Source: Dicyema japonicum
Lineage: Eukaryota > Dicyemida > Rhombozoa > Dicyemidae
Reading direction: 5' to 3'
DNA length: 64,000 nucleotides
NCBI GenBank assembly: GCA_011109175.1
Contig: RDEW01000037.1
Span: 427,410 to 491,409 of the forward strand
Shown: positions 1 through 64,000 of the stretch, piece after piece
Layout of the letters: each line of letters starts with the position of its first letter
How positions within the stretch are numbered: the first letter of the stretch is position 1
The notes under the pieces: model-generated
Seen by the model: the letters and a program-made list of their open reading frames with translations, nothing else
What the model was told of the DNA's origin: nothing
Databases searched by the model: none
Made by a program: the position numbers and the translations under genes

Positions 1-1970
1 AAAAGTTATTTACCACAGGAAAAAGACTGTTTCATTTTTCAACTATAAAAAGCAAACTGGAATGACTATTCAAAATACATCGATCAAGCTCTACTAAACT
101 TTAACATGATGACATTTCCCTCAATAGATGAAGCTATTGACTTTTTGAACAAAACTATTCCCATGGCGCGGAGAACATTCATTCCGCGCGGATCATTTAA
201 ATTCTACAATGAAAAACTCGATCAGAACACCAAATCATTAATTAAAGAAATGAATCCCCTGAAAAGACACGTAACTTCTTTTCCCGGACAGAAAAATCAT
301 ACAAAAAATCTCAATGACGAAATATCAAAAAGGATTAGCAAAGCCAATGGGACAAACTAGTATCTTCCCTTCCATTTCAGAAATCCGCTCAGACGATAGA
401 GAAATTAAACAATTTGGCCCAAAAGGAAATTTTAAAAGACAACAGACGGATCAGCACAGTCTTAACAAGCTCATGAAATATTACGCCAGTATAAGCCACA
501 AACCTTTCAGGAAAATGGCCTTCTTTATCCCCAATAAGACCGAAGAGAACCCAGCCGATCAACTTTATCTCACATACAGATGTAAGTGAGGGTTTGAAGA
601 GGATGAATTCTTCCCTCTCATGTGGGCCTGATTCTATCCCTGGTATTTTACTAAAACACTTAGGACCTATTGCGATTGATGCAATCACAGTGATCATCAA
701 CTATTCACTAAACATGAATACAATTCCAACTATCTGTAAACTGTCCTATATACGCCCAATCCTTAAGCCTGGGAAGCCTAAGGACAATCCTGCATCATTT
801 CGACCAATCTCTTTACTATACACTCAATTTTTGGAAAAATTGATTCTTAATCTTATAACCCCGTCCCTTCTATTTTCATCCTCACAACATGGATTCAGAA
901 GAGGTTATTCAACTACTACCCACCTAACTTCCTTCAACCAATTTATCATTGAAGGCTTTAACACAAATCCTCGTCACCTCAAAACAGTCGTTTGCTCTAT
1001 CGATTTACAATAGGCCTTCGACTCTGTCTCAAGGAAAATCCTAACCCGGAAATTGTTTGCCCTCCCCGTCAACCCAATATAAAACTTCGGCTTGTTAACT
1101 CCATAAATGGAAGAAGGGCCCGGGTATACATGGATGGGACCAAATCAATTTCAAGATTACTACCCAAAGGTGTCCCACAAGGTTCCCCATTATCACCCGC
1201 CTTATTTAACTTATACATGTCCGATTTACCACAACCCGATAATAAAGACGATTTCCTCCTATCATATGCTGATGACCTATTAATCGGATCCCGCGATCGG
1301 CTTGATATATCTACTGAAAAATCTTCTTTATTTACCTCAGACAAACGACTTTGACATATGACAGTGGATATATTTATCACCAGGCAAAAATACCTTTCAC
1401 GAAGAAACTGAAAATCTTGAGGATCACCTTCGACATACACATGTCTCTTTCATCTCATGTCGACGGCATCTCCGGAAGCTGCTCAGGAAAGCAGGGAATA
1501 ATCAAAACCATTTTCGATGGCATTAAGACCCCTTTCTCAACATTGAAATTATCGTATAAACAATTCATTGAGCCATCTGTCAGCTATGCCTGTGCGTCAT
1601 GGGGAATCAATCTGTCCTGGACGAACAAACAAATAATCCGCGACATTCAGGCCCTAACAGTCACTACTATTAGTAATCTCAGGAAACTAGAATAACTAAT
1701 ACCCTCATCACTTGAAGACCTTATCCGACAAAATGGAAAGGGATTTGCTTCCCTGTGAAGGCAGTTCAACTCTTAACAATACACAGCCACGACGTGTCTT
1801 ATGAGAAGGGTATACATCACCCCTCTCCAATTCCTATTCCCGAAACCACCCCGCTCACAGAGAAGTTGTGTTGGATCCCAGAAGGCGCACGAGGAGAAAA
1901 TAAGAAATCACTTATTAATTTAGTTAAAAATTAACTATTGGTGTTCTTGAGTTAATAATATTAATAATGA
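1..1970 (+). mobile_element. Family A-type LINE copy, decayed, 5' part outside window
   Basis: Broken reading frames match the complete family A protein at 13641-16427 from the end of its endonuclease linker to its C-terminus. The linker runs to about 360. Reverse transcriptase blocks lie at 594-1013 ('SCGPDSIPGILLKHLGP', 'RPISLL', 'HGFRRGYSTTTHLTS'). The palm motifs follow: 'GVPQGSPLSP' near 1170-1200 and 'SYADDL' near 1263-1280. The thumb and C-terminus ('EPSVSYACASWG') end about 1695. Numerous stops and frameshifts make it non-coding. It ends near 1970 in an AT-rich tail, and a family B 5' end starts immediately after. Confidence 0.85.
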
Positions 1971-1975
1971 GTGAA

Positions 1976-2480
1976 ACCACTTTGGTTGAGGTGGTGACGT
2001 GCCTCTCTTGCACCTATGTCCAAATATACAATTTATCGACCTTGAAGACGCAAAAAACCGAACAGCTTGGACTAGTTTTTTTTCCACCCAAGACAACTTA
2101 GATCCTTACTAAGACTGAACTGGCCTATAAGAATAATCAAGGAATCACTATATAAGAAATGACGTACGGGTCCACTGAGTCTCGAAATTGTTGATGTGAG
2201 TTGGAGGCTATTTGGACATATCTTACGAATGGACTTGGGTGCTCCAGCCAACATAGCAATGGAAGATTACTTCATGAATCAGGGACCGTGTTTCCGTAGA
2301 CGTAGGAGTATTACACTTCCAGAAACACTTGATGAAAACCTCTAGCTTGTGAACAAAAGTCTAAGAAGTGGAGACGATCTGGACGACTTGAGGAAACTGT
2401 CTCACGATCGAGGAGGTTGGTGGGAGGATTGTTTCGAATGCTGCAGGAGTGAAATTATAACTATGATGATTTTACACATG
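1976..2480 (+). mobile_element. Family B LINE, internally deleted (head joined to tail)
   Basis: The first about 40 bases carry the 5' end shared by other family B copies ('TTGAGGTGGTGACG' followed by a CTCT..TTGCAC segment; compare 49548, the reverse strand at 41471 and at 48545). The sequence then jumps straight to the C-terminal region: 'RLFGHILRMDLGAPANIA' near 2205-2260, then 'SGDDLDDLRKL' near 2365-2395. The endonuclease and reverse transcriptase are absent. It is therefore a short internally deleted derivative, not a 5'-truncated copy. The exact 3' end is uncertain. Confidence 0.7.
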
Positions 2481-2499
2481 TTGCTTATAATAAACCCCT

Positions 2500-2880
2500 T
2501 TTCCTTCTTTTTTTAGTGAGCATGGACAGGACTCAGAAAGCATAGGAAGGTCGAATTTCTCGACAAAGGAAGGATGTAATTCTCCCTGAGTGCCGCCCTC
2601 GGACGATCACGGGTACTAATCTGTTTGATATCCTCAAAACACAATGTGTTTACTTTGGTAGCCTCAGATCTTAAATTTATAGGAAACGTCTTACATCCAC
2701 AGAATTTCCCCCAAATGTTGCTTAGTAATTATCCATGATAACATCTCATGTGGATTGCCGACGACGTGGTGCCATTTGGAAGAAAAGAGCTACACTTTTT
2801 TATCCTTACTAAATGGACCAACAAGGAAGGCATATGCCGTTGTGGATATGTTGAGGTAAACCATGGACCAACCAGAATAG
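2500..2880. other. Unassigned spacer
   Basis: This stretch between two family B copies contains no reading frame I can assign. An open frame at 2748-3002 runs into the next LINE and is not supported by any motif at its start. Confidence 0.4.
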
Positions 2881-4400
2881 TTCAATATAAATGGAATCAT
2901 AAACAAGAATTTAAACTTTTCCCCAAGAATGTAACATCAACAAAGTCGTTTCAGCCTTGGGTAAGCTCAAGAATGGCAGAGCCCCTGGACCGTACAACGT
3001 GAATGCAGAATTATTGAAATACGCGCCAGACAGGGTGGCTGAGTTAATCTGCACAGTCCTACACAAATTGTTCAAATGTCACAGTCCATTTGATGCGGGG
3101 AATGACACCTTGATCCCAATTCAGAAACCTGGAAAGGAAAGAGGAAATCTAAACAGTCTACGCCCGATTACATAATGAATACGATAAGCTCCCTTGTTGT
3201 GCTGGATCGTATTTCAGGCCCTGTAAATAAGTTCCTGAACCCAAGTCAAAGTGGATTCAGACCTGGAAGGTCGACGGCAGACATAGTATGGAGCCACAGG
3301 TGGATGTGTGCAATGTGCCAGAAACACAAAGAAGAAATCTCAATCCTTGGAATTGATTTATCCCGTGCTTTCGACACAATCAACCGCAAAAAGCTGATGC
3401 ATGTATTGGAAAGCATCCTAGATGGGGATGCATTACGTATGATCAGATTCTTACTCGCCAACACATCGCTATCCGTGCGTGGGAAACTATACCTCGATGA
3501 AGTTTAAAACCGACAGCGCACCTCAGGGCGACTCGTTATCCCCGATCCTATTCATAATCTACCTGGAGGCAGCTCTAAGACCTCTTCGGAGAAATTAATG
3601 CTTTACTAAAGTGATGGAAGTAATTTACGCCGATGATATTGTTCTGGATGAACTGGAAACTATACTAAAAGTCATCTCTCAAGGCTTGGAGGACTGGTCC
3701 CTGGTAGTAAACCAAGACAAAACGGAAAGAACTAGCATAATCCCGTTGCACGACGAGAAATGAGGAAAAGTGGAGAACATGCAAGAAAAGTTCGATCTTC
3801 CTCGGAACTCGGAGGACGTTACTCACAGGAAAGTTCTGGCGGTTGCTTCTATCAAAAAATTGTGGGCGAATCTGGATGCGACGAAAGTACATAGGCACTT
3901 GCTTTCGAATTCGGTTGTACAACTCCTTTATCGAACCCATTCTATTTTATAACGCGGGAACCTAGGGCCTAACCACCAAAGAACTGGAAAACCTCAACTC
4001 TTTCCACAGAAAACAACTGACTTATGTGAATCTACTGACCAAACCGGAATAACCAACAGCAAGCTATATAGAATTACTCAAACAACAAAGATTGGGAATA
4101 AAGTTACTTCTGCGAAATGACAGCTCTTTGGACATATCCTAAGAGCTTCGGAAATGGCACTAGCCAATCAGGCATGGAATCATATTTTCTGTATTAAAAC
4201 AAAACAATGAATCGAGGTCGACAAAGAACTCACTTGGATAGAAAAAAAACTGAAAACAGCAGAGGATCTGGATGATCTGAGGGCGGTTGCGAGAAACAGA
4301 AGATGGAAATGACTCACAGCGCGTGTCCAGAGATGCATGGCAAAAGTGGAATCTCAAATGAGTTAACTTTCTGGTTCCGCGGAAATAATAATGTAACACC
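2880..4400 (+). mobile_element. Family B LINE, 5'-truncated reverse transcriptase copy
   Basis: Reverse transcriptase blocks are readable in alternating frames: 'GKLKNGRAPGPYNVNAELLK' (2958-3020), 'SGFRPGRSTADIVWSHRW' (3250-3305), 'LGIDLSRAFDTINR' (3346-3390), a degenerate 'APQGDSLSP' near 3520-3545 and 'IYADDIVLD' near 3626-3650. The C-terminal part follows to about 4350 ('FGHILRASEMALANQA', 'TAEDLDDLRAVARNR'). This lineage is distinct from family A and from the RTE copy; its formal clade is not determined. Stops and frameshifts make it a pseudogene. Confidence 0.8.
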
Positions 4401-4439
4401 AAGATTTCCGAGTTTCACATCATTGGTGGTGGAGGCCTT

Positions 4440-4950
4440 CTAAGTCATTGTAACGGAATTACGTTTGGGGATATAACTGACAATGTCTAGAGTGTGCTCG
4501 ATGACTGCGGAAATCTCGAACTTGTAATCCGATTCCAAAAACTTGCAATAACATTGTTTAACGCATATCTCATTCTGTTTGACAGGACAAGCCCACAAAA
4601 GGGGGGAGATGATAATTGAAGATCTTCACAGTCTCTGTATATTCAGCGATCCGGCTTTCCATACAAGAACACCTACTCAACGTGACGATAAACCCTCATC
4701 CATTGACATCTCACTGTCATCTCTATCTCTGACCCCTCTTATTGACTGGTCTTGAAATATGACACCATGAGTGACCACAATCCAATTTTGGAGGTCAAAA
4801 CAAGATCACGGAGAAGGAACGAGCACAATAGCATATGTGGATGACGTGGACTTTATTTCGAATAACAAAGAACAGTTAATTGCACTTTCGGATAAAATGG
4901 TTGATTGGTCATTAAAAGTAAACACAACAAAAGGATTAATTATTTTAACA
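4440..4950 (+). mobile_element. LINE fragment: endonuclease end fused to RT palm
   Basis: The C-terminal half of an APE-type endonuclease is readable ('LTPLIDWS', then a degenerate SDHNPI motif near 4760-4785). It is joined to the RT active-site region 'IAYVDDVDFISNNKEQLIAL' (4828-4890) without the intervening RT fingers. This is another internal deletion. A SINE-like block interrupts it at about 4955. Confidence 0.65.
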
Positions 4951-4954
4951 AGCC

Positions 4955-5250
4955 GCGTGGCGCCATGTGGTGCTTCGTGGCTAATTGGTTGAAGTTTCTG
5001 TTTTGTTTGTCTGTTCCTCCTCTCTCTTATTAGATCCACTTGTCTAGGTGGCGCCCAGTGCCAGGCCGGCACGAAAAAGGATCATTTGCTCTCTCCCACT
5101 CCACTGGAGGAACTTCCACAACTGCAAGTATGGACGTCTTACCCTTTATGTTGATTCGAATGGACTCTGATTCTGTAAAAGTGGAAACTGAATGCACTTA
5201 ATTAGTTGTTTACTTTAACTTCTTTCTCGGTGTATCCGGGGTTAATAAAT
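4955..5250 (+). mobile_element. SINE2-like element, copy 1 (tRNA-like head)
   Basis: The block starting 'GTGGCGCCATGTGGTGCTTC' recurs at 52690-52915 with moderate divergence. Its head contains 'TGGCTAATTGGTT', which fits a pol III A box (TRGCNNAGYNGG). It separates two parts of a family B copy, so it looks inserted. I could not define a target-site duplication or a clear B box, so the tRNA origin is an inference. Confidence 0.5.
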
Positions 5251-5319
5251 AATAGTAAAATACAAACAAAACCGAAATCATGGGGCTAAATAGAAGTGAG
5301 GAAAGGACCGAGGAGCACT

Positions 5320-5900
5320 GACACAGATCTCGGTGACACCAAAGATATAACACGAAGGATGACAGTAACTAATGTCGCTTTCAACAAAATGAAGAAGACT
5401 TGACTTCTAAAAAAAAGGCTTGACCCTTAAACTCGAATGAGAGTATACAATGCCCTAGTGAGGCCAATCCTATTATATAATGCCGGTACATGGGCATGTA
5501 CAGGACAGGAACTCGAAAAGTTGAATTCTTTTACAGAAATCATCTCCGAGCGTTTCTTCCCGAAGCTTTTTCAAAATGCCGTCCGAAATCTTATACAAGA
5601 GAACAGGAACTGAGCAATATCATGTGATATTACTGATTCAAGATGGAAGCTATTTGGACACATACTCCACCACGATTTGGGGACTCTTGCCAACATAGCA
5701 ATGGAGGAGTACTTTGTCTTTGAGGCTTCGCGTTTCCGAGGACAACATTGCCGGTACTCCTAGATGAAGATCTCAGGAGGATTGGAAAGTGCCTTAAAGA
5801 TGGGGATGATCTTGATATGCTACGGAACATGGCAACGGATAGAAAAAGATAAGCGATGTTAATTAGATTGTTACCTTTTCGTGTTAGCACATGCTTTGTT
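5320..5900 (+). mobile_element. Family B LINE C-terminal region
   Basis: Frames read 'MRVYNALVRPILLYNAGTWA' (5438-5498) and 'RWKLFGHILHHDLGTLANIA' (5643-5700). These are the post-RT blocks seen at 33840-34320 and 40300-40850. It probably continues the fragment broken by the SINE at 4955. It is frameshifted and non-coding. Confidence 0.75.
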
Positions 5901-5929
5901 ATGATCTTGGTATCCCGTACCTATAATAA

Positions 5930-7010
5930 TAATAAAACGAGATCACGGATTAAAGTACAGTGTCCGACGATAATTAATTAGAGCCTTGCGAATTAGAGAG
6001 GATTCGAGGAGTACGTCGATGCTTGCATTGGACTCTTGAATTTTCCCACTTTTCCTTCCGTTTTCAATTAGTGAAATGGTTCAACTTCACCATAAACGTT
6101 GTGAGAAGGAAGTACATTCCAAGGCAATCTACGTTTTATAAGAGGACGAAATCCCCAAGAAGAGAACAAGAAAAATAAGAGAACTAAACAGAGAGATCGA
6201 CATGAACATCATGGAAGAAAATGTGAATAGATGGACGAGACTATCGAAGGCTCTCTGAGTCTGGAAGTGGGTCAAGAACATCATAAGATCTTCCCAGAGA
6301 CAAAAAGCAAAGTCAAGATCCAACCCGACAGTCTGATGAAATATTACATCTCTATCTCCTACAAGGAGTTTCAAAAGAACATCAAGTATTCTTGAAAAAG
6401 ATTGAACTGAAACGCTCCTATGACTGGATTCTCTTTACTAGCCTAGATGTCCGCAGAGCCATATCAAAGACCAATAACTCAGAGGCCACAAGACCAGACA
6501 ACATAACCACATGTGAACTGAAGCACACATGCCACCAAACCCTGGAACTATTAGCTTACATCTTCAACCTATCCATAAACACAATCTCTGAAATATGGAA
6601 GAAGTCTCTAATCAAACCTATTTGAAAACCTAACCAATAAATGAACCTGTTCTCTGACGCTCTCTACCAATTGACCACTGCTCTCTTACCACCTGACGAA
6701 TGACGTATCTTAATGAAGCAGAATCTTTTTCCACACAATTCTTCCAAAGCATTGTGTCTACAATGGTTAGTGTCACGGATCTCTTCTGCAATTATCCGCA
6801 TCTCCTCTGTGTTGGTTGAGGCGATAACGAGCTTGTGATTAGATAAAGAATCTTAAAGATCCAGCTTTCCTTCTATCAAAAGGAAGTTTTCAGCGTTCTT
6901 TTTAATACTTCCAACTGCTGATACATTCAGGTTTTGTCCTTCTAGGTGGGATCACTTAGTTGAGAACTTTTATTTCTTTATCTTTGACCCTGGGGGTAAT
7001 AATAATGAGA
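5930..7010 (+). mobile_element. Family A-like LINE fragment with GATCCTGGGGG-type 3' end
   Basis: An endonuclease-linker stretch near 5940-6040 matches 13070-13150. Then come 'SLMKYYISISYKEFQ' (6331-6375), in the same place as family A 'YMKHCIRISHIPYK', and an RT finger segment (6392-6625, 'RRAISKTNNSEATRPDNITT'). Sequence from about 6950 to 7005 ends in 'CTGGGGGTAATAATAATGAG'. This 3' end is shared with 26600-26700, 42370 and 43870-43920. The middle is not recognisable. Confidence 0.6.
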
Positions 7011-7079
7011 ATTAGGTTCACAAAAGGTAATACATGAGACCAAGTAAGAAATAAACAGAACGTCTTATTTGTTAATTGT

Positions 7080-7860
7080 AGATACTCCCGATAATTTTTT
7101 TTTCAAATTAAAGAGAAATTCGAGTTTCTGGAACTTTATTTTTCTACGTGACTTCATCCGTTTAATTTTAAAGGTGTTTGAGATGTTCATGGATAGGAAT
7201 CATTCCTAGATGTGATACTTCAAACAAATATCTGGAGTGTTTCCCGGTCATTTGAGACAATGTCCACGTTCTGTAGAGTTTATGAGGTTGTGCAGAGCTG
7301 ATTTCCAATAAACGAAGAATAGTAATGGGGATAGAGAATTTCCATAAGGTTTTGTTATGATTTCCAGAGACAGGGAATTTCGAATGCGAACCACAACGTA
7401 TCGTTTGTGGTAATCAATTCTAATTCTCTTTTTCGAATATTCCTTATTTACTACAGCTCTGCTAGTATTTTTGCAAGTTCCACTGGACTATGTTAAATAG
7501 CTCTAATATTATCGCGTCCTGGAGAGCTCTTGCGATAAAAATTTATAGTTAAAATTATATCCCTCATCAAACATATAATCTGACTTTTTTCATATCGATC
7601 AGACGTTCAAAGTGAAAGATTACAATTTGTACTTACATGACTTCCAATTGTTCTTACAGTTGATTATGAAGGACAAATGTCTCTTCTCCATTAGTTTTAT
7701 AACCATTGTTATTCGATTCTCTGGAATCAAATAGGTTACTAGCGTGTTTGTTATTAAGTTTTTACTCCTACTCTGGACGGAATCCCATTCACATTAAAAA
7801 AATAAATTGATGATTCGAAAAACATTTTCTGATTTTTAAATCCTTTTAAAGTTTCGACAA
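7080..7860 (-). mobile_element. Very decayed LINE reverse transcriptase, minus strand
   Basis: On the minus strand around 7400-7250 the reading 'GNSLSPLLFFVYWKSALHNL' matches the RT palm block of family B (compare 'GTPQGDSLSP..LYLEAALR'). No intact domain remains, and both ends are guesses from base composition. Confidence 0.45.
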
Positions 7861-8368
7861 CCTAGGTAACACGCTTGTGATTCGAGAAAAGTAGGCTTCT
7901 GTTGATTGGTTTTAAAATTGGATTTCCTTAAGTTTAATGACATGTTTTGCTTAGAGGGAAATCCATCTTATTTTTTATCCATGTAGATACAGTCTCTTAA
8001 AACTTTTCCCGCAGGTGTTTCGTATGGTAGTTTTTGATGCAACAAAATTCCCTACATGGAATGTACCAAACCGCTGGATAAAAACTCCAGCTCTTTTGTA
8101 CCTTTAAAGATATAGACATTAGTCTTCTCAATTAGATGAGACGCGTAATTAAATAATCATCCCTCCACGGTCCATTAACAGACAAATGTCCATAGTATCA
8201 GGAGGAAGTAAAATTAATGTTTAATACCGTGACATTAAACCTTAATTGATTTTCGTTTCTTGAAGACATTAAATCGATATTTCTACTTGTAGTGGTCACA
8301 ATGTAGCCTCTTGGTTAGTCAGGTAATGTATATTGGAGATGGAATAATATTAAGTTAGTGAATAATAA
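7860..8368. other. AT-rich region downstream of LSS
   Basis: I find no reading frame or repeat that I can support here. It lies 3' of the lanosterol synthase stop codon and would hold its polyadenylation region. Confidence 0.4.
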
Positions 8369-10901
8369 TTAATATAAAGTAGAATATCGTGCCAAAGCCC
8401 ACATTGGGAATATATTTCTATAACCATTATAAGATATAGCACAATTCTCATTAAAGACTCCAGCCACATTTTCCTTATATAAGCTCATAAATAAACCTGT
8501 GGCCAATCACCATTTTCTAGTTGTCTACTTTTGATAAGATTTATTCCTCGTTCAATAACAGTTGTGTCAGGATATCTTTGGAATAAATAATATTAACAAC
8601 TTTATGACCATTAAACCAAGGAGAACAAATGATGTGTTAACAATCTGTGATTTGGAAGAGGATATATATTTACGCAATTCGCAACTCTCAAAGTCTTCTC
8701 CCCAACCACCATCAGGTAATTGTCTTTCGAGTAAAAACACTATTCCCTTTGGAATCTCAGGAATAGGATCACTACTAATTTACTACACCTACTCACCCAT
8801 CCACACAAGTGTACCCACAAGCAGCAAACAACTCCATAGCGAACCAGAAGGCGTACGTAAAGCAGACAGCCCAAGATCTAACACTATCAAACCTCATGTA
8901 CCCAATCCATGAACCATCCGGTCTTTGTTTTCGTCTAACAAAGTTTAACCCGTCGGTAGTGACTTTTCTATTGTAAAAAATATGATGAACTTGATGTCAT
9001 CCCAACGGTAATTTGGATATTTGCGGTTAAATCTGAGCAACCCCCTGATAGCTGCACTCGTACATTCCACATAAGTGTAATCGATCATAATATTTCCTTA
9101 CATATATAAACACGACTCACCGAACACTTCAGACGGGTTAAGAAGTTCCAGGAAGCTTCCCCCACGCTGTCTCTCATAGGACGCAAAACCACCATCAGAA
9201 CAAACCATATCCAGAATCTAATGAAATAAGTGAACAAAAATACACAATCCACACAATCGGTCAAACGGTTGTAGTCCAATTGAGGAACAAAGTCGAATTC
9301 TTGTAGCATCATAAAAAGAGAGAGTCCCTCCCCCGTACAATCACTAATTATGTATGAGTAATCGTGTGTGGAAAAAGGGAATCCACCCTGAATATACAAA
9401 ATCTACAGACCTTATTCCGTTGACGATAAAATTTGTGATAATCTGGGGGGTTGTCCTCAATCTGACTGTCAATGATCCACTCTATGGCACGTGTAAGACT
9501 GTCGACAATTTGTGGATATTGGTGAAAGTTTGGAATCTAGTTGTAATTAAGGATACCTCTATCAATGCCAAGCATATAAAGACCGTATCCCAGAACTGAG
9601 AGCCATTTGTACCCTAAATGCCTAGACATTAAAATACAGTCATTTTCATTCCATCCACACCAAGCCTTATATTAGTAAATGATAAAACCATAGAAAGTCA
9701 TCTATTCTGTCAACGTGAGCTTGGAATGCTTCGATATCTCCTCTGTGCCACCTTATCAACATATTGATACACTTGGATATCTAAACTTATACAACCCATT
9801 ACAGGGCCAACTCCAATGTAATTAGTAAACGAATCTTCAGCACATATATGATCATATACAACATCTAAGGCCCTCTTCTTATATATTCAGAGTGATATCT
9901 CTCATAAATATTTAACACGGCTGTATTACATAAATAGTCAACCATATGAAGATTTTAATAGGAATGAATGAGGATTATGCATGTCACTCTTGGCCACGTG
10001 CAACCGAGTACTAACCCAATCGATATCATTGTATTGCTCGTTTGGGTAAAGTTCCTGTAATAAGTATTCGATAAACCTGACGGAGATTTAGTATCAAAGG
10101 ATCAACCGGAGCAGAGATCTTTAATCCAAAACAGTAACTCATAGCGATATAGATTACTCGACAGTGACACCACATTTTGGAAGGATGGAATGGTAGACAT
10201 TCAGGTAAAATCCTAATATTATATTAAAACCAAACCATAGTTCTGGGAGAACAGCATTAATACCTTCCCAATCGTAGCAGTTGAGGACTGCAAGCCAGAA
10301 CTTCCCCAACTTGGGATTCCCTTTGTTCCCCCAAGATTTTGGATTACACACCGAGCTCGACACATTATCTTCTCATTGGGATCAACCCCCATCAGTCGTA
10401 ATGAAACATAATTAAGGACAGTCCCAAGGATAGTAGAAGGAGAACAGATGTGTCTAGGTTGGTATCAAAGACATACAGTCCCCATCCCCCACCGGGACAT
10501 TCAACAGAATGAAGATATCTTATTAGTTCTGATAATTTTTCCTGACTTATATCCACTTTGGTGATGTACCCCACAATTAATAGACCTTTAATTGTATATA
10601 CGGACTACCAGGTAGTAAAAATAAGGGACCACCATAATCGTAAGCCCAATGGCCATCTCTGCCTGAATTGCAGCAAGAAACATAGCCCCATTGATAGCAA
10701 ATTCGTTAGCAGAAGAAGGGTCATTGAAGAAGGTTATTTGATTTTCAATGGTCAATCCAACAGAATGTCTTTCTATATTGTTTGCTCACGATCGTTTATT
10801 TTATTGTAGAACCATCTCTGTCTCCCTCTCACACACTCAAGTCTCCATTTGGTAATATCAGTAGATGGTTCTGTCTTATATGGTCCTCCTTGATTCCTCA
10901 T
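8369..10901 (-). CDS. LSS: Lanosterol synthase (oxidosqualene cyclase), 18 tiny introns
   Basis: This gene would cyclise 2,3-oxidosqualene to lanosterol at the ER membrane, the first ring-forming step of sterol synthesis. Translation starts at ATG 10901 ('[17 protein letters not shown]'). Splicing 18 GT..AG introns of 17-26 nt gives a near-full-length animal-type enzyme. Family landmarks follow in order: '[18 protein letters not shown]', 'CPGGGWGL', '[13 protein letters not shown]', '[13 protein letters not shown]', '[10 protein letters not shown]', '[10 protein letters not shown]', the catalytic-acid motif as 'IISDCTGE' (usually DCTAE), '[12 protein letters not shown]', '[17 protein letters not shown]', '[12 protein letters not shown]', 'GDWPQENVAGVF', '[20 protein letters not shown]', stop at 8369-8371. 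Four single-base frame breaks lie near 10657, 10302, 9875 and 8952. These could be assembly indels or early decay. Identification is firm; functionality is not. Confidence 0.93.
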
Positions 10902-10957
10902 TGCTACAAGATATTTCTTAAATTATAAAATAGTTAAAAAGATTTCAATCACGAAAG
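10902..10957 (-). promoter_or_regulatory. Probable LSS 5' flank
   Basis: The stretch upstream of the LSS start codon is short and AT-rich, and a family R remnant follows. Any promoter must lie here or within that remnant. I see no specific element, so this is position only. Confidence 0.25.
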
Positions 10958-11840
10958 CTACCTTTGATAATTTAATTTAATAATATAAAATTTATATAAA
11001 GTCAATTTATATAATTGACATAATCCACCTTTACTGCCTCTCACAAAAAAATAAATAAATAATAATAACTTCCTCATTGCAACGGAGATCAACTTTAGAA
11101 GCCACTGGGTCTCACCTGCATCTTGGCTTTTGAGTGTAGCCAGACGTCCCAGTTTCTTGATGAAACGAAGTGGTTTCCAGCTTATTCTTCCAATTGTCTT
11201 AACTACGATAGGCAGGAACGAGAACCGATCTAATAGCAATTCTTTCCATTGCCTTCATAACTTTTTCCGCCCAATACATTGTTTGCATCGCGTGGCAGTC
11301 TGTTAATTTTGGATGGACAAAGCGGGTCATTGCACGCGACATTCCTTACCAATGGCTTTCCCTTCTCGAACGGAAAGATTTCAATTCCGTCCGACAGGTT
11401 TTCCATCTCCTCTGTACAGGCCGACCAGTATTGAAGGGTATACTTAACAGACTACAGAGTACGTTTCACAATCCTGTTTATCGCTTTATGTCTTGAAAAT
11501 GAACTTATTCGGCATGAAAAAGCTTTATCTCCTCAACAGTCGACGGTACCATAGCACTGGTACTTGTGGTCTTGCAAATCTCCAGTCCAAGTTTGATGGA
11601 GTTACCGATTCGGAAAGTATCGTCGTCGCTGTGGCTCCCGACGCTTTCCAGTGAGTGATTAATCCAATCGCCACCCAATCGCATCTTCCATTGACTAGAC
11701 ATGTGTGTCGGTGTTGGTTTAATGATTCAGAAGCTTCTCATATTTATTTTCGCAAATGCACCTATAAAATTCTCTTTGGTCAGGCGGTCTTGCTCCATAT
11801 CTTGACGATTCTGTTGGGAGTTCAAGAATCATTTTGATCA
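10958..11840 (-). mobile_element. Family R (R2/NeSL-like) LINE C-terminus with restriction-like endonuclease
   Basis: On the minus strand, in order: 'SVGSHSDDDTFRIGNSIKLG' (near 11655-11590), the block that precedes the zinc finger in this family; 'GIEIFPFEKGKPLVRNV' (near 11390-11330), the PD..(L/V)WDxT region in degenerate form; then 'RFSFLPIVVKTIG' and 'KKLGRLATLKSQDAGETQ' (11230-11100). I recall the pattern 'LVWDATCVDT ... FxFVPxAxETLG ... ISLAIQRGNA' as typical of LINEs with a PD-(D/E)xK-like endonuclease. Frameshifts break it. Confidence 0.6.
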
Positions 11841-11849
11841 AAAACTGAC

Positions 11850-12042
11850 TGAAGCAAAAGATAAATAAAAATACAGAATGTGCTATGTCTGTTGATGATG
11901 GTATTCCCAGACCACCAAAGCGAACGGGTGAGGTTGCTTAGTCCTTGAAGCAAAAGATAAATAAAAATACAGAATGTGCTATGTCTGTTGATGATGGTAT
12001 TCCCAGACCACCAAAGCGAACCGGGTGAGGTTGCTTAGTCCT
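11850..12042. repeat. 96-bp direct tandem duplication
   Basis: Two adjacent copies begin 'TGAAGCAAAAGATAAATAAA' at 11850 and 11946 and differ by one inserted C (gaacggg versus gaaccggg). They lie just upstream of the RTE element. They could be 5' monomers or a simple recent duplication. Confidence 0.85.
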
Positions 12043-12875
12043 ACCATGGTCATCAAATTTAACGTAAGTAGACGTTAGTGTATTTAAATGCCAAGAAAAT
12101 CTTATGAGCAAACACTGCTATGATCTAATTAAAAGCAATGTTACTGCAAAACATCAATCTCGAGTCTTCGTCACACAGAATCTCACAATTTCGCAACGTG
12201 GAACGTAAAAGGCTTAAACGAAGTGATACTAGAAGTCATAAAAAGAGAAATGAGAAGGCTTGATATTGCTTGGAGTAAGCGTATTTCACTGGATCGACAG
12301 TGGTTATTTTGTTCTGATGGTTTCGTCATATATTAGTAACATTAATGCGAAGAGAAACGGAATGACCTTAATTGCTTCAAAGAAAATAGCAGCTGCTATT
12401 GAAAGTCATAGAATATTCAATGATCGATAATACTAATCCACGTCCCTGGACGACCATTGAATATTACGTCATGCAAGTGTATTCCCCAACATCTATTGCC
12501 AAGGATGACGAAATTGACCAATTTTATTATGAATTTCAAGGGGCACTAAAACTAATACCCAAAAAAGACATAATCTACATAATGGGGATTTCAATTCAAA
12601 AGTTGGGTGTATGCCACATACGGATATTGTGGAAAGTTTTGGTTTGGGGAAAAGAAATGATGCTGGGGATCGAATGGTCCAATTCTGTCAGGAAAATGGA
12701 TTTCAGATAACTAACACATGGTTTAAACACCACAAACGACGATTATACACTTGGACGTCGCCAAATGGAATCTCTAAGAACCAAATTGATTATATTTTGT
12801 GCGCCAAACGCTGCAAAAGCTCTATAACAGCTGTCAAAACATATCCAGGGCAGACTGTGGAACAGACCTTCAGCT

Positions 12876-13413
12876 ACTATACCATTTCAGGTTTAAAGTG
12901 GGTCTTACCAAAAGCAAAGTGGGTCTTACCAAAAGCAAAGTGGTACTTACCAAAAGCAAAGTAGTACTTGTAGGATATAGACGCGTAATATTTTATCAGT
13001 GGCCCCTCTTATTGACTGGTCAGTGAAGTATGACCCCAGGAGTGACCACAATCCAATATTTTTGGAGTTCAAAACGAGTCACGGATAAAAGGACAATACC
13101 CAACGATAACAAACTCAGCCTTGCGAATTGAGAGGATTCAAAGAATACGTCGAGAAAAGTCGACTCTACATAAAACCAGACACACTGATAAAATATTACG
13201 CGTCTATATCCTACAAGTACCACTTTGCTTATGGTAAGTACCAATTTGCTTTTGGTAAGTTCCACTTTGCTTTTGGTAAGTACCACTTTGCTTTTGGTAA
13301 GTACCACTTTGCTTTTGGTAAGTACCACTTTGCTTTTGGTAAGTTCCACTTTGCTTTTGGTAAGACCCACTTTGCTTTTGGTAAGACCCACTTTAAACCT
13401 GAAATGGTATAGT
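12876..13413. repeat. Palindromic insertion with 21-bp minisatellite arms
   Basis: A 25-base stretch of the host RTE (12876-12900) is repeated inverted at 13389-13413. Just inside lie arrays of a 21-bp unit (AAAGTGGTACTTACCAAAAG plus C), about 3 units on the left and about 8-9 on the right, also inverted. Inside these, 33 bases at 12967-12999 are inverted at 13185-13217. The centre (13000-13184) is a piece of family A-like endonuclease/linker. Outside the palindrome the RTE frame resumes. Open frames through the arrays ('LTKSKV' repeats) are by-products. Confidence 0.9.
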
Positions 13414-13568
13414 TGCAAAAATTAGGACAAGTAAAGAAATTTGATGTCTCAAACATACCACCAGCATACAAATGGAAGTTAAGCACAATATAGGATTACT
13501 GGATTTGAACGAAAGAATACCTGATGAATTATGGAATGATATGCAGTTGGTTATCAGGAACGGTGCAA

Positions 13569-16443
13569 TTATTATTATTATTTAAGCCAAAGAAACACCG
13601 TCTTAACCAATAATTAATATTCAGGTGATCCCGGCATCTCTCAATAATCGGGCCATTTTTTCTCGATGCTCCGACCGTGATCCCACGCATTTTCTATACG
13701 GACGGGGTCTTTTTCCTTTTCTCTTCTGAAATTGCCTCCAGTTGCCTCTATGATAGACTCGAGTGCTCTGGGGGCAATTTCTTTATCTGTATATTTTTCT
13801 AGTAACTTTTTTGCTCTTGACTGGATATCTTTAATTTTTGTTAGGTTCGTTGCCGACAGGTTAGATCCCCATGCAGCACATGCATAGCCTATTGTTGGCT
13901 CGACATACTGCTTGTAGAGGGTCCCGATACCTGGCGGATAAATTCCTCCACAGTTCCAAAGGAAGGCCTTTACAAAATTGATCTTCTTTGCACAGGTTGA
14001 TATGATAGATTCCACATGGGCTGAGAAGCAGAGGAAAGTATCAAAAGTTACTCCCAGTATCTTCTGCGTTTTCTTTTGTGGTATAGGTACTCCATTTAAC
14101 GTGACATCAATTGTTTGCGTTCCCATCTTTCTATTCTTAGTAAATAGAGTGACTGCTGACTTTTCGGAACATGCATTTAATCGATTCTCGCACAACCATC
14201 CAAATATGTTATTTAGTATTCCTTGTAGTCTTTCCTTAGCATGTTCGACGTTTACGTCTCTAGATGCGACAACTATGTCATCGGCATAGGAAAGTAGTAT
14301 GTCATTATTATTCATAGGTACGGGGAGATCACTCAAAAACAAATTAAAAAGGATTGGTGACAGAGGAGATCCTTGGGGTACACCATTGGGTAATAATCCC
14401 GATCTGGAACTCTTGTTTCCGACGGATACTTTCCCTCGGCGTCCACTTACGAAATTTGCTAACCATAACTTTAATGGTGCATCAATTTTTGTCAAAAATA
14501 TTTTTCGTATGAGGATCTTCCTTGGGACAGAGTCGAAAGCTTTTTGAATATCGATCGTACATATGACCGATTTTTCCTGTTTTGGCTTGTTCTTGTGTCC
14601 TTCAGTTATGAACTTCATTAATGTTGTTAGGAAGGAGGTTGTTGATAATCCTTCCTTGAAGCCATGTTGGAATGTAGGTTGTGGGAGAAAAGGGCGAATA
14701 ACTTTTAGGACCAGTTTCTCCAGGATCCTCGACAAAACACATATAAGGGAAACTGGTCTGTAAGAGCCGGGATCGTTCTTCGGTCTTCCCGGCTTCAATA
14801 TTGGTCGAATTTTTGATAGTTTCCACAAAGTCGGTATGGTATTTCTGTTCAGCGATGTGTTGTAGATGTTTGTTAATGCATTTATTGATGCTGGGCCCAA
14901 GTGTTTCAGCAGAATAAGAGGAATTCCGTCTGGGCCACATGAGTTTGTTTTTTTCTGATTTGATATTGCTTTGGATACATCTTTAGGGAGAAAATAAATC
15001 AGCGGGGCAAATTTGGATGGCTTTCTCTTTATTTTCGTTTGTGTGTTAATCTTTTTATAAGGAATGTGACTGATTCGAATACAATGTTTCATATATTTAT
15101 TCAGATTGAGCTGGCATTGTTCTTTGTTATCTTCGTATTCTGGGTTCTTCAGACGCCTCAACATCTTCCACATGTTGGAAATTGAGGTCTGGTTATTCAT
15201 GGCAGCAGAGATTCGCATGAGTTTCTTCCTTTGGGTGTTGTTTGTGCTTTTCGTGATAAGAATGTTTAGTGACCTGATTCGATTAATAACCTCTCGTGAA
15301 CGATGTATCATTTTCTTAAGGTTGTTTCTTTCCATAATTATTTTCCTTGTTTTTGAGTCGTATTTCAATTTTTCGTTTTTTATATATGCTTTTCTGATAA
15401 AAATATTTCTTCCGTCAATGATTATTTTGTTGAAATAGTATATAGCTTTGTCTATGGAGGAGAAATTTTCAGATTGGAAATGTTGCAGTTTTGAATCAAC
15501 GAAATTTGTAAAGCCAGTCCAATTTGCATTTTTGTAATCATAGAAATGAATAGGCTTCGGTACAAAGCGTGGCTCGCAGTTCAGCTTCATTAACATTGAA
15601 TGGTGGTCGCTCCGGAGGTCATAACGGACCGTCCAATTAATGATCGTGGAAAGACGAGGTGAGCAGACGGATAAGTCCGGAGATGTCACCATGTCCTTCG
15701 TGTTGTATGGTGTCCTAGTGTTCTTTATCGGGTTGTTGATGATTATTAAGTTTTGCATTTGGGATAATAGCAGGTTTCCTCTGTTATCAGCGGATTGGTA
15801 GCGGAACCAAGAAGGGTGCTTCGCATTAAGGTCTCCACATAAAAGCAAGTTCTCCAGTTTGTCCAAGGTAGATAGGTCAAAGGAGAAATTTTTCTTGCAG
15901 GAGCCAGGAGGAGGAACATAAACATTCGCAATTTCAATTTTTCCAATGGAAGTTATAACAGAGATTCCAATTATCTCCGTGTTCGAGTCTTCCATTAAGC
16001 TCTTGTAAAGAGAAGGGTTCTCGAGGTATTTTATTCCTTTTCTCACAAGAGTCAGTAGACCCCCTCCTTGACCAGATGGGCGGTCGGATCTTACTGTGTT
16101 GTATCCGTTAAAGAGAGGAGTAGGAATTTTATTTGAAAGTTTCGTTTCCTGGAGAAGGCAGATGTCCACTCTGTTCCTCTCCAAGAATAAGGAAAGTTCG
16201 GCAATTTTTCCTCTGATCCCGTTTATGTTTAAGCTTTGGATTGTTAACTTCTTTGGGCCTGGGTTTTGTTCCACGTCTCCTGAGGTCAACATTCTCAATC
16301 GATAGAATGTTCCAACAGTGAGAGAATGCCGTCCAGTGGGAAGTCCTCTGGTTGGTAGAGAGCAAATGGTTCTTTTTAGATATAGTTTAGGACTATATCC
16401 GACGCCACCAGAAACGGTGAACCACATGACGCACGCCTAAATT
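13569..16443 (-). mobile_element. Full-length family A LINE with perfect target-site duplication
   Basis: The element is bounded by identical copies of 'TCAGGAACGGTGCAA' (13554-13568 and 16444-16458), the hallmark of target-primed reverse transcription. It lies minus-strand inside the RTE. Its 3' end is a short (AAT)n-like tail next to 13569. Its 5' end gives only about 16 bases before the start codon. A near-identical 3' fragment lies at 21040-21462, and more diverged copies at 1-1970 and 37400-40215. The intact frame and duplication indicate a young, possibly recently mobile copy. Confidence 0.93.
13641..16427 (-). CDS. Family A LINE polyprotein: 2A motif, APE endonuclease, reverse transcriptase (928 aa)
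   Basis: This single open frame encodes what a Jockey-group LINE needs for nicking and copying DNA. Residues 1-50 form a leader. Residues 51-58 read 'DVEQNPGP' after 'LTSG', a canonical 2A ribosome-skipping motif, so the leader is expected to separate at Gly57/Pro58. The endonuclease follows (about 60-290; 'LNINGIRGKI', 'LLQETKL', 'NVYVPPPGSC', 'LCGDLNAKHPSW', 'YDLRSDHHSM'). The reverse transcriptase lies at about 470-780 ('CGPDGIPLILLKHLGP', 'IDIQKAFDSVPRK', 'GVPQGSPLSP', 'SYADD' ending at 717). There is no zinc knuckle and no separate ORF1. The start is the first ATG after the element's 5' end. Similar 2A leaders are known in trypanosome L1Tc and some invertebrate LINEs. Confidence 0.92.
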   Translation of the reverse strand: MWFTVSGGVGYSPKLYLKRTICSLPTRGLPTGRHSLTVGTFYRLRMLTSGDVEQNPGPKKLTIQSLNINGIRGKIAELSLFLERNRVDICLLQETKLSNKIPTPLFNGYNTVRSDRPSGQGGGLLTLVRKGIKYLENPSLYKSLMEDSNTEIIGISVITSIGKIEIANVYVPPPGSCKKNFSFDLSTLDKLENLLLCGDLNAKHPSWFRYQSADNRGNLLLSQMQNLIIINNPIKNTRTPYNTKDMVTSPDLSVCSPRLSTIINWTVRYDLRSDHHSMLMKLNCEPRFVPKPIHFYDYKNANWTGFTNFVDSKLQHFQSENFSSIDKAIYYFNKIIIDGRNIFIRKAYIKNEKLKYDSKTRKIIMERNNLKKMIHRSREVINRIRSLNILITKSTNNTQRKKLMRISAAMNNQTSISNMWKMLRRLKNPEYEDNKEQCQLNLNKYMKHCIRISHIPYKKINTQTKIKRKPSKFAPLIYFLPKDVSKAISNQKKTNSCGPDGIPLILLKHLGPASINALTNIYNTSLNRNTIPTLWKLSKIRPILKPGRPKNDPGSYRPVSLICVLSRILEKLVLKVIRPFLPQPTFQHGFKEGLSTTSFLTTLMKFITEGHKNKPKQEKSVICTIDIQKAFDSVPRKILIRKIFLTKIDAPLKLWLANFVSGRRGKVSVGNKSSRSGLLPNGVPQGSPLSPILFNLFLSDLPVPMNNNDILLSYADDIVVASRDVNVEHAKERLQGILNNIFGWLCENRLNACSEKSAVTLFTKNRKMGTQTIDVTLNGVPIPQKKTQKILGVTFDTFLCFSAHVESIISTCAKKINFVKAFLWNCGGIYPPGIGTLYKQYVEPTIGYACAAWGSNLSATNLTKIKDIQSRAKKLLEKYTDKEIAPRALESIIEATGGNFRREKEKDPVRIENAWDHGRSIEKKWPDY

Positions 16444-17253
16444 TCAGGAACGGTGCAATAAAACATATCAAATGCAAAACGCCTGCCAAGTGCTCTGAGT
16501 AGCTCTCTGTTAACATCTGTTAACAAGCTCGAAAGCTGCTAAAGTCTCTGAATATAGACGAGACAAGAAAACTTAACTCTGAATTCAAAAAGGCAGCCAG
16601 GAAGGATAAAGAAGACTACTGGAGGTTACATTGCAAAAAATGAAAGATGATTATAAGAGAGGTCACACTAGGAATGTGTATTTACAACTAAAAAGATTAC
16701 GAGCCCCCTTTACGAAAATGATGGGCAAAATCAAGGACAAGGATGGTGTTGAATTGCTAGGCCAACAGAACATCCGAAATCCTTGGAGAGAATATACGGA
16801 ATGACTATATTCAGAAACTGTGTGCCTACCCATATATGTTGATGAAACAACGTTGGGTGAGGGGCATAAAATTTTTGAGGAGGAATGCGTGTGGGCTACA
16901 CGGCAATTAACAGGAACAAGGCACCGGGGATTGACAACATCTCAAGCGAATTGTTGAAGGCTATACCGGTGACAGCTATCACCAGTCTATGTCAAAAAAT
17001 TTGGGAAACTGGTATTTGGCCACGTGAGTGGAAAAGATCTATATTTATTTTAATACCGAAAAAAGGAGATAGCAAGGACTGTTCAAACTATCGTACAATA
17101 GCCTTAATTCCCCACGTCAGCAAATTACTTCTAAAAATAATACAACATCGTCTAATGCCAAATGCCGAAATTATTCTACCGGATGTCCAAGCAGGATTCA
17201 GGAAGGGACGAGGCACTATGGAAAAAGCCCATGAATCCCAAAAGAATGTATAC

Positions 17254-17295
17254 ATGTGCTTTATTGACTATCGAATGTGCTTTATTGACTATCGA
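17254..17295 (+). repeat. 21-bp perfect tandem duplication in the RTE coding region
   Basis: 'ATGTGCTTTATTGACTATCG' plus A occurs twice back to back, giving 'MCFIDYRMCFIDYRKAFDS' across RT motif A. It is in frame and probably arose after the element died. Confidence 0.9.
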
Positions 17296-18299
17296 AAAGC
17301 TTTTGATTCCGTTATACATGACAAGATGTGGTCTGCTTTAAAAGAATTTGGATTCGATGGCCATCTGATATTGCTCATCAAATCTCTTTATAAGAATCAA
17401 GAAGCTATTGTTAGAACAGTGTATGGAGTTACCGATTGGTTCAAATTGGTAAAGGAGTAAGACAAGGATGCTTATTATCTCCCATCATATTCAATAATTA
17501 TGCCGAAATGATCATGACTAAATTGGATATTGTATCTAATAACAGGATTAAAATTGGAGGCAGGAATATCAATAATTCAGAGAAGAGAGCGCCGTCTTTG
17601 GTTTATTGCTATATGTCAAAAAGACCAAAATTATGACGACTGCTAATAATGGAACTAAAAATTTGGAATAAAAAAATAGAGAGTTGCGATGATGTTGTCT
17701 TTCTGGGATGTCTAATTAATCGGAATGGTGACGGAGGCTTGGAAATCAAGAGTCGAATTGCCATGGGACGCCTTCCAGTGAATGAATAGAATTTGGAAAA
17801 ACAAAGATATTTGCTTAAGGAACAAATGCAGACTGGTTAATGCAATCGTGTTCTCGGTTTTTCTATACGGCGCAGAATCATGGATACTGAAAAAGGCGGA
17901 TAGACGAAAAATTGATGCTTTTGAACTTTGGTGATGAAGGAGGTTACTAAGAATCCCTTGGACCTCCAAAGTAACAACCATCAATGTACTCAAACGGGTA
18001 GAGACTGACATTTCGTTAGAGGGAAGAATCGTAAAACACAGATTGGCGTTCTTTGGGCATGTTGTCCGCTCTGATTCCCTGGAAAGAACCATTATGCTGA
18101 GCAATATTCTGGGAAGAGAAGACCTGGCCGACCAAGGACTCGGTGGCTATCCACGGTGGAAGACGTCACGGAAATGCCTATATCAAGGCTACTCCAAATT
18201 GCGACGGATCTGGGAGAGTGAAGAAATTGGCTCATGAGATCTCCAAGGGTCGGACACGACATAATTTGGGTAACATAGACGTTAGTGTGGAAGTGGAAT

Positions 18300-18990
18300 C
18301 GATCGTATTGAGCTGTTGCATTTTCAGCTAACAATAGTAGTTTAATTTTTGAGTTGACAAGACGCTTTTCAGCAAGAAAAGGAAAGTATATTCATTCAGC
18401 ATCTTGGTTTTCCAGCTTTCAATAATGGCTCGATAAGTGAGTGGCGTATTATCAAAAAATGTTCAATTCTATTCATATCTATTTTCCAAGTGTAGCTGTT
18501 TTCCTAAACAAGTAAAACTCAGGGAATCCGGATATTTAAAATGGATTCTTTTAATCATTAATTTGTTTGATATTTCCTTTTATTGTTTCATTTTCTCTTG
18601 ATTAGAATAATTTCTTTATATTTTTTTATACATCGCTGTTAAGATTGAGATTGTTGTAAATAATTTGCCTCAGATCTTAAATCAGTGTCGTAAATTATCA
18701 TAAGGGATTACAAAAATAATCTTATTTGTCGATAAAGCATATAAACTCCATTAATATTTAGGTTTCATGATTTCATTATGGCTGAAGAATTGGAATTCTT
18801 TGGCAGGAAAAGTAATTCAATATTTGAATGAATTTGTTTTCTGAAATTGTCTTTTTGAGTTTTCATTAATTCACATAACCATGAATTAAAAATAGCCTTT
18901 GTCTTCCAAGCACTCTGGGATGATGAATTTAATCTTCTGGATTCAAATTTTCTCCAACATTTTTATTTGCTCTACTTGTAGCCAGGTGAA
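18300..18990. other. AT-rich region, nothing recognised
   Basis: Homopolymeric A/T runs and no frame longer than a few dozen codons. I see no repeat shared with other parts of the window. Confidence 0.4.
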
Positions 18991-19330
18991 TTATCTTTTC
19001 CCATTTTTTTAATGAGTGACCCACTAACTAAGAAATTTTTCAGTCTTAAGTGCTGAAATACATCGAAAACCTTGAATCCAACAATTTTAAAGTATCTTCA
19101 TTCTTCTCATGAGATTCAGTCTTTAAACAGGTGTTCCACCAATCACAAGAGCATCAAAAATCTGAGGGTGTTCCAAAACCGCTGTACAACAATCAAAATA
19201 ATCCAGCTGAACTATCCAGAAAGGTCATACAGCGGCCCCCTGACTGCGTGGCTATTCCCTTTTAGATTGACAAACTAGATTCGCTCGTGGAAATTTCCTG
19301 TTCATGCATACATCAGATTTCCTAGACAAC
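18990..19330 (-). other. Unidentified spliced reading frame (candidate host exons)
   Basis: On the minus strand, splicing GT..AG introns of about 17-34 nt joins 'GIATQSGGRCMTFLD', 'TVLEHPQIFDALVIGGTP' and 'KNEDTLKLLDS' into one frame, in the style of the confirmed genes. I do not recognise the protein. A related string, 'QFLEHPQIFEHLV', occurs on the minus strand near 34810-34770, so this may be a small family or a repeat-encoded segment. Both ends are unknown. Confidence 0.3.
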
Positions 19331-19800
19331 TTAAGTATTCCAGCGTAGCCAGGGAACCAGGCGTTTCAACCGCAAGCGGAATAAACAAAAAATCCTCGGG
19401 AGGATCGCGCACTTATCCTGTTTTGATTAACAGCAGAGCATTCTCCAGAAGAACTCTGATGTTTCGGTGACATCCCAGAGAAGAGGTTTTTCGGCTTCAA
19501 AGGAGAGGATGGTCATCCCATCGGGTCGAAGATGTCCGACAAAGTCCAAAGCTCGTCTAACGACTTCTTCAAGGCTATGTGTCTGGGAGATGTGCCCACA
19601 CTTCCTACAGAATAGAAGATGTAGGCCAAATTGACGATCTATTTATTGCTTTCCAGAATTGACGTAATGAACTTTTCCTGTTGAGGGGATTAACCAGGTT
19701 TCGACATCTCTAATCTTGGTGTTGTCTTTGATGTTTTCATTAAGTTGTCTGATGATTTTCAAAGAAGTCAATCGGATGGCATTGTTTCATCAGGTTTCTT
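19300..19800 (-). mobile_element. Family R LINE fragment (zinc finger and restriction-like endonuclease)
   Basis: Minus-strand frames read 'CRKCGHISQTHSLEEVVRRA' followed by 'LRPDGMTILSFEAEKPLLWD' and 'VT' (19560-19460), then 'FIPLAVETPGSLATLEYLS' (19380-19330). The RPDG..LLWDVT string is the PD-(D/E)xK-like core of this lineage. One frame change lies between the last two blocks. Confidence 0.65.
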
Positions 19801-21040
19801 GGTTTTATGTTTTTAAGTGTGCGAGAATTGAGAATATAAAATTCTTATATGATGAGAGAGGAATACATGGTCACCTTTTGAATGACCGATTTTGGCGGCC
19901 TCATCTATCGAATGTATTGTTATGAGAGACCTCTGGCCAATTCTCTGTCAACAAAATTACTGTAGAACAATCAACCTTATAGTTATTGATCTTTGTGGTG
20001 GAATGTAAAAATTGATCAAAGTAATCCAAAAGAATGGGGAACAGCTGGAGTTTGATTGTAATCTACTCCATAGTATTGTCAAAGAGTAAAAGCTCTGCGG
20101 TTCGTGGACTTTTGTCCATAAAGGATATGTCGTTCTTCACAATAGTGAGTGGCCTTTTTGAAGATCCTTACGAACCCGGGGAAGGAAGGTGTTGACGTTG
20201 AGGGTGAGAGTGAGGTCGACTCGATTTTAGGAAAGGATTGCCCGAAGTTCGATAATCTTGCTTCTAAATCAATTTGTATGTAGATATGATATTATTAAGT
20301 CTCCACGTGGGCCAGGGTTTGTCGCCACATACGAGAATAAAGAACAATGATGAGGCGGAATCGGAGGCACATAGGTTAAAGAAACCACCACATGGTGGAA
20401 GATGTAATCATAGGTAATGAATTGACTTTTTTATTAAAAATAATTTTATAGAATAAAGAGAACTTTATTTAATTATAAATTAATTATTTGATTCATATTT
20501 GTTTAGAATTTGAAGTATTTGGTGGATATTTTCATTACTATCCTCAATCAGTCCTACTACCAAAGTCTAATAAATTAAAAGTACAGAGTTTATATCCTCA
20601 GATATTCTCTTCATACATATTTCATATTCAGAAATCAAGTTTGATAAATATTGATATCGGATTTTCTTACGATTTCTACATTCCCCAGCTTTTCCAGGCA
20701 TCATTATTGTTATCAGTGTAGTTTTCTTATTAAATAAGTAATATGCGCGCTTATAAAATCAATATTTTTGAAGGTTAAGTATATTACATATATTCTTTTT
20801 CGAACTTGACAATAGGCTTAACAGAACAAAACAGAAAACCCAAATTTGAAGCAATATGCTTATGGACCGGTTCACTTTCCGTTAGATTGTTATCGAGACA
20901 ATTGGAAGTACCAAGTCTTTTCACAAAAGATCGGAATTTTTGGTTTTAGAAGTGACCATAAATGTAGTGCTTCCTCCAGTTGATCTTTGTTACTATTATG
21001 TTGACAAGGATAAATTGACGTTTTTATTCATCTTCTAATC
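19800..21040. other. Mostly unassigned; one open frame at 20488-20721
   Basis: From 19800 to 20300 the minus strand may continue family R, but no motif is secure. At 20488-20721 (plus) a 78-codon frame free of stops ('FEVFGGYFHYYPQSV') has host-like character and no recognised family. The rest is AT-rich. Confidence 0.3.
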
Positions 21041-21462
21041 ATATCAACCTGTGCAAAGAAGATCAATTTCGTCAAAGCCTTCCTTTGGAACTGTGGAGGA
21101 ATTTATCCGCCAGGTATCGGGACCCTCTACAAGCAGTATGTCGAGCCAACAATAGGCTATGCATGTGCTGCATGGGGATCTAACCTGTCGGCAACGAACC
21201 TAATAAAAATTCAAGAGATCCAGTCAAGAGCAATAAAATTACTGGAAAAATATACAGATAAAGAAATTGCCCCCAGAGCACTAGAGTCAATCATAGAGGC
21301 AACTGGAGGAAATTTCATAAGAGGAGGGGAAAAAGACCTCCGTCCGTATAGAAAATGTGTGGGGTCGCGATCGGATCCCGATTATTGAAAGATTCCAGAA
21401 TCACCTGAATATTAGTTATTGGTTAAGACGGCGTTTCATGGGCTTAAATAATAATAATACCA
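21040..21462 (+). mobile_element. Family A LINE, 5'-truncated 3' end
   Basis: Nearly identical to the last about 420 bases of the full-length element ('KQYVEPTIGYACAAWGSNLS', 'NKEIAPRALES'-like block), ending in the same GGTTAAGACGG..CTTAAATAATAATAAT tail. It is a typical dead-on-arrival LINE insertion. A few substitutions and indels alter the terminal codons. Confidence 0.88.
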
Positions 21463-21548
21463 TTTGACATGTTTATTCATATGACAATGTTGATCGTGGC
21501 TTACCTCTAAATGCCCCCTAATAGAGGAAGTATGATTTTATAATATAG

Positions 21549-22110
21549 TTAGCAGAAATGACATGATTTATCCGTAATATGTGCACAAATAGTTCCTATG
21601 GGGTAATAATTCCAATTTCTCCATAAGCGGTGTACAAGTTTTGATTCTTGATCACCAGTGTACACACATTTAGTCCTCATGTTGTAGAGCACTGTGGATA
21701 GAACGAAATCATTGAATGGTTGTACTTTTATTAGTCTTGACACATTCACGTATCTCACATGTCGATTTAATCTCTTCAATGCTATGTTGACAACATCTTT
21801 CTTGGTTGAACATCCTCCCGGTCGCCAAGCAATTACCCGATGTTTTTATTCTTCTCCATATCTCATCAATAAGTTCTCTTTTGATTGTAATAAACTCAGT
21901 TTTTGTTCGTTCATTTTAAGGAAGCACTTTCCAAATACACAGCATGACTAAGAGCAATCCTGATATGGTTGATGTCTTCAGATCTACGTCATCCGCATAT
22001 ATTAATTCCGTAGGTAGAACTAATTTTAGCTCCCACATCCCAAAGAGCGGATTCCATATAAATAACAAAGAGAATTTGTGATATTAAAAAACCTTGAGGA
22101 TTTTGTACAG
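21549..22110 (-). mobile_element. LINE reverse transcriptase fragment, minus strand (family B-like)
   Basis: Minus-strand readings are 'PQGFLISQILFVIYMESALW' (near 22100-22040), then 'ELIYADDVDLKTS' (22010-21970), and downstream 'VQPFNDFVLSTVLYN' (about 21720-21670), matching 'LYNAFVKPVLMYN' of family B at 40741. Heavily decayed. Confidence 0.6.
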
Positions 22111-22269
22111 GAATTATGACTGCTTATGGAACCGTGTAGTGAAAATATCATTTAGTATGTTGCATAGCTGACGGGTAAGTGAGGACGGTTAGTTTTCCAA
22201 ATCGTTCAAAGTAGTCGACTATTTTTAAATCATTTCTTTTTTCTCGTCATTTTCCTTCCATTGTCGTCA

Positions 22270-22690
22270 TTTAGAGTTAATCGTAGAGATGGATCAACAA
22301 GGAAGACCTATGCCGATGTTGAGATGTCGAGCCAAACCACGGACTATTAGAATGGTTCAACTTAATGGCATCAATAGTAAAATACTTAAACTTCAGACCT
22401 ATTTGGAGAAACACCGCATAGTCTTCAAGAATCCAAACTTTCCACAACAATGCAACACAAAGATTCCCGAGATTCACAGTCATTTTTAGCGACAGACGTG
22501 AAAAACTTGATGGAGGTCTTCTTACTGTCATTCGAACGAAATTACATGCAAGGATATAATTGACTATGCCTACACTATGCTGCATGACTGTGAAGATTTC
22601 GAAAAGAAGAATCCTCTCAAAAATGAAGACGTCGTCAGAATAGACAACCAAATCAAAGACACTCATATATTGCCATCAAAATAAATGTTA
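22270..22690 (+). mobile_element. Family A-type LINE 5' end with decayed 2A region and endonuclease start
   Basis: 'TIRMVQLNGINSKILKLQTY' (22338-22400) aligns with 'TIQSLNINGIRGKIAEL' of the complete element. Just upstream another frame reads 'ADVEMSSQ', where an intact 2A would read DVExNPGP. 'GGLLTVIRTKL' follows near 22512-22545. The remainder is lost. Confidence 0.55.
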
Positions 22691-23890
22691 TTGCACCCGT
22701 TTAAAGATTGTTGAGTATGCAGGTTTTCCATTCCTCTTAAAGTATGAAAATATAGTGAGAGTTTGATCGATGTTTCTTTTCAATCAACCGAAAAGATGGA
22801 CGTGGAAGATAATTCAAATGCATGGTACATTTTCTTTAAAGTAGAAGCATCGAATAATTTTGATTTAACTTTGTGCCCACCAGACCTTAATTCACCCAAT
22901 TTCAAAGGATGCATAAAAATGCATGTTCATCAGTCAAAATGTGACTTTAAAGTAGGAGATAAAGTATTTTTATAATTAATTTTTTGGTTCGCATGGTAGA
23001 GGATTATGGAACACATCACTTAACCGTTTTGAAATGCATTATGAAGAACCAGTTTAAATTACTAATATTTTATCATCTCCTAGAAATAAATATTAATAAT
23101 TTATATACTCAAGAGCTTTCAAAAAATTCAAAAATAATTAAAATGTGTCGTGCAGGATAATTAAATATAATAAAGTGAGTATCATTGATTTACGATAATG
23201 TAATGACAGGCAAAATGATTTAATGACAGGTAACCAATCCAGCATGTCACATAATACATGTTCGGAAGGCAGGAAAACTAGCAGAGAACCACCATTTTAA
23301 AGACAGGTATTATGCGCAGTTTCAAGAATTCTCTACAGCAGTGTTTCTCAACAAAAGGCGATTTGAACCTCAGAAGGGGATTTTTTCAAAACGCAAGCAT
23401 CCTCGATCACTAAGAAAATATATTGAATTTTTTTAAAGTCTAAAGCAAAACTATAAAAAATAAAAATAACTTCATTAGTACCACAAACTATTAAGGGTTT
23501 GTGTATTCATATAGAGTTGCAGAAATTGTTATTTTAAAAGTCATCAAAAGTCGACACAACAGGATTTTCTACTTTCAACGATTTTGAATCATACCTCAAT
23601 ACTCATATGGCCTGATCAGAAAATATCGTGATTTATGTATTTTTAAAAATTTTAAGAAATTTTGCGCTAAATGTCTGTAGTAAAAAGTATTGGTTTTAAA
23701 GCAGAAAAATTGTTGAAAATTCTTTTATTTTAATATTATCGTCGTATGTACTCACGTTCCGGAATTTGCTCCCATATAACAACAACGATTTATTGACAAA
23801 AGAGTTAAGGAGATTTCTGAAGGGTATTACATCTGAGTCCTACCATAAGGCTTGGACTCCACACCTGAACTCTTCCTCCTTTTTTTTATT
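22690..23890. other. AT-rich region with one short unassigned frame
   Basis: A frame opening at 22796 ('MDVEDNSNAWYIFFKVEASN' onward to about 22975) ends 'CDFKVGDKVFL'. It could be an exon of a small host gene, but no family is recognised. The remaining about 900 bases show nothing I can support. Confidence 0.25.
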
Positions 23891-23901
23891 ATTAATCTTT
23901 T

Positions 23902-24757
23902 TCAGGACGTTTCTCCCAGCTTTATATACGTGTCCTGGACCTTTGACCTCTTCCTGAAACCATTGATCTGATCTTCCACAATCTTGCTAATCGGTTCTAA
24001 GAGCTTGTTTTCGTCCTCGCTTAGACAGTCTTTCAGTTTCTTGTTTAAGGAGAGTTTAATTGCAGCTCTCCTAGTCTTCTCTAGGAAGGATAAAATCTTC
24101 TCCCTCTTCGGAGAGAAGAACCACCCCTCGCACCCATAAAGTAGGCCAGGAAGAATAACTCTCTTGAAGATGAACAGGTAAGTGTCACGGCTAACGTGTA
24201 ACTTCTGTGTACATAGGAGCAACTGAAAAGCTCTCTTTCCCCTTCCTTTTATGTCCTCCATGTAATCTCTTGCGTGTCCATAGTCGACCCCCAGATAGCG
24301 CAGACTATGTGCATTGTTTACTCCCAATGTGTATTCTTGTTTCAGGTGCTTTTTCACATTGTTTATTCGGAGTGCGCATGATTTTTCAGCAAAGAGCTTT
24401 AGCCCTCTCAAATTGCACCAATGCTCAATCTAGTCAACATACTCCCAGATTCTTCCTTCAGATATAAAAGATTTTAGAGATGTGTCCACCACGATTACGT
24501 CATCCGCATAAATAAAAAGACTAGTATTAATATTTCTCGGACGTTAAAAACTCGCCATGAATATATTATACAAAATAGGGCTCAATACCGAACCTTGTGG
24601 TACTCCCCTCTTGAATGATATTGCATCAGATATATCACACCATCACAAAAGATTGTCTTTCCTGAAGATAATTTCTTAGCCAAACAAATAGGTATCTTGG
24701 AACACATGCTGATACAAGCTGCTTTAACAACGCTTCATGGCATACACTGTCGGATTG
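23902..24757 (-). mobile_element. Family D LINE reverse transcriptase fragment
   Basis: On the minus strand, in order: 'CHEALLKQLVSACVPRYLFV' (24740-24680), 'GVPQGSVLSPILYNIFMASF' (24605-24550), 'FIYADDVIVVDTSLKSF' (24515-24465), 'LRGLKLFAEKSCALRI' (24411-24360) and 'YLGVDYGHARDYMEDI'. The C-terminal block extends to 23902. One stop interrupts after the PQG block. The element is cut at its 5' side by the foldback element. Confidence 0.75.
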
Positions 24758-24759
24758 TA

Positions 24760-25570
24760 GGAAAAAAAGTCAAGTGGAAAAAAGGTCAAGCGGAAAAAAA
24801 GTCAAGTCCGTAAGCGGAAAAAAAGTCAAGTTGTCTTTTTTAGTTTATATCGCATTTTTGTGATACTACTAGCATCTTTTAATTTTTAAAAATTTTTTCA
24901 ATACTTGACTTTTTTTCCGCTTGACTTTTTTTCCATTTTTGAAAATTTTTCCCTTATAAATTTTCGAAATTTAGCGCAAAACGGAAAAAAAGTCAAGTCC
25001 GTAATTTCGTTAACGGAAAATCCGTATATTGATTAAGTCAAAAAGATTAAACCAAAGCGAAAAAAGTTAAGTCAATTTTATTATATTTAGGAATTCTTGG
25101 CCCCCAAGCAGAATGAGTTGGTTCGTAAGATCGGCTCCATGATTCAAGCTGTGATTAAGGATCTGCGAGAGACTAGTTGGTTCCGAGAACGTATCTCGTT
25201 GGCTATTGTTAAGGGAAATAGCATGGCCATTCAGATGCCTTAATTTAATTTTTATTCATTTAATAATTAAAAAAATTTTTTTTTATTATTACCTTGAAAT
25301 TCTTAAATTGATTTAGTCAAAGCGATTATACCAAAGCGGAAAAAAAGTCAAGTCCGTGATTTCGTTAGCGGACTTGACTTTTTTTCCATTTTGCGCTAAA
25401 TTTCGAAAATTTATAAGGGAAAAATTTTCAAAAATGAAAAAAAGTCAAGCGGAAAAAAGTCAAGTATTGAAAAAATTTTTAAAAATTAAAAGATGCTAGT
25501 AGTATCACAAAAATGCGATATAAACTAAAAAAAGACAACTTGACTTTTTTTCCGCTTGACTTTTTTCCCC
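24760..25570. mobile_element. Foldback element: about 240-bp inverted arms around a family R tail
   Basis: The left arm (24760 to about 25018) and right arm (about 25330-25570) are near-perfect inverted copies. They are built from 'GGAAAAAAAGTCAAG' motifs and a central CTAGTAGTATCACAAAAATG-type core. A 250-bp single-unit relative lies at 47403-47652. A TA dinucleotide precedes the left end; the right boundary is less clear. Between the arms, 25080-25245 encodes the end of family R. The arms form a strong hairpin in either strand. Confidence 0.85.
25080..25245 (+). mobile_element. Family R LINE C-terminal end inside the foldback
   Basis: An open frame to TAA reads 'FLAPKQNELVRKIGSMIQAV', 'RETSWFRERISLAIVKGNSM' and 'AIQMP'. 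The 'RISLAI.KGN' block is the usual terminus of the family R protein (compare 35035-35105, 'ERISLQIVRGNAFSILRA'). Confidence 0.55.
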
Positions 25571-25574
25571 TTAC

Positions 25575-26700
25575 GGACCTAACCCTCACACAATTCATTG
25601 CGGAAGGATTTAACTCCCCCAAACCCCATCAGAGGACAGTACTTATATCCGTGGACATCACAAAAGCGTTCGACTCAGTCCCTAGGAAACTTCTAACAAA
25701 GAAAATATATGAAACCAACATCCATCCGAACCTGAAACTTTGGCTTGGAAACTTCTAAATGGAAGACGAGCACAAGTACTCTGCAACAACATCAAATCAA
25801 GATCTCGCTATTTCCCAAATGGAGTCCCTCAAGGCTCACCACTATCCCCACTCTTCAATCTCTACATAAACGACATGCCACAAACCTGTAATGAAAACTG
25901 TCTAATCCTCTCATATGCCGACGATATCATTCTTGCCTCCAAGGACAGAAACATTCAATCAGCGACTCAGTTGGCTCAACAAATGCTCGATAACTTGAAC
26001 TATGGCTCTCGAGCGGAGACTTGACACATCAGCAACAAAGTCCTTTGTCACATTGTTTACCACTACAAGAGACAGCTCTGTATCGAACCAAAAGTCTTTA
26101 TGAAGAACGAGCTATCTCTATTAACAAAACACCGAAGATTCTGGGAGTAACCTTTGATCAGGGACTCACCTTTATCCGGCATGTTGAAAACAGAGTAACT
26201 TCTGCTCTGAAAAAATAAGAATATTAAAAGTGCTCTCAAAAATATTTAGAGATCAAACTGGGATCCTTTCCACGATATACAAACAATTCATCCGACCAAC
26301 GATGACGTATGCAAGTCCTTCATGGGCAATGCAAATGTCACGATCTTCCACATTGAAGTTATCTGCAATCGAGGAGACTGCAATGAGGTTAATTGGACCA
26401 GATCACAACATCCACCTATTGAAAATTTTTTAATTGAAATACAACGAAAACTATTAAAGGAGGCTGTTCTATCCGAGCTGCCCTCTATTCCATATACTAT
26501 CGAATTATCTACAATCATACAGAAATTGTGAGCCGATGCCATGTCCTATGAGAAGAGCTGTTCAGGATTCTCGACCCCGCCGGACTCCGTCCTCACCTTT
26601 GTCGGTCTGGGTCACTTAGTTAGATGAGAACTTTTATTCTTTCTCTTTGACCCAGTGATCCTGGGGGTAATAATAATAATAATAATAATAATAATTAAGA
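25575..26700 (+). mobile_element. Family A-like LINE, RT to 3' end (AATAAT microsatellite tail)
   Basis: RT frames: 'LTLTQFIAEGFNS', 'SVDITKAFDSVPRKLL', 'FPNGVPQGSPLSP', 'LSYADDIILASKD' (25575-25960), then 'ILGVTFDQGLTFIRHVE' and 'IYKQFIRPTMTYASPSWA'. The 3' end has the GATCCTGGGGG motif and a run of AAT repeats to about 26697. It begins abruptly at the foldback's right arm. Frames are broken. Confidence 0.8.
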
Positions 26701-28135
26701 TAGTATAGGGATTCTTGTTGTAGAACTCAGTGATATCTGTAGAACAAGTCTCAAGATTCTTGGAATATAGACCTCCAACACTAATCTATTCTCCGTGTCA
26801 ACAAACGTCCATGCTTACAAATTCACACAATACATCACAAACGACTTTTGGATTACGAATTCGGAAAAAGTCCAGGTAGAAAATAGAAGTTCCTGTACCA
26901 GGAGCTGCTCCAGCCTTTCATAAAACATCCACGGAAATGTATCCAGTCATTATATTACTCTTCGCTTTCTTTACTTTCGTCTCATTGACCACCAAGACGT
27001 CGATCTTGGAGGCTCTCGCAAGTAGTGCTAGTTCATTAAGCCTTTTCCCTAGGGATCGGACATTCACTAGCACTATTTTTAGTCATTGCTTCTTCAAAGC
27101 CAAGGTCACCGTTTCCATTAAATCCACATGTGCAATCGAGCACAAATAGTTTAACCGCGACATAATCTCCGATATTTCAGCGTGTATCTTCTCTGATAGA
27201 TTGGGTGAGACATCGTTCGGTTTTCGACGAATTTTAGGTGCCGACTTTGACATAACTGTCTTTGCTGTCCACGTTCTCCCAATATCGCTATTATCGCCTG
27301 TCCATCGCCTTTAGTTGCTTTCCTCTGATCAGATTTCTTGGCGGCTGGGCATCCACCATATCTGGCACAATGTGAGGACGAGCCACAATTTATACAATTC
27401 ATTGTGTTCCCAGGAGTCTCTCCACAAGCAGTTAAGTCGTGTTCCCCTGCACAACGGAGACATTTGAAACATATAGGTGGGCCTCTTCTGTACCATTCAC
27501 ATGTAATCGGCACGTGGGCAATGTTGAAACCAAGACGGACAAGCGATGTAGCCTCCGCCCTTGATCCAACTAGAACTTTTGCAAGAGGGAGTCTCCTATC
27601 TCCTTTGTAGAAACGGCATATGCTTGTAATAGAGGGAGCTATTTCCTTGACAAATTCATGAAGGTCGTTATCATCAACCCAAAATGGCAAGTTCTTAACA
27701 CAATTTCGGACGGTTTCACTCGGATTTCACTGAAACAATGGTTTCCAAGACCAAAAGGTGAAGTGACATTCACATGTTCACAAAAGTTCCTTTTGTCATC
27801 CTCCTTCGTGAATTCGAGGCGGAAGATGCCGGAGCCTTTGTGGCTCAATCTGATAGACCCTGTCGGGTCGAACGAGTACAGTAAGTTGGAGATTTTGATG
27901 GCTCCCATATTTGACATAACAGTGATTTGTATAAAAGCATTCCCAGAGTATTCAAAAGGAGGCTTCAGAGACAGATCCTTAACATTTTCAATACAGCTAT
28001 TCTTTAAAACCCCTCCAGAGGTAGTCTTATCGTTTTCAATATAATTCTCCTTTAAGACCTCTCCAGAGTTAGTCTTTTTGATTTTAGTATTCTTCTTTGT
28101 AGTAGCTTTTCTAACGACAGGCATGAAAAAAAACC
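26700..28135 (-). pseudogene. Family D LINE: ORF1 with zinc knuckles and start of ORF2 endonuclease
   Basis: ORF1 (28124 to 27151) encodes a nucleic-acid-binding, Gag-like protein. A lysine-rich start ('MPVVRKATTKKNTKIKK') is followed by the body and, near the end, two zinc knuckles: 'CFKCLRCAGEHDLTAC' and 'CINCGSSSHCARYGGC'. One frameshift near 27680 splits it. Downstream on the same strand the endonuclease begins ('VNVRSLGKRLNELALLARAS', 'IDVLVVNETKV', about 27080-26980). The element is truncated near 26700. The two-ORF layout is like Jockey/CR1 elements and differs from family A. Confidence 0.75.
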
Positions 28136-28299
28136 CAATATAAAGTATGGAAAAATTATTTTTACTACATGCTATTCCTAGGCGAGTTGTCTCTCACCGA
28201 ATTATTATGAAGAGAAAATAATTATCTACAGGGCGATAGTTTTTTCATGGGTGATACAAAAAAAGCAAGAAACACTTCTCTAAAGGATGGTCTTAGATT

Positions 28300-28860
28300 G
28301 TATCCGAGATGACATCAAAATGTCTGGTTTTCAGCATGCGTTCCGAGCAAACCATTCAACTTCCACACACTTGACGACATTCTCCCAATTTATTTCAGAA
28401 GGATTCAAAGTCACATTTAAAGACTGTTCTTGTTTCTCTTGACATTACCAAAGTATTCAGTCTCAGAAAGTCTCTAGATGAATAGATATTTGAAAAGATA
28501 TGCAACTCTAACTTGAAAATATGGCTCTCTAACTTTCTAAGTTGAAGGCGTTGACAAGTAATTCACAACAACGTGAAATCGAGGACACGATTTCTCTCAA
28601 TGGGGTGCCCCAAGGATCCTCACTATCACCAACACTGTTCAATTTGTACATACACGACATACCAAAACCCACAGACGAAAAATGTCTCCTTCTTTCACAT
28701 GCGGATGACATAGTCATTGCTGCAAGGGACTACCCAGTCCCTACTCAAATGGTTCAGAGAATGCTCAATTCCTTAACCCAATGGTTGGAAGACTATGCTT
28801 GGAGATGTCACCTACAAAATCATTAGTGACCTTCTTTACCACTGGGGAAGATCATTAATG
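28300..28860 (+). mobile_element. Family A-like LINE RT fragment
   Basis: Readable blocks are 'HAFRANHSTSTHLTTFSQFI', 'LNGVPQGSSLSPTLFNLYIH' (28596-28655) and 'LLSHADDIVIAARD' (the usual Y is H). It is truncated at both ends about 100 bases before the RNase H2B gene. Confidence 0.8.
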
Positions 28861-28965
28861 ATTAAATATTAACTTTTTTGGTTGGTTGGTTAAATAAATA
28901 TTAATTAATAAAAATAAGATTAATAAATGAGCAGATTTTTAAAGTTATTTTCCTGTGTGACAAAA

Positions 28966-29679
28966 ATGCGTATAATTATATTTAATAATTAGAAATATCC
29001 GACCAGTCTAAACTTTGCATACTTCCAAGTAAACAAGGGTATTCAATGTAGAATTTCTCAATAAAGACACAAAATGGATAAAATCAAAAGCCATTGAAGG
29101 TAACGAACCTAAGACCTATCTCACTGATGGAGAAACAGTGCTCGAATTAGTCAAGTTCTCTGACGCGAATAGCAGCATTTTCATGGACGACTATATTTTA
29201 GAGGGTTTTACTATTACTTACGTTCAGATCCAAGTTTAGTTTTCTTTACACCAGTCGATCCACTGTTTGTCCTTCTCCCATATTTGTGTTCATCACCACA
29301 GTCTGAAGTAAGGATTCCTCCCATAGATTTGGAGGGACTCGTTGATTACAACTTCAAACAACTGTCCCACGTGGGTGATGTTAAATGTTTTGTTTTATAG
29401 TCAATTTCAGTAAGGAATGGTGTTTTTTGTACTTTTAATGAGACAAAAACTCTGAACTGGTTGGAAAAGAAGACTAAAAGATGTGTTTTATCGTTAAAAG
29501 AGGAAATATCTGTTACAAACCCTTTATATTCTGCAGTCGACTTGATTGGAAGATATATTTCCAATGATATGGAGAACAAACTGAAAATAAAGATGGGAAT
29601 TGATGACAATATACATTTTAATAAAAATGGGAAACGTATAAACTATAAACCACTTACTCACTTTTTTAAAAAAATATGA
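28966..29679 (+). CDS. RNASEH2B: Ribonuclease H2 subunit B homologue, four tiny introns
   Basis: This is a non-catalytic subunit of the nuclear RNase H2 complex, which removes ribonucleotides and RNA from RNA/DNA hybrids. ATG 28966 is followed by introns at 28970-28992, 29029-29051, 29205-29227 (each 23 nt) and 29380-29400 (21 nt; an alternative donor would make it 30). The spliced product has 'KLCILPKFLNKDTKWIK', 'TDGETVLELVKFSDANSSIF', the family signature 'FFTPVDPLFVLLPYL', then 'TKTLNWLEKK', 'DLIGRYISNDMENKLKIKMG', and a C-terminal 'KPLTHFFKKI', placed and shaped like the PCNA-binding (PIP) box of human RNASEH2B. It is about 205 aa, shorter than the human protein. No frame breaks were needed. 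Confidence 0.85.
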
Positions 29680-30590
29680 TATTTTCCTATACTTATTCAC
29701 TTCATTCTAAGGAAATGTCACAAGTTAATATGATTCCACTCACTAAATTAATATTGCACTCACTTTTGTCTTTAATATTCCACCTGGGTGCAGTTCTCAG
29801 AATTAGTAGAACATGCAAAGACAGATATTTACGGCAATAAGGGGGATTTTTGTGGCTTCGTAATAGATTTTGAGGACTATTAGTAAGTTTGCAAGTCATC
29901 GTCTAAATAGGGGATTTCAATGTTGTAAATTTGATCGGTGATGTCCAAGATAAATTTGACAATGTGAATTAGCTTTTCTTGAAACTACGTTGGAAGATAA
30001 TGTTCTCGTATTTGTCGGGGGATTGAAAATCTCAACATAACAACACGTGGAGACAATTGAATCATTTGACAATACAGATACTCACAATTGTATGATTCCA
30101 TTTGTCAGAAATGAGATTCCAAGGCATTTCATATGCAATTGTTGTATCTAAGGGTCGTCGTGAAGCAGATCTTAAGAGTAATGATTTTATATTTGTGAAT
30201 GATGCGTCTGACTCAGTCTCGCAAAGATGAGGTCGCTGTTAAAATGCATGGGATCACGTGATAATTAGTTTGATTTTACCGTGGTCATGGGTTGTTAAAT
30301 AAATGCATGTAATTTGAGTTGAAGTGACCCTTCTTAACAACGAGAAGGTATAATTTGATAGACTTTTTATATACTTTTTGAGGAGACACACAGGAAGGAT
30401 ATCGGTCTGAATGAGTCATTTGGCTGTCCGAACTTCAAATCGTATATTAGATAACTTCCATATGGATGAGATAGTTCCTGTGCATATAAAATTCTGGTGA
30501 GGGGCAAAAATTAAAAAAATTAATTAGGCTTTAAATACAGTTTATTTGTTTGAGACTATTATGTGACCAACACCTTGACAAACGATTACA
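29680..30590. other. AT-rich spacer, nothing recognised
   Basis: No supported gene. Short frames on either strand lack motifs or splice-compatible neighbours. Confidence 0.35.
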
Positions 30591-30920
30591 ATGAATCTCA
30601 GGCTTTCTATCCACTCCGCATTGACTTTAGAGAAACTCACGTTTAGCCCCAATCTAACAAGAGATTGAGCTTCTCCTCTATTATACATTACTAATTAGTA
30701 GAACAGGTTGAGCAAGTATTACATGTCATCTTAGACAATTCTTTATTACGCAATTCACTGTTCAATTGAGTTGCATTCACAGAATTAACAAAAGTTTCTT
30801 GTTTGACACTAAAATTCTTCATCAATTGTTTCTTTTGCACGTGTAGTCTTGTTACAGCCTTACTACACAAAAAAGATAGAGAATTTTTTAAAGAAGGTTG
30901 GTCAGCCTGGTATGCCATGA
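30590..30920 (-). mobile_element. Family D ORF1 remnant
   Basis: A minus-strand reading 'EAQSLVRLGLNVSFSKVNAE' (about 30690-30610) aligns with 'EATSLVRLGFNIAHVPITCE' of the ORF1 at 27151-27690. The adjoining frame at 30691-30918 may be unrelated. Confidence 0.45.
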
Positions 30921-31089
30921 AAACATTCTAAGGGAGTCTAACAGAGATATTTCGACTGACTTCGACGTGGAGATGGGGAATTGATGGCACACTCTTCTTC
31001 TAAGAGGAGAGGGATTACCAAAAAATCCTCTTAATTAGATAATGTCTGAAAACAATTATAATGATTTCGCTCATTTATCTACACCCTCC

Positions 31090-31300
31090 GTGCAACATAA
31101 GGACTGCGGTCAAAACTAAACTTTGACTTCAAGGTCGGCCAATTCTTTCTTCTTTATAATAAAGGATGAATTGTGCATTGAATTCCAAGGTGAATAAGAT
31201 CACCCTTTCCACCATATTAAGCGTTTTGAAAGTTAGATTCAAACTTAAATGTCTAAAGATGCTGATCTGAAAGATTTTTCTGAAAAAAACGCTATGGACA
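31090..31300 (+). other. Possible galectin-like exon (weak)
   Basis: 'FDFKVGQFFFFIIKDELCIE' and, in the continuing frame, 'HPFHHIKRFE' resemble the galectin arrangement 'FKPGQ.F...I......F.V..NG...F.HR'. An in-frame TAA needs splicing that I could not place convincingly. Confidence 0.2.
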
Positions 31301-31309
31301 AAAAATGAA

Positions 31310-31915
31310 TTACGAAAAATTTATTCCAGTGTTAAATCGTGTTGTAAAATTTTGGAAGTAGTCAATGGGTATCGTTATTTGGATATACTTGAAGATGGAG
31401 GAAATACTATTCTTTAGAAAAAAGTTATAAATTCTATCCTTAAGAAGAGGATAACTATGATTTCAGGGACAAAACTAAATTCAGTAAATTTGTTCCATGG
31501 AATTAATGAATATGAGTTTTCTCTATAATTATTGGTTTGGTCAATATTGAACCATTTGAATTCGACTATATTGACTGTGAAACACGTTAACTGCTTACTA
31601 TTATGGGGTTGTGCCTGAAGCCTGCAAACAAGGAGAGATTATATTTAAACAAGAGGACTTTTGAGTGAGGACTTAACCGGTTTCGCTCAAAAGTGAACTG
31701 ATGCTCTTTTGGAAAAGAATTCTGCTCTTTGTTTGGGAAGGTTGGGGATTCTGCGAATTATTAAAACTAATAAATGGTATTTGGCTACAATTGCAGGATT
31801 TCTTACTTCTAAATATGGAATGACTGATAAGGAGAGTATTAATGTTTAGTCCCTCAATACCATCCAGAAACAATATCGTTACATTCTCTGCTCTTCAAAT
31901 GTGATTTTTTAGTGA
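31310..31915 (+). mobile_element. Family R-like LINE post-RT fragment (decayed)
   Basis: Across shifting frames the readings 'NGYRYLDILEDG', 'KKVINSILKKRI', 'GLVNIEPFEFDYIDCETR' and 'YYGVVPEACKQGEIIFKQED' follow the order of the post-RT region of R2/NeSL-like elements ('YSFGII.W...D.KTRK.LT.YG..HP.ADVDRLYVPR'). Similarity is from memory and identity is low. Confidence 0.4.
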
Positions 31916-31959
31916 ATCCGCCATGTCTCTTAATTTTAAATAATTTTTTTAAATAACTT

Positions 31960-32830
31960 ATTATCACGTTGTCATTGTTTATTGTTGTTTTAATGAAACG
32001 TAACTGTACAAGACTAAAAAACAATCAAAAAATTGAGATTTTGAAGTTTCTTCAAACAAATAATGAATTATCTTCGCTTAAAATTTCTGAGATTTTTATA
32101 AAAAAATGCAATGCACCTATTTCTCGCCGATCTGTTGATGATCTGAAAAGTAAAAGAGGATCTGAAAATATGTTGAATAACTTACGATCTGACATTTCTC
32201 GCAAAGAATATTTAAAGTTTAGTGAAATCGATGATAATACTATTGCTTGGGTTAATTCAATGGATGTTAAAGGAGCCACTTTGAACGATTAAATTATTAC
32301 TGAGAAAGCTAAAATATTTGCATCGAAACGTAAGATCACTGATCTCAAAGAACCAAAGGGTGGCTTGTTAAATTTTAAAAGAGGAATGGTTTGAAGTTAC
32401 GAAATATGCATGGAGAATTTGCAACTTTATTTTTGACCCTAATGTGGTATCAGATTTTATTGAATTAATCAAAAATAAAATCAATCTCTACGGAGCTCAA
32501 AATGTTTATTATGCCGACGAAACTGGTTTATTCTACAAAATGATACCGTCCAAAAGTGTTTGTAGAAACTTTAAATAAGGTTATAAAGTATTGAAAGACA
32601 GACTTTCAGTCAGTTATGTGGACGGTTCAGATAAACGAACAACCTTACTAATTGGGATGTTAAAAATCCTAGATGTTTCAAAAATTTTGATATAAAAAAT
32701 ATGTCACATATTCTAATTCAAAAAAATGGATAGCCGAATTTTTAATCAATTTTTTTGAAATGGGAAATAGAATAGAAAAATTTTGCTTGTTGTAGATAAA
32801 TGTTCTGCCCAGCACTTTAGCAAGCAGTTC
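31960..32830 (+). pseudogene. pogo/Tigger transposase, decayed
   Basis: An N-terminal helix-turn-helix domain is readable at 31996-32292 ('NNQKIEILKFLQTN', 'ISRRSVDDLKSKRG'), in the position of the CENP-B/pogo DNA-binding domain. Downstream come 'VYYADETGLFYKMIPSKSV' (about 32500-32560), the first catalytic Asp region, and 'LLVVDKCSAQHF' (32782-32820), the second (normally LLxDNCxAH). Frameshifts and stops inactivate it. At about 32835 it is replaced by a family B LINE. Confidence 0.75.
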
Positions 32831-32834
32831 AATC

Positions 32835-34380
32835 GGGAGGATACTACACCTCTCACACAATTCGAAGGACAGCCTCGTTCACTTAATAATGTGTTTACGG
32901 ATTCCGAGATTCGTGGAGCACTCCTTCGCCTGAATAACAACAGAGTAGCTGGCTATGACAATTTTGTGGGAGTTGTTAAAATACGCACCAACCCAGATAG
33001 CAGAAAATATAACTTTCATATTCAACGAGATATTCAGGACTCATTGTTCAATTGACATCGCGATGGGAGTTCTACTTCCTTTACAAAACACAGGCAAATC
33101 TCCAGGTCCAATTGAAAATCTCACACCGATCGTGCTTTTGACCACTTTGCAAAAAATTGTCGATTACAACATTGAATATCAAATTCAGTTGACCAATACT
33201 TGTCACAAAGTCAAAGCGGATTCAGACCAGGAAGATCAACCGCTGATATAGTATGGAGTCATCGGTGGCATACGGCAATATGTCAGAAAAACAGAAAAAC
33301 AATGTATATTCTGGGAGTCGACTTAGCGAAAGCATTCGATTGTGTCTCCCAAGATAAACTATGCAAGTTATCAAAAACATAATTGATGAGGACTGTTTGA
33401 GTATTGTGCGTTTTTTGCTGGCTGACACAAGCCTCATAGTGAAAGTGGGGGAGGGCTATTCGGAAAAATTCACGACCAGGATTGGTACTCCGCAAGGGAC
33501 TCGCTTTCGCCAGTTCTCTTTGCAATATACTTGGAAGCTGCGTTGAGGGACGTTACAAAAGAATTGGGTCACTTAAATAATCATTTTGTGAAATTAATAT
33601 ATGCTGATGACATCGATTTTGTGTCTGAGGATGTGGAGGTACTAAGAACTGCTTGGAGAGGCGGTCTTTGAAAGAAATTCAGAAAAAACGGAGCTAAATT
33701 CGATTAGCGGTTACCGACACGGATTGATGAGAAATGGAGGTTTACTAAAAGGCTTGGCTCGTTTTTGGATGATGCTAGGACATTGCTCGTAGAAAGATGT
33801 TGGCATCGTGTGCACTGAAAAAGATGTGGAGTATTTGGACTCGCAGAAAACAAATCTTCGGATGCGCTTATATAACGCGTTCATACAACCAGTCCTATTA
33901 TATAACTCGGGAACATGGGGAACATCAAAAACGGACCTTGACAGACTAGACACATTTCATGGAAATCAATTGAGAAAAAAATTTCAAATGGCCACAGATT
34001 ATCAAAAACGACAGTCTACGAATTATGTAAATGCAAACCGATAGCAGAGAAGTAATTATTTCACGCTGGCGACTTTTCGGACATGTTCTGAGAATGGACG
34101 AAGTGATTCCTTGCAATCAAATCATGGAAGATTACTATTCAAATCACGGAATTGGATTTCGGGGTCGGCCAAGATGTACGCTTCCCCTCTGCCTTAATAA
34201 CGATTACGCACGAATTGGCGGTCAACTCAAAACTGGAGACGATCTTGAGGATATTCGTAAACGCGCGAGAAACAGAGCTAGATGGAGAGGGCTGACTGAG
34301 AGGATAGTCGAGTGTACTGCACGAGCGAAACCCTAGGCATTTTACGTGCCTATGGCAACGCGGAAGTGCTATTAACTAAC
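32835..34380 (+). mobile_element. Family B LINE, 5'-truncated, abutting the pogo transposase
   Basis: Blocks in order: 'SLNNVFTDSEIRGALLRLNN' (32879-32940), 'QSGFRPGRSTADIVWSHRW' (33206-33265), 'LGVDLAKAFDCVSQDKL', 'IGTPQGTRF' (33481-33510), 'IYADDIDFVSED' (33597-33635), 'AFIQPVLLYNSGTWGTS' (33880-33930), 'LFGHVLRMDEVIPCNQIMED' (34070-34130) and 'DDLEDIRKRARNRARWRGLT' (34238-34300). The last 300 bases are the best-preserved family B C-terminus in the window. An AACTAACTAACT tail follows. Confidence 0.85.
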
Positions 34381-35030
34381 TAACTAATTTATGATACATC
34401 GCTTTGATGATTGAGGTTGCTTTTTTGTTGAAAATACTGTTCCAACATTTTATGACAGATTCATGTTGGATATTAACTTTGTTAAGAGATTCATAAAAAT
34501 ATCTTTTTCGTCGATAAAGTATTAATAGTTTTGAATAATCTTTTTATTCTAGTTACAGTTTCAATGCTCGTTTCGAACTTTTGTGTAAGAATCTGTGAGA
34601 CATATTTTTTCGATAGAAGAGATATTACAGGCTTTTCTTAGTATTTAGGCAGCAGTGATGTTAAGAACGCCACAGTGATATTAAGTCAACTTGAAATTTT
34701 CCTATAAATAAACCATTAAATAAGTCACAGTTAATTAATTTTGTTCCACATTGAGGTTTTTGGTCTTTTACATTTCTATGCCAATCCTACCAAGTGTTCA
34801 AAAATCTGTGGGTGTTCCAAAAATTGAGGTAATGTTTTCTCCGAATCGACGTCGGACTGTAGTTACCTTGGTCTTTAGAATTTTTAATTTCAAAGTAAAG
34901 AATCCTGTGATTGGGGTCATATGTATTTTCTTAGCTATAAGGACCCCAGGATTCCATGAACCACATCTCTGGTGAGTATTTTCCACTAACAAGGATTTCT
35001 TCGGGCTTCTAACGAATAAATAATTTATAG
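34380..35030. other. Unassigned; minus-strand frame at 34992-34798
   Basis: A minus-strand 64-codon frame runs from 34992. Nearby, splicing would join a 'KILKTK' exon to 'KTLPQFLEHPQIFEHL', similar to the unidentified frame at 18990-19330. The function is unknown. Confidence 0.25.
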
Positions 35031-35034
35031 CTGG

Positions 35035-35105
35035 TTTATCGAGCGCATTTCCTTACAAATCGTCAGGGGGAATGCGTTTTCAATCCTGAGAGCAGCCAGC
35101 CTTGA
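35035..35105 (+). mobile_element. Family R LINE terminal fragment
   Basis: 'FIERISLQIVRGNAFSILRA' matches the family R C-terminus and is closed by TGA shortly afterwards. Confidence 0.55.
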
Positions 35106-35109
35106 CTGA

Positions 35110-36590
35110 AAGGAACTTAAATTAGTTGTTGACTGTTTTAGGTTTTCATAAAAAAACTATATTTAAAAAAATTAATTCGATAACAATATGTGGTTAAGTC
35201 ACAAGGAATATGCGAGATAGCACGCTACATTGCTAACAATTTGGTAAACCATAAATTTTGTCTTTAAGATGGGAACATTATATTTATCACAAGATCCCTA
35301 TTATTAACAAATATTTATATACTCCAGTATCTTTGGAATGTCCGCTTGTGCTTGTTCTCCTGCTAGCCATCGGTTTCTCGAAGGGACCGGAGTGAATAAA
35401 CATAACAACTCCCAAGAGTATTGTACCACAGCTGGTATCCTAAGCCAACTGTTATTGTGAAGATTATGAAATCAATGAATTCCTTCTTTATTGGTGATAC
35501 TATAGGATTCCGACCTTCGGACGATGCCAGAATGGAGTATTAAATATGAACTTATTATATTTATGAAAATTCAGATTATTAATGGATAATCTGATATGTA
35601 AATAAATTAGAATAAAGAATTAAATAAATTAGTCATTAATGTTAAAATCCTTGAAATTTAGATAGTAATTCTACAAATAACCTTATTGGCACCATTTATT
35701 TGGGGATCAGGGTATCCCTGTTCGTAGCATCCCTAGATCGGTCTTCAGTACCTGTCGTCCTCCTAGCATCATCAGCTGAATGAGATCTCCTCATATTGCT
35801 CTGCTCCTAACGCATTTCTTCATTTATATTGCGAATTAATATTTTATCGATTAAATTTTATTTTAAAATATATTAATAACCGCAAAATTACACATATTCA
35901 TAGTAAAAATGTGTGTCCTACTTAATAGCCTATCCTACAGGTTAGTGAGGCCGGGGTACTTAACTAACTGACTACAAACGTGACAACTCGATACCCATAA
36001 AAGGATCAATTTCACTGTAGTTTTCGGTTGACCTTAAAAATACAAAAATTTGGCCTAAAATGAAACTTTCAAAAAGAGGTATAAATTACATTTTTGGGAT
36101 TGCACAGAGGAATCAGTCCATTAGCTGAAGTATATCCTATTACATCAGCCTGTGGTTAATTTGCTAATTTTATCTTTGATGATAATCTACGCGGTTATGA
36201 CCAAAGCCTAATTTGGACTTCAGTTGACTTAACCCAAATTTATCTTTCCAGCAAAGATCTTTATAAAAATGCAAAACGATTTAATTATAAACGTTTACAA
36301 GTCTTTAAATACGACTATTGAATTGAAATCTCCACTGGATGGGTCCCTAAAACTGCAAAGACTGGACATTTTCACCCCTTTCCTCTACTTCTAAATAGAC
36401 TTGATGTTATAAGATCTCTGATTATGTGACCGTGTTTATTAAGTGTTAACTATTAATATCTTTACGGTATAAAATTAAAATGAACCCGTTCTTGTAAAAT
36501 TCCACTTCTTCAAGATGAGGTGCTGGGACAACGTGATTAGTTAGTTTGTGTAACCGTAGTCTCTGGTGTTATTAATATTATTATGTGCAT
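35110..36590. other. AT-rich region, no supported gene
   Basis: Short frames only. A plus-strand frame near 36175-36430 ('DDNLRGYDQSLIWTSVDLTQ') is stop-poor, but I cannot assign it. Confidence 0.3.
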
Positions 36591-36599
36591 CGAGGGAAT

Positions 36600-37090
36600 G
36601 TCTGATATTCAAAGAGAGAATTGATGTTATTAACTTCCAAGATTGTTTTCGAGACACCTCCCAACCTTTCGGAAGTCTTCGCTCAGAGGAGCTGATAATG
36701 AATGTCGATGTAAACGAAAGCCAATTGGATGGCCATGTTCACTAAACCCCCATTGGTGATAGTTTGATACTTCTCTTCTGATAGTTGGTTTCTTAGAAGC
36801 ATGGCCTGGGTCCGATGCTGAAGTGACCAAATTTTTCGGAGAGTACGTATCAACACACGTAGCATCCCAAACTAGATTTCGACTACTAGCAAAAAGGAAA
36901 TGTCGTCATCCCGTCGGGGGGGTTGCCATCGCTCCAGGCGAGACCACTAGCTTCCAAAATGCAGTGGTGACCAGCATTGGAAGGTGCGTTTTTCAACGTC
37001 ATGTTGAGACAGGCATGCATGGGAAACGGCCCACGCTCAACCTGCACGACAGTGGCTGGTAACCAAATGGATCAATCAAACCTCCACAAC
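36600..37090 (-). mobile_element. Family R LINE restriction-like endonuclease fragment (best preserved core)
   Basis: On the minus strand 'FASSRNLVWDATCVDTYSPK' and 'NLVTSASDPGHASKK' (36900-36780) give the clearest copy of this domain, preceded by degenerate 'LVVSPGAMATPPTG', where an intact copy has the LEP.GL.R.DGKRPDG region. It ends near 36610. Confidence 0.7.
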
Positions 37091-37400
37091 GACATTTTCG
37101 CTCAACATATACTTTAAGTCCAACAAAGGCCAATCTGTTGTCAAACTTACTCAGAAATGTCCTTTTGTCACTTAACGATTCCTTTATTCTATTCTTTGTT
37201 ATTTCACATCCTAGGAAATCAAGAAATCTGAGATCCGTATTTCGAATAGGAATGATCGGAGTGCATCACAAAGTTTTGCCTTCAAAAGAGAAACTGTCTT
37301 GGGAAACTATAATCGATACACAGTCCAAACAGCGGCAGTGAGATACCCTTCCATCAATTTCTTTCTATTGAAGAAGCCTTTCAGACTCAGTCAGTGAAGG
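37090..37400. other. Unassigned spacer before a family A 5' end
   Basis: No motif is recognised. The family A start context 'AACGTCATGTGGTTCGCCG' appears at its right edge. Confidence 0.35.
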
Positions 37401-40215
37401 ATTCTTTTATTTAACGTCATGTGGTTCGCCGTTTCTGGTGACGAAAACTGTGGAATATACTTCACAGACAAAAGAACCATCCTCTACGTCCAATCCAAAA
37501 GGAATGTCCTTCTTGGACGATCTCTCCACTGGCCTCTCTCTCCTGCCTTGATGGAAGCCCACCTAATGCTTTCCTGCGATGTAAACGCCAATCCTGGACC
37601 TCGAAAACCCATTATTTTGATTCAACTAAACATAATGGAGTGAAGGGAAGATCCTCGAACTCAAAACCTCTTAAAAGGTATAATACTGACATTTACCTAC
37701 TCCAAGAAACAAGACTGACTCCGTCTTCTTCCACTCCCGTCTTCCCAAACTATCACGTCATCAGGCGCGACCGACTGCTTACCCTTATCAAAAATGAAAT
37801 TCCGTACGCAAACTAAACTTTTGTCAACCTCAAGTCTCCCGTCAAATATATTAGTATTTAGTAATACAAGATATTCGAGTTCATCGGAAACATAAACATA
37901 TTGAATGTGTATGTGCCACCGCCCAACTCATGTCCCAAGGAATTCAGGTTTTCCCTGTCAGACATCGACAAATCAAAAAATATGTTACTTTGTGGAAACC
38001 TAAATGCAAAGCATCCGACATGGTTCAAGAACCTAACATGCGATGTCAGAGGAAACCAATTGTTATCGAATCTGGATGACCTGATAATATTAAACAACCC
38101 TACATTCAATACAAGGACTCCCTACGAGCGAATGACATGACATCGTCCCCCGATCTCACTCTTGCCTCAACAAACATCGCAACATTAACAAAATGGACAG
38201 TGCTATACGATACCAGCAGTGACCAATCCCGTTATGATTACGTTTGAAGGAAGTGTCAATTGCAAAAAACCTGTTTTATTTACCGACTACAAAAATGTCG
38301 ACTGGAAAAAGTTCTCAAATTTTGTCGACTATTATCTACTTGACTTTCATTTATCCAATTTCAACTCCATCGATAAAGCACTATTTTAATAGAGTGGTAC
38401 GCGAGGGAATAAAAATTTGTATTAAAAGAAGGCCACTGACCTCAAGAGAAAATTCTTCCCCAGAGCCGATCCACTCATAAAAAAATAAATTACCTAAAAA
38501 GCCTCCAAAAACAATCCTGGGAAACAAGATTGAAAATTCGTACATTAGAAAGAGAGATCAGGAACAATGCAAAGAAGAAACAAGAGAAAGTTTGGAAAAA
38601 CCTCATGTCCAATCTAAACAAGCAGAACTCCTATACAAAAATGTGGAAAACACTTAGAAGCGTAATTAACGCTGACAACCCGGCCGCACGTGATGAAATG
38701 GAAAACAAGATCTTCTTAAACAAACTTCTGAAGTACTACTCCTCCACGAGTTTCATCCCATATAAGAAATTCGAAGGTCCATCCATCCTAGCCCTCAATC
38801 CTAAAAGAGTCACCTCCCGATTGTCCTCTCTGTGGAGAACGTATAGAATATGGTCAAGGGTCAAAAACCGATTTATTCCTGTGGTCCGGACGGAATTCCT
38901 GCAATAGTTCTGAAAAACATAGGCCCCTATGCTATCATGGCCCTCACAAAAATTTTCAACTTTTCAATCAACGAAAATTGTATTCCTTCTATATGGAAGC
39001 TATCAAACATACGACCAATTCTGAAACCCGGGCGACCAAAGGGATCACCAGCCTCATACAGACCAATATCTCTCCTATGTGTTACATCAAAACTTTTGGA
39101 AAAGCTGATTCTTGAACTAATCAAACCATACTTTCCTGATGCACCTTTTCAACACGGATTCAGAAAAGGACACTCCACAGAAACGCATCTTACATGCCTT
39201 ACAAATTTCATCAAGGATGGACTAAAGCGCAAACCTCATCAGAAGTCTTTGTTATGCTCCATCGATATAGAAAAGGCTTTTAATACTGTCCCAAGAAAGC
39301 TTTTGACAAGGAAGATCTTTACGTCAAAAATTCCAAACAACCTGAAAATCTGGATCGCAAATTTCCTAAATGGAAGAAGAGGAAGAGTAACTGCTGGAAA
39401 AACTAGATCAGTGACCAAGTTCCTTCCAAATGGAGTCCCTCAAGGATCTCCACTTTCACCACACCTATTCAACCTATTCTTGAATAATATGCCCTCCCAT
39501 ACCAGTGACGATACTCTGGTTCTGCCATATGCAGATGATATAATCGTCGCACTCAAAGACCAGTGCGTTTACAATACTGTTTACCGGATACAAGCTTCAT
39601 TGGACGATCTGAACTGTTGGCTCGTTAAGAACATTTTACATACAACTCCCAAAAAATCTTATACAACAATTTTCAGAACAAACATAAGATTGACAAACTC
39701 CGCTCAATGTTTAACCGTAAATGGAATCTCAATCCCCACGACCAACTGGGTCAAGATACTGGGCGTAACTTACGACCCACTCTTGACCTTCAGCAAACAC
39801 ATCGACAACGTTATCTCTCGGCACAACAACAGCTAAATTTTGTTAAAACACTTCTTGGACAATATAATGGGTGTTTCAACTCAAATTTGGACTCCCTCTA
39901 CGTGCAGTATATTTAACCGTCTCTAACTTACGGGTGTGCTGCATGGGGAACCAACCTATCAAACAGGAATATAGAAAAAATCAATACCTTCCAAAAACTA
40001 AGGTTTGCAAAGGTTTTCTTAAACACCTCTAAACCCTACACCTTTTGAAGAATTAGTGAAGAAAACCGGAGCCTTACTACCCTCCAAAAAAGTTAGAAAC
40101 CTTTGGAACCCGGGAAGAACACCGAGCAAGAATGAGATGGCTACTCGAGGCAGCCGGAATCACCTGACGGCTATGTAGTTAATTAATTTGTCATTTTTGG
40201 TTTTTAATAATAATA
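37400..40215 (+). mobile_element. Family A-type LINE, nearly full length, decayed
   Basis: It starts 'MWFAVSGDENCGIYF' at 37419, like 'MWFTVSGGVGYSP' of the intact copy. A 2A-like 'CDVNANPGP' lies at 37575-37601, and a degraded endonuclease follows ('NVYVPPPNSCPKEF', 'LCGNLNAKHPTWF', 37904-38025). The RT is largely open at 38850-39836: 'CGPDGIPAIVLKNIGP', 'SIDIEKAFNTVPRKLL', 'FLPNGVPQGSPLSPHLFN', 'PYADDIIVALKD'. A C-terminal fragment follows, with a tail of TAATAATAAT near 40205. Frameshifts are concentrated in the endonuclease. It represents a subfamily diverged from the 13641-16427 copy. Confidence 0.85.
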
Positions 40216-40289
40216 AGTCTCCAAATGTATAAATATTATTAATAGCACTTTCGAAGAACCGAAAAAGTAATTTATTTAATTAAGGTTAC

Positions 40290-41471
40290 GCTTGTGCCGT
40301 ATTTTTCTTCAGGTTATTCTTTCTCCCACAATTCTCTTATCTAACTTTCTCCATGCTCCACGGTTACTGGCAATTATTCTGAGTGTATTCAAATTATCTC
40401 TTGTTTTCAGCTTTTGTTTTACATTGGTCAGGTCCTTGTGTAGAACCTCTGAGAAAGTTATTCGAGGTTTTCCACGGAACGAGGTTTTCATTTCTGGGCA
40501 GAAATAGTATTCTATTGCTATTTTAGCATGCGTTATCTGCCTCATCCGAAGGACCAAATAGACGCCATCTTTATTAAAGGAAATCGAGACTCAATGGTTT
40601 TGCATTACATATTTTGTATAGATTCTTGTTTGTAATTTTTTTGGCCAGTTGATGCCAAACAACAGTCGGAGTTGTTTACGATGGAAGGCATCTAGTTTGT
40701 CCAATACCGCTTGTGAGACTCCCCAGGTTGCAGCGTTGTACATTAGGACCGGTTTCACGAAGGCATTGTATAGTCTTACACGTAATTGTCTGCTATTTTG
40801 TTTACGATGATTCCAGAATGCTCCCGTTTTTCTAAAGGCCGCGACGGCCAATATTTTCCTGTTTAGTGATATCCTCAGCGTCTCCTAGCAAAGCCAACCA
40901 ATTTTTACAGTATCTCCATTTTTCATCAGTTCGGGTTAATTCACGGCGTATGGTTGTTGTTTCCGTCTTTTCCGTATTGATTTTGATGAACCATTTTTCT
41001 AGCACATTTTTGTCCGTATATAGTTTAATGTTTTTTCGTTGCGACAAGGAAGAATAGAAGTCGTCTAGTTCGTCTCCATTGATTGATACTCTCACCGTGC
41101 ATATACATTAATAATGGAGATTATGGAATTGTTCTTTTCACCGTATTTTAATCGTAAAACACATATTCTATCACTCACCCTCCACGTCTTGTGGATTCGA
41201 TTGTTCAGTTCTTTTTGTATTGCAAATCCCAGTGTGGGCAATTCGAAAGGTGCAGGATCAGGCGGAAATCATTGTTGATTTCATCTAGTCCGGCTTTTAC
41301 TTTCGTTTCCTGTAAGCACGCCATGGTTACCTTGTACGATCCAAGATCCACGCATAAATTTCTTTTTTAGTATCCGACTTTTATCCTCTTACATTGAACG
41401 AGCTGATAGTGAAAGATCCCGAAGAAAAGCACGAAAAAGACATGTGTGCAATAGAGCCACGTCACCAGCTC
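40290..41471 (-). mobile_element. Family B LINE, internally deleted, minus strand
   Basis: The 5' end lies near 41471 ('TTGAGCTGGTGACGTGGCTC' on the minus strand). The endonuclease start is 'ISSFNVRG' followed by 'MACLQETKVKAGLDEINN' (about 41400-41250). It then passes directly to RT thumb sequence ('INTEKTETTTIRRELTRTDE', 41000-40930), 'LYNAFVKPVLMYNAATWGVS' (40780-40720) and the C-terminus to 40309 ('LRMRQITHAKIAIEYYF'). Most of the endonuclease and RT is missing. Confidence 0.8.
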
Positions 41472-41499
41472 AACCAAAATAAAGGTATAAATAGCTAAG

Positions 41500-42200
41500 G
41501 CTAATTTCTCCCAAGATTGCATTCGGTAGTCAATTCGGCCTGACGAATATGGTTTTCGTATAAAAGTAGAATTCTATTCCAGGACCGGTGAAAGTAAATC
41601 TCTCGGTTAACCATTGAGAATCTTGCCACAAACGAATCCAACTTTCTACCATTACTACGTTGGCAAACCGGACAGGTTTCTTCATAAACAATAACGGTCA
41701 TTCGAATGATTCTTCGTTAGAGTACCCCAGGTCCCTTCAAATAAACGAAACAGATGGCTAAAAAACGTACAGCCAAGAGCGGAAGCCGACAGGTATATTT
41801 GGTTCTGTAGAGAACTAGTAGGAGGGCCCGGACAAGTGAAGAGATGACCTTCTGGTCTTCAAGAAAGCAAGATGGGAATAGTGGAAAGGACGATTGTCCA
41901 ATCCTATACAGATATGAATATAAATTCAAATGATGAGCACAACACAACGTAGGCGCCAAGTGAAAGCGAACTTCCCGCGGCAGGTAGCTTCGCTTCCGTC
42001 AACGATAGGGGAATACGCTCCAGAAGCATGTTTATACCAAGGCTTCTGATGTCTTTAGTGGATATCCAGTCATGAATTGTTTTCTGTCGTGACTTAGAGG
42101 GATCAGTCTCTGGGATGGTTTGTAGAATCCGAATTTGATCACCAAGAGTAGGAATAATTCTCCTTTTGTTTGTGAAGATCAAATGCAGTGAGCTGAATGT
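41500..42200 (-). mobile_element. Jockey-type LINE C-terminus with zinc-knuckle region
   Basis: Minus-strand frames give 'KTIHDWISTKDIRSLGINML' (42080-42020), then 'LCCAHHLNLYSYLYRIGQSS' and 'FPLFPSCF' (about 41950-41860), and in the next frame 'HLFTCPGPPTSSLQNQIYLS'. This is the common C-terminal arrangement 'LPR..R..L.QLR.GH...L.SY..RI....CP.C...HLF.CP' of Jockey/CR1-group ORF2. Part of it recurs on the plus strand at 61741-61985. Confidence 0.6.
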
Positions 42201-42385
42201 CCCAACGTCGTTAGAGAATACATCACACCAATTTATTTTGTATTAGTTTCTCCACAATATACCGCCATACTGGGTGTCTCTCGTTCTCCTCGTCTTTCTT
42301 TTAGTCAGTCCGAAATCACATAGTTGAAGACTTTCTTTCTTCCCTTTTAACGATTTGATCCTGGGGCAATAAATAAATTAAAAGA
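42200..42385 (+). mobile_element. LINE 3' end (GATCCTGGGG type)
   Basis: 'GATCCTGGGGCAATAAATAA' at 42356-42375 is preceded by a T-rich stretch, as in the 3' ends at 26600-26697 and 43870-43920. It faces the next fragment tail to tail. Confidence 0.5.
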
Positions 42386-42399
42386 TGGTAATAGTCGGA

Positions 42400-42930
42400 A
42401 GCGGGAGTTCTCAAAGGTCACTCAATTAGATCTGGTGGGACAGAAGTCGATGGTGAGCCTGGGTGAGACTCGCATGACGGGTAAAGGGACGATTCCGATT
42501 GAGTCGAATCTGTAAGCATGTAAGGCAAAATGATGCCCACAACAGAGACCTTCGTTGTTGTCGAACTTAAGGAGGTATGGTATTTCTATTGATATCTGGT
42601 AGTGGACACCGGATAGGTTTGTTACAAATCAGGCTTTTGATGGCATTTGTGGCAATCCAGCCATGTATTGCCTTAAACTGTGAAAATTCTGTATCAGTAA
42701 AAAGTGGAGGATACGGAGTTTGTTTGATGAGAGCTATATTTTTGATGTCGGATAAATTCCAAAGTCTGTGTGCCGGATTATCAGGCATATTGCACTTTTC
42801 AAAGGAGTGTAGGCCAAATATGAGAAAGTGGTCCCGGATGGGAAGAATCTTAGATTCCCAGTGGAGGTGGTTAGTTGGGGTGCATTTCAGGATTCAATTG
42901 TTATTTTGAGGTCAGAATTATAAACTGCCT
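42400..42930 (-). mobile_element. Second Jockey-type LINE C-terminal fragment, minus strand
   Basis: 'FTDTEFSQFKAIHGWIATNA' (42690-42630) parallels 'KTIHDWISTKDI' of the neighbouring copy. 'LCCGHHFALHAYRFDSIG' and 'CPSCESHPGSPSTSVPPDL' (other frame) follow. Decayed. Confidence 0.55.
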
Positions 42931-42959
42931 GAATTTTTCAGGGTTAGGAGAGATTTCAA

Positions 42960-43930
42960 AAGCGCCGGAGAAGCCTGTATTAATGTTAATCTCCCTTGTT
43001 ATGTTAATGCCTGAATCAGAACAGGCCTTTCTACAGTGACTCATTTAGGATCCGTTCCCAAGTTGATCACAGACGGCTTCAATCGCACCTTAACCAGGTG
43101 TGTAACTGGCTATCCGCAAATATGTTGTCTTTATCTGCATCCAAGTCTCAGTTCACCCTGTTCACTACGGACATGAAATTTAGGGCTATTCTTTGGAGAC
43201 ATCCTTATTCTTTCTACACGAATCCAGGAGATCATTGGAGTAACTTTCGACTCTTTAATGACGTTTTCCAGTCAGCAGAAGAAGTGTTAACCAAGGGGGT
43301 TCTAAAGGCTATCATAAAGAAGAGCCCCTCCAACATGCTGCCTGTATCAGTAAACTCTATCTTCAAATTATTGTGCCGACAGTTGAATATGCTTATTCCG
43401 CCTGGAGATTTGCTCATCATTTATTGAGGATTGAGCGTATAGACACTCTCAGGCATAAAACACATTGCTCATGCAAGCCGACAGCTCACCCACCACCAGT
43501 CTCCTTTCTGAGGAAGCGACACAGAAAAAAACAGGGTTTCCTACGTTTCTGCAAGGAGCTAGGAAACCCATTTAGAGAAAGGGTACCTCTCACATAGGAA
43601 TTCTGATAGACCATAAAAGACATCCCGAAGATTTCCTTGCAGACACAAAAGATGGAACTTCCGGAAGACAATTGGGTCGCTGTTCTGGAGCTAGGGAGAC
43701 TGGGATCACCTAATTAGTGGGTCTGTTGCTTTAAATAAAAGTTTTAATTTAATATTTATGAATAAATGTAAAAAATACCAAGATACGAGACAACTACATA
43801 TACTTTCTGGAGAGCCATGCAGGATTCTCGTCCAAGTCAGATAGGACCTCTCCCACGTCAGTCTAGGTCACTTAGGAACTTTCTTTTTTACTTTTAATCC
43901 TGTGATCCTGGGTAACAATAATAAAAAACA
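42960..43930 (+). mobile_element. Family A-like LINE C-terminal fragment and an adjacent 3' end
   Basis: 'VCNWLSANMLSLSASKSQFT' (43099-43155) matches 'FGWLCENRLNACSEKSAVT' of the intact copy, followed by thumb sequence to about 43560. 'GGGATCACCTAATTAGTGGG' near 43700 resembles the family A 3' UTR. A second 3' end of the GATCCTGGG type lies at 43870-43930, so two fragments may be joined. Confidence 0.6.
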
Positions 43931-44152
43931 GTACACTAACTCACCATATCCTGGTGATGTCTTTTGGGGAGATTGAAAACATAGAAAGCATTTGGATATC
44001 ATAAAAAAGTAAATTTATTATTTATATACGAAAATAGTACTTCCTGTCCTTAAATGAGCTGATTATTCCATATATGGAAATATTCAACATCTGCAATTTC
44101 CTCATTTAGTAATATTTCTGCTTATAAGCCGTTTGTGAGTATTTTACTATGA

Positions 44153-46112
44153 ATGTTTATTTTTGTTCTGTTCTTCCACGTTTATAATCAGTGTCCTTAC
44201 ATCAGTATACCCAACAATATCAGAAAATACCAAAACTCCCAAGTCTTCATATTAAGCATATCGACTGACAAACGAGTCAAACATAACTGGCCGTCACAGT
44301 TAACTCTCAAATGTTTTCCGGAAGTAAAAGACAGGGGGTTTATTGTGGGTTTTAGTCCAAGACAGAGGATATGGGTGAACAAATATTCTGGAAGCTATTT
44401 CTCGAAAAATATCTCAGCCACGTGGAATTTGACTGACGTAGATGACTACGATACTTTTGAGCCACCTTACTGCCAATTTTATGTGGGGGGGAGATCATGT
44501 TTGATTGACACGAACGATTGGATCCATAGATCAGGTTTTCCACGTGAATATTCATAGAAATAAAATTACTGATACAAAACAACTCATTATCAACGCATTC
44601 CTGAACCAATCTTTGGTTCTGCGGTTATTCGAGGTACTCCCCGAAGATTTGCCTTTCATTTCCGACCGAGAGGATCAAATGTCTGACTGCAATCTCCAAC
44701 TGCTTTCTTCGAAGCTGGTTCACGGTCACGAGTTATTTTAGAAAACTCTCTACATCCCCAAGGTGACTGGGGAGAAGATCATCAAATGCTTGATATACGG
44801 AATGCGACTGGTCTACACCATAAAGTACGACATCTGTAGATTAGTATTGTTACCCCCAGCTCCAAAAATCCACGAGGTACACCGCGAACAGTGTGAGATC
44901 CTATTCCCTGTGAAAAACACTAAAATCTACAATTATGACCACAACTTCTACAACGGATTGAAGACCACAGCAGAGGAATTCAAATTTTCCTGTCTAAACA
45001 ACCGACTCTCCAGTGGGTACCAATGTCTCATTACTCAGTAACATAATCTATCGACTCAAAAACAACGAAATTACTGATTTGAACTCCGCATTGTTCTCTT
45101 CTAAGGGTCTATACGAACTGTACTGTGAAATTGTCACAAACCATACTCACGTGTCGGCTTTTCGATTATATCTCCACGTAGTTGTTGTGGTTCACTTAAG
45201 TTCCTCCCAAAATTCTTTCTGGATTGAAAAACTGCAAAATTGTCAGCAATTTATGCGAGTTTCATCTGAACGTCAACTATGGACGTTATGCCGATGAGTT
45301 GAAGATTTCCTGGTACTTTAACGGAGTCAGATTGACACGTTTGTACATTTAAAGTCAACCTTAGCAAACGAGCACGTGAAGATCGACGAAAGCGGACTGA
45401 ATTTGGTCATCAACATCTCCGATTATAAAAGCGGAAATGTGCAAGCCATAATAAGCAACAGATTTGGTTCACAAATGGCCAGTGCTTATGCGGAATATAT
45501 TGGTGAGCTCTTTGATTTAAACAGAACCCCCTTATTTCGAGATCAATTTCCCCGAGAGTGTGATCCTCAAAGACAAGAGTACCACCATTGAGTCAAAAGT
45601 TCACTACGACGGAATGGAAAAGGTTTCAATGTGGTGGGCCATCAACGGGGAAATACTCAACAAGAGCAACAAGCCTAGTAATGTGATCTCCTCTGTCAAT
45701 ATCAAAAAATACACGTGGTTGGGGCAGCTTTTCTAATTTACAGCACTCTGAAAATCGAAAATAGTCCTCAGATCACCATGGATGACGTTTTCTCTTGTTT
45801 CTTTAAAGTGGGACAACTCGTAATTGAAAGCAGACGATCAAGGATCACAACATTAGGTATTCACGTGGTTTGATAAGTCAGAAAAATCTAACAACGTTAA
45901 TATTTATTTGTTCGGCGTTGGTGGAGCAGTTGTAGGACTGATTATTATACTTACAATATTAAAGTTGGTCTATCCAAGATATGGTGGAACATATTGCGGT
46001 AGTATCTAATCACTCAATTGTAGTTGAATCGAAGGAAAGGGAGTATGGAATACTCAAATACACTAATTTATGGAAATTTTATAACGAAGACTCTGAACTG
46101 AATAATTGTTAA
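44153..46112 (+). CDS. Ig-domain single-pass membrane protein, tiny introns
   Basis: A hydrophobic start ('MFIFVLFFHVYNQC') looks like a signal peptide. Several Ig-like modules follow ('LTLKCFPEV', 'EFKFSCLNNRL', 'ELKISWYFNG' with 'GLNLVINISDYKSGNVQAI', 'KVSMWWAINGE' with 'DDVFSCFFKV'). A transmembrane helix ('GGAVVGLIIILTILKLV') and a short cytoplasmic tail ending 'KFYNEDSELNNC' complete it. Introns that restore the frame lie at 44499-44529, 44718-44741, 45017-45038, 45326-45354, 45503-45524, 45715-45743, 45857-45881 and 45999-46023 (22-31 nt). One junction near 45175-45205 does not fit GT..AG; it needs a one-base indel or a non-AG acceptor. No orthologue is recognised. It may act as an adhesion or recognition receptor. 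Confidence 0.78.
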
Positions 46113-46164
46113 TTTATTTTGTTAAATAATTTAAGTAACAAAATTAATGTTTTATTAATTAGTA

Positions 46165-48107
46165 CAGTTTGACCTCTATTTGGGGCACCTATTTAAAAAA
46201 ATGCCCCAAAACAGAGGAAAAAGGTTCGGCATTTTCTTTAGATTTATCCACAGTTTAACAATTTAAATTTGCTTTTTATTAAATTTATAGATAAATAATG
46301 TTTTTTATAGATTTTTCAGAATTATATTAAAAACAAATTTATTTAACGATAGGAAAATAGTCTGTTAATTTCCCTCCGGTTGCGGATTTTTTCATTTGCA
46401 TTCCTAATATTTTTCTGAAATTATAATAATCTTTCAAAGCTTCAGAAAACAAATTGAAAATGTTCTCTTCAAGTGTATTCATCGCTGTTATTGTTTCCAA
46501 ATGAGAATAGGTACATTTTACTCCGTCGTATTCTCGTCATCATTTTCTACTTCATTTTCAGTATATATTTAATTATGTTATCTAAACTCTCCAATTCATT
46601 ATTCACCAATGAGAGAGTTTGAAAACGACATCAATTTTCTTCCAACAATTAGTAATTGATTCAGAGTGTATTTGTTGTCTTCCCAACAATAATGATTATT
46701 TGTCTGAGATTTACTTGCTTTAAATTCAACATTGTAGAATTATCATCCTCAAAAGATAGGGTAAATCCATCAAATTATTTAAATAATTGGATTTGAACGA
46801 TTTAATAACTATCTAAGGGTTGAATTAATGATGTTGCATTTTTTGGCAGAAAAAATAACTCAATGTTAGAAAAATGATTATTCTTGTGACAACTTGTATT
46901 GTCAAGCAAAAGGACAATTTTTCGGTTGTGTTGGATCATTTCTTCGTTGACAATGTTCAACCAAGTAATAAATAGATGTCATCCAACAATTTTTAGAAAA
47001 CGAATATAAAACTCCGTGCTCTTCAGGGTTAAAATTTTTCATACAACGTGGGGATTTATATTTTCCTATTAATAATGGCTTCAATTTTTCGCCACAAGCA
47101 CTGACCGACAAAAGCATAGTGACTTTTTCTTTACTCCTTTTAATTCCAAAACAATCTTCATCTGAAGTTACAAATGATTTTGATGTTATTCTTTTAATGT
47201 ACAATCCCGTATCATCGCAGTTGAAAATATTTTCAATGCCATAGTTATTAACATAGTCATCGTACTTATCAAAAAAATTCCAAGGCAAGAAATATCACAC
47301 GAATTTTTTTCACCACTTATTGTCTTAAATGACAAATTGTGTCTTTTCTTTAATTTTTCAAGCCAACCATTCGAACCTCTGAATAAAATATAGTTCAAAG
47401 TAGGAAAAAAAGTCAAGTGGAAAAAAGGTTCAAGCGGAAAAAAAAGTCAAGTTGTCTTTTTTAGTTTATATCGCATTTTTGTGATACTACTAGCATCTTT
47501 TAATTTTTAAAAATTTTTTCAATACTTGACTTTTTTTCCGCTTGACTTTTTTTCCATTTTTGAAAATTTTTCCCTTATAAATTTTCGAAATTTAGCGCAA
47601 AACGGAAAAAAAGTCAAGTCCGTAATTTCGTTAACGGACTTGACTTTTTTCCTAGCTACTTTTATAGCAATGTTTTTAAGGTCCTGAAACGGGAATAAAT
47701 TCTTCCCTTGCTTTAAAAAAGCATTCATAAACAATTTTATCGAATTTCTGTGACAGACTGTCTCTTCTCTGCGAAATTTGACTAAGACAATTTTATTGTA
47801 CGGACCCATTATATATAAAGTTCATATAATTTTGTTTAATTCTAGATACTGCTCCTAAACAATAGAATTATCAGATAACCTTTATTAATTTTATACTTTT
47901 TGACAATATCTCGTTCTCTCATGAAACAATTTTCGTTGATTTCTTTGACAATTTTAAGCTTTAACTCCAGAGTAAGCTTTCTCCCCATGACAACAAAAAC
48001 GCAAATCTAGCACGCGAAGTTTAAAAAAATTTTATATAATTAAATTTAATATTAATTGCAAGACTTTATATAAATAAAAAATTAAGTGCCCCACAAAGTG
48101 GTACATG
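46165..48107 (-). mobile_element. pogo/Tigger transposon with inverted ends and TA duplication
   Basis: The ends are similar inverted sequences ('CCTCTATTTGGGGCACCTAT' at the left; at the right, read inverted, 'CCACTTTGTGGGGCACTTAA'), each next to TA. Minus-strand transposase parts: 'MGRKLTLELKLKIVKEINEN' starting at 47988 (helix-turn-helix), 'KQGKNLFPFQDLKNIAIKVA', 'RGSNGWLEKLKKRHNLSFKT' (second DNA-binding domain) and 'NIFNCDDTGLYIKRITSKSF' (47235-47175, first catalytic Asp) to 46902. An internal MITE at 47403-47652 interrupts it. Stops elsewhere indicate decay. Confidence 0.85.
47403..47652. mobile_element. 250-bp MITE inserted at TA
   Basis: The element begins 'GGAAAAAAAGTCAAG' and ends 'CTTGACTTTTTTCC', inverted, with TA at 47401-47402 and 47653-47654. 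Deleting it plus one TA joins the minus-strand pogo frame 'NIAIKVA' directly to 'TLNYILFRGSNGW', restoring expected transposase sequence. Its core matches each arm of the foldback at 24760-25570. It has no coding capacity. Confidence 0.93.
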
Positions 48108-48169
48108 TAATTTCCAAATTTGCCGAGAAAACATAAAATTAGTTAAGTTTCCCTTGTGCCGTATTCCTA

Positions 48170-48545
48170 ATCATCCTCTCCGTCAGCCCCGAACATGATC
48201 CTCCGTTGCGCGCTAATTCTCTTAGGTGGTCTAGGTCGTCCGCCATTTCCATTATAATGTTAGATGCTGCTCACACTCTTGTAACACAGTGAATCAGGTC
48301 CTGATGAACTGCAAATCTGAGACCATAATGTCGGCAGGCCGATGAGAGGGTATAAAGGTGAAATTTTCTAAACAATTCTGTAAATTGTACGGTCGTTTTT
48401 GTCTCTTGTAGACAGCAGACAGAGACGTCATATTTTGTTAGATCCCATGCATGCCAGTTGGTGATTCTTGTAAGGTTGTTTAAGCCGTGGAGAAGTCGGT
48501 AATAAGACATAGTGCAATAGAGGCGTCGTCACCACTTCAACTATT
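48170..48545 (-). mobile_element. Family B LINE, extreme internal deletion
   Basis: The minus strand begins with the family B 5' end near 48545 ('TTGAAGTGGTGACGACGCC'). It reads endonuclease start 'YDVSVCCLQETKTTVQFTEL' (48430-48370), then after about 100 bases the extreme C-terminus 'DDLDHLRELARNGGSCSGLT' (48245-48180). Nearly the whole element between is missing. Confidence 0.75.
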
Positions 48546-48549
48546 AAAA

Positions 48550-49130
48550 TAAGTCTTGTATGTTGACTGGTTGACATCTCTCAATATATATAGGAAAGCT
48601 ACATAATGAAAACTAGTAGAACGGATAGTGAAGAGCACGTCACAAGCGATACCTAAAGTATTCATATGTTTATGTGTAATACGGGAATGCATTTAATTAA
48701 ACTAACTTAGTCTTTGAGAGTGTGGAGTGATTGAAAAGTGGTTCACTGGAAATAAACTACTGCCATCATCAATCCATAAACCCTAAACGGTTTAGAGTGT
48801 CATTACATTTTGACTGGGAGTTCTCCTTCCAACACGGATTTGTGCGGGGTTAAGAGAGGAACACTTAACCAAATTGAGGACTCTGTTGGACGTGTAGGGA
48901 TCACATGGTCATCAGGATCTGATTTTTGGAATAGCTTCATTCAAGACAACCACGATTGAATCATACTTGTTGAATATACTATAACAATGTGCCTTATTGG
49001 AATAATCCTGCCACTCTTAAACCCTTTAGATTAATAAAAATGACCCAATCAACTACACTTTACTGCCAATAAATTATTCATAACTACCGGTTGGCTTTTT
49101 TTCAAAAAAATTTGGCACGATTTTTTTGAA
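48550..49130. other. Unassigned region
   Basis: No supported frame. A short family A-like string ('SFQHGFVRG') occurs near 48825-48850, perhaps a tiny LINE relic. Confidence 0.3.
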
Positions 49131-49149
49131 TTAAATTTTATAAATTAAT

Positions 49150-49533
49150 TTAATAAGTTGTGTAATTGTTCAGAGTCTTATTATTCTGAAAGGTCTCAAA
49201 AATGTTCCTAAATGTAAAATTCCAAAAAATATTGTTGTTGTTGCGTCTGAAGGAGGTTTTATTTATTCATTAATTTACGAAGGAATTTACACAAATGTTA
49301 TCGAAAACGGCCAAGCTGGGAATGTGTTTTGCAAATGAGATTTATTTCAATAATTAAAAGTTTAGAATGCTGCGGAATTGCACAGAGATAAAAAAGTTTC
49401 TCTTGATTTTTTATTCAAATCTGAAAAGAAGAATGTCGCAAATGTTGAATTAGAGAATAAATATGACGGTATTTTTGATGAAATGGAAATAATTATCGAT
49501 GATATTGAAAATGTTTTTTGTATTCGATTATAA
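49150..49533 (+). other. Unidentified host-like exons
   Basis: A frame reading 'VVVASEGGFIYSLIYEGIYT' and 'NVIENGQAGN' (about 49229-49325) can be spliced over 42 nt (ending TTTAG at 49356) to 'NAAELHRDKKVSLDFLFKSE' and on to 'FDEMEIIIDDIENVFCIRL', stop near 49531. No family is recognised and the start is unknown. Confidence 0.3.
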
Positions 49534-49544
49534 AATTTATTTTT

Positions 49545-50640
49545 TTGGTTGAGGTGGTGACGTCCCTCTATTGCACACATATCTTATTCATGCACTCAAC
49601 CTTCCTTGTTTTCGATTGGATCGTTTAATGTAAGAGGACTAACATCATGCGTCAAAAGACAACATTTATGTGCGGACCTCCCAAAATACGGAATATCTGT
49701 ATGCTGTATCTAGGAGACTAAAGTCTCTGGATGAAACAATAAACAGGTATCGACTGCTCATGTTGCCGTCAAACTTCCGACTTTATGGGATGGGGTTTGC
49801 TATATGCATGGACGAACTGTAGTGGCTCATAGAGCATGCCTCGGAAACAACTGCAATAGTACCTAATCGGTTATCAAACGGGCATCCGCCAACGCAGAGA
49901 AACTTGACAATTTCTACTCGTCCTTGTCATCGGCTTACTTTTCGCTGTTCATCTCCTACATGCTCTTTATAGCAGGTGACTGAATTCCAAAGTTGGGAAA
50001 AAGCTGGACGAATCAAATTGCTTGGGCAACCACGCTCGAGGGATCAGAAATCTGTCCGGGGAGGCCCTAATACACTTCTACGAGTCATTTGGACTGTTCC
50101 TTTTAACACGGTGTTCCGACATGCAGCGCCACATATTATGACGTGACAGGACGGAGGAGAGACCCCTGTGTAAATTACGTCCGTATATTTAACCAAATCG
50201 ACTACATACATACTATGCAGACAAATACATAAGGGGCTACAAGCGGAATCTCGTACGCACAGTGGCACGATGACCTCGATTGATCACAGACTACTGGTGG
50301 TATCATTCTAAAGCGACGCTTTGGAATCTCCGGAGCACTGACAGCATGCACACGGAGCAGGAAATTGGCCGTGAAGGCTCTATGTGCTTCCGGCAATACC
50401 AGTAAAACCAAGCAAAAGGAAAGAGCTATCATATCCTGATGCACGACGAGACTTAGTTAAGTCTTGCATAACCTCAATGCCGAATCTTTTAATACTTTGT
50501 GGCACAATGGTCCATGATTTCTTTCACTTTATACAATATTACAAATTCCAGTTATCCTATAAGAACATGTTTCTGTCTCGAACAGAACAATGCTTGAGAA
50601 TTGCTCTCCTTAGGATCCAATGAGGGAGTGCTGGATACTC
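49545..50640 (+). mobile_element. Family B LINE 5' end and endonuclease
   Basis: The 5' end 'TTGAGGTGGTGACGTCCCTC' at 49548 is followed by 'GSFNVRGLTSCVKRQH' (49620-49670), 'YGISVCC', 'NAEKLDNFYSSLSSAYFSLF' and a degenerate 'GD*..KLGKSW' block near 49976-50010. The end of the endonuclease is suggested by 'DYIHTMQT' near 50195-50225. The RT is absent. Confidence 0.65.
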
Positions 50641-50735
50641 ACAATCTTTTATTCGTTCGTAAGCTGTCTGGTTTGTCAATTTATTCAACCCACGTGACTA
50701 ATAAGAATCAAGTGATAAAACTATATAAAATGAGT

Positions 50736-52283
50736 TCAAAAATAAAATGAACAAAAAAATGAAGCAAGATGAACCAAGGAAGCCAGAGAAAAAGGGAATG
50801 CGGCCCCCATAAAACTAAAATTCTTGACAGACCATGAAAAGATCCCTCCAAACAGAATCGGAGCGATTGACCTGACAATGACCACAGCTACAACCTCCCA
50901 ATGGAAACAAAAAATGTAGAAACTGCATTGACTCCCCCAACGTCGTACGAATCCACGGAATCGTTAATTAAAATAGATATGACCCCGTGAAAGTCGTTTT
51001 CGATATCCCGTACATCATGTAAACAAAAAATAGGCCCAAATACATGACCACGTGGTCAGACAAATCCATTATCCAGTAGTTCAAAGGGAAGACAAACGAT
51101 GTGATAAATAAACCGACAGTACAGGCTCCGACAGTCTAATTTGGTTACTTAAATTGATGCCTTCACGACGGACATCTTTTGGAGGGTTTTGGGGAACAAA
51201 AAGAGTTGGTATATCAGACAGGGGATTCCAGAGACGAAAAGAAAGTTGCCGATTTGATTGCTACTGAAATTGGTTCCACCTGGAAGTATTAGGGGTTACA
51301 ATACCATGAACGAAGCTGGAGGACAAAAAAATAGGGACAAGCTGTCGAAGGGCTGAGTTTGCGAATGAAAACAAAAAATAGACGACGATAGCTACACGAA
51401 CACGTGGGTTACTTAATTTATTAAAATAGAGGTACCATAGAATTCTCGAATAGGAGGATTTCAGTTTAAACTCAGAAGTTTTTGTAATCCAACTATGGTC
51501 CACGTGAGGCCTATATTTGAATAAAGACTCAACCTCTTTGCCTTCCTGACTTCAAAACGGAAGACAAAACAGACGAAAGCAGTGTAGAATGCGGCCATGA
51601 GGGAAGATACCAGGCAAGGAAAGGTCCACAAGAAAAACTTCAAATAAGTAAACGCTCCAAAAAGTATATAAAAATCCTAGAAATAGGCAAAAACTAAGTG
51701 CAAACTTACCCCAAATAGAGGAGCTATGAATTACCCCACTTGGTTACCCACCAGCATCATTTGGATGCCTGAAGCGTGTGAATCCTTGTCAAAAATTTCC
51801 CAAATGACAGATTTTATAAGAATGTTCAAAACTACAAGTTAAATCAACCAAACCTGTGAAAAATCCGATAAAAAATCTCAAAACAAGAGCGAGGCCAAAA
51901 GAGGTCGAAAACCCAAAGGACACGAGTAAAATAACATTCGCGACACAAACCGCTTGGAGGAGGGCTGAGGTGGATTTTCTGTACAAAATATATCCAACAA
52001 AATAGCTAAGATTAGAATCACAGAAACCTCCCCAAAATCTGTCCCGTGAAGAAGGCGGTCTCGATGATGCCAATATAACGGCCTACAAGGACTTTGTTGT
52101 ACCCAAACCTCTACTTTAAATAAATCCGACTACCTCAATCAGGTATGGCATAAATGGTTGCACGAATGCAATGCTGATGGGAGAGATTGTCTGCTAAGTG
52201 AATTAATATTATACTGATATAGCAAATATGTAAGACATGGCTTTCCTCCTCTCATTTGGAAGCATATCACGTATATTTTGCAT
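50736..52283 (-). CDS. MFS transporter, ZIFL-like, with about ten tiny introns
   Basis: A 12-helix-type major facilitator is rebuilt by removing introns of 16-34 nt. The start is ATG 52283 (alternatives 52265 and 52238). In order: 'TISPISIAFVQPFMPYLIE', 'YNKVLVGRYIGIIETAFFTG', a diverged motif-A loop 'GYILYRKST', 'LALVLRFFIGFFT', 'DKDSHASGIQMM', 'APLFG', 'FPCLVSSLMAAFYTAFVCF', 'VVYFLFSFANSAL', 'GGTNFSSNQIGNFLFVSGIP', 'QLFLFPKTLQKM', 'SVDSYDVGGVNAVSTFF', 'SIAPILFGGIFSWSVKNFSF', stop at 50736. These blocks follow the order of plant and fungal ZIFL/Zn-tolerance-type MFS proteins as I recall them. The shortest intron is 52006-52021 (16 nt). One frame change near 50980 has no GT..AG solution. The substrate is unknown. 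Confidence 0.83.
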
Positions 52284-52299
52284 TTATTTTTCATTTATT

Positions 52300-52690
52300 T
52301 ATTTTTAAACATTTTAATATTTATTTTTAATTTCATAATTTACAGTTAAGGTTTCTTTGGAGTTAAATAATTAAATTTAATCATTAAAATATAATTTTAT
52401 TTTATTGATTTTTTACTTTAATATAATATTTATCGATGCGTTATGTGGGTCACCAACTCTTTAAGATTTCGTAGCACCCAGAGGGCACTTAAGGAGAATT
52501 AATAGAACGAGATGCTATCATCTTCTAAGATTATTGAGGCATTATATTATGGACGAAAAAAGCATTCCAAGTCAGATAGCCGGTCATTCACCCACGTGCT
52601 GAATAAGAGAGATCTAGTTAAATGGAGATCTATTTATAGATGAAATAACGTAGTTAAATGTTATTAATTTACAACAATCCTACCGAACAT
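52300..52690. other. AT-rich MFS upstream region
   Basis: No supported gene. It contains the presumed 5' region of the MFS gene. Confidence 0.35.
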
Positions 52691-52915
52691 CGGCCTGGCG
52701 CCTTGTGGTGCTATGTGGCTTATTGGCTAGAAATTTATCTTCCTTCTCTCTGATGACGTCATTGCATCCAACCTACTAATGAGACACCCAATGTCTGGCC
52801 GGTATTCAAAAGGATACAATTATTCATTCCAATTGGAGACAATTTCGTTTCCTGACGACGAGTTCTGGAGTCGACCATAGCTCCCCTGTTGTCAGGACCA
52901 AGGAATTATTATTAT
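52690..52915 (+). mobile_element. SINE2-like element, copy 2
   Basis: The head 'GGCGCCTTGTGGTGCTATGT' followed by 'GGCTTATTGGCTAGAAAT' parallels 4968-5000. Downstream 'GTCTGGCCGGTA' parallels 'GTGCCAGGCCGGCA' at 5060. It ends near 'AAGGAATTATTATTATT'. Confidence 0.55.
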
Positions 52916-53127
52916 TAACCGGGAAGAATGTCGCGTGGCTCACCTACGATGTGGTGGTATTGCACAATTTATGTGAAAAAGAGCCGCAAAATCCCTTCTT
53001 CGTTGAGACGTGGATGGTGTCGTGCATTACTACTTATTTCCAGGACCAAGGAATATGATCTCACTTCCTCAAAAGACAGGCTCTGAAGACAGCATTTTAT
53101 GGAAATCTGCAAGCGTTCAATTAGGTG

Positions 53128-53360
53128 ATCTATAATTAGCGAGATGTTTAGCCTTTTCTATAGCAGAGATACGTCTTTCTAGCGTAAAAGTGAAATTCTG
53201 AGGCATAGCTCCGTATTAAATACTATTCCAGCTGCGACGATAGCAGAGAGAGCGATCATGTATTTGATGTTAGTTAAAGCGAATTGTGTGTATATGAGCT
53301 TCAACGGAGAGATCAAAGATATGATGAATGTGTAATAGTCTTTAATTTTTACATTTTATT
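53128..53360 (-). other. Candidate small membrane protein, one 26-nt intron
   Basis: On the minus strand 'DYYTFIISLISPLKLIYTQF' and 'ALTNIKYMIALSAIVAAGI' are joined by a 26-nt GT..AG intron to 'NFTFTLERRISAIEKAKHLA', 'NYRSPN' and a stop. One hydrophobic helix is present. It is faintly reminiscent of ATP synthase subunit e, but I do not assign it. The start is unclear. Confidence 0.35.
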
Positions 53361-53559
53361 TTGTGCAAACAACAATTAATTTGTGAATTGTGCAAAGATC
53401 AAGATTAACTCAGAGGATGGAGGGTGTCTTCAATGTCGGGATCGGAGAGTCATTCAAATTTACTATGACATTATCGTCATCTCTTTTACAGATACATGTT
53501 ATTCTGTTGTCGTTTTTGATAAAACGTGGAGTCATGCGGTTCACCTGTTGTTATGGTGG

Positions 53560-53860
53560 GGCTCAGTGAAAGTTCTGCATGGAGGAGAACAGTTTTAGTA
53601 GGGTAGCCTACCAATTCCTCTTTTTCCTCTTTTCTGCTTCTTGCTGGTGATGTAGAACCTAATCCAGGTCCTGATTTTACAATGATCATAAAAAATGAAA
53701 TCCCTCTTATCCCATTTGAAAGTGGACATTGCCCTCATTCAAGAACTCTCTAGAACATCCTGGAACGTTTACATGATATGTTAATCACATATGAAGATAT
53801 TTGGAGTCATCTTAGATTCTCTAACGAACATGTTGACAACCTGATATCCCCATGCTAAAT
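53560..53860 (+). mobile_element. Family A-type LINE 5' fragment with 2A-like motif
   Basis: 'LLLAGDVEPNPGPDFTMI' (53634-53690) is a clean 2A-type motif at 53649-53672. Endonuclease-like 'VDIALIQEL' follows in another frame (53720-53750), then a jump to 'MKIFGVILDSL'-like thumb sequence. The upstream frame contains a stop, so it is non-functional. Confidence 0.65.
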
Positions 53861-54400
53861 AAGTTTAACTTTAGAAAACTCATCTGTTTAGACGTTAGGT
53901 CGGATAAAAAGATAAATGACTTCCAGTCTTTATTTAATGAAATTGTGATTTGAGGATTAATTTGGCAACAAGGACAACACGGTCATGTTCCCAGATTAGA
54001 GGACCTACCGCTTCCTGGAAGTGTTTACTCTTGCACCTGAAGTCGATGGGGGACCTGAGGAAAATCGCCAATTTTCACGTAGCGCCACGAATGAACATAG
54101 TGGATCCCCTTGTTCTTGGCCGACCAGGAGGAATCCACGGCTATTCATTCGTATTGACTTACCAAGTAAACTAAAAACAAATTTCGTTACAAATCCATAC
54201 CCGAATAGGAAGAGAGGTGTTTTTAATATCTCTAAATTGTGTGATAGACTGATTCAAATTATAAAAGAATAAGGAATCACTCTGTGGATGGACACGATAA
54301 GTAACTAAACAGAGACCATACCTATCTATGGTGAGAAACACGTTTCTTTCGTTAGAGCTACCTCACCGCATCAATCTCTGGTCAACTAAACTTCTTTATT
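53860..54400. other. Unassigned
   Basis: A frame at 53950-54174 has no recognised motif. Confidence 0.3.
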
Positions 54401-55253
54401 GTATTTAAATTTTTCAATGTTCCAGATTCTATTATTTCTGAAAATTCATTTGATTTTTGTACTTTTTTCTATAATGTTAATTGCATTTAGTAATCCAATT
54501 GGCAAAAATTCTCCATTTTCAGCATCAATAATTCCCTCGTCGACATTATAATCTTCACAAAAAGGGTGACGATTTCGTTCTCGTCGAGGGTTTCTGTATG
54601 AGTTATTTCTTCCTCACTTGCAAGTTCTTCCAGTTCTTTTTTGTGCACATCCAAAAACAAAATATTGCATTACATCATCATCATATGAATCAAGACACTT
54701 TATTGTCCCTGTCTTTTTGAAACAATTTTTTATTTTAACGGCCTTTTCACGAGAGCCATAGTATTTATAGCTCCGCATAGGCAGGACACACACTTTATTT
54801 AAGTAAAGAACAGTTAATTTTAACTAATCGTAGAACCAAGGAATGATCTTCACTTCTTTTTTTCTTTTTCTTGTGTGAGTGTCCTTTCTAGACAATCCAG
54901 TTCCGCAGTGAGTATCCATTGATGACGGCGTCACTCGTGAAACCCTTTCTGCATCGTATATGCGTGGAACCTTCCACCAGGTGAACAGCAGCGAGATTCA
55001 AACCCGAACCTAAGTCACTTAAGCCCGACACCTAACCACTATGCCACCCTGCAGTTAAATTTAAATTTAAAATTAATTAAAATGTACAATAAATACAAAA
55101 TAAATTAATCTGAAATTTTTAGTTAATTTCTTTCGGATTGTGGATAATGAAGTTTCGGTTTATTAAAACCTGTTTGTATGGAATCTTCGTAAAATTTTGC
55201 TGATTCATCAAAAAAATCAGATTATTGAAGTTCGGATTAATGAGGGTTTACTG
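54400..55253 (-). mobile_element. Third pogo/Tigger remnant, carrying a nested SINE
   Basis: The right end, read on the minus strand, starts 'CAGTAAACCCTCATTAATCC' at 55253 next to TA, a typical pogo/Tigger terminus. Near 54640-54530 the minus strand reads 'KKELEELASEEEITHTETL' and 'DENEIVTL', an acidic C-terminal segment of Tigger type. A SINE1 copy occupies 54731-55054. The catalytic part is missing. Confidence 0.6.
54731..55054 (-). mobile_element. SINE1, copy 1 (tRNA-derived)
   Basis: Read on the minus strand it begins 'GGTGGCATAGTGGTTAGGTG' (A-box-like TAGTGGTTAGGTG). About 30 bases later comes 'GGTTCGGGTTTGAATCTCGC' (B-box-like). The body follows with 'GACGCCGTCATCAATGGATA' and ends 'CTATGGCTCTCGTGAAAAGG'. 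It is about 85-90% like the copy at 59948-60275 by eye. Confidence 0.85.
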
Positions 55254-55259
55254 TATTTA

Positions 55260-55670
55260 TTAAGTAAATGACGGAAAGATCACAACAATTCCTCGTTAAT
55301 CCCCAGGTAGCATATATATTATTTGATATATGGGAAACTGATATTGTGAATTCTATATCATTTTTCTTCTCGCTAAGCTCACGAAAAAAACTCCAGATGG
55401 CTTATAATCAAAAAATGGTCATCTATATTTTCATATTTCTTCTTTTATTAAATATAGTGTGATTACAGTATTATTAATTTATATGTCACTTCAATTATTC
55501 CACTAAATAACTTTTTCTTGGTACATGATTATACGATATTTTAAACGTCTTAATATATTATTCATCACTGATTTGCTTACTAAACACGTATATATTCCTA
55601 TTATTAGTTTATTTTATAAACCTAGTAATTGGAGCATTCCCACAGCAATTGTTTAATTTAAATAAAATGG
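55260..55670 (-). pseudogene. Ig-like gene copy, truncated paralogue
   Basis: This closely resembles 57430-57790 on the same strand: 'GIYTCLVS' after a short GTTTATAAAATAAA intron, 'INNTVITLYL', and 'FFDYKPSGVFFRELSE'. It diverges in the middle, carries stops, and ends where the pogo terminus begins. Confidence 0.65.
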
Positions 55671-55768
55671 AAAAAAAAATAAATTTTTAAAAAATAAAAA
55701 AAATAAATTTTATATAGTAGATAACATATAAATTGCTTTTTTAATATAAGATAAAATTTGACTTTAAG

Positions 55769-55954
55769 ATGGAGGTTTTGAGAGTTTTGGAGGAAATCCC
55801 ACGAAGTTTAACAGAGAAACTCATTAATTCAATGAAAAACGCTTTTGGCACGTATATTCGGCACATGGTGGACACACAAAATATTGAAAATTCAAATGTA
55901 CGATTTTCATTGATCGGTAAATATAAAAAAATTTCCTGTTTGTTCCGTAATTAG
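55769..55954 (+). other. Small open frame, unidentified
   Basis: A 61-codon frame from ATG 55769 reads 'MEVLRVLEEIPRSLTEKLIN' onward and is amphipathic-helix-like. No family is recognised and it could be chance. Confidence 0.2.
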
Positions 55955-56199
55955 GAATTTAATGATAATAAAAAACTCATTGAAGCTTATATATAAGATC
56001 AAAGTCAAAATTAATTAAAAAAATGAAACTATTTTTCTTAAAAAATTGAGAACTTAAGTGTACAATTTTTTATGCTAAGCACTGTAGTTAAAATTTCAGA
56101 CAAATTAAAAGTTGGTCACGGAGATATAAATACTTTAGTTCTTGTTTAAATTTTATTTTTATATTTTTTAGTTATTAGTGGTTTCCTCTCCTCTACAAA

Positions 56200-56640
56200 A
56201 AGATTCTAATTTCATACAACTATTTCCGTTTCCTTGTCCATGTAATGGGCTGAGAGAATGCTGAACATTTCTCTTGAGAAAACTGGAAAAAACCAATGCT
56301 TGCTAACGTCTCGTTGTGGGGGAATTTTGCTCCTCTCACCATTGGTACAATCTTCCTGACTTTTCATTAACGCTTCCACACTTCTAAACAAACTGATCAC
56401 TCTCTGGCTCTTCTTAGCCATGAACGGTCTTGAGAGAAAACTAAAAATCGCCGTATTCATGGTTCGATAAGAGCTTCTTGGACCTTCGCAAGCAAAAGAT
56501 AGTCCAGACAACTGTCCTTCTCAAAGGTCGAAGATACTTCACTTGAGTATCCCCGATGTAAATGATTTCTGTTTCTATAATTTTGCGATAACGGCGACTC
56601 ATACTTGACATCTAAAGGGAAGTCTGCTAAATTATATTTG
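56200..56640 (-). other. Candidate host gene, unidentified
   Basis: Starting near 56637 on the minus strand 'MSSMSRRYRKIIETEIIYIG' and 'DTQVKYLRPLRRT' run open. A second open frame ('SFLSRPFMAKKSQRVISLF', 'PQRDVSKHWFFPVFSREMFS') ends at 56212. The two need a splice that I could not fix. The product is unknown. Confidence 0.35.
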
Positions 56641-56879
56641 ATCGTTTATAGGAAAGAGAATATGAATAATCGAGAAAGGACATTTCCTAACAAATCCTTG
56701 AAATATTTGTTAACTGTTTTCTTCCTAGAAAGAACTTCAAACTGAATTTATTATGTGAAAACTGTGTAACTGATGGTTAATCACTATAATAAATCTACCT
56801 AATATGAAAAAATATCGAATGAACCCAATATTAAATTAAAACCCAAATAACAGATTATTAATTAGTAACTATAATCGTG

Positions 56880-57800
56880 AATATCTTCTTTTATATTTCG
56901 ACCAAAAAATAGTAGTGACAATCATGAGAATGCAGCAGTTACACAAACAGCTATTATATGTTTGTTTTCTAAATTTAAATTAAATGCATAAAAGTATATT
57001 GAACTTAGAGTACCATTAGTTGTAATTGTCTTTAATATCCTATCCCAATGTCCATAGGACGTTATTTTTTTGTCTTTAAATTCTACATTTTAGTGTTTAT
57101 TACTTCTTACATAACTTTTAGTTGTAGTGGTCTTAAGTTTGTATTCCGATGTGTTGTTTGTTTACAAAATCACATCCGAGAGCTAAATGTGGGTTATAAA
57201 CAAATTACCATTTCCAGTAAATGTTGGATTATTATCAGTTTTTAGTAGTTGCATTTTCATGTCTATAATTTTTATAGTTCCATGTTTAGAAATGTTTACA
57301 ACAACTTCACTGCAGTTGTAATAACCGTTGGTCGAAATACTCCACTTTTCAGTAAAATCACCGCCATTAAACGATGATATTCCCCAAGAAACGCGAAAAT
57401 TATTTGATCCACCATAAGCGAACATTCTGAATGTTACACCAGGTTTCTGCCATATAAGCTCACGAAAAGTATCTCCGGATGGCTTATAATCAAAAAATGC
57501 GTCAACTAAATTTGCATGTTTCGTCTTTTATAAATATAATGTGATTACAGTATTATTAATTTTATATTCAACTTCAATTATTCCACTAAATAACATTACA
57601 ACTCGGTTGTTCTCCACCGAACCCCACAATGGTACATTATTATGCAGCTTTACAAAATTTTTAAGATTCCACAAAAAATTTTTATTGCTTACTAAACACG
57701 TATATATTCCTATTATTAATTTATTTTATAAACCTAGTAGTTGGAGCATTCTCACAGCAATTGTTCTAATTATGAATCAAATTTTTTTATATTTAAATAA
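56880..57800 (-). CDS. Ig-like membrane protein, partial (5' exons not found)
   Basis: From about 57765 the minus strand encodes Ig-strand-like 'AVRMLQLLGIYTCLVSNK' (with a 24-nt intron inside), then 'GIIEVEYKINNT'. A 24-nt intron leads to 'KHANLVDAFFDYKPSGDTFR', 'MFAYGGSNNFRVSWGISSF' and 'STNGYYNCSEVVVNISKHG'. After further short introns, about 57000-56895 gives 'NKHIIAVCVTAAFS' and, one base out of frame, 'MIVTTIFWSKYKRRYSRL', a transmembrane helix with a basic stop-transfer. It is probably related to the receptor at 44153-46112. The missing start and the frame change suggest a truncated gene. Confidence 0.5.
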
Positions 57801-57860
57801 AAATTAATAATAATTCTAAATTTAATAAACTTATTAATTTAGATTTAATTTTAAGAAATA

Positions 57861-57929
57861 CAGTAAAACTCCTCCTAACCGCCAGTTTTTTCAAATTCTC
57901 AAAATTGGCGGTTAGGAGGAGTTTTACTA
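57861..57929. mobile_element. Mini palindrome with pogo-type ends
   Basis: 'CAGTAAAACTCCTCCTAACC' and 'GCC' on the left are inverted as 'GGCGGTTAGGAGGAGTTTTA' on the right, around about 20 bases of loop, with TA before the left end. The CAGT start matches pogo-group termini. It has no coding capacity. The string GGCGGTTAGGAGGAG also occurs at 59959-59973. Confidence 0.75.
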
Positions 57930-57939
57930 AATACTGTCT

Positions 57940-59195
57940 AATTTTGGTTGAATTGGCTCTTTATAATGAGTCTGAAAAACACATGAATCAGTTGGATGGC
58001 TTTAATTTACTCTCGTTTAACGTAAGGGAGATCTCGAAGACATGGATGAGGAAAGCACTGATTTAAAGAAGTACCTCATCTCTATCGGATGCCTGCAATA
58101 AACGAAGGTCTTTGATGGATGCTGTGAACACTATGAACCCATAAAATAATTCTCTTCAGTAAATCGTACTGACAAGAGCATGACCATCTTGTTCCTCGAA
58201 TACATCAATTTTGAAAAGTCAATGACAGGATCAGTGTCATGCAAATCAGGATAAATGACATGTACCCTTCCAAAAGCTACATGACAATCATTAACTTGTG
58301 GTAGATTTTTGAAAAACTCTAATAAACTGGATGACTTGTGTCAACTATTAATGACTTAGAATATCAAACTTCATCGATGATTTTTATTGCCGGAAAGTTA
58401 AGCGAAAAAGTTTGAATATGACGTGATGGTCAGGAATCGTTTATCGACAGACGTGGACGGGGTGGAGAAATACTCCTGTAACACTACTGGCCAATTTCTG
58501 TCAACCTAAGAAAAAAGCCACCACCTTACCATACCTATGCATATATAATAAGAAGCTCTAGTTTCAGCCGCTGCTGAGGATAAATTGCCAAAACATACTG
58601 AGAGTCATTTAAATAAATGCTGGAAACAATTATCACATCGAAGGAAGTTCAGAATGTGTGCAGAAAAAATCACAGGAGCGCTATAGTGTCTTCCCGGAAC
58701 TGCTGAAATATGGACCTATTCGTCTCTTCGAAACCATTGTGACATTATTTAATGGAATGTTTGCATATAACCCTGTCCTACGCCTGGGAAAGGGATATTT
58801 ATATACAAACGCCTAACAAACCAAAAGGACCAAGGAAAGCCGACGTCCAGTGGAGCCATAGGAAGCGGTATGCAACTGCTCAAAGATATAAAAATGCCAC
58901 GACCATCCTGGGGATCGATATGTTTAGACACTATTAGCAGACTCAAGCTAATGGATGTCTTACAACAATTTGTGAACCAACCGTTGCAAAGGTTTATCCA
59001 ATACTGCTATTTAGTACTGATCTGTCAATCAGGATTGGAAGTACTATATCCAGGCCTTTCAAAACTACAATCGGCACTCCTCAGGGAGATTCTATCTCTT
59101 AATATTGTGATATATCTCGAAGCCCCATTAAGGGATCTAAGAATGTGTTACAAAAGAAAAATAGAGGAAGTGGTACACGCGTATGATGTAGATTT
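57940..59195 (+). mobile_element. Family B LINE, endonuclease start to RT palm, decayed
   Basis: 'NLLSFNVREISKTW' (58000-58045) marks the endonuclease start. RT blocks follow: 'ITSKEVQNV' (about 58635), 'SSRNC*NMDLF' (degenerate 'PELLKYGPI'), 'ADVQWSHRKRYATAQ' (58838-58885), 'TTILGIDM' and 'TTIGTPQGDSIS' (59068-59105). It ends where family A sequence begins. Confidence 0.65.
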
Positions 59196-59400
59196 CATAC
59201 GGTCCGGTCCGAGGAAGCTTCTCATTGGGAAGATTTTTGATTCAAAAGTTCTACCAAACCTAAATCTGTGGTTGGCCAACTTCCTCTCTGGGCAACGTGG
59301 GAGAGTTGTTAAGTCAGATATCTCTAATGAATTTTATTCCCCTTGGCTAACTCAATCTTATGTTCATGCCACTGAGTGAGTCTGGATCCTGTGCTGACAC
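59196..59400 (+). mobile_element. Family A-like RT segment joined to family B
   Basis: 'GPRKLLIGKIFDSKVLPNLN' and 'LWLANFLSGQRGRVV' (59205-59310) align with 'VPRKILIRKIFLTKIDAPLK' and 'LWLANFVSGRRGKV' of family A. It is in the same frame as the preceding family B-like 'VHAYDVDFIRS', giving a chimeric open frame at 58870-59379. Confidence 0.65.
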
Positions 59401-59459
59401 GGTTGCACAGCAGTGGACAGCTAACGGACTTGGTGTTCCGAAGTACTTTATCTCTCAAA

Positions 59460-59940
59460 GTACTGGGATGAAGTCATTTGTGAAAACAAGCTAAATTAAT
59501 TTGGAAAGATCCTCAGATACCCGTCGTCGCACATATCTGAATGCAGCGTCTGCTTAAAATTCTGGGTCATGGCTCAAAACTTCCCGGTACGGGAAGTTGG
59601 TACTCTGCTTGACGGGAATAAAATCCGCGTTGGAATTTCTCTTTGGCTAGGCCCTGACGTCTGCTCCCAAGAGTCCTTTAAGTCGACTGTTTGTATATAG
59701 GCTTGTAGATACCTATCAACTCCCAACTGCCTTAAATATCCCTTGCTGTATTTGGTTACAATTCCTCCTCACGCCATTACATGTAGATGAAGAGGACCTG
59801 CACCTATGCATTGTGTTTAATTGGCCTGACAGAAGCTCAAAATATATCCTGTGACTTTTTTATGTACAAAAATGTCTGACAATAATAAAGTCCGAACTTT
59901 ATTCACACCAATCATTCTATACTTAAGATGGATTTTTTGA
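59460..59940 (+). mobile_element. Family R LINE fragment before the zinc finger
   Basis: 'RRRTYLNAASA*NSGSWLKT' (59520-59580), then in another frame 'NKIRVGISLWLGPDVCSQE' (59617-59675), parallel the block preceding the zinc finger in family R ('RIGNSIKLGLEIC' at 11595-11640, minus). The rest to 59930 is degenerate. Confidence 0.5.
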
Positions 59941-59947
59941 ATCCATA

Positions 59948-60275
59948 ATAATAATAATGGCGGTTAGGAGGAGTAGTGGTTAGGTGTCGGGCTAAAGTAA
60001 CTTATGTTACGGGTTCGATTCTCGCTGCTATGCACCTGGTGGAAAGTTCCACGTATCTACGATGCCAAAAGGGTTTGACGAGTGACGCCGTCATCAGTGG
60101 ATACTCATGCGGAACTAGATTGTCTAGAAAGGACCCACACACAAGAAAAAGAAAAAAAAAAGTGAAGATCATTCCTTGGTTCTACGATTAGTTCTTTACT
60201 TAAATAAAGTGTGTGTCCTGCCTATGCGGAGCTATAAATACTATGGCTCTCGTGAAAAGGCTATTATTATTATTA
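59948..60275 (+). mobile_element. SINE1, copy 2, with 13-bp duplication and chimeric 5' leader
   Basis: It is flanked by identical 'TTTTGAATCCATA' at 59935-59947 and 60276-60288. The insert starts with ATAATAATAAT and GGCGGTTAGGAGGAG before the SINE head (TAGTGGTTAGGTGTCGGGCT). It continues through the B-box-like 'GGGTTCGATTCTCGC' and the shared body, and ends in a TATTATTATTA tail. The leader is absent from copy 1. Confidence 0.9.
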
Positions 60276-60289
60276 TTTTGAATCCATAC

Positions 60290-60800
60290 TTATTGCAAAA
60301 TAATAATTGTATGCTCTGGACGACCTCATCATTTGCCACGTGTAATCATGACCCAACATGCGCAATTTAGTGGCCAAATGATCAACAGATATGCATTCTG
60401 ACTTACAATAATGGCACATCTTCACTTCATTTCTGTCATAAAATTATATAATTCCTTAGTTTGATGTTCATTATTACCATGATTTATCAACGTTTGAAGA
60501 TTTAGCATGAAAGTTAACCATTGCCTTGAAGAAGACTTAAGGGCTTTAAGTTGATCTTTTTAATCAAAGGTTCTTAAACTTGAACAACGCATTAACAATT
60601 AATCCTCACAATTGACACCACATTCTGACAAATATGCTCGTATACTCCCTACGCGAATCCCTCACAACTTTTTCTATATATTGCACATTTCCTGACACAC
60701 TAGACCCAACCACCAGGATCTTAAGGAGGATGCGCTCGTTCAGATGAATTACTGTAGACAAATCCCACTGAATTCAACACGTAGTAAATACAGCTTTTCT
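60290..60800. other. Unassigned
   Basis: No supported frame or repeat. Confidence 0.35.
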
Positions 60801-60815
60801 TTATTTGCAGATCGG

Positions 60816-61478
60816 CATGGACGCGGTTTCCCCTCAGTACTTGTCTGATCATGCAGTCAATGTCAACGTACTCTCACGACTCGAAACAAATTCCCTATTT
60901 AGTTTAGTCTTACATAGGAGTGATACACCGGCCCATATTTTGTCAATCATTAGGTTTTAAGAGGAATACGAGGCGTATGACTTAGTAATATCAAAGTTCT
61001 AAATACCTGCGCTTGCTCTGCGTATACATGGAGGGCCTGTCGCGAGCTTCGATTATTTGACAATCGACGTTAGCCTCTTCTGGGACCTCTACAACCCGGA
61101 CTTGTATACTTATTAGAACTCAATGTTGTATGTATATATGTGACACGATAACTAAGGTGTCTAGTTCTGATTTAAAGTGCTTAGGAGAGTTTAAAAAGAA
61201 TCAAGATTTAATTTTTTTATCCACGTGCGGTGTCTCCCATTGTCCCCCATCTCCGGGATCTCTGGGATCTTTTATTATTATATAGAAATGATTATAGTTG
61301 AAAGTTTTCGAAATTAGCATTGAAGGTCACGGCACTGACAAGATGATGATAGATTTGTCAAAGCGAAAGTATCTGTACACGTACATCCAAGACTTCCCAA
61401 CCACGAGCGGTAAGATAGTCATCCGTTTATTATTCAAGTACAGAATAAAACCAATTCATCCAAACGACTTGGTTTAAT
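60816..61478 (+). other. Candidate host gene with tiny introns, unidentified
   Basis: ATG near 60816 opens 'MDAVSPQYLSDHAVNVNVLS' and continues 'LVLHRSDTPAHILSII'. After stops consistent with short introns come 'LRIHGGPVASFDYLTIDVSL' and 'FWDLYNPDLYTY', then (over a GTATAT..TAAG intron) 'SSSDLKCLGEFKKNQDLIFL'. A last exon 'VFEISIEGHGTDKMMIDLSK' to 'KYRIKPIHPNDLV' stops at 61478. Composition and spacing match the confirmed genes. Not every junction could be solved and no family is recognised. Confidence 0.4.
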
Positions 61479-61499
61479 GACTCATGCCCTGCCGGCAAT

Positions 61500-61985
61500 T
61501 AAAAAACCCAAATCATAAAAATAAAAAACTACCTCCTAATTTTTTCATGTATGAAGCAATTATATATTTGGGTTTTATAGGTGCTTTATTTTTCTGGTAA
61601 TGGTGGTGACGAAAATTGTTCGTAATACTTCTTTATGTTGCTAATTAAATGTAAAGATGCCCAGATGATTTTTCAAGCGGATTTAACAAAATAAACTTTT
61701 TAGAAAATTATCATTTTTTCCAAATTGAGAAATTTCCACATTACAAAGATGTCAAGAGTTTAGATAAGTCCCGGTCAGATTGTATGAATTGGCTGGAATA
61801 TGAGAGAATCTGAAAATTCCCATCGTGTTTTCTTGACATCTTCTCTTTTCCGGGTCCACCTAGTAGTTCTCTACAAAACCAAATATACCTGTGGGAGCGT
61901 ACGCTCTTGGCTGTAACGTTTATGTTAGCCACCGGTTTCTTTCACTCGAAAAGACTGGGGGTAAATAGATAAAATAAATTTGTTA
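61500..61985 (+). mobile_element. Jockey-type LINE C-terminal fragment
   Basis: From about 61780 the plus strand reads 'PSCFLDIFSFPGPPSSSLQN' and 'QIYLWERTLLAVTFMLATGF', the same region as the reverse strand at 41860-41740. It ends 'GACTGGGGGTAAATAGATAA', a variant of the GATCCTGGGGG 3' end. The sequence before about 61740 is unassigned. Confidence 0.5.
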
Positions 61986-61999
61986 AATAACCGTTCCAA

Positions 62000-62330
62000 T
62001 CCAAGACCTAAGGAATTCAAAATGAAGTTAGATGAAACAAGGGACCTTGATGCTTTCCGCAAAATCGCATCCTCGGGGGAACGTGGAGGCATTTCACTGA
62101 AAAATTATCTGCATAAGAAAAGCATCATTCAACATAGGTGCAATTGGGACGAAGCGGAATCGGTCCAGAAACGCAGAATGTTTATCCAGCTCCCACCACT
62201 CGGCAGAGTCTGCGGCAGGACAGTCTGAGTTCGTAGTGGAAATCATATTCGTCAGGGAAAAAGAATCAACACAGGTTACATTCCATACGAGAGAGAGTCC
62301 TTTTGCATATGGATAGATCTTCATCCAGTT
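62000..62330 (-). mobile_element. Family R LINE restriction-like endonuclease fragment
   Basis: On the minus strand 'KGLSLVWNVTCVDSFSLTNM' and 'ADSAEWWELDKHSAFLDRFR' with 'FVPIAP' (62310-62130) keep the order LVWDxT..DT...(A)AESAE..K......F.FVP of this lineage; the core Asp of WD is Asn here. Confidence 0.65.
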
Positions 62331-62339
62331 TGGTCCTCT

Positions 62340-62600
62340 ACCATCTCCTCGATCAAGTCAAAGTTCGATAATTGAGAGAAATTAGCAGCTTGAAGATCAC
62401 GTTTAACAACATGATTAAAGGTCACGTGCCTGAGGAATCTACCAAGGATCTTCTTGTGGGAGAGAGGGTGGATTCCTTTCCGATTAATCATCTTCCGACA
62501 TCAGCATCCAAACCAAGGCGGTATGCCAATTCGAAAACTCTCATCGTCAAAGATTGTCTCAACGTCAGGGATGGGTTTTAGTGATTTTATTGTTTAGATG
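62340..62600 (+). other. Open frame of unknown origin
   Basis: An open frame to 62581 reads 'REISSLKITFNNMIKGHVPE' and 'ESTKDLLVGERVDSF'. It may be a host exon or LINE-derived; no assignment is made. Confidence 0.25.
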
Positions 62601-63430
62601 TAAAGTTAATTTTTTGGGTTATTTTTTTTAGTTATTAGGTTTTTAGTTTAAACAATAGAAGTCAGGTAGTTGCCGCATCAGGGATTGAGGGCGATTTTTT
62701 GACTATAAATTCAAAATTTTGGTTTTTTTTGACTTTTGGCAAATTTATATAACAATAATTTTTTTAATATAAAAATCTAATTAAAATCTATATTCTATCT
62801 ACAGAGACGAGCGGAGTCTTCAGGCCAAAGATGGTCACTTTTTAAGATCTCTTGAGTATATGATATCGAAAGTGAGTAACGAGCGCCGGGAAACCGAGTG
62901 GCTGTTCCAAATTATTTCTCTGGCAGTTGTCAGTGAAAAAACCACTAATTTTTCTTCAGTTGGATAATTCTGATTGTTTGTTGCGTAATGAATTGTCTTA
63001 AACAAATAATGCAGGGCAAAACGTTTTCAGGTTTAAAATTTCGGTCTTTAAATAGTAATTTTTGTATCTTTTCTGTTTAGATGAGGAGGGAGATTTTTTC
63101 AAATAGTCGTAAATGCGTAAGAAATATGTCGTTTTTCCATTTTTGTCACATATAAAATTTATTGCCAGAAATTTTATATCCAAATACTTAATTCGACATA
63201 ATTCGTTACTGAATTACAATTTTTGAATTTGTTAGGTGCGTCTTCCACCATTCTTATTAATTGACATGCACACAATAATATTCAGTAACTTCAAGTCAAC
63301 TTCCCTTCTGGTCAGAATTATTTATTATTATATACCTGTTGGATCCCTTATCTAAAAACCGAGTTTTTTAATCACAAAAAAGTAAATAATTAAAATAAAT
63401 AATTTAAAAATATAATTAATTAATCTATTG
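62600..63430. other. AT-rich region upstream of the PAGR1-like gene
   Basis: Nothing recognised. It would hold the promoter of the gene starting at 63433. Confidence 0.4.
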
Positions 63431-63432
63431 TT

Positions 63433-63860
63433 ATGGAAGGTCAGGTTTATTACGAGTGCAGTGACGAGGAAGGATATAATCCTAACCATCTTAGTAAAGG
63501 CACGTGGATACCCTCCCCAAGTAAAATCAAGCAACTGCACGATCAATTCATAAGGAATGAACTGATAGAATTGGAGTGGAGAGGAGTCTACAAAAAACAC
63601 CTTCCCCAATCAAGTTCTACTCCCGTTACTGAGCACAAATATACACCCTCCCCCAATCAAGTTCCATTTCCATTACTGAGCACAAATATACACCCCTCCC
63701 TCAAACCAACACTGACGTGACAAGTCCCTTTGACTTTAATGAGGGCTTCAATGATGATGAAAGGAATGAGTTCTCAAGTCTCTCTCATCAAAACAAACCA
63801 AAGAAAGTTGCAATTTTGCTTGATAAGATACTTGAAGATGTTTTAACCCCGAATAACTAA
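63433..63860 (+). CDS. PAGR1 (PA1)-like protein, one 20-nt intron
   Basis: PAGR1 is a small nuclear subunit of the KMT2C/D (MLL3/4) histone H3K4 methyltransferase complex. ATG 63433 begins an acidic N-terminus, then 'GTWIPSPSKIKQLHDQFIRN' and 'ELIELEWRG', which resembles the conserved (L)YE.L...G.LEL.W region. Removing 63661-63680 (20 nt) joins it to 'TSPFDFNEGFNDDERNEF' and 'KPKKVAILLDKILEDVL', matching the family's C-terminal 'EFDFDDE..P' and 'REARLDKVLSDM' pattern; stop at 63858-63860. A tandem copy of the intron region just upstream offers an alternative 20-nt intron. It is about 135 aa, shorter than human PAGR1. Similarity is short, so confidence is moderate. Confidence 0.55.
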
Positions 63861-63869
63861 TTTTTACAA

Positions 63870-64000
63870 GCAGATTGTTGTCTTTAAAGATTTTATTAGA
63901 AATTGGTTAACCAGCAGCTAAGTGATTACATAAAGAGGCCTAATCCGACGGGGACAGGTGTACTGGTTTTTCCATTGAGCATGAAGAGAACAATGGTCAG
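63870..64000 (-). other. Possible edge of another gene
   Basis: From the right edge the minus strand reads 'LTIVLFMLNGKTSTPVPVGL' and 'GLF', hydrophobic, before a possible short intron. This could be an exon of a membrane protein that continues outside the window. Not assignable. Confidence 0.2.

Follow-up and report, generated by a model that had tools for sequence, protein, structure and literature searches.

The introns described here are very probably explained, on the sequence patterns reported below, by dicyemid nuclear DNA in which U2-type GT-AG introns of about 23 nt carry a yUnAy branch point constrained by two spacing floors. These would be ordinary U2-type GT-AG introns that have shrunk to about 23 nt. 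The A of the yUnAy motif would serve as the lariat branch point and pair with a normal U2, and introns would be recognised mainly through their composition and the two spacings, too little sequence being left to hold a polypyrimidine tract of its own. Dicyemids are already known to have ultrashort introns whose splice sites are weak. What our data suggest as new for this group is the branch-point-like signal, whose position hints at why the introns stay this long.

Intron lengths and boundaries in LSS and in other loci of the genome

The window, the whole 64-kb stretch of Dicyema japonicum DNA that was analysed, contains a lanosterol synthase (LSS) gene (Table 1). Using spliced alignment, we found it to be collinear with human LSS (1w6k sequence) once 17 GT-AG segments of 20–26 nt are removed; the alignment is stop-free, with 382 of 704 aligned residues identical. 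As a boundary control, each of the 256 boundary dinucleotide pairs was scored in the spliced alignment. GT..AG reaches a score of 1823, compared to 1616 for the runner-up, a mean of 1496 (SD 46) for the remaining 255 pairs and 1435 for an intron-free alignment. The same pair ranks first in all five genes tested (LSS and four outside the window). The segments thus appear to behave as spliceosomal GT-AG introns, as the preliminary description had proposed. That description counted 18 LSS introns of 17–26 nt, of which the 17 of 20–26 nt stand. The other, presumably the 17-nt segment at 10773-10789, is doubtful: its excision loses a conserved REQT stretch, and an aligner that permits slips favours a one-base slip there, counted among the four of LSS.

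Reference-guided alignments of seven genes (LSS and, from outside the window, Prp8, three CCT subunits, HSP60 and aldolase) give 72 introns with a mean length of 23.3 nt (SD 1.3, range 20–27 nt), including one in Prp8 and one in CCT-gamma that were added by hand after the aligner had taken them for frame slips. The exons of these genes contain no in-frame standard stop. An 11-nt "intron" called in CCT-alpha is an artefact of the aligner, and under a heavier slip penalty it turns into one of 21 nt; this call was removed ahead of the in-frame stop count given below, for which 64 of 65 introns were kept.

A mini gene finder that scores intron composition under a flat length prior of 15–100 nt yielded ab initio models for 29 of the 30 helicase loci; a codon-only version with a flat length prior had failed and was superseded. 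These models contain 281 introns, 145 of them 22–25 nt long, some of the total necessarily being wrong as 136 fall outside 22–25 nt. Reversing the loci as a control leaves 3 models and 16 introns, none of 22–25 nt. The 16–34 nt range given in the preliminary description, with its 16-nt minimum, is wrong or unproven: the range supported by references is 20–27 nt.

Intron interiors are AT-rich (18.5% GC compared to about 39% in exons). Past the GT, donors in the reference set are almost free of signal, with GTRAGT in 4 of 72 introns and a G at +5 in 13 of 72. By analogy with published dicyemid donors, which are weak too, the missing GTRAGT consensus need not count against a U2-type assignment. 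Of the 20 introns with a length that is a multiple of three, 17 contain an in-frame stop; AT-rich sequence alone yields many such stops.

Table 1. Genes and ultrashort introns in the window (position 1 is the first letter of the window)
Feature	Position	Strand	Basis and remarks
Lanosterol synthase (LSS) gene with 17 ultrashort introns and four one-base slips, running from ATG to stop	8369..10901	-	Spliced alignment
LSS intron, 23 nt	10586..10608	-	Spliced alignment
LSS intron, 23 nt	10454..10476	-	Spliced alignment
LSS intron, 23 nt	10213..10235	-	Spliced alignment
LSS intron, 22 nt	10055..10076	-	Spliced alignment
LSS intron, 22 nt	9921..9942	-	Spliced alignment
LSS intron, 22 nt	9781..9802	-	Spliced alignment
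LSS intron, 23 nt	9666..9688	-	Spliced alignment
LSS intron, 24 nt	9614..9637	-	Spliced alignment
LSS intron, 20 nt	9537..9556	-	Spliced alignment
LSS intron, 23 nt	9388..9410	-	Spliced alignment
LSS intron, 26 nt	9218..9243	-	Spliced alignment
LSS intron, 24 nt	9097..9120	-	Spliced alignment
LSS intron, 23 nt	8968..8990	-	Spliced alignment
LSS intron, 24 nt	8878..8901	-	Spliced alignment
LSS intron, 25 nt	8772..8796	-	Spliced alignment; 22-nt alternative to the previous AG possible, used by the ab initio model
LSS intron, 25 nt	8576..8600	-	Spliced alignment
LSS intron, 23 nt	8474..8496	-	Spliced alignment
RNASEH2B-like gene	28880..29637	+	Ab initio model with uncertain ends; introns: four of 23-24 nt, a doubtful one of 56 nt
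RNASEH2B-like intron, 23 nt	28970..28992	+	Ab initio model
RNASEH2B-like intron, 23 nt	29029..29051	+	Ab initio model
RNASEH2B-like intron, 23 nt	29205..29227	+	Ab initio model
RNASEH2B-like intron, 24 nt	29387..29410	+	Ab initio model
Ig-domain receptor-like gene	45281..46321	+	Ab initio; weak I-set match, E 1.6e-4, below cut-off
MFS-like transporter gene	50389..52283	-	Two ab initio models; family match weak, first part only
MFS-like gene intron, 22 nt	52006..52027	-	Replaces the 16-nt intron 52006-52021 of the preliminary description

A branch-point-like motif between two proposed spacing floors

In 142 of 250 introns, compared to 54.7 (SD 5.9) after shuffling, a yUnAy motif is found with its A in a band that keeps a distance of 16 nt or more from the 5′ end and of 7 nt or more from the 3′ end. 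This band was chosen after inspecting the pooled table, and its sole later test is a set of 42 held-out introns, in which the motif occurs 22 times compared to 8.7 (SD 2.3) in shuffled sequence. With the A at -7 or -8, the motif is present in 37 of 72 introns of the reference set (15.8, SD 3.5, in dinucleotide shuffles) and in 85 of 178 introns of the ab initio set, from other loci (31.1, SD 5.0). The enrichment is specific to TNAY (2.56-fold in the band, compared to 0.37- to 1.28-fold for seven other motifs), and 333 exonic GT..AG decoys display none (24 compared to 29.5, SD 4.9).

The excess also extends beyond the band and misses part of the introns. Just 5′ of it, at positions 12–15, the motif occurs 43 times compared to 31.7 in the reference set, 107 compared to 93.6 in the pooled set and 17 compared to 12.7 (SD 2.8) in the held-out set; weaker excesses are found at -11 (reference and ab initio sets) and at -9 (ab initio set). 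The motif is absent from the band in 108 of the 250 introns, 44 of which have no A there; 19 of these 44 are 20–21 nt long, too short to satisfy both floors.

Could the introns be real and the motif mark something other than a branch point, for instance a site bound by a protein or, in introns rich in AT, an end resembling TTATTATAG? We consider this unlikely. Among the pentamers enriched in the band, TTATT is the most frequent (32 compared to 11.2), as such a reading would have it. Nevertheless, both edges of the band shift with intron length as expected from two spacing limits, the motif requires the T at -2, the A and the pyrimidine that follows it, the AT pattern is preserved in the dinucleotide shuffles, and U2 retains GUAGUA.

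For the yUnAy A as branch point, the two floors add up to 16+7-1 = 22, which would fit the length mode of 22–24 nt, so that most introns would lie within 2–3 nt of the tolerated minimum. On balance we favour the idea that dicyemid introns are sized by these floors, with a minimum of about 16 nt between the donor and the branch A and of 7 nt between that A and the acceptor, and that the geometry of the spliceosome must differ. The branch helix and the donor helix would abut with a near-zero linker, unlike in the human precatalytic complex, and this would call for a different assembly or activation geometry in an animal spliceosome.

In the same phylum, very short and dense introns are likewise found in Dicyema sp. 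(median 27 bp, PMC6543705) and in Dicyema acuticephalum (26.2 nt, SD 1.9, n=16; Aruga et al. 2007, PMC2222250), the latter being longer than the 72 introns described here (t = 5.9). For 41 introns of D. acuticephalum, Irimia and Roy 2008 (PMC2483917) report donors weaker than any others known and no signature of a branch point; the weak donors agree with ours whereas the branch signal differs. The ciliate Stentor coeruleus (PMC9505925) has introns in only 18% of genes. These share with ours an AU-rich composition, a weak consensus and a fixed-position branch A, but measure 15–16 nt, with the A at 10–11 and a 5-nt tail, whereas the A here would be at position 16–18 with at least 6 nt after it. 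The statement in the preliminary description that such introns are near the physical limit does not hold in general given the Stentor lengths. Paramecium bursaria (PMC12862383), another ciliate, has introns of similar size (median 24 nt); their splicing benefits from low GC and works best at 23–26 nt, the excerpts consulted being silent on branch geometry. The U2-type machinery is shared with human, where test genes splice poorly once donor and branch are less than about 50 nt apart and hardly at all under 47 nt (PMC11291888), and where 52 nt is the estimated requirement of the B complex (PMC6692369). The donor-to-branch distance here would be about 15 nt, around one third of the human minimum.

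Should this branch geometry prove correct, splicing in an animal would operate at about 15 nt from donor to branch with the pairing sequences of U1, U2 and U6 retained, and what sets the minimum intron length could be approached by comparing named proteins. At the usual minimum intron settings, gene finders and spliced mappers would misread such a genome. For this reason, the mean of 38.2 bp published for introns of D. japonicum may be inflated.

Spliceosome components and identity of the organism

The inspection of U2, U6, SF1 and U2AF that the preliminary description had recommended finds U2 and U6 canonical. Canonical pairing sequences are kept in the copies read, which number eight for U2, eight for U6 and one for U1. 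The U1 copy contains ACUUACCUG, and all 11 U1 matches fall below the gathering score (best 69.0 compared to 69.5). Prp8 and SF1-HH are present in the genome, as are exons similar to the U2AF large subunit, none of which singly exceeds the cut-off of the model. A U12 snRNA gene is also present, and a search for U12-type introns, in which a TATCCTT donor had to be combined with a CCTTAAY branch motif, gives 25 matches compared to 64 for the reversed pattern, thus no enrichment. The donor of the LSS intron at 9537..9556 (minus strand) resembles the U12-type donor consensus.

It is highly improbable that the genes are decaying pseudogenes in which chance GT..AG stretches bridge indels. By our own count in the spliced alignments, LSS does carry four one-base slips compared to three in the other six genes together, and GT..AG pairs of 20–26 nt occur frequently: six genes with 64 introns contain 347 such decoys, of which 56 overlap a true intron. 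Yet GT..AG outranks every other pair in each gene tested and the same pattern recurs in the core genes Prp8, CCT and HSP60, while aldolase has five introns with neither slips nor stops and the Prp8 slip sits in a run of T, as an assembly error would. The earlier view that the frames are not generally decayed is consistent with these core genes; LSS, with its four slips, is individually less certain.

In a tree of 29 rows, aldolase is sister to that of Dicyema acuticephalum (support 100/100), with 76% identity compared to at most 64% for the others among the matches listed. Prp8 (36 rows) has the longest end branch and falls inside a bilaterian clade of 26 rows (support 99), apart from the orthonectid Intoshia. 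A dicyemid, one of the sources guessed in the preliminary description, is therefore correct. The assembly measures 64.67 Mb and GC in the window varies from 28 to 43% per 2 kb; the published D. japonicum genome is about 65 Mb, with a GC of about 37% and abundant LINE-type elements. Another tiny-intron lineage (ciliate, nucleomorph or orthonectid) is a highly improbable source: excerpts of the literature do describe tiny introns in Stentor and Paramecium and a median intron of 57 bp in an orthonectid genome, but the aldolase and Prp8 placements, the absence of in-frame standard stops from the exons of seven genes and an assembly size close to that published for D. japonicum argue against it.

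Other genes of the window

From the list of five genes first proposed for the window, LSS and RNASEH2B are retained, whereas the Ig receptor and the MFS transporter have weak family matches below the cut-off, and a PAGR1-like gene did not emerge among the gene models and family matches of the window. The RNASEH2B-like gene (28.9-29.6 kb, plus strand) matches Pfam Ydr279_N over its full length with an E value of 3.5e-5 (24.4 bits, cut-off 25.2).

For the MFS-like gene, the first ab initio model, with a 49-nt intron in place of the 16-nt one proposed earlier, matches MFS_1 at E 0.0012. With the 22-nt intron the match improves to 6.3e-7 (29.1 bits, with a cut-off of 33.4 that it does not reach). 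Excising 16 nt instead gives no MFS_1 match at E of 1 or less, so that this shorter intron is unsupported, although HMMER filters may exaggerate this contrast.

Rfam and tRNA scans of the 64 kb returned no matches. The window also contains a reverse transcriptase/endonuclease open reading frame. Segments of 33–58 nt are present as well in the ab initio models of the Ig-domain and MFS-like genes.

Ultrashort introns inside and outside the window

The ultrashort GT-AG introns reported in the preliminary description are real and of an already known kind, about 3 nt under published dicyemid values; that they are removed by splicing we infer from sequence. Human lanosterol synthase (LSS) was aligned to window positions 8350-10920 (minus strand) with a custom protein-to-DNA spliced aligner permitting introns in any phase and one-base frame slips. 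This gave 17 GT-AG introns of 20-26 nt and zero stops, and the hand-joined query matches human LSS at E 8.1e-264. Ultrashort introns in LSS are thus upheld, but not the 18 introns of 17-26 nt counted earlier. When each other dinucleotide pair was forced, GT..AG scored 1823 compared with a mean of 1496 (SD 46) for the remaining 255 pairs and 1616 for the runner-up. Since the other pairs score far lower, the LSS boundaries reside in the sequence and are not imposed by the aligner. The 256-pair test also covered aldolase, CCT-alpha, HSP60 and CCT-epsilon, in all of which GT..AG ranks first.

A survey of intron lengths, of the kind that the preliminary description proposed, gave 72 introns in LSS and six genes outside the window (mean 23.28, SD 1.27, median 23, range 20-27 nt). 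In the assembly (64,672,829 bases, 191 contigs; the window is 427410-491409 of contig C123), Prp8 (84% identity to its best relatives), CCT-gamma, CCT-alpha, CCT-epsilon and HSP60 were located by family search and their regions retrieved. Ten chaperonin and Prp8 loci were encountered, and these five served as reference genes; aldolase was added. The proteins used as references were Prp8 of Lingula, chaperonins from PDB and the aldolase of D. acuticephalum. Introns could span 10-150 nt, or 10-80 nt for Prp8 when the final set was made. In the initial six genes (LSS, Prp8 and the four chaperonins) the aligner placed 65 introns, 64 of them at 20-26 nt; the one left, an 11-nt CCT-alpha 'intron', was an artefact. 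The final set corrects it and adds aldolase and two introns that the aligner had taken for slips. Helicase loci concur: 30 were excised from 73 matches and modelled by a gene finder with a flat length prior (15-100 nt) and codon and intron-composition scores trained on the six genes. Models at 29 of the 30 loci hold 281 introns, 145 at 22-25 nt, compared to 0 of 16 predicted in reversed helicase sequence.

Among the 120 matches listed, LSS shows 51-55% identity to LSS of relatives; the word 'lanosterol' was not found in the main text of a limited set of dicyemid genome papers. Additional RT-like fragments lie within the window, and the ab initio model of the pogo-like transposon includes 22-25-nt segments.

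Features of the window and snRNA genes elsewhere in the assembly (G000; C23 and C68 are contigs)
Feature	Position	Strand	Remarks
Lanosterol synthase, full-length	8369-10901	-	four frame slips
Short tandem repeat	13020-13420		repeated LTKSKVV on one strand, FAFGKYH on the other
Non-LTR retrotransposon ORF	13644-16427	-	endonuclease and reverse transcriptase domains; open, 928 aa
Pogo-like DNA transposon	46905-48000	-	DDE_1 E 3.2e-9; CENP-B_N match below cut-off
U1 gene	G000:C23:884201-884347		donor-pairing 5' end canonical; body slightly under Rfam cut-off
U12 snRNA gene	G000:C68:163471-163599		85.4 bits

Splice-site signals and snRNAs

Donors are GT with G favoured just before (45 of the 72 reference introns), while G at +5 occurs in 13/72 and GTRAGT in 4/72. 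Despite these weak donors, U1 retains ACUUACCUG in the one copy read; ten more U1 matches are all weaker. Inspection of U2 and U6, also suggested earlier, found canonical GUAGUA and ACAGAGA, respectively. U2 copies are numerous: among 25 matches, 22 pass the cut-off, 16 of these exceed 110 bits, and six matches lie on a single contig (C115). For U6, nine matches pass the cut-off. The U12-type intron pattern was no higher than its control, though a U12 snRNA gene is present; the 20-nt LSS intron at 9537-9556 opens with what we take to be a U12-like donor.

Compared with same-length exonic GT..AG decoys, introns are separated by T content (AUC 0.95) and low GC (0.92) and not by +5 G (0.48), a contrast that is partly one of coding composition because the decoys sit in coding sequence. 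Eight features combined reach an AUC of 0.974 (leave-one-gene-out), with 10/291 decoys passing at 90% sensitivity.

A branch-point-like motif and intron length

The motif TNAY (yUnAy) is enriched in the reference introns with its A at -7 (22 vs 8.0 expected) and -8 (15 vs 7.8), more weakly at -11 (14 vs 7.9), and not at -5, -6, -9 or -10. Positions -7 and -8 stand out again (46 vs 15.7 and 39 vs 15.4) in the 178 helicase introns predicted ab initio at 20-27 nt, with lesser excesses at -9 and -11 (24 each vs about 15). Enrichment was absent from 85 predicted helicase introns of other lengths (at least 18 nt) and from 333 exonic decoys, and it requires all of T at -2, A and the following pyrimidine.

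In the pooled 250 introns, the A falls at position 16 in 22-nt introns (47%), at 16-17 in 23-nt introns (35%, 31%), at 16-18 in 24-nt introns (20%, 20%, 22%) and at 16-18 in 25-nt introns (18%, 18%, 26%; position 19, 8%). Such a pattern would be expected from two minimum spacings, which place the A in a band at least 16 nt from the 5' end and at least 7 nt from the 3' end, and the two spacings would account for intron length. The rule was derived from the pooled table; a subsequent test took 42 introns (20-27 nt) from parts of the window and loci that the earlier branch tests had not drawn on, and the motif lies in the band in 22 of them vs 8.7 (SD 2.3). Some A lies in the band in 206 of 231 introns of at least 22 nt (124.2 expected). 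Immediately 3' of the band TNAY counts are 16 vs 23.1; immediately 5' (positions 12-15) they are 107 vs 93.6 pooled and 43 vs 31.7 in the reference set. The rule has weak points: the motif is missing from the band in 108/250 introns, and position 15 is favoured at a length of 21 nt (6/11), so that the donor floor is not absolute.

No dicyemid branch-point position was found in the open-access literature searched. Stentor introns measure 15-16 nt and have their branch A at position 10-11 (PMC9505925). Human test genes require almost 50 nt between donor and branch (PMC11291888), and the human B complex needs an estimated 52 nt (PMC6692369).

Frame slips and dicyemid affinity

One-base slips number four in LSS, exceeding its share relative to the other reference genes, and, on our reading of the alignments, one each in Prp8, CCT-epsilon and HSP60. 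CCT-alpha, CCT-gamma and aldolase have none; a second apparent Prp8 slip was a missed 23-nt intron, and an apparent CCT-gamma slip was likewise a missed intron. The Prp8 slip and one LSS slip fall in single-base runs, which suggests assembly error at these two. The introns are genuine whether LSS is intact or decayed.

Spliced aldolase is 76% identical to that of D. acuticephalum over 99% of its length, with further matches at most 64% (best 120 of 7,999), and the two are sisters in a 29-row tree (support 100/100). In a 36-row tree, Prp8 groups with bilaterians in a clade of 26 rows (support 99); its end branch is the longest of all, and it has no supported neighbour. In size and GC the assembly resembles the D. 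japonicum genome as published (67.5 Mb, 4.1% of it gaps; GC 36.7%); PMC6543705 cites Ogino et al. 2010 on this species. The assembly carries two aldolase genes, at G000:C68:1155153 and G000:C112:545724, with closely similar exon layouts.
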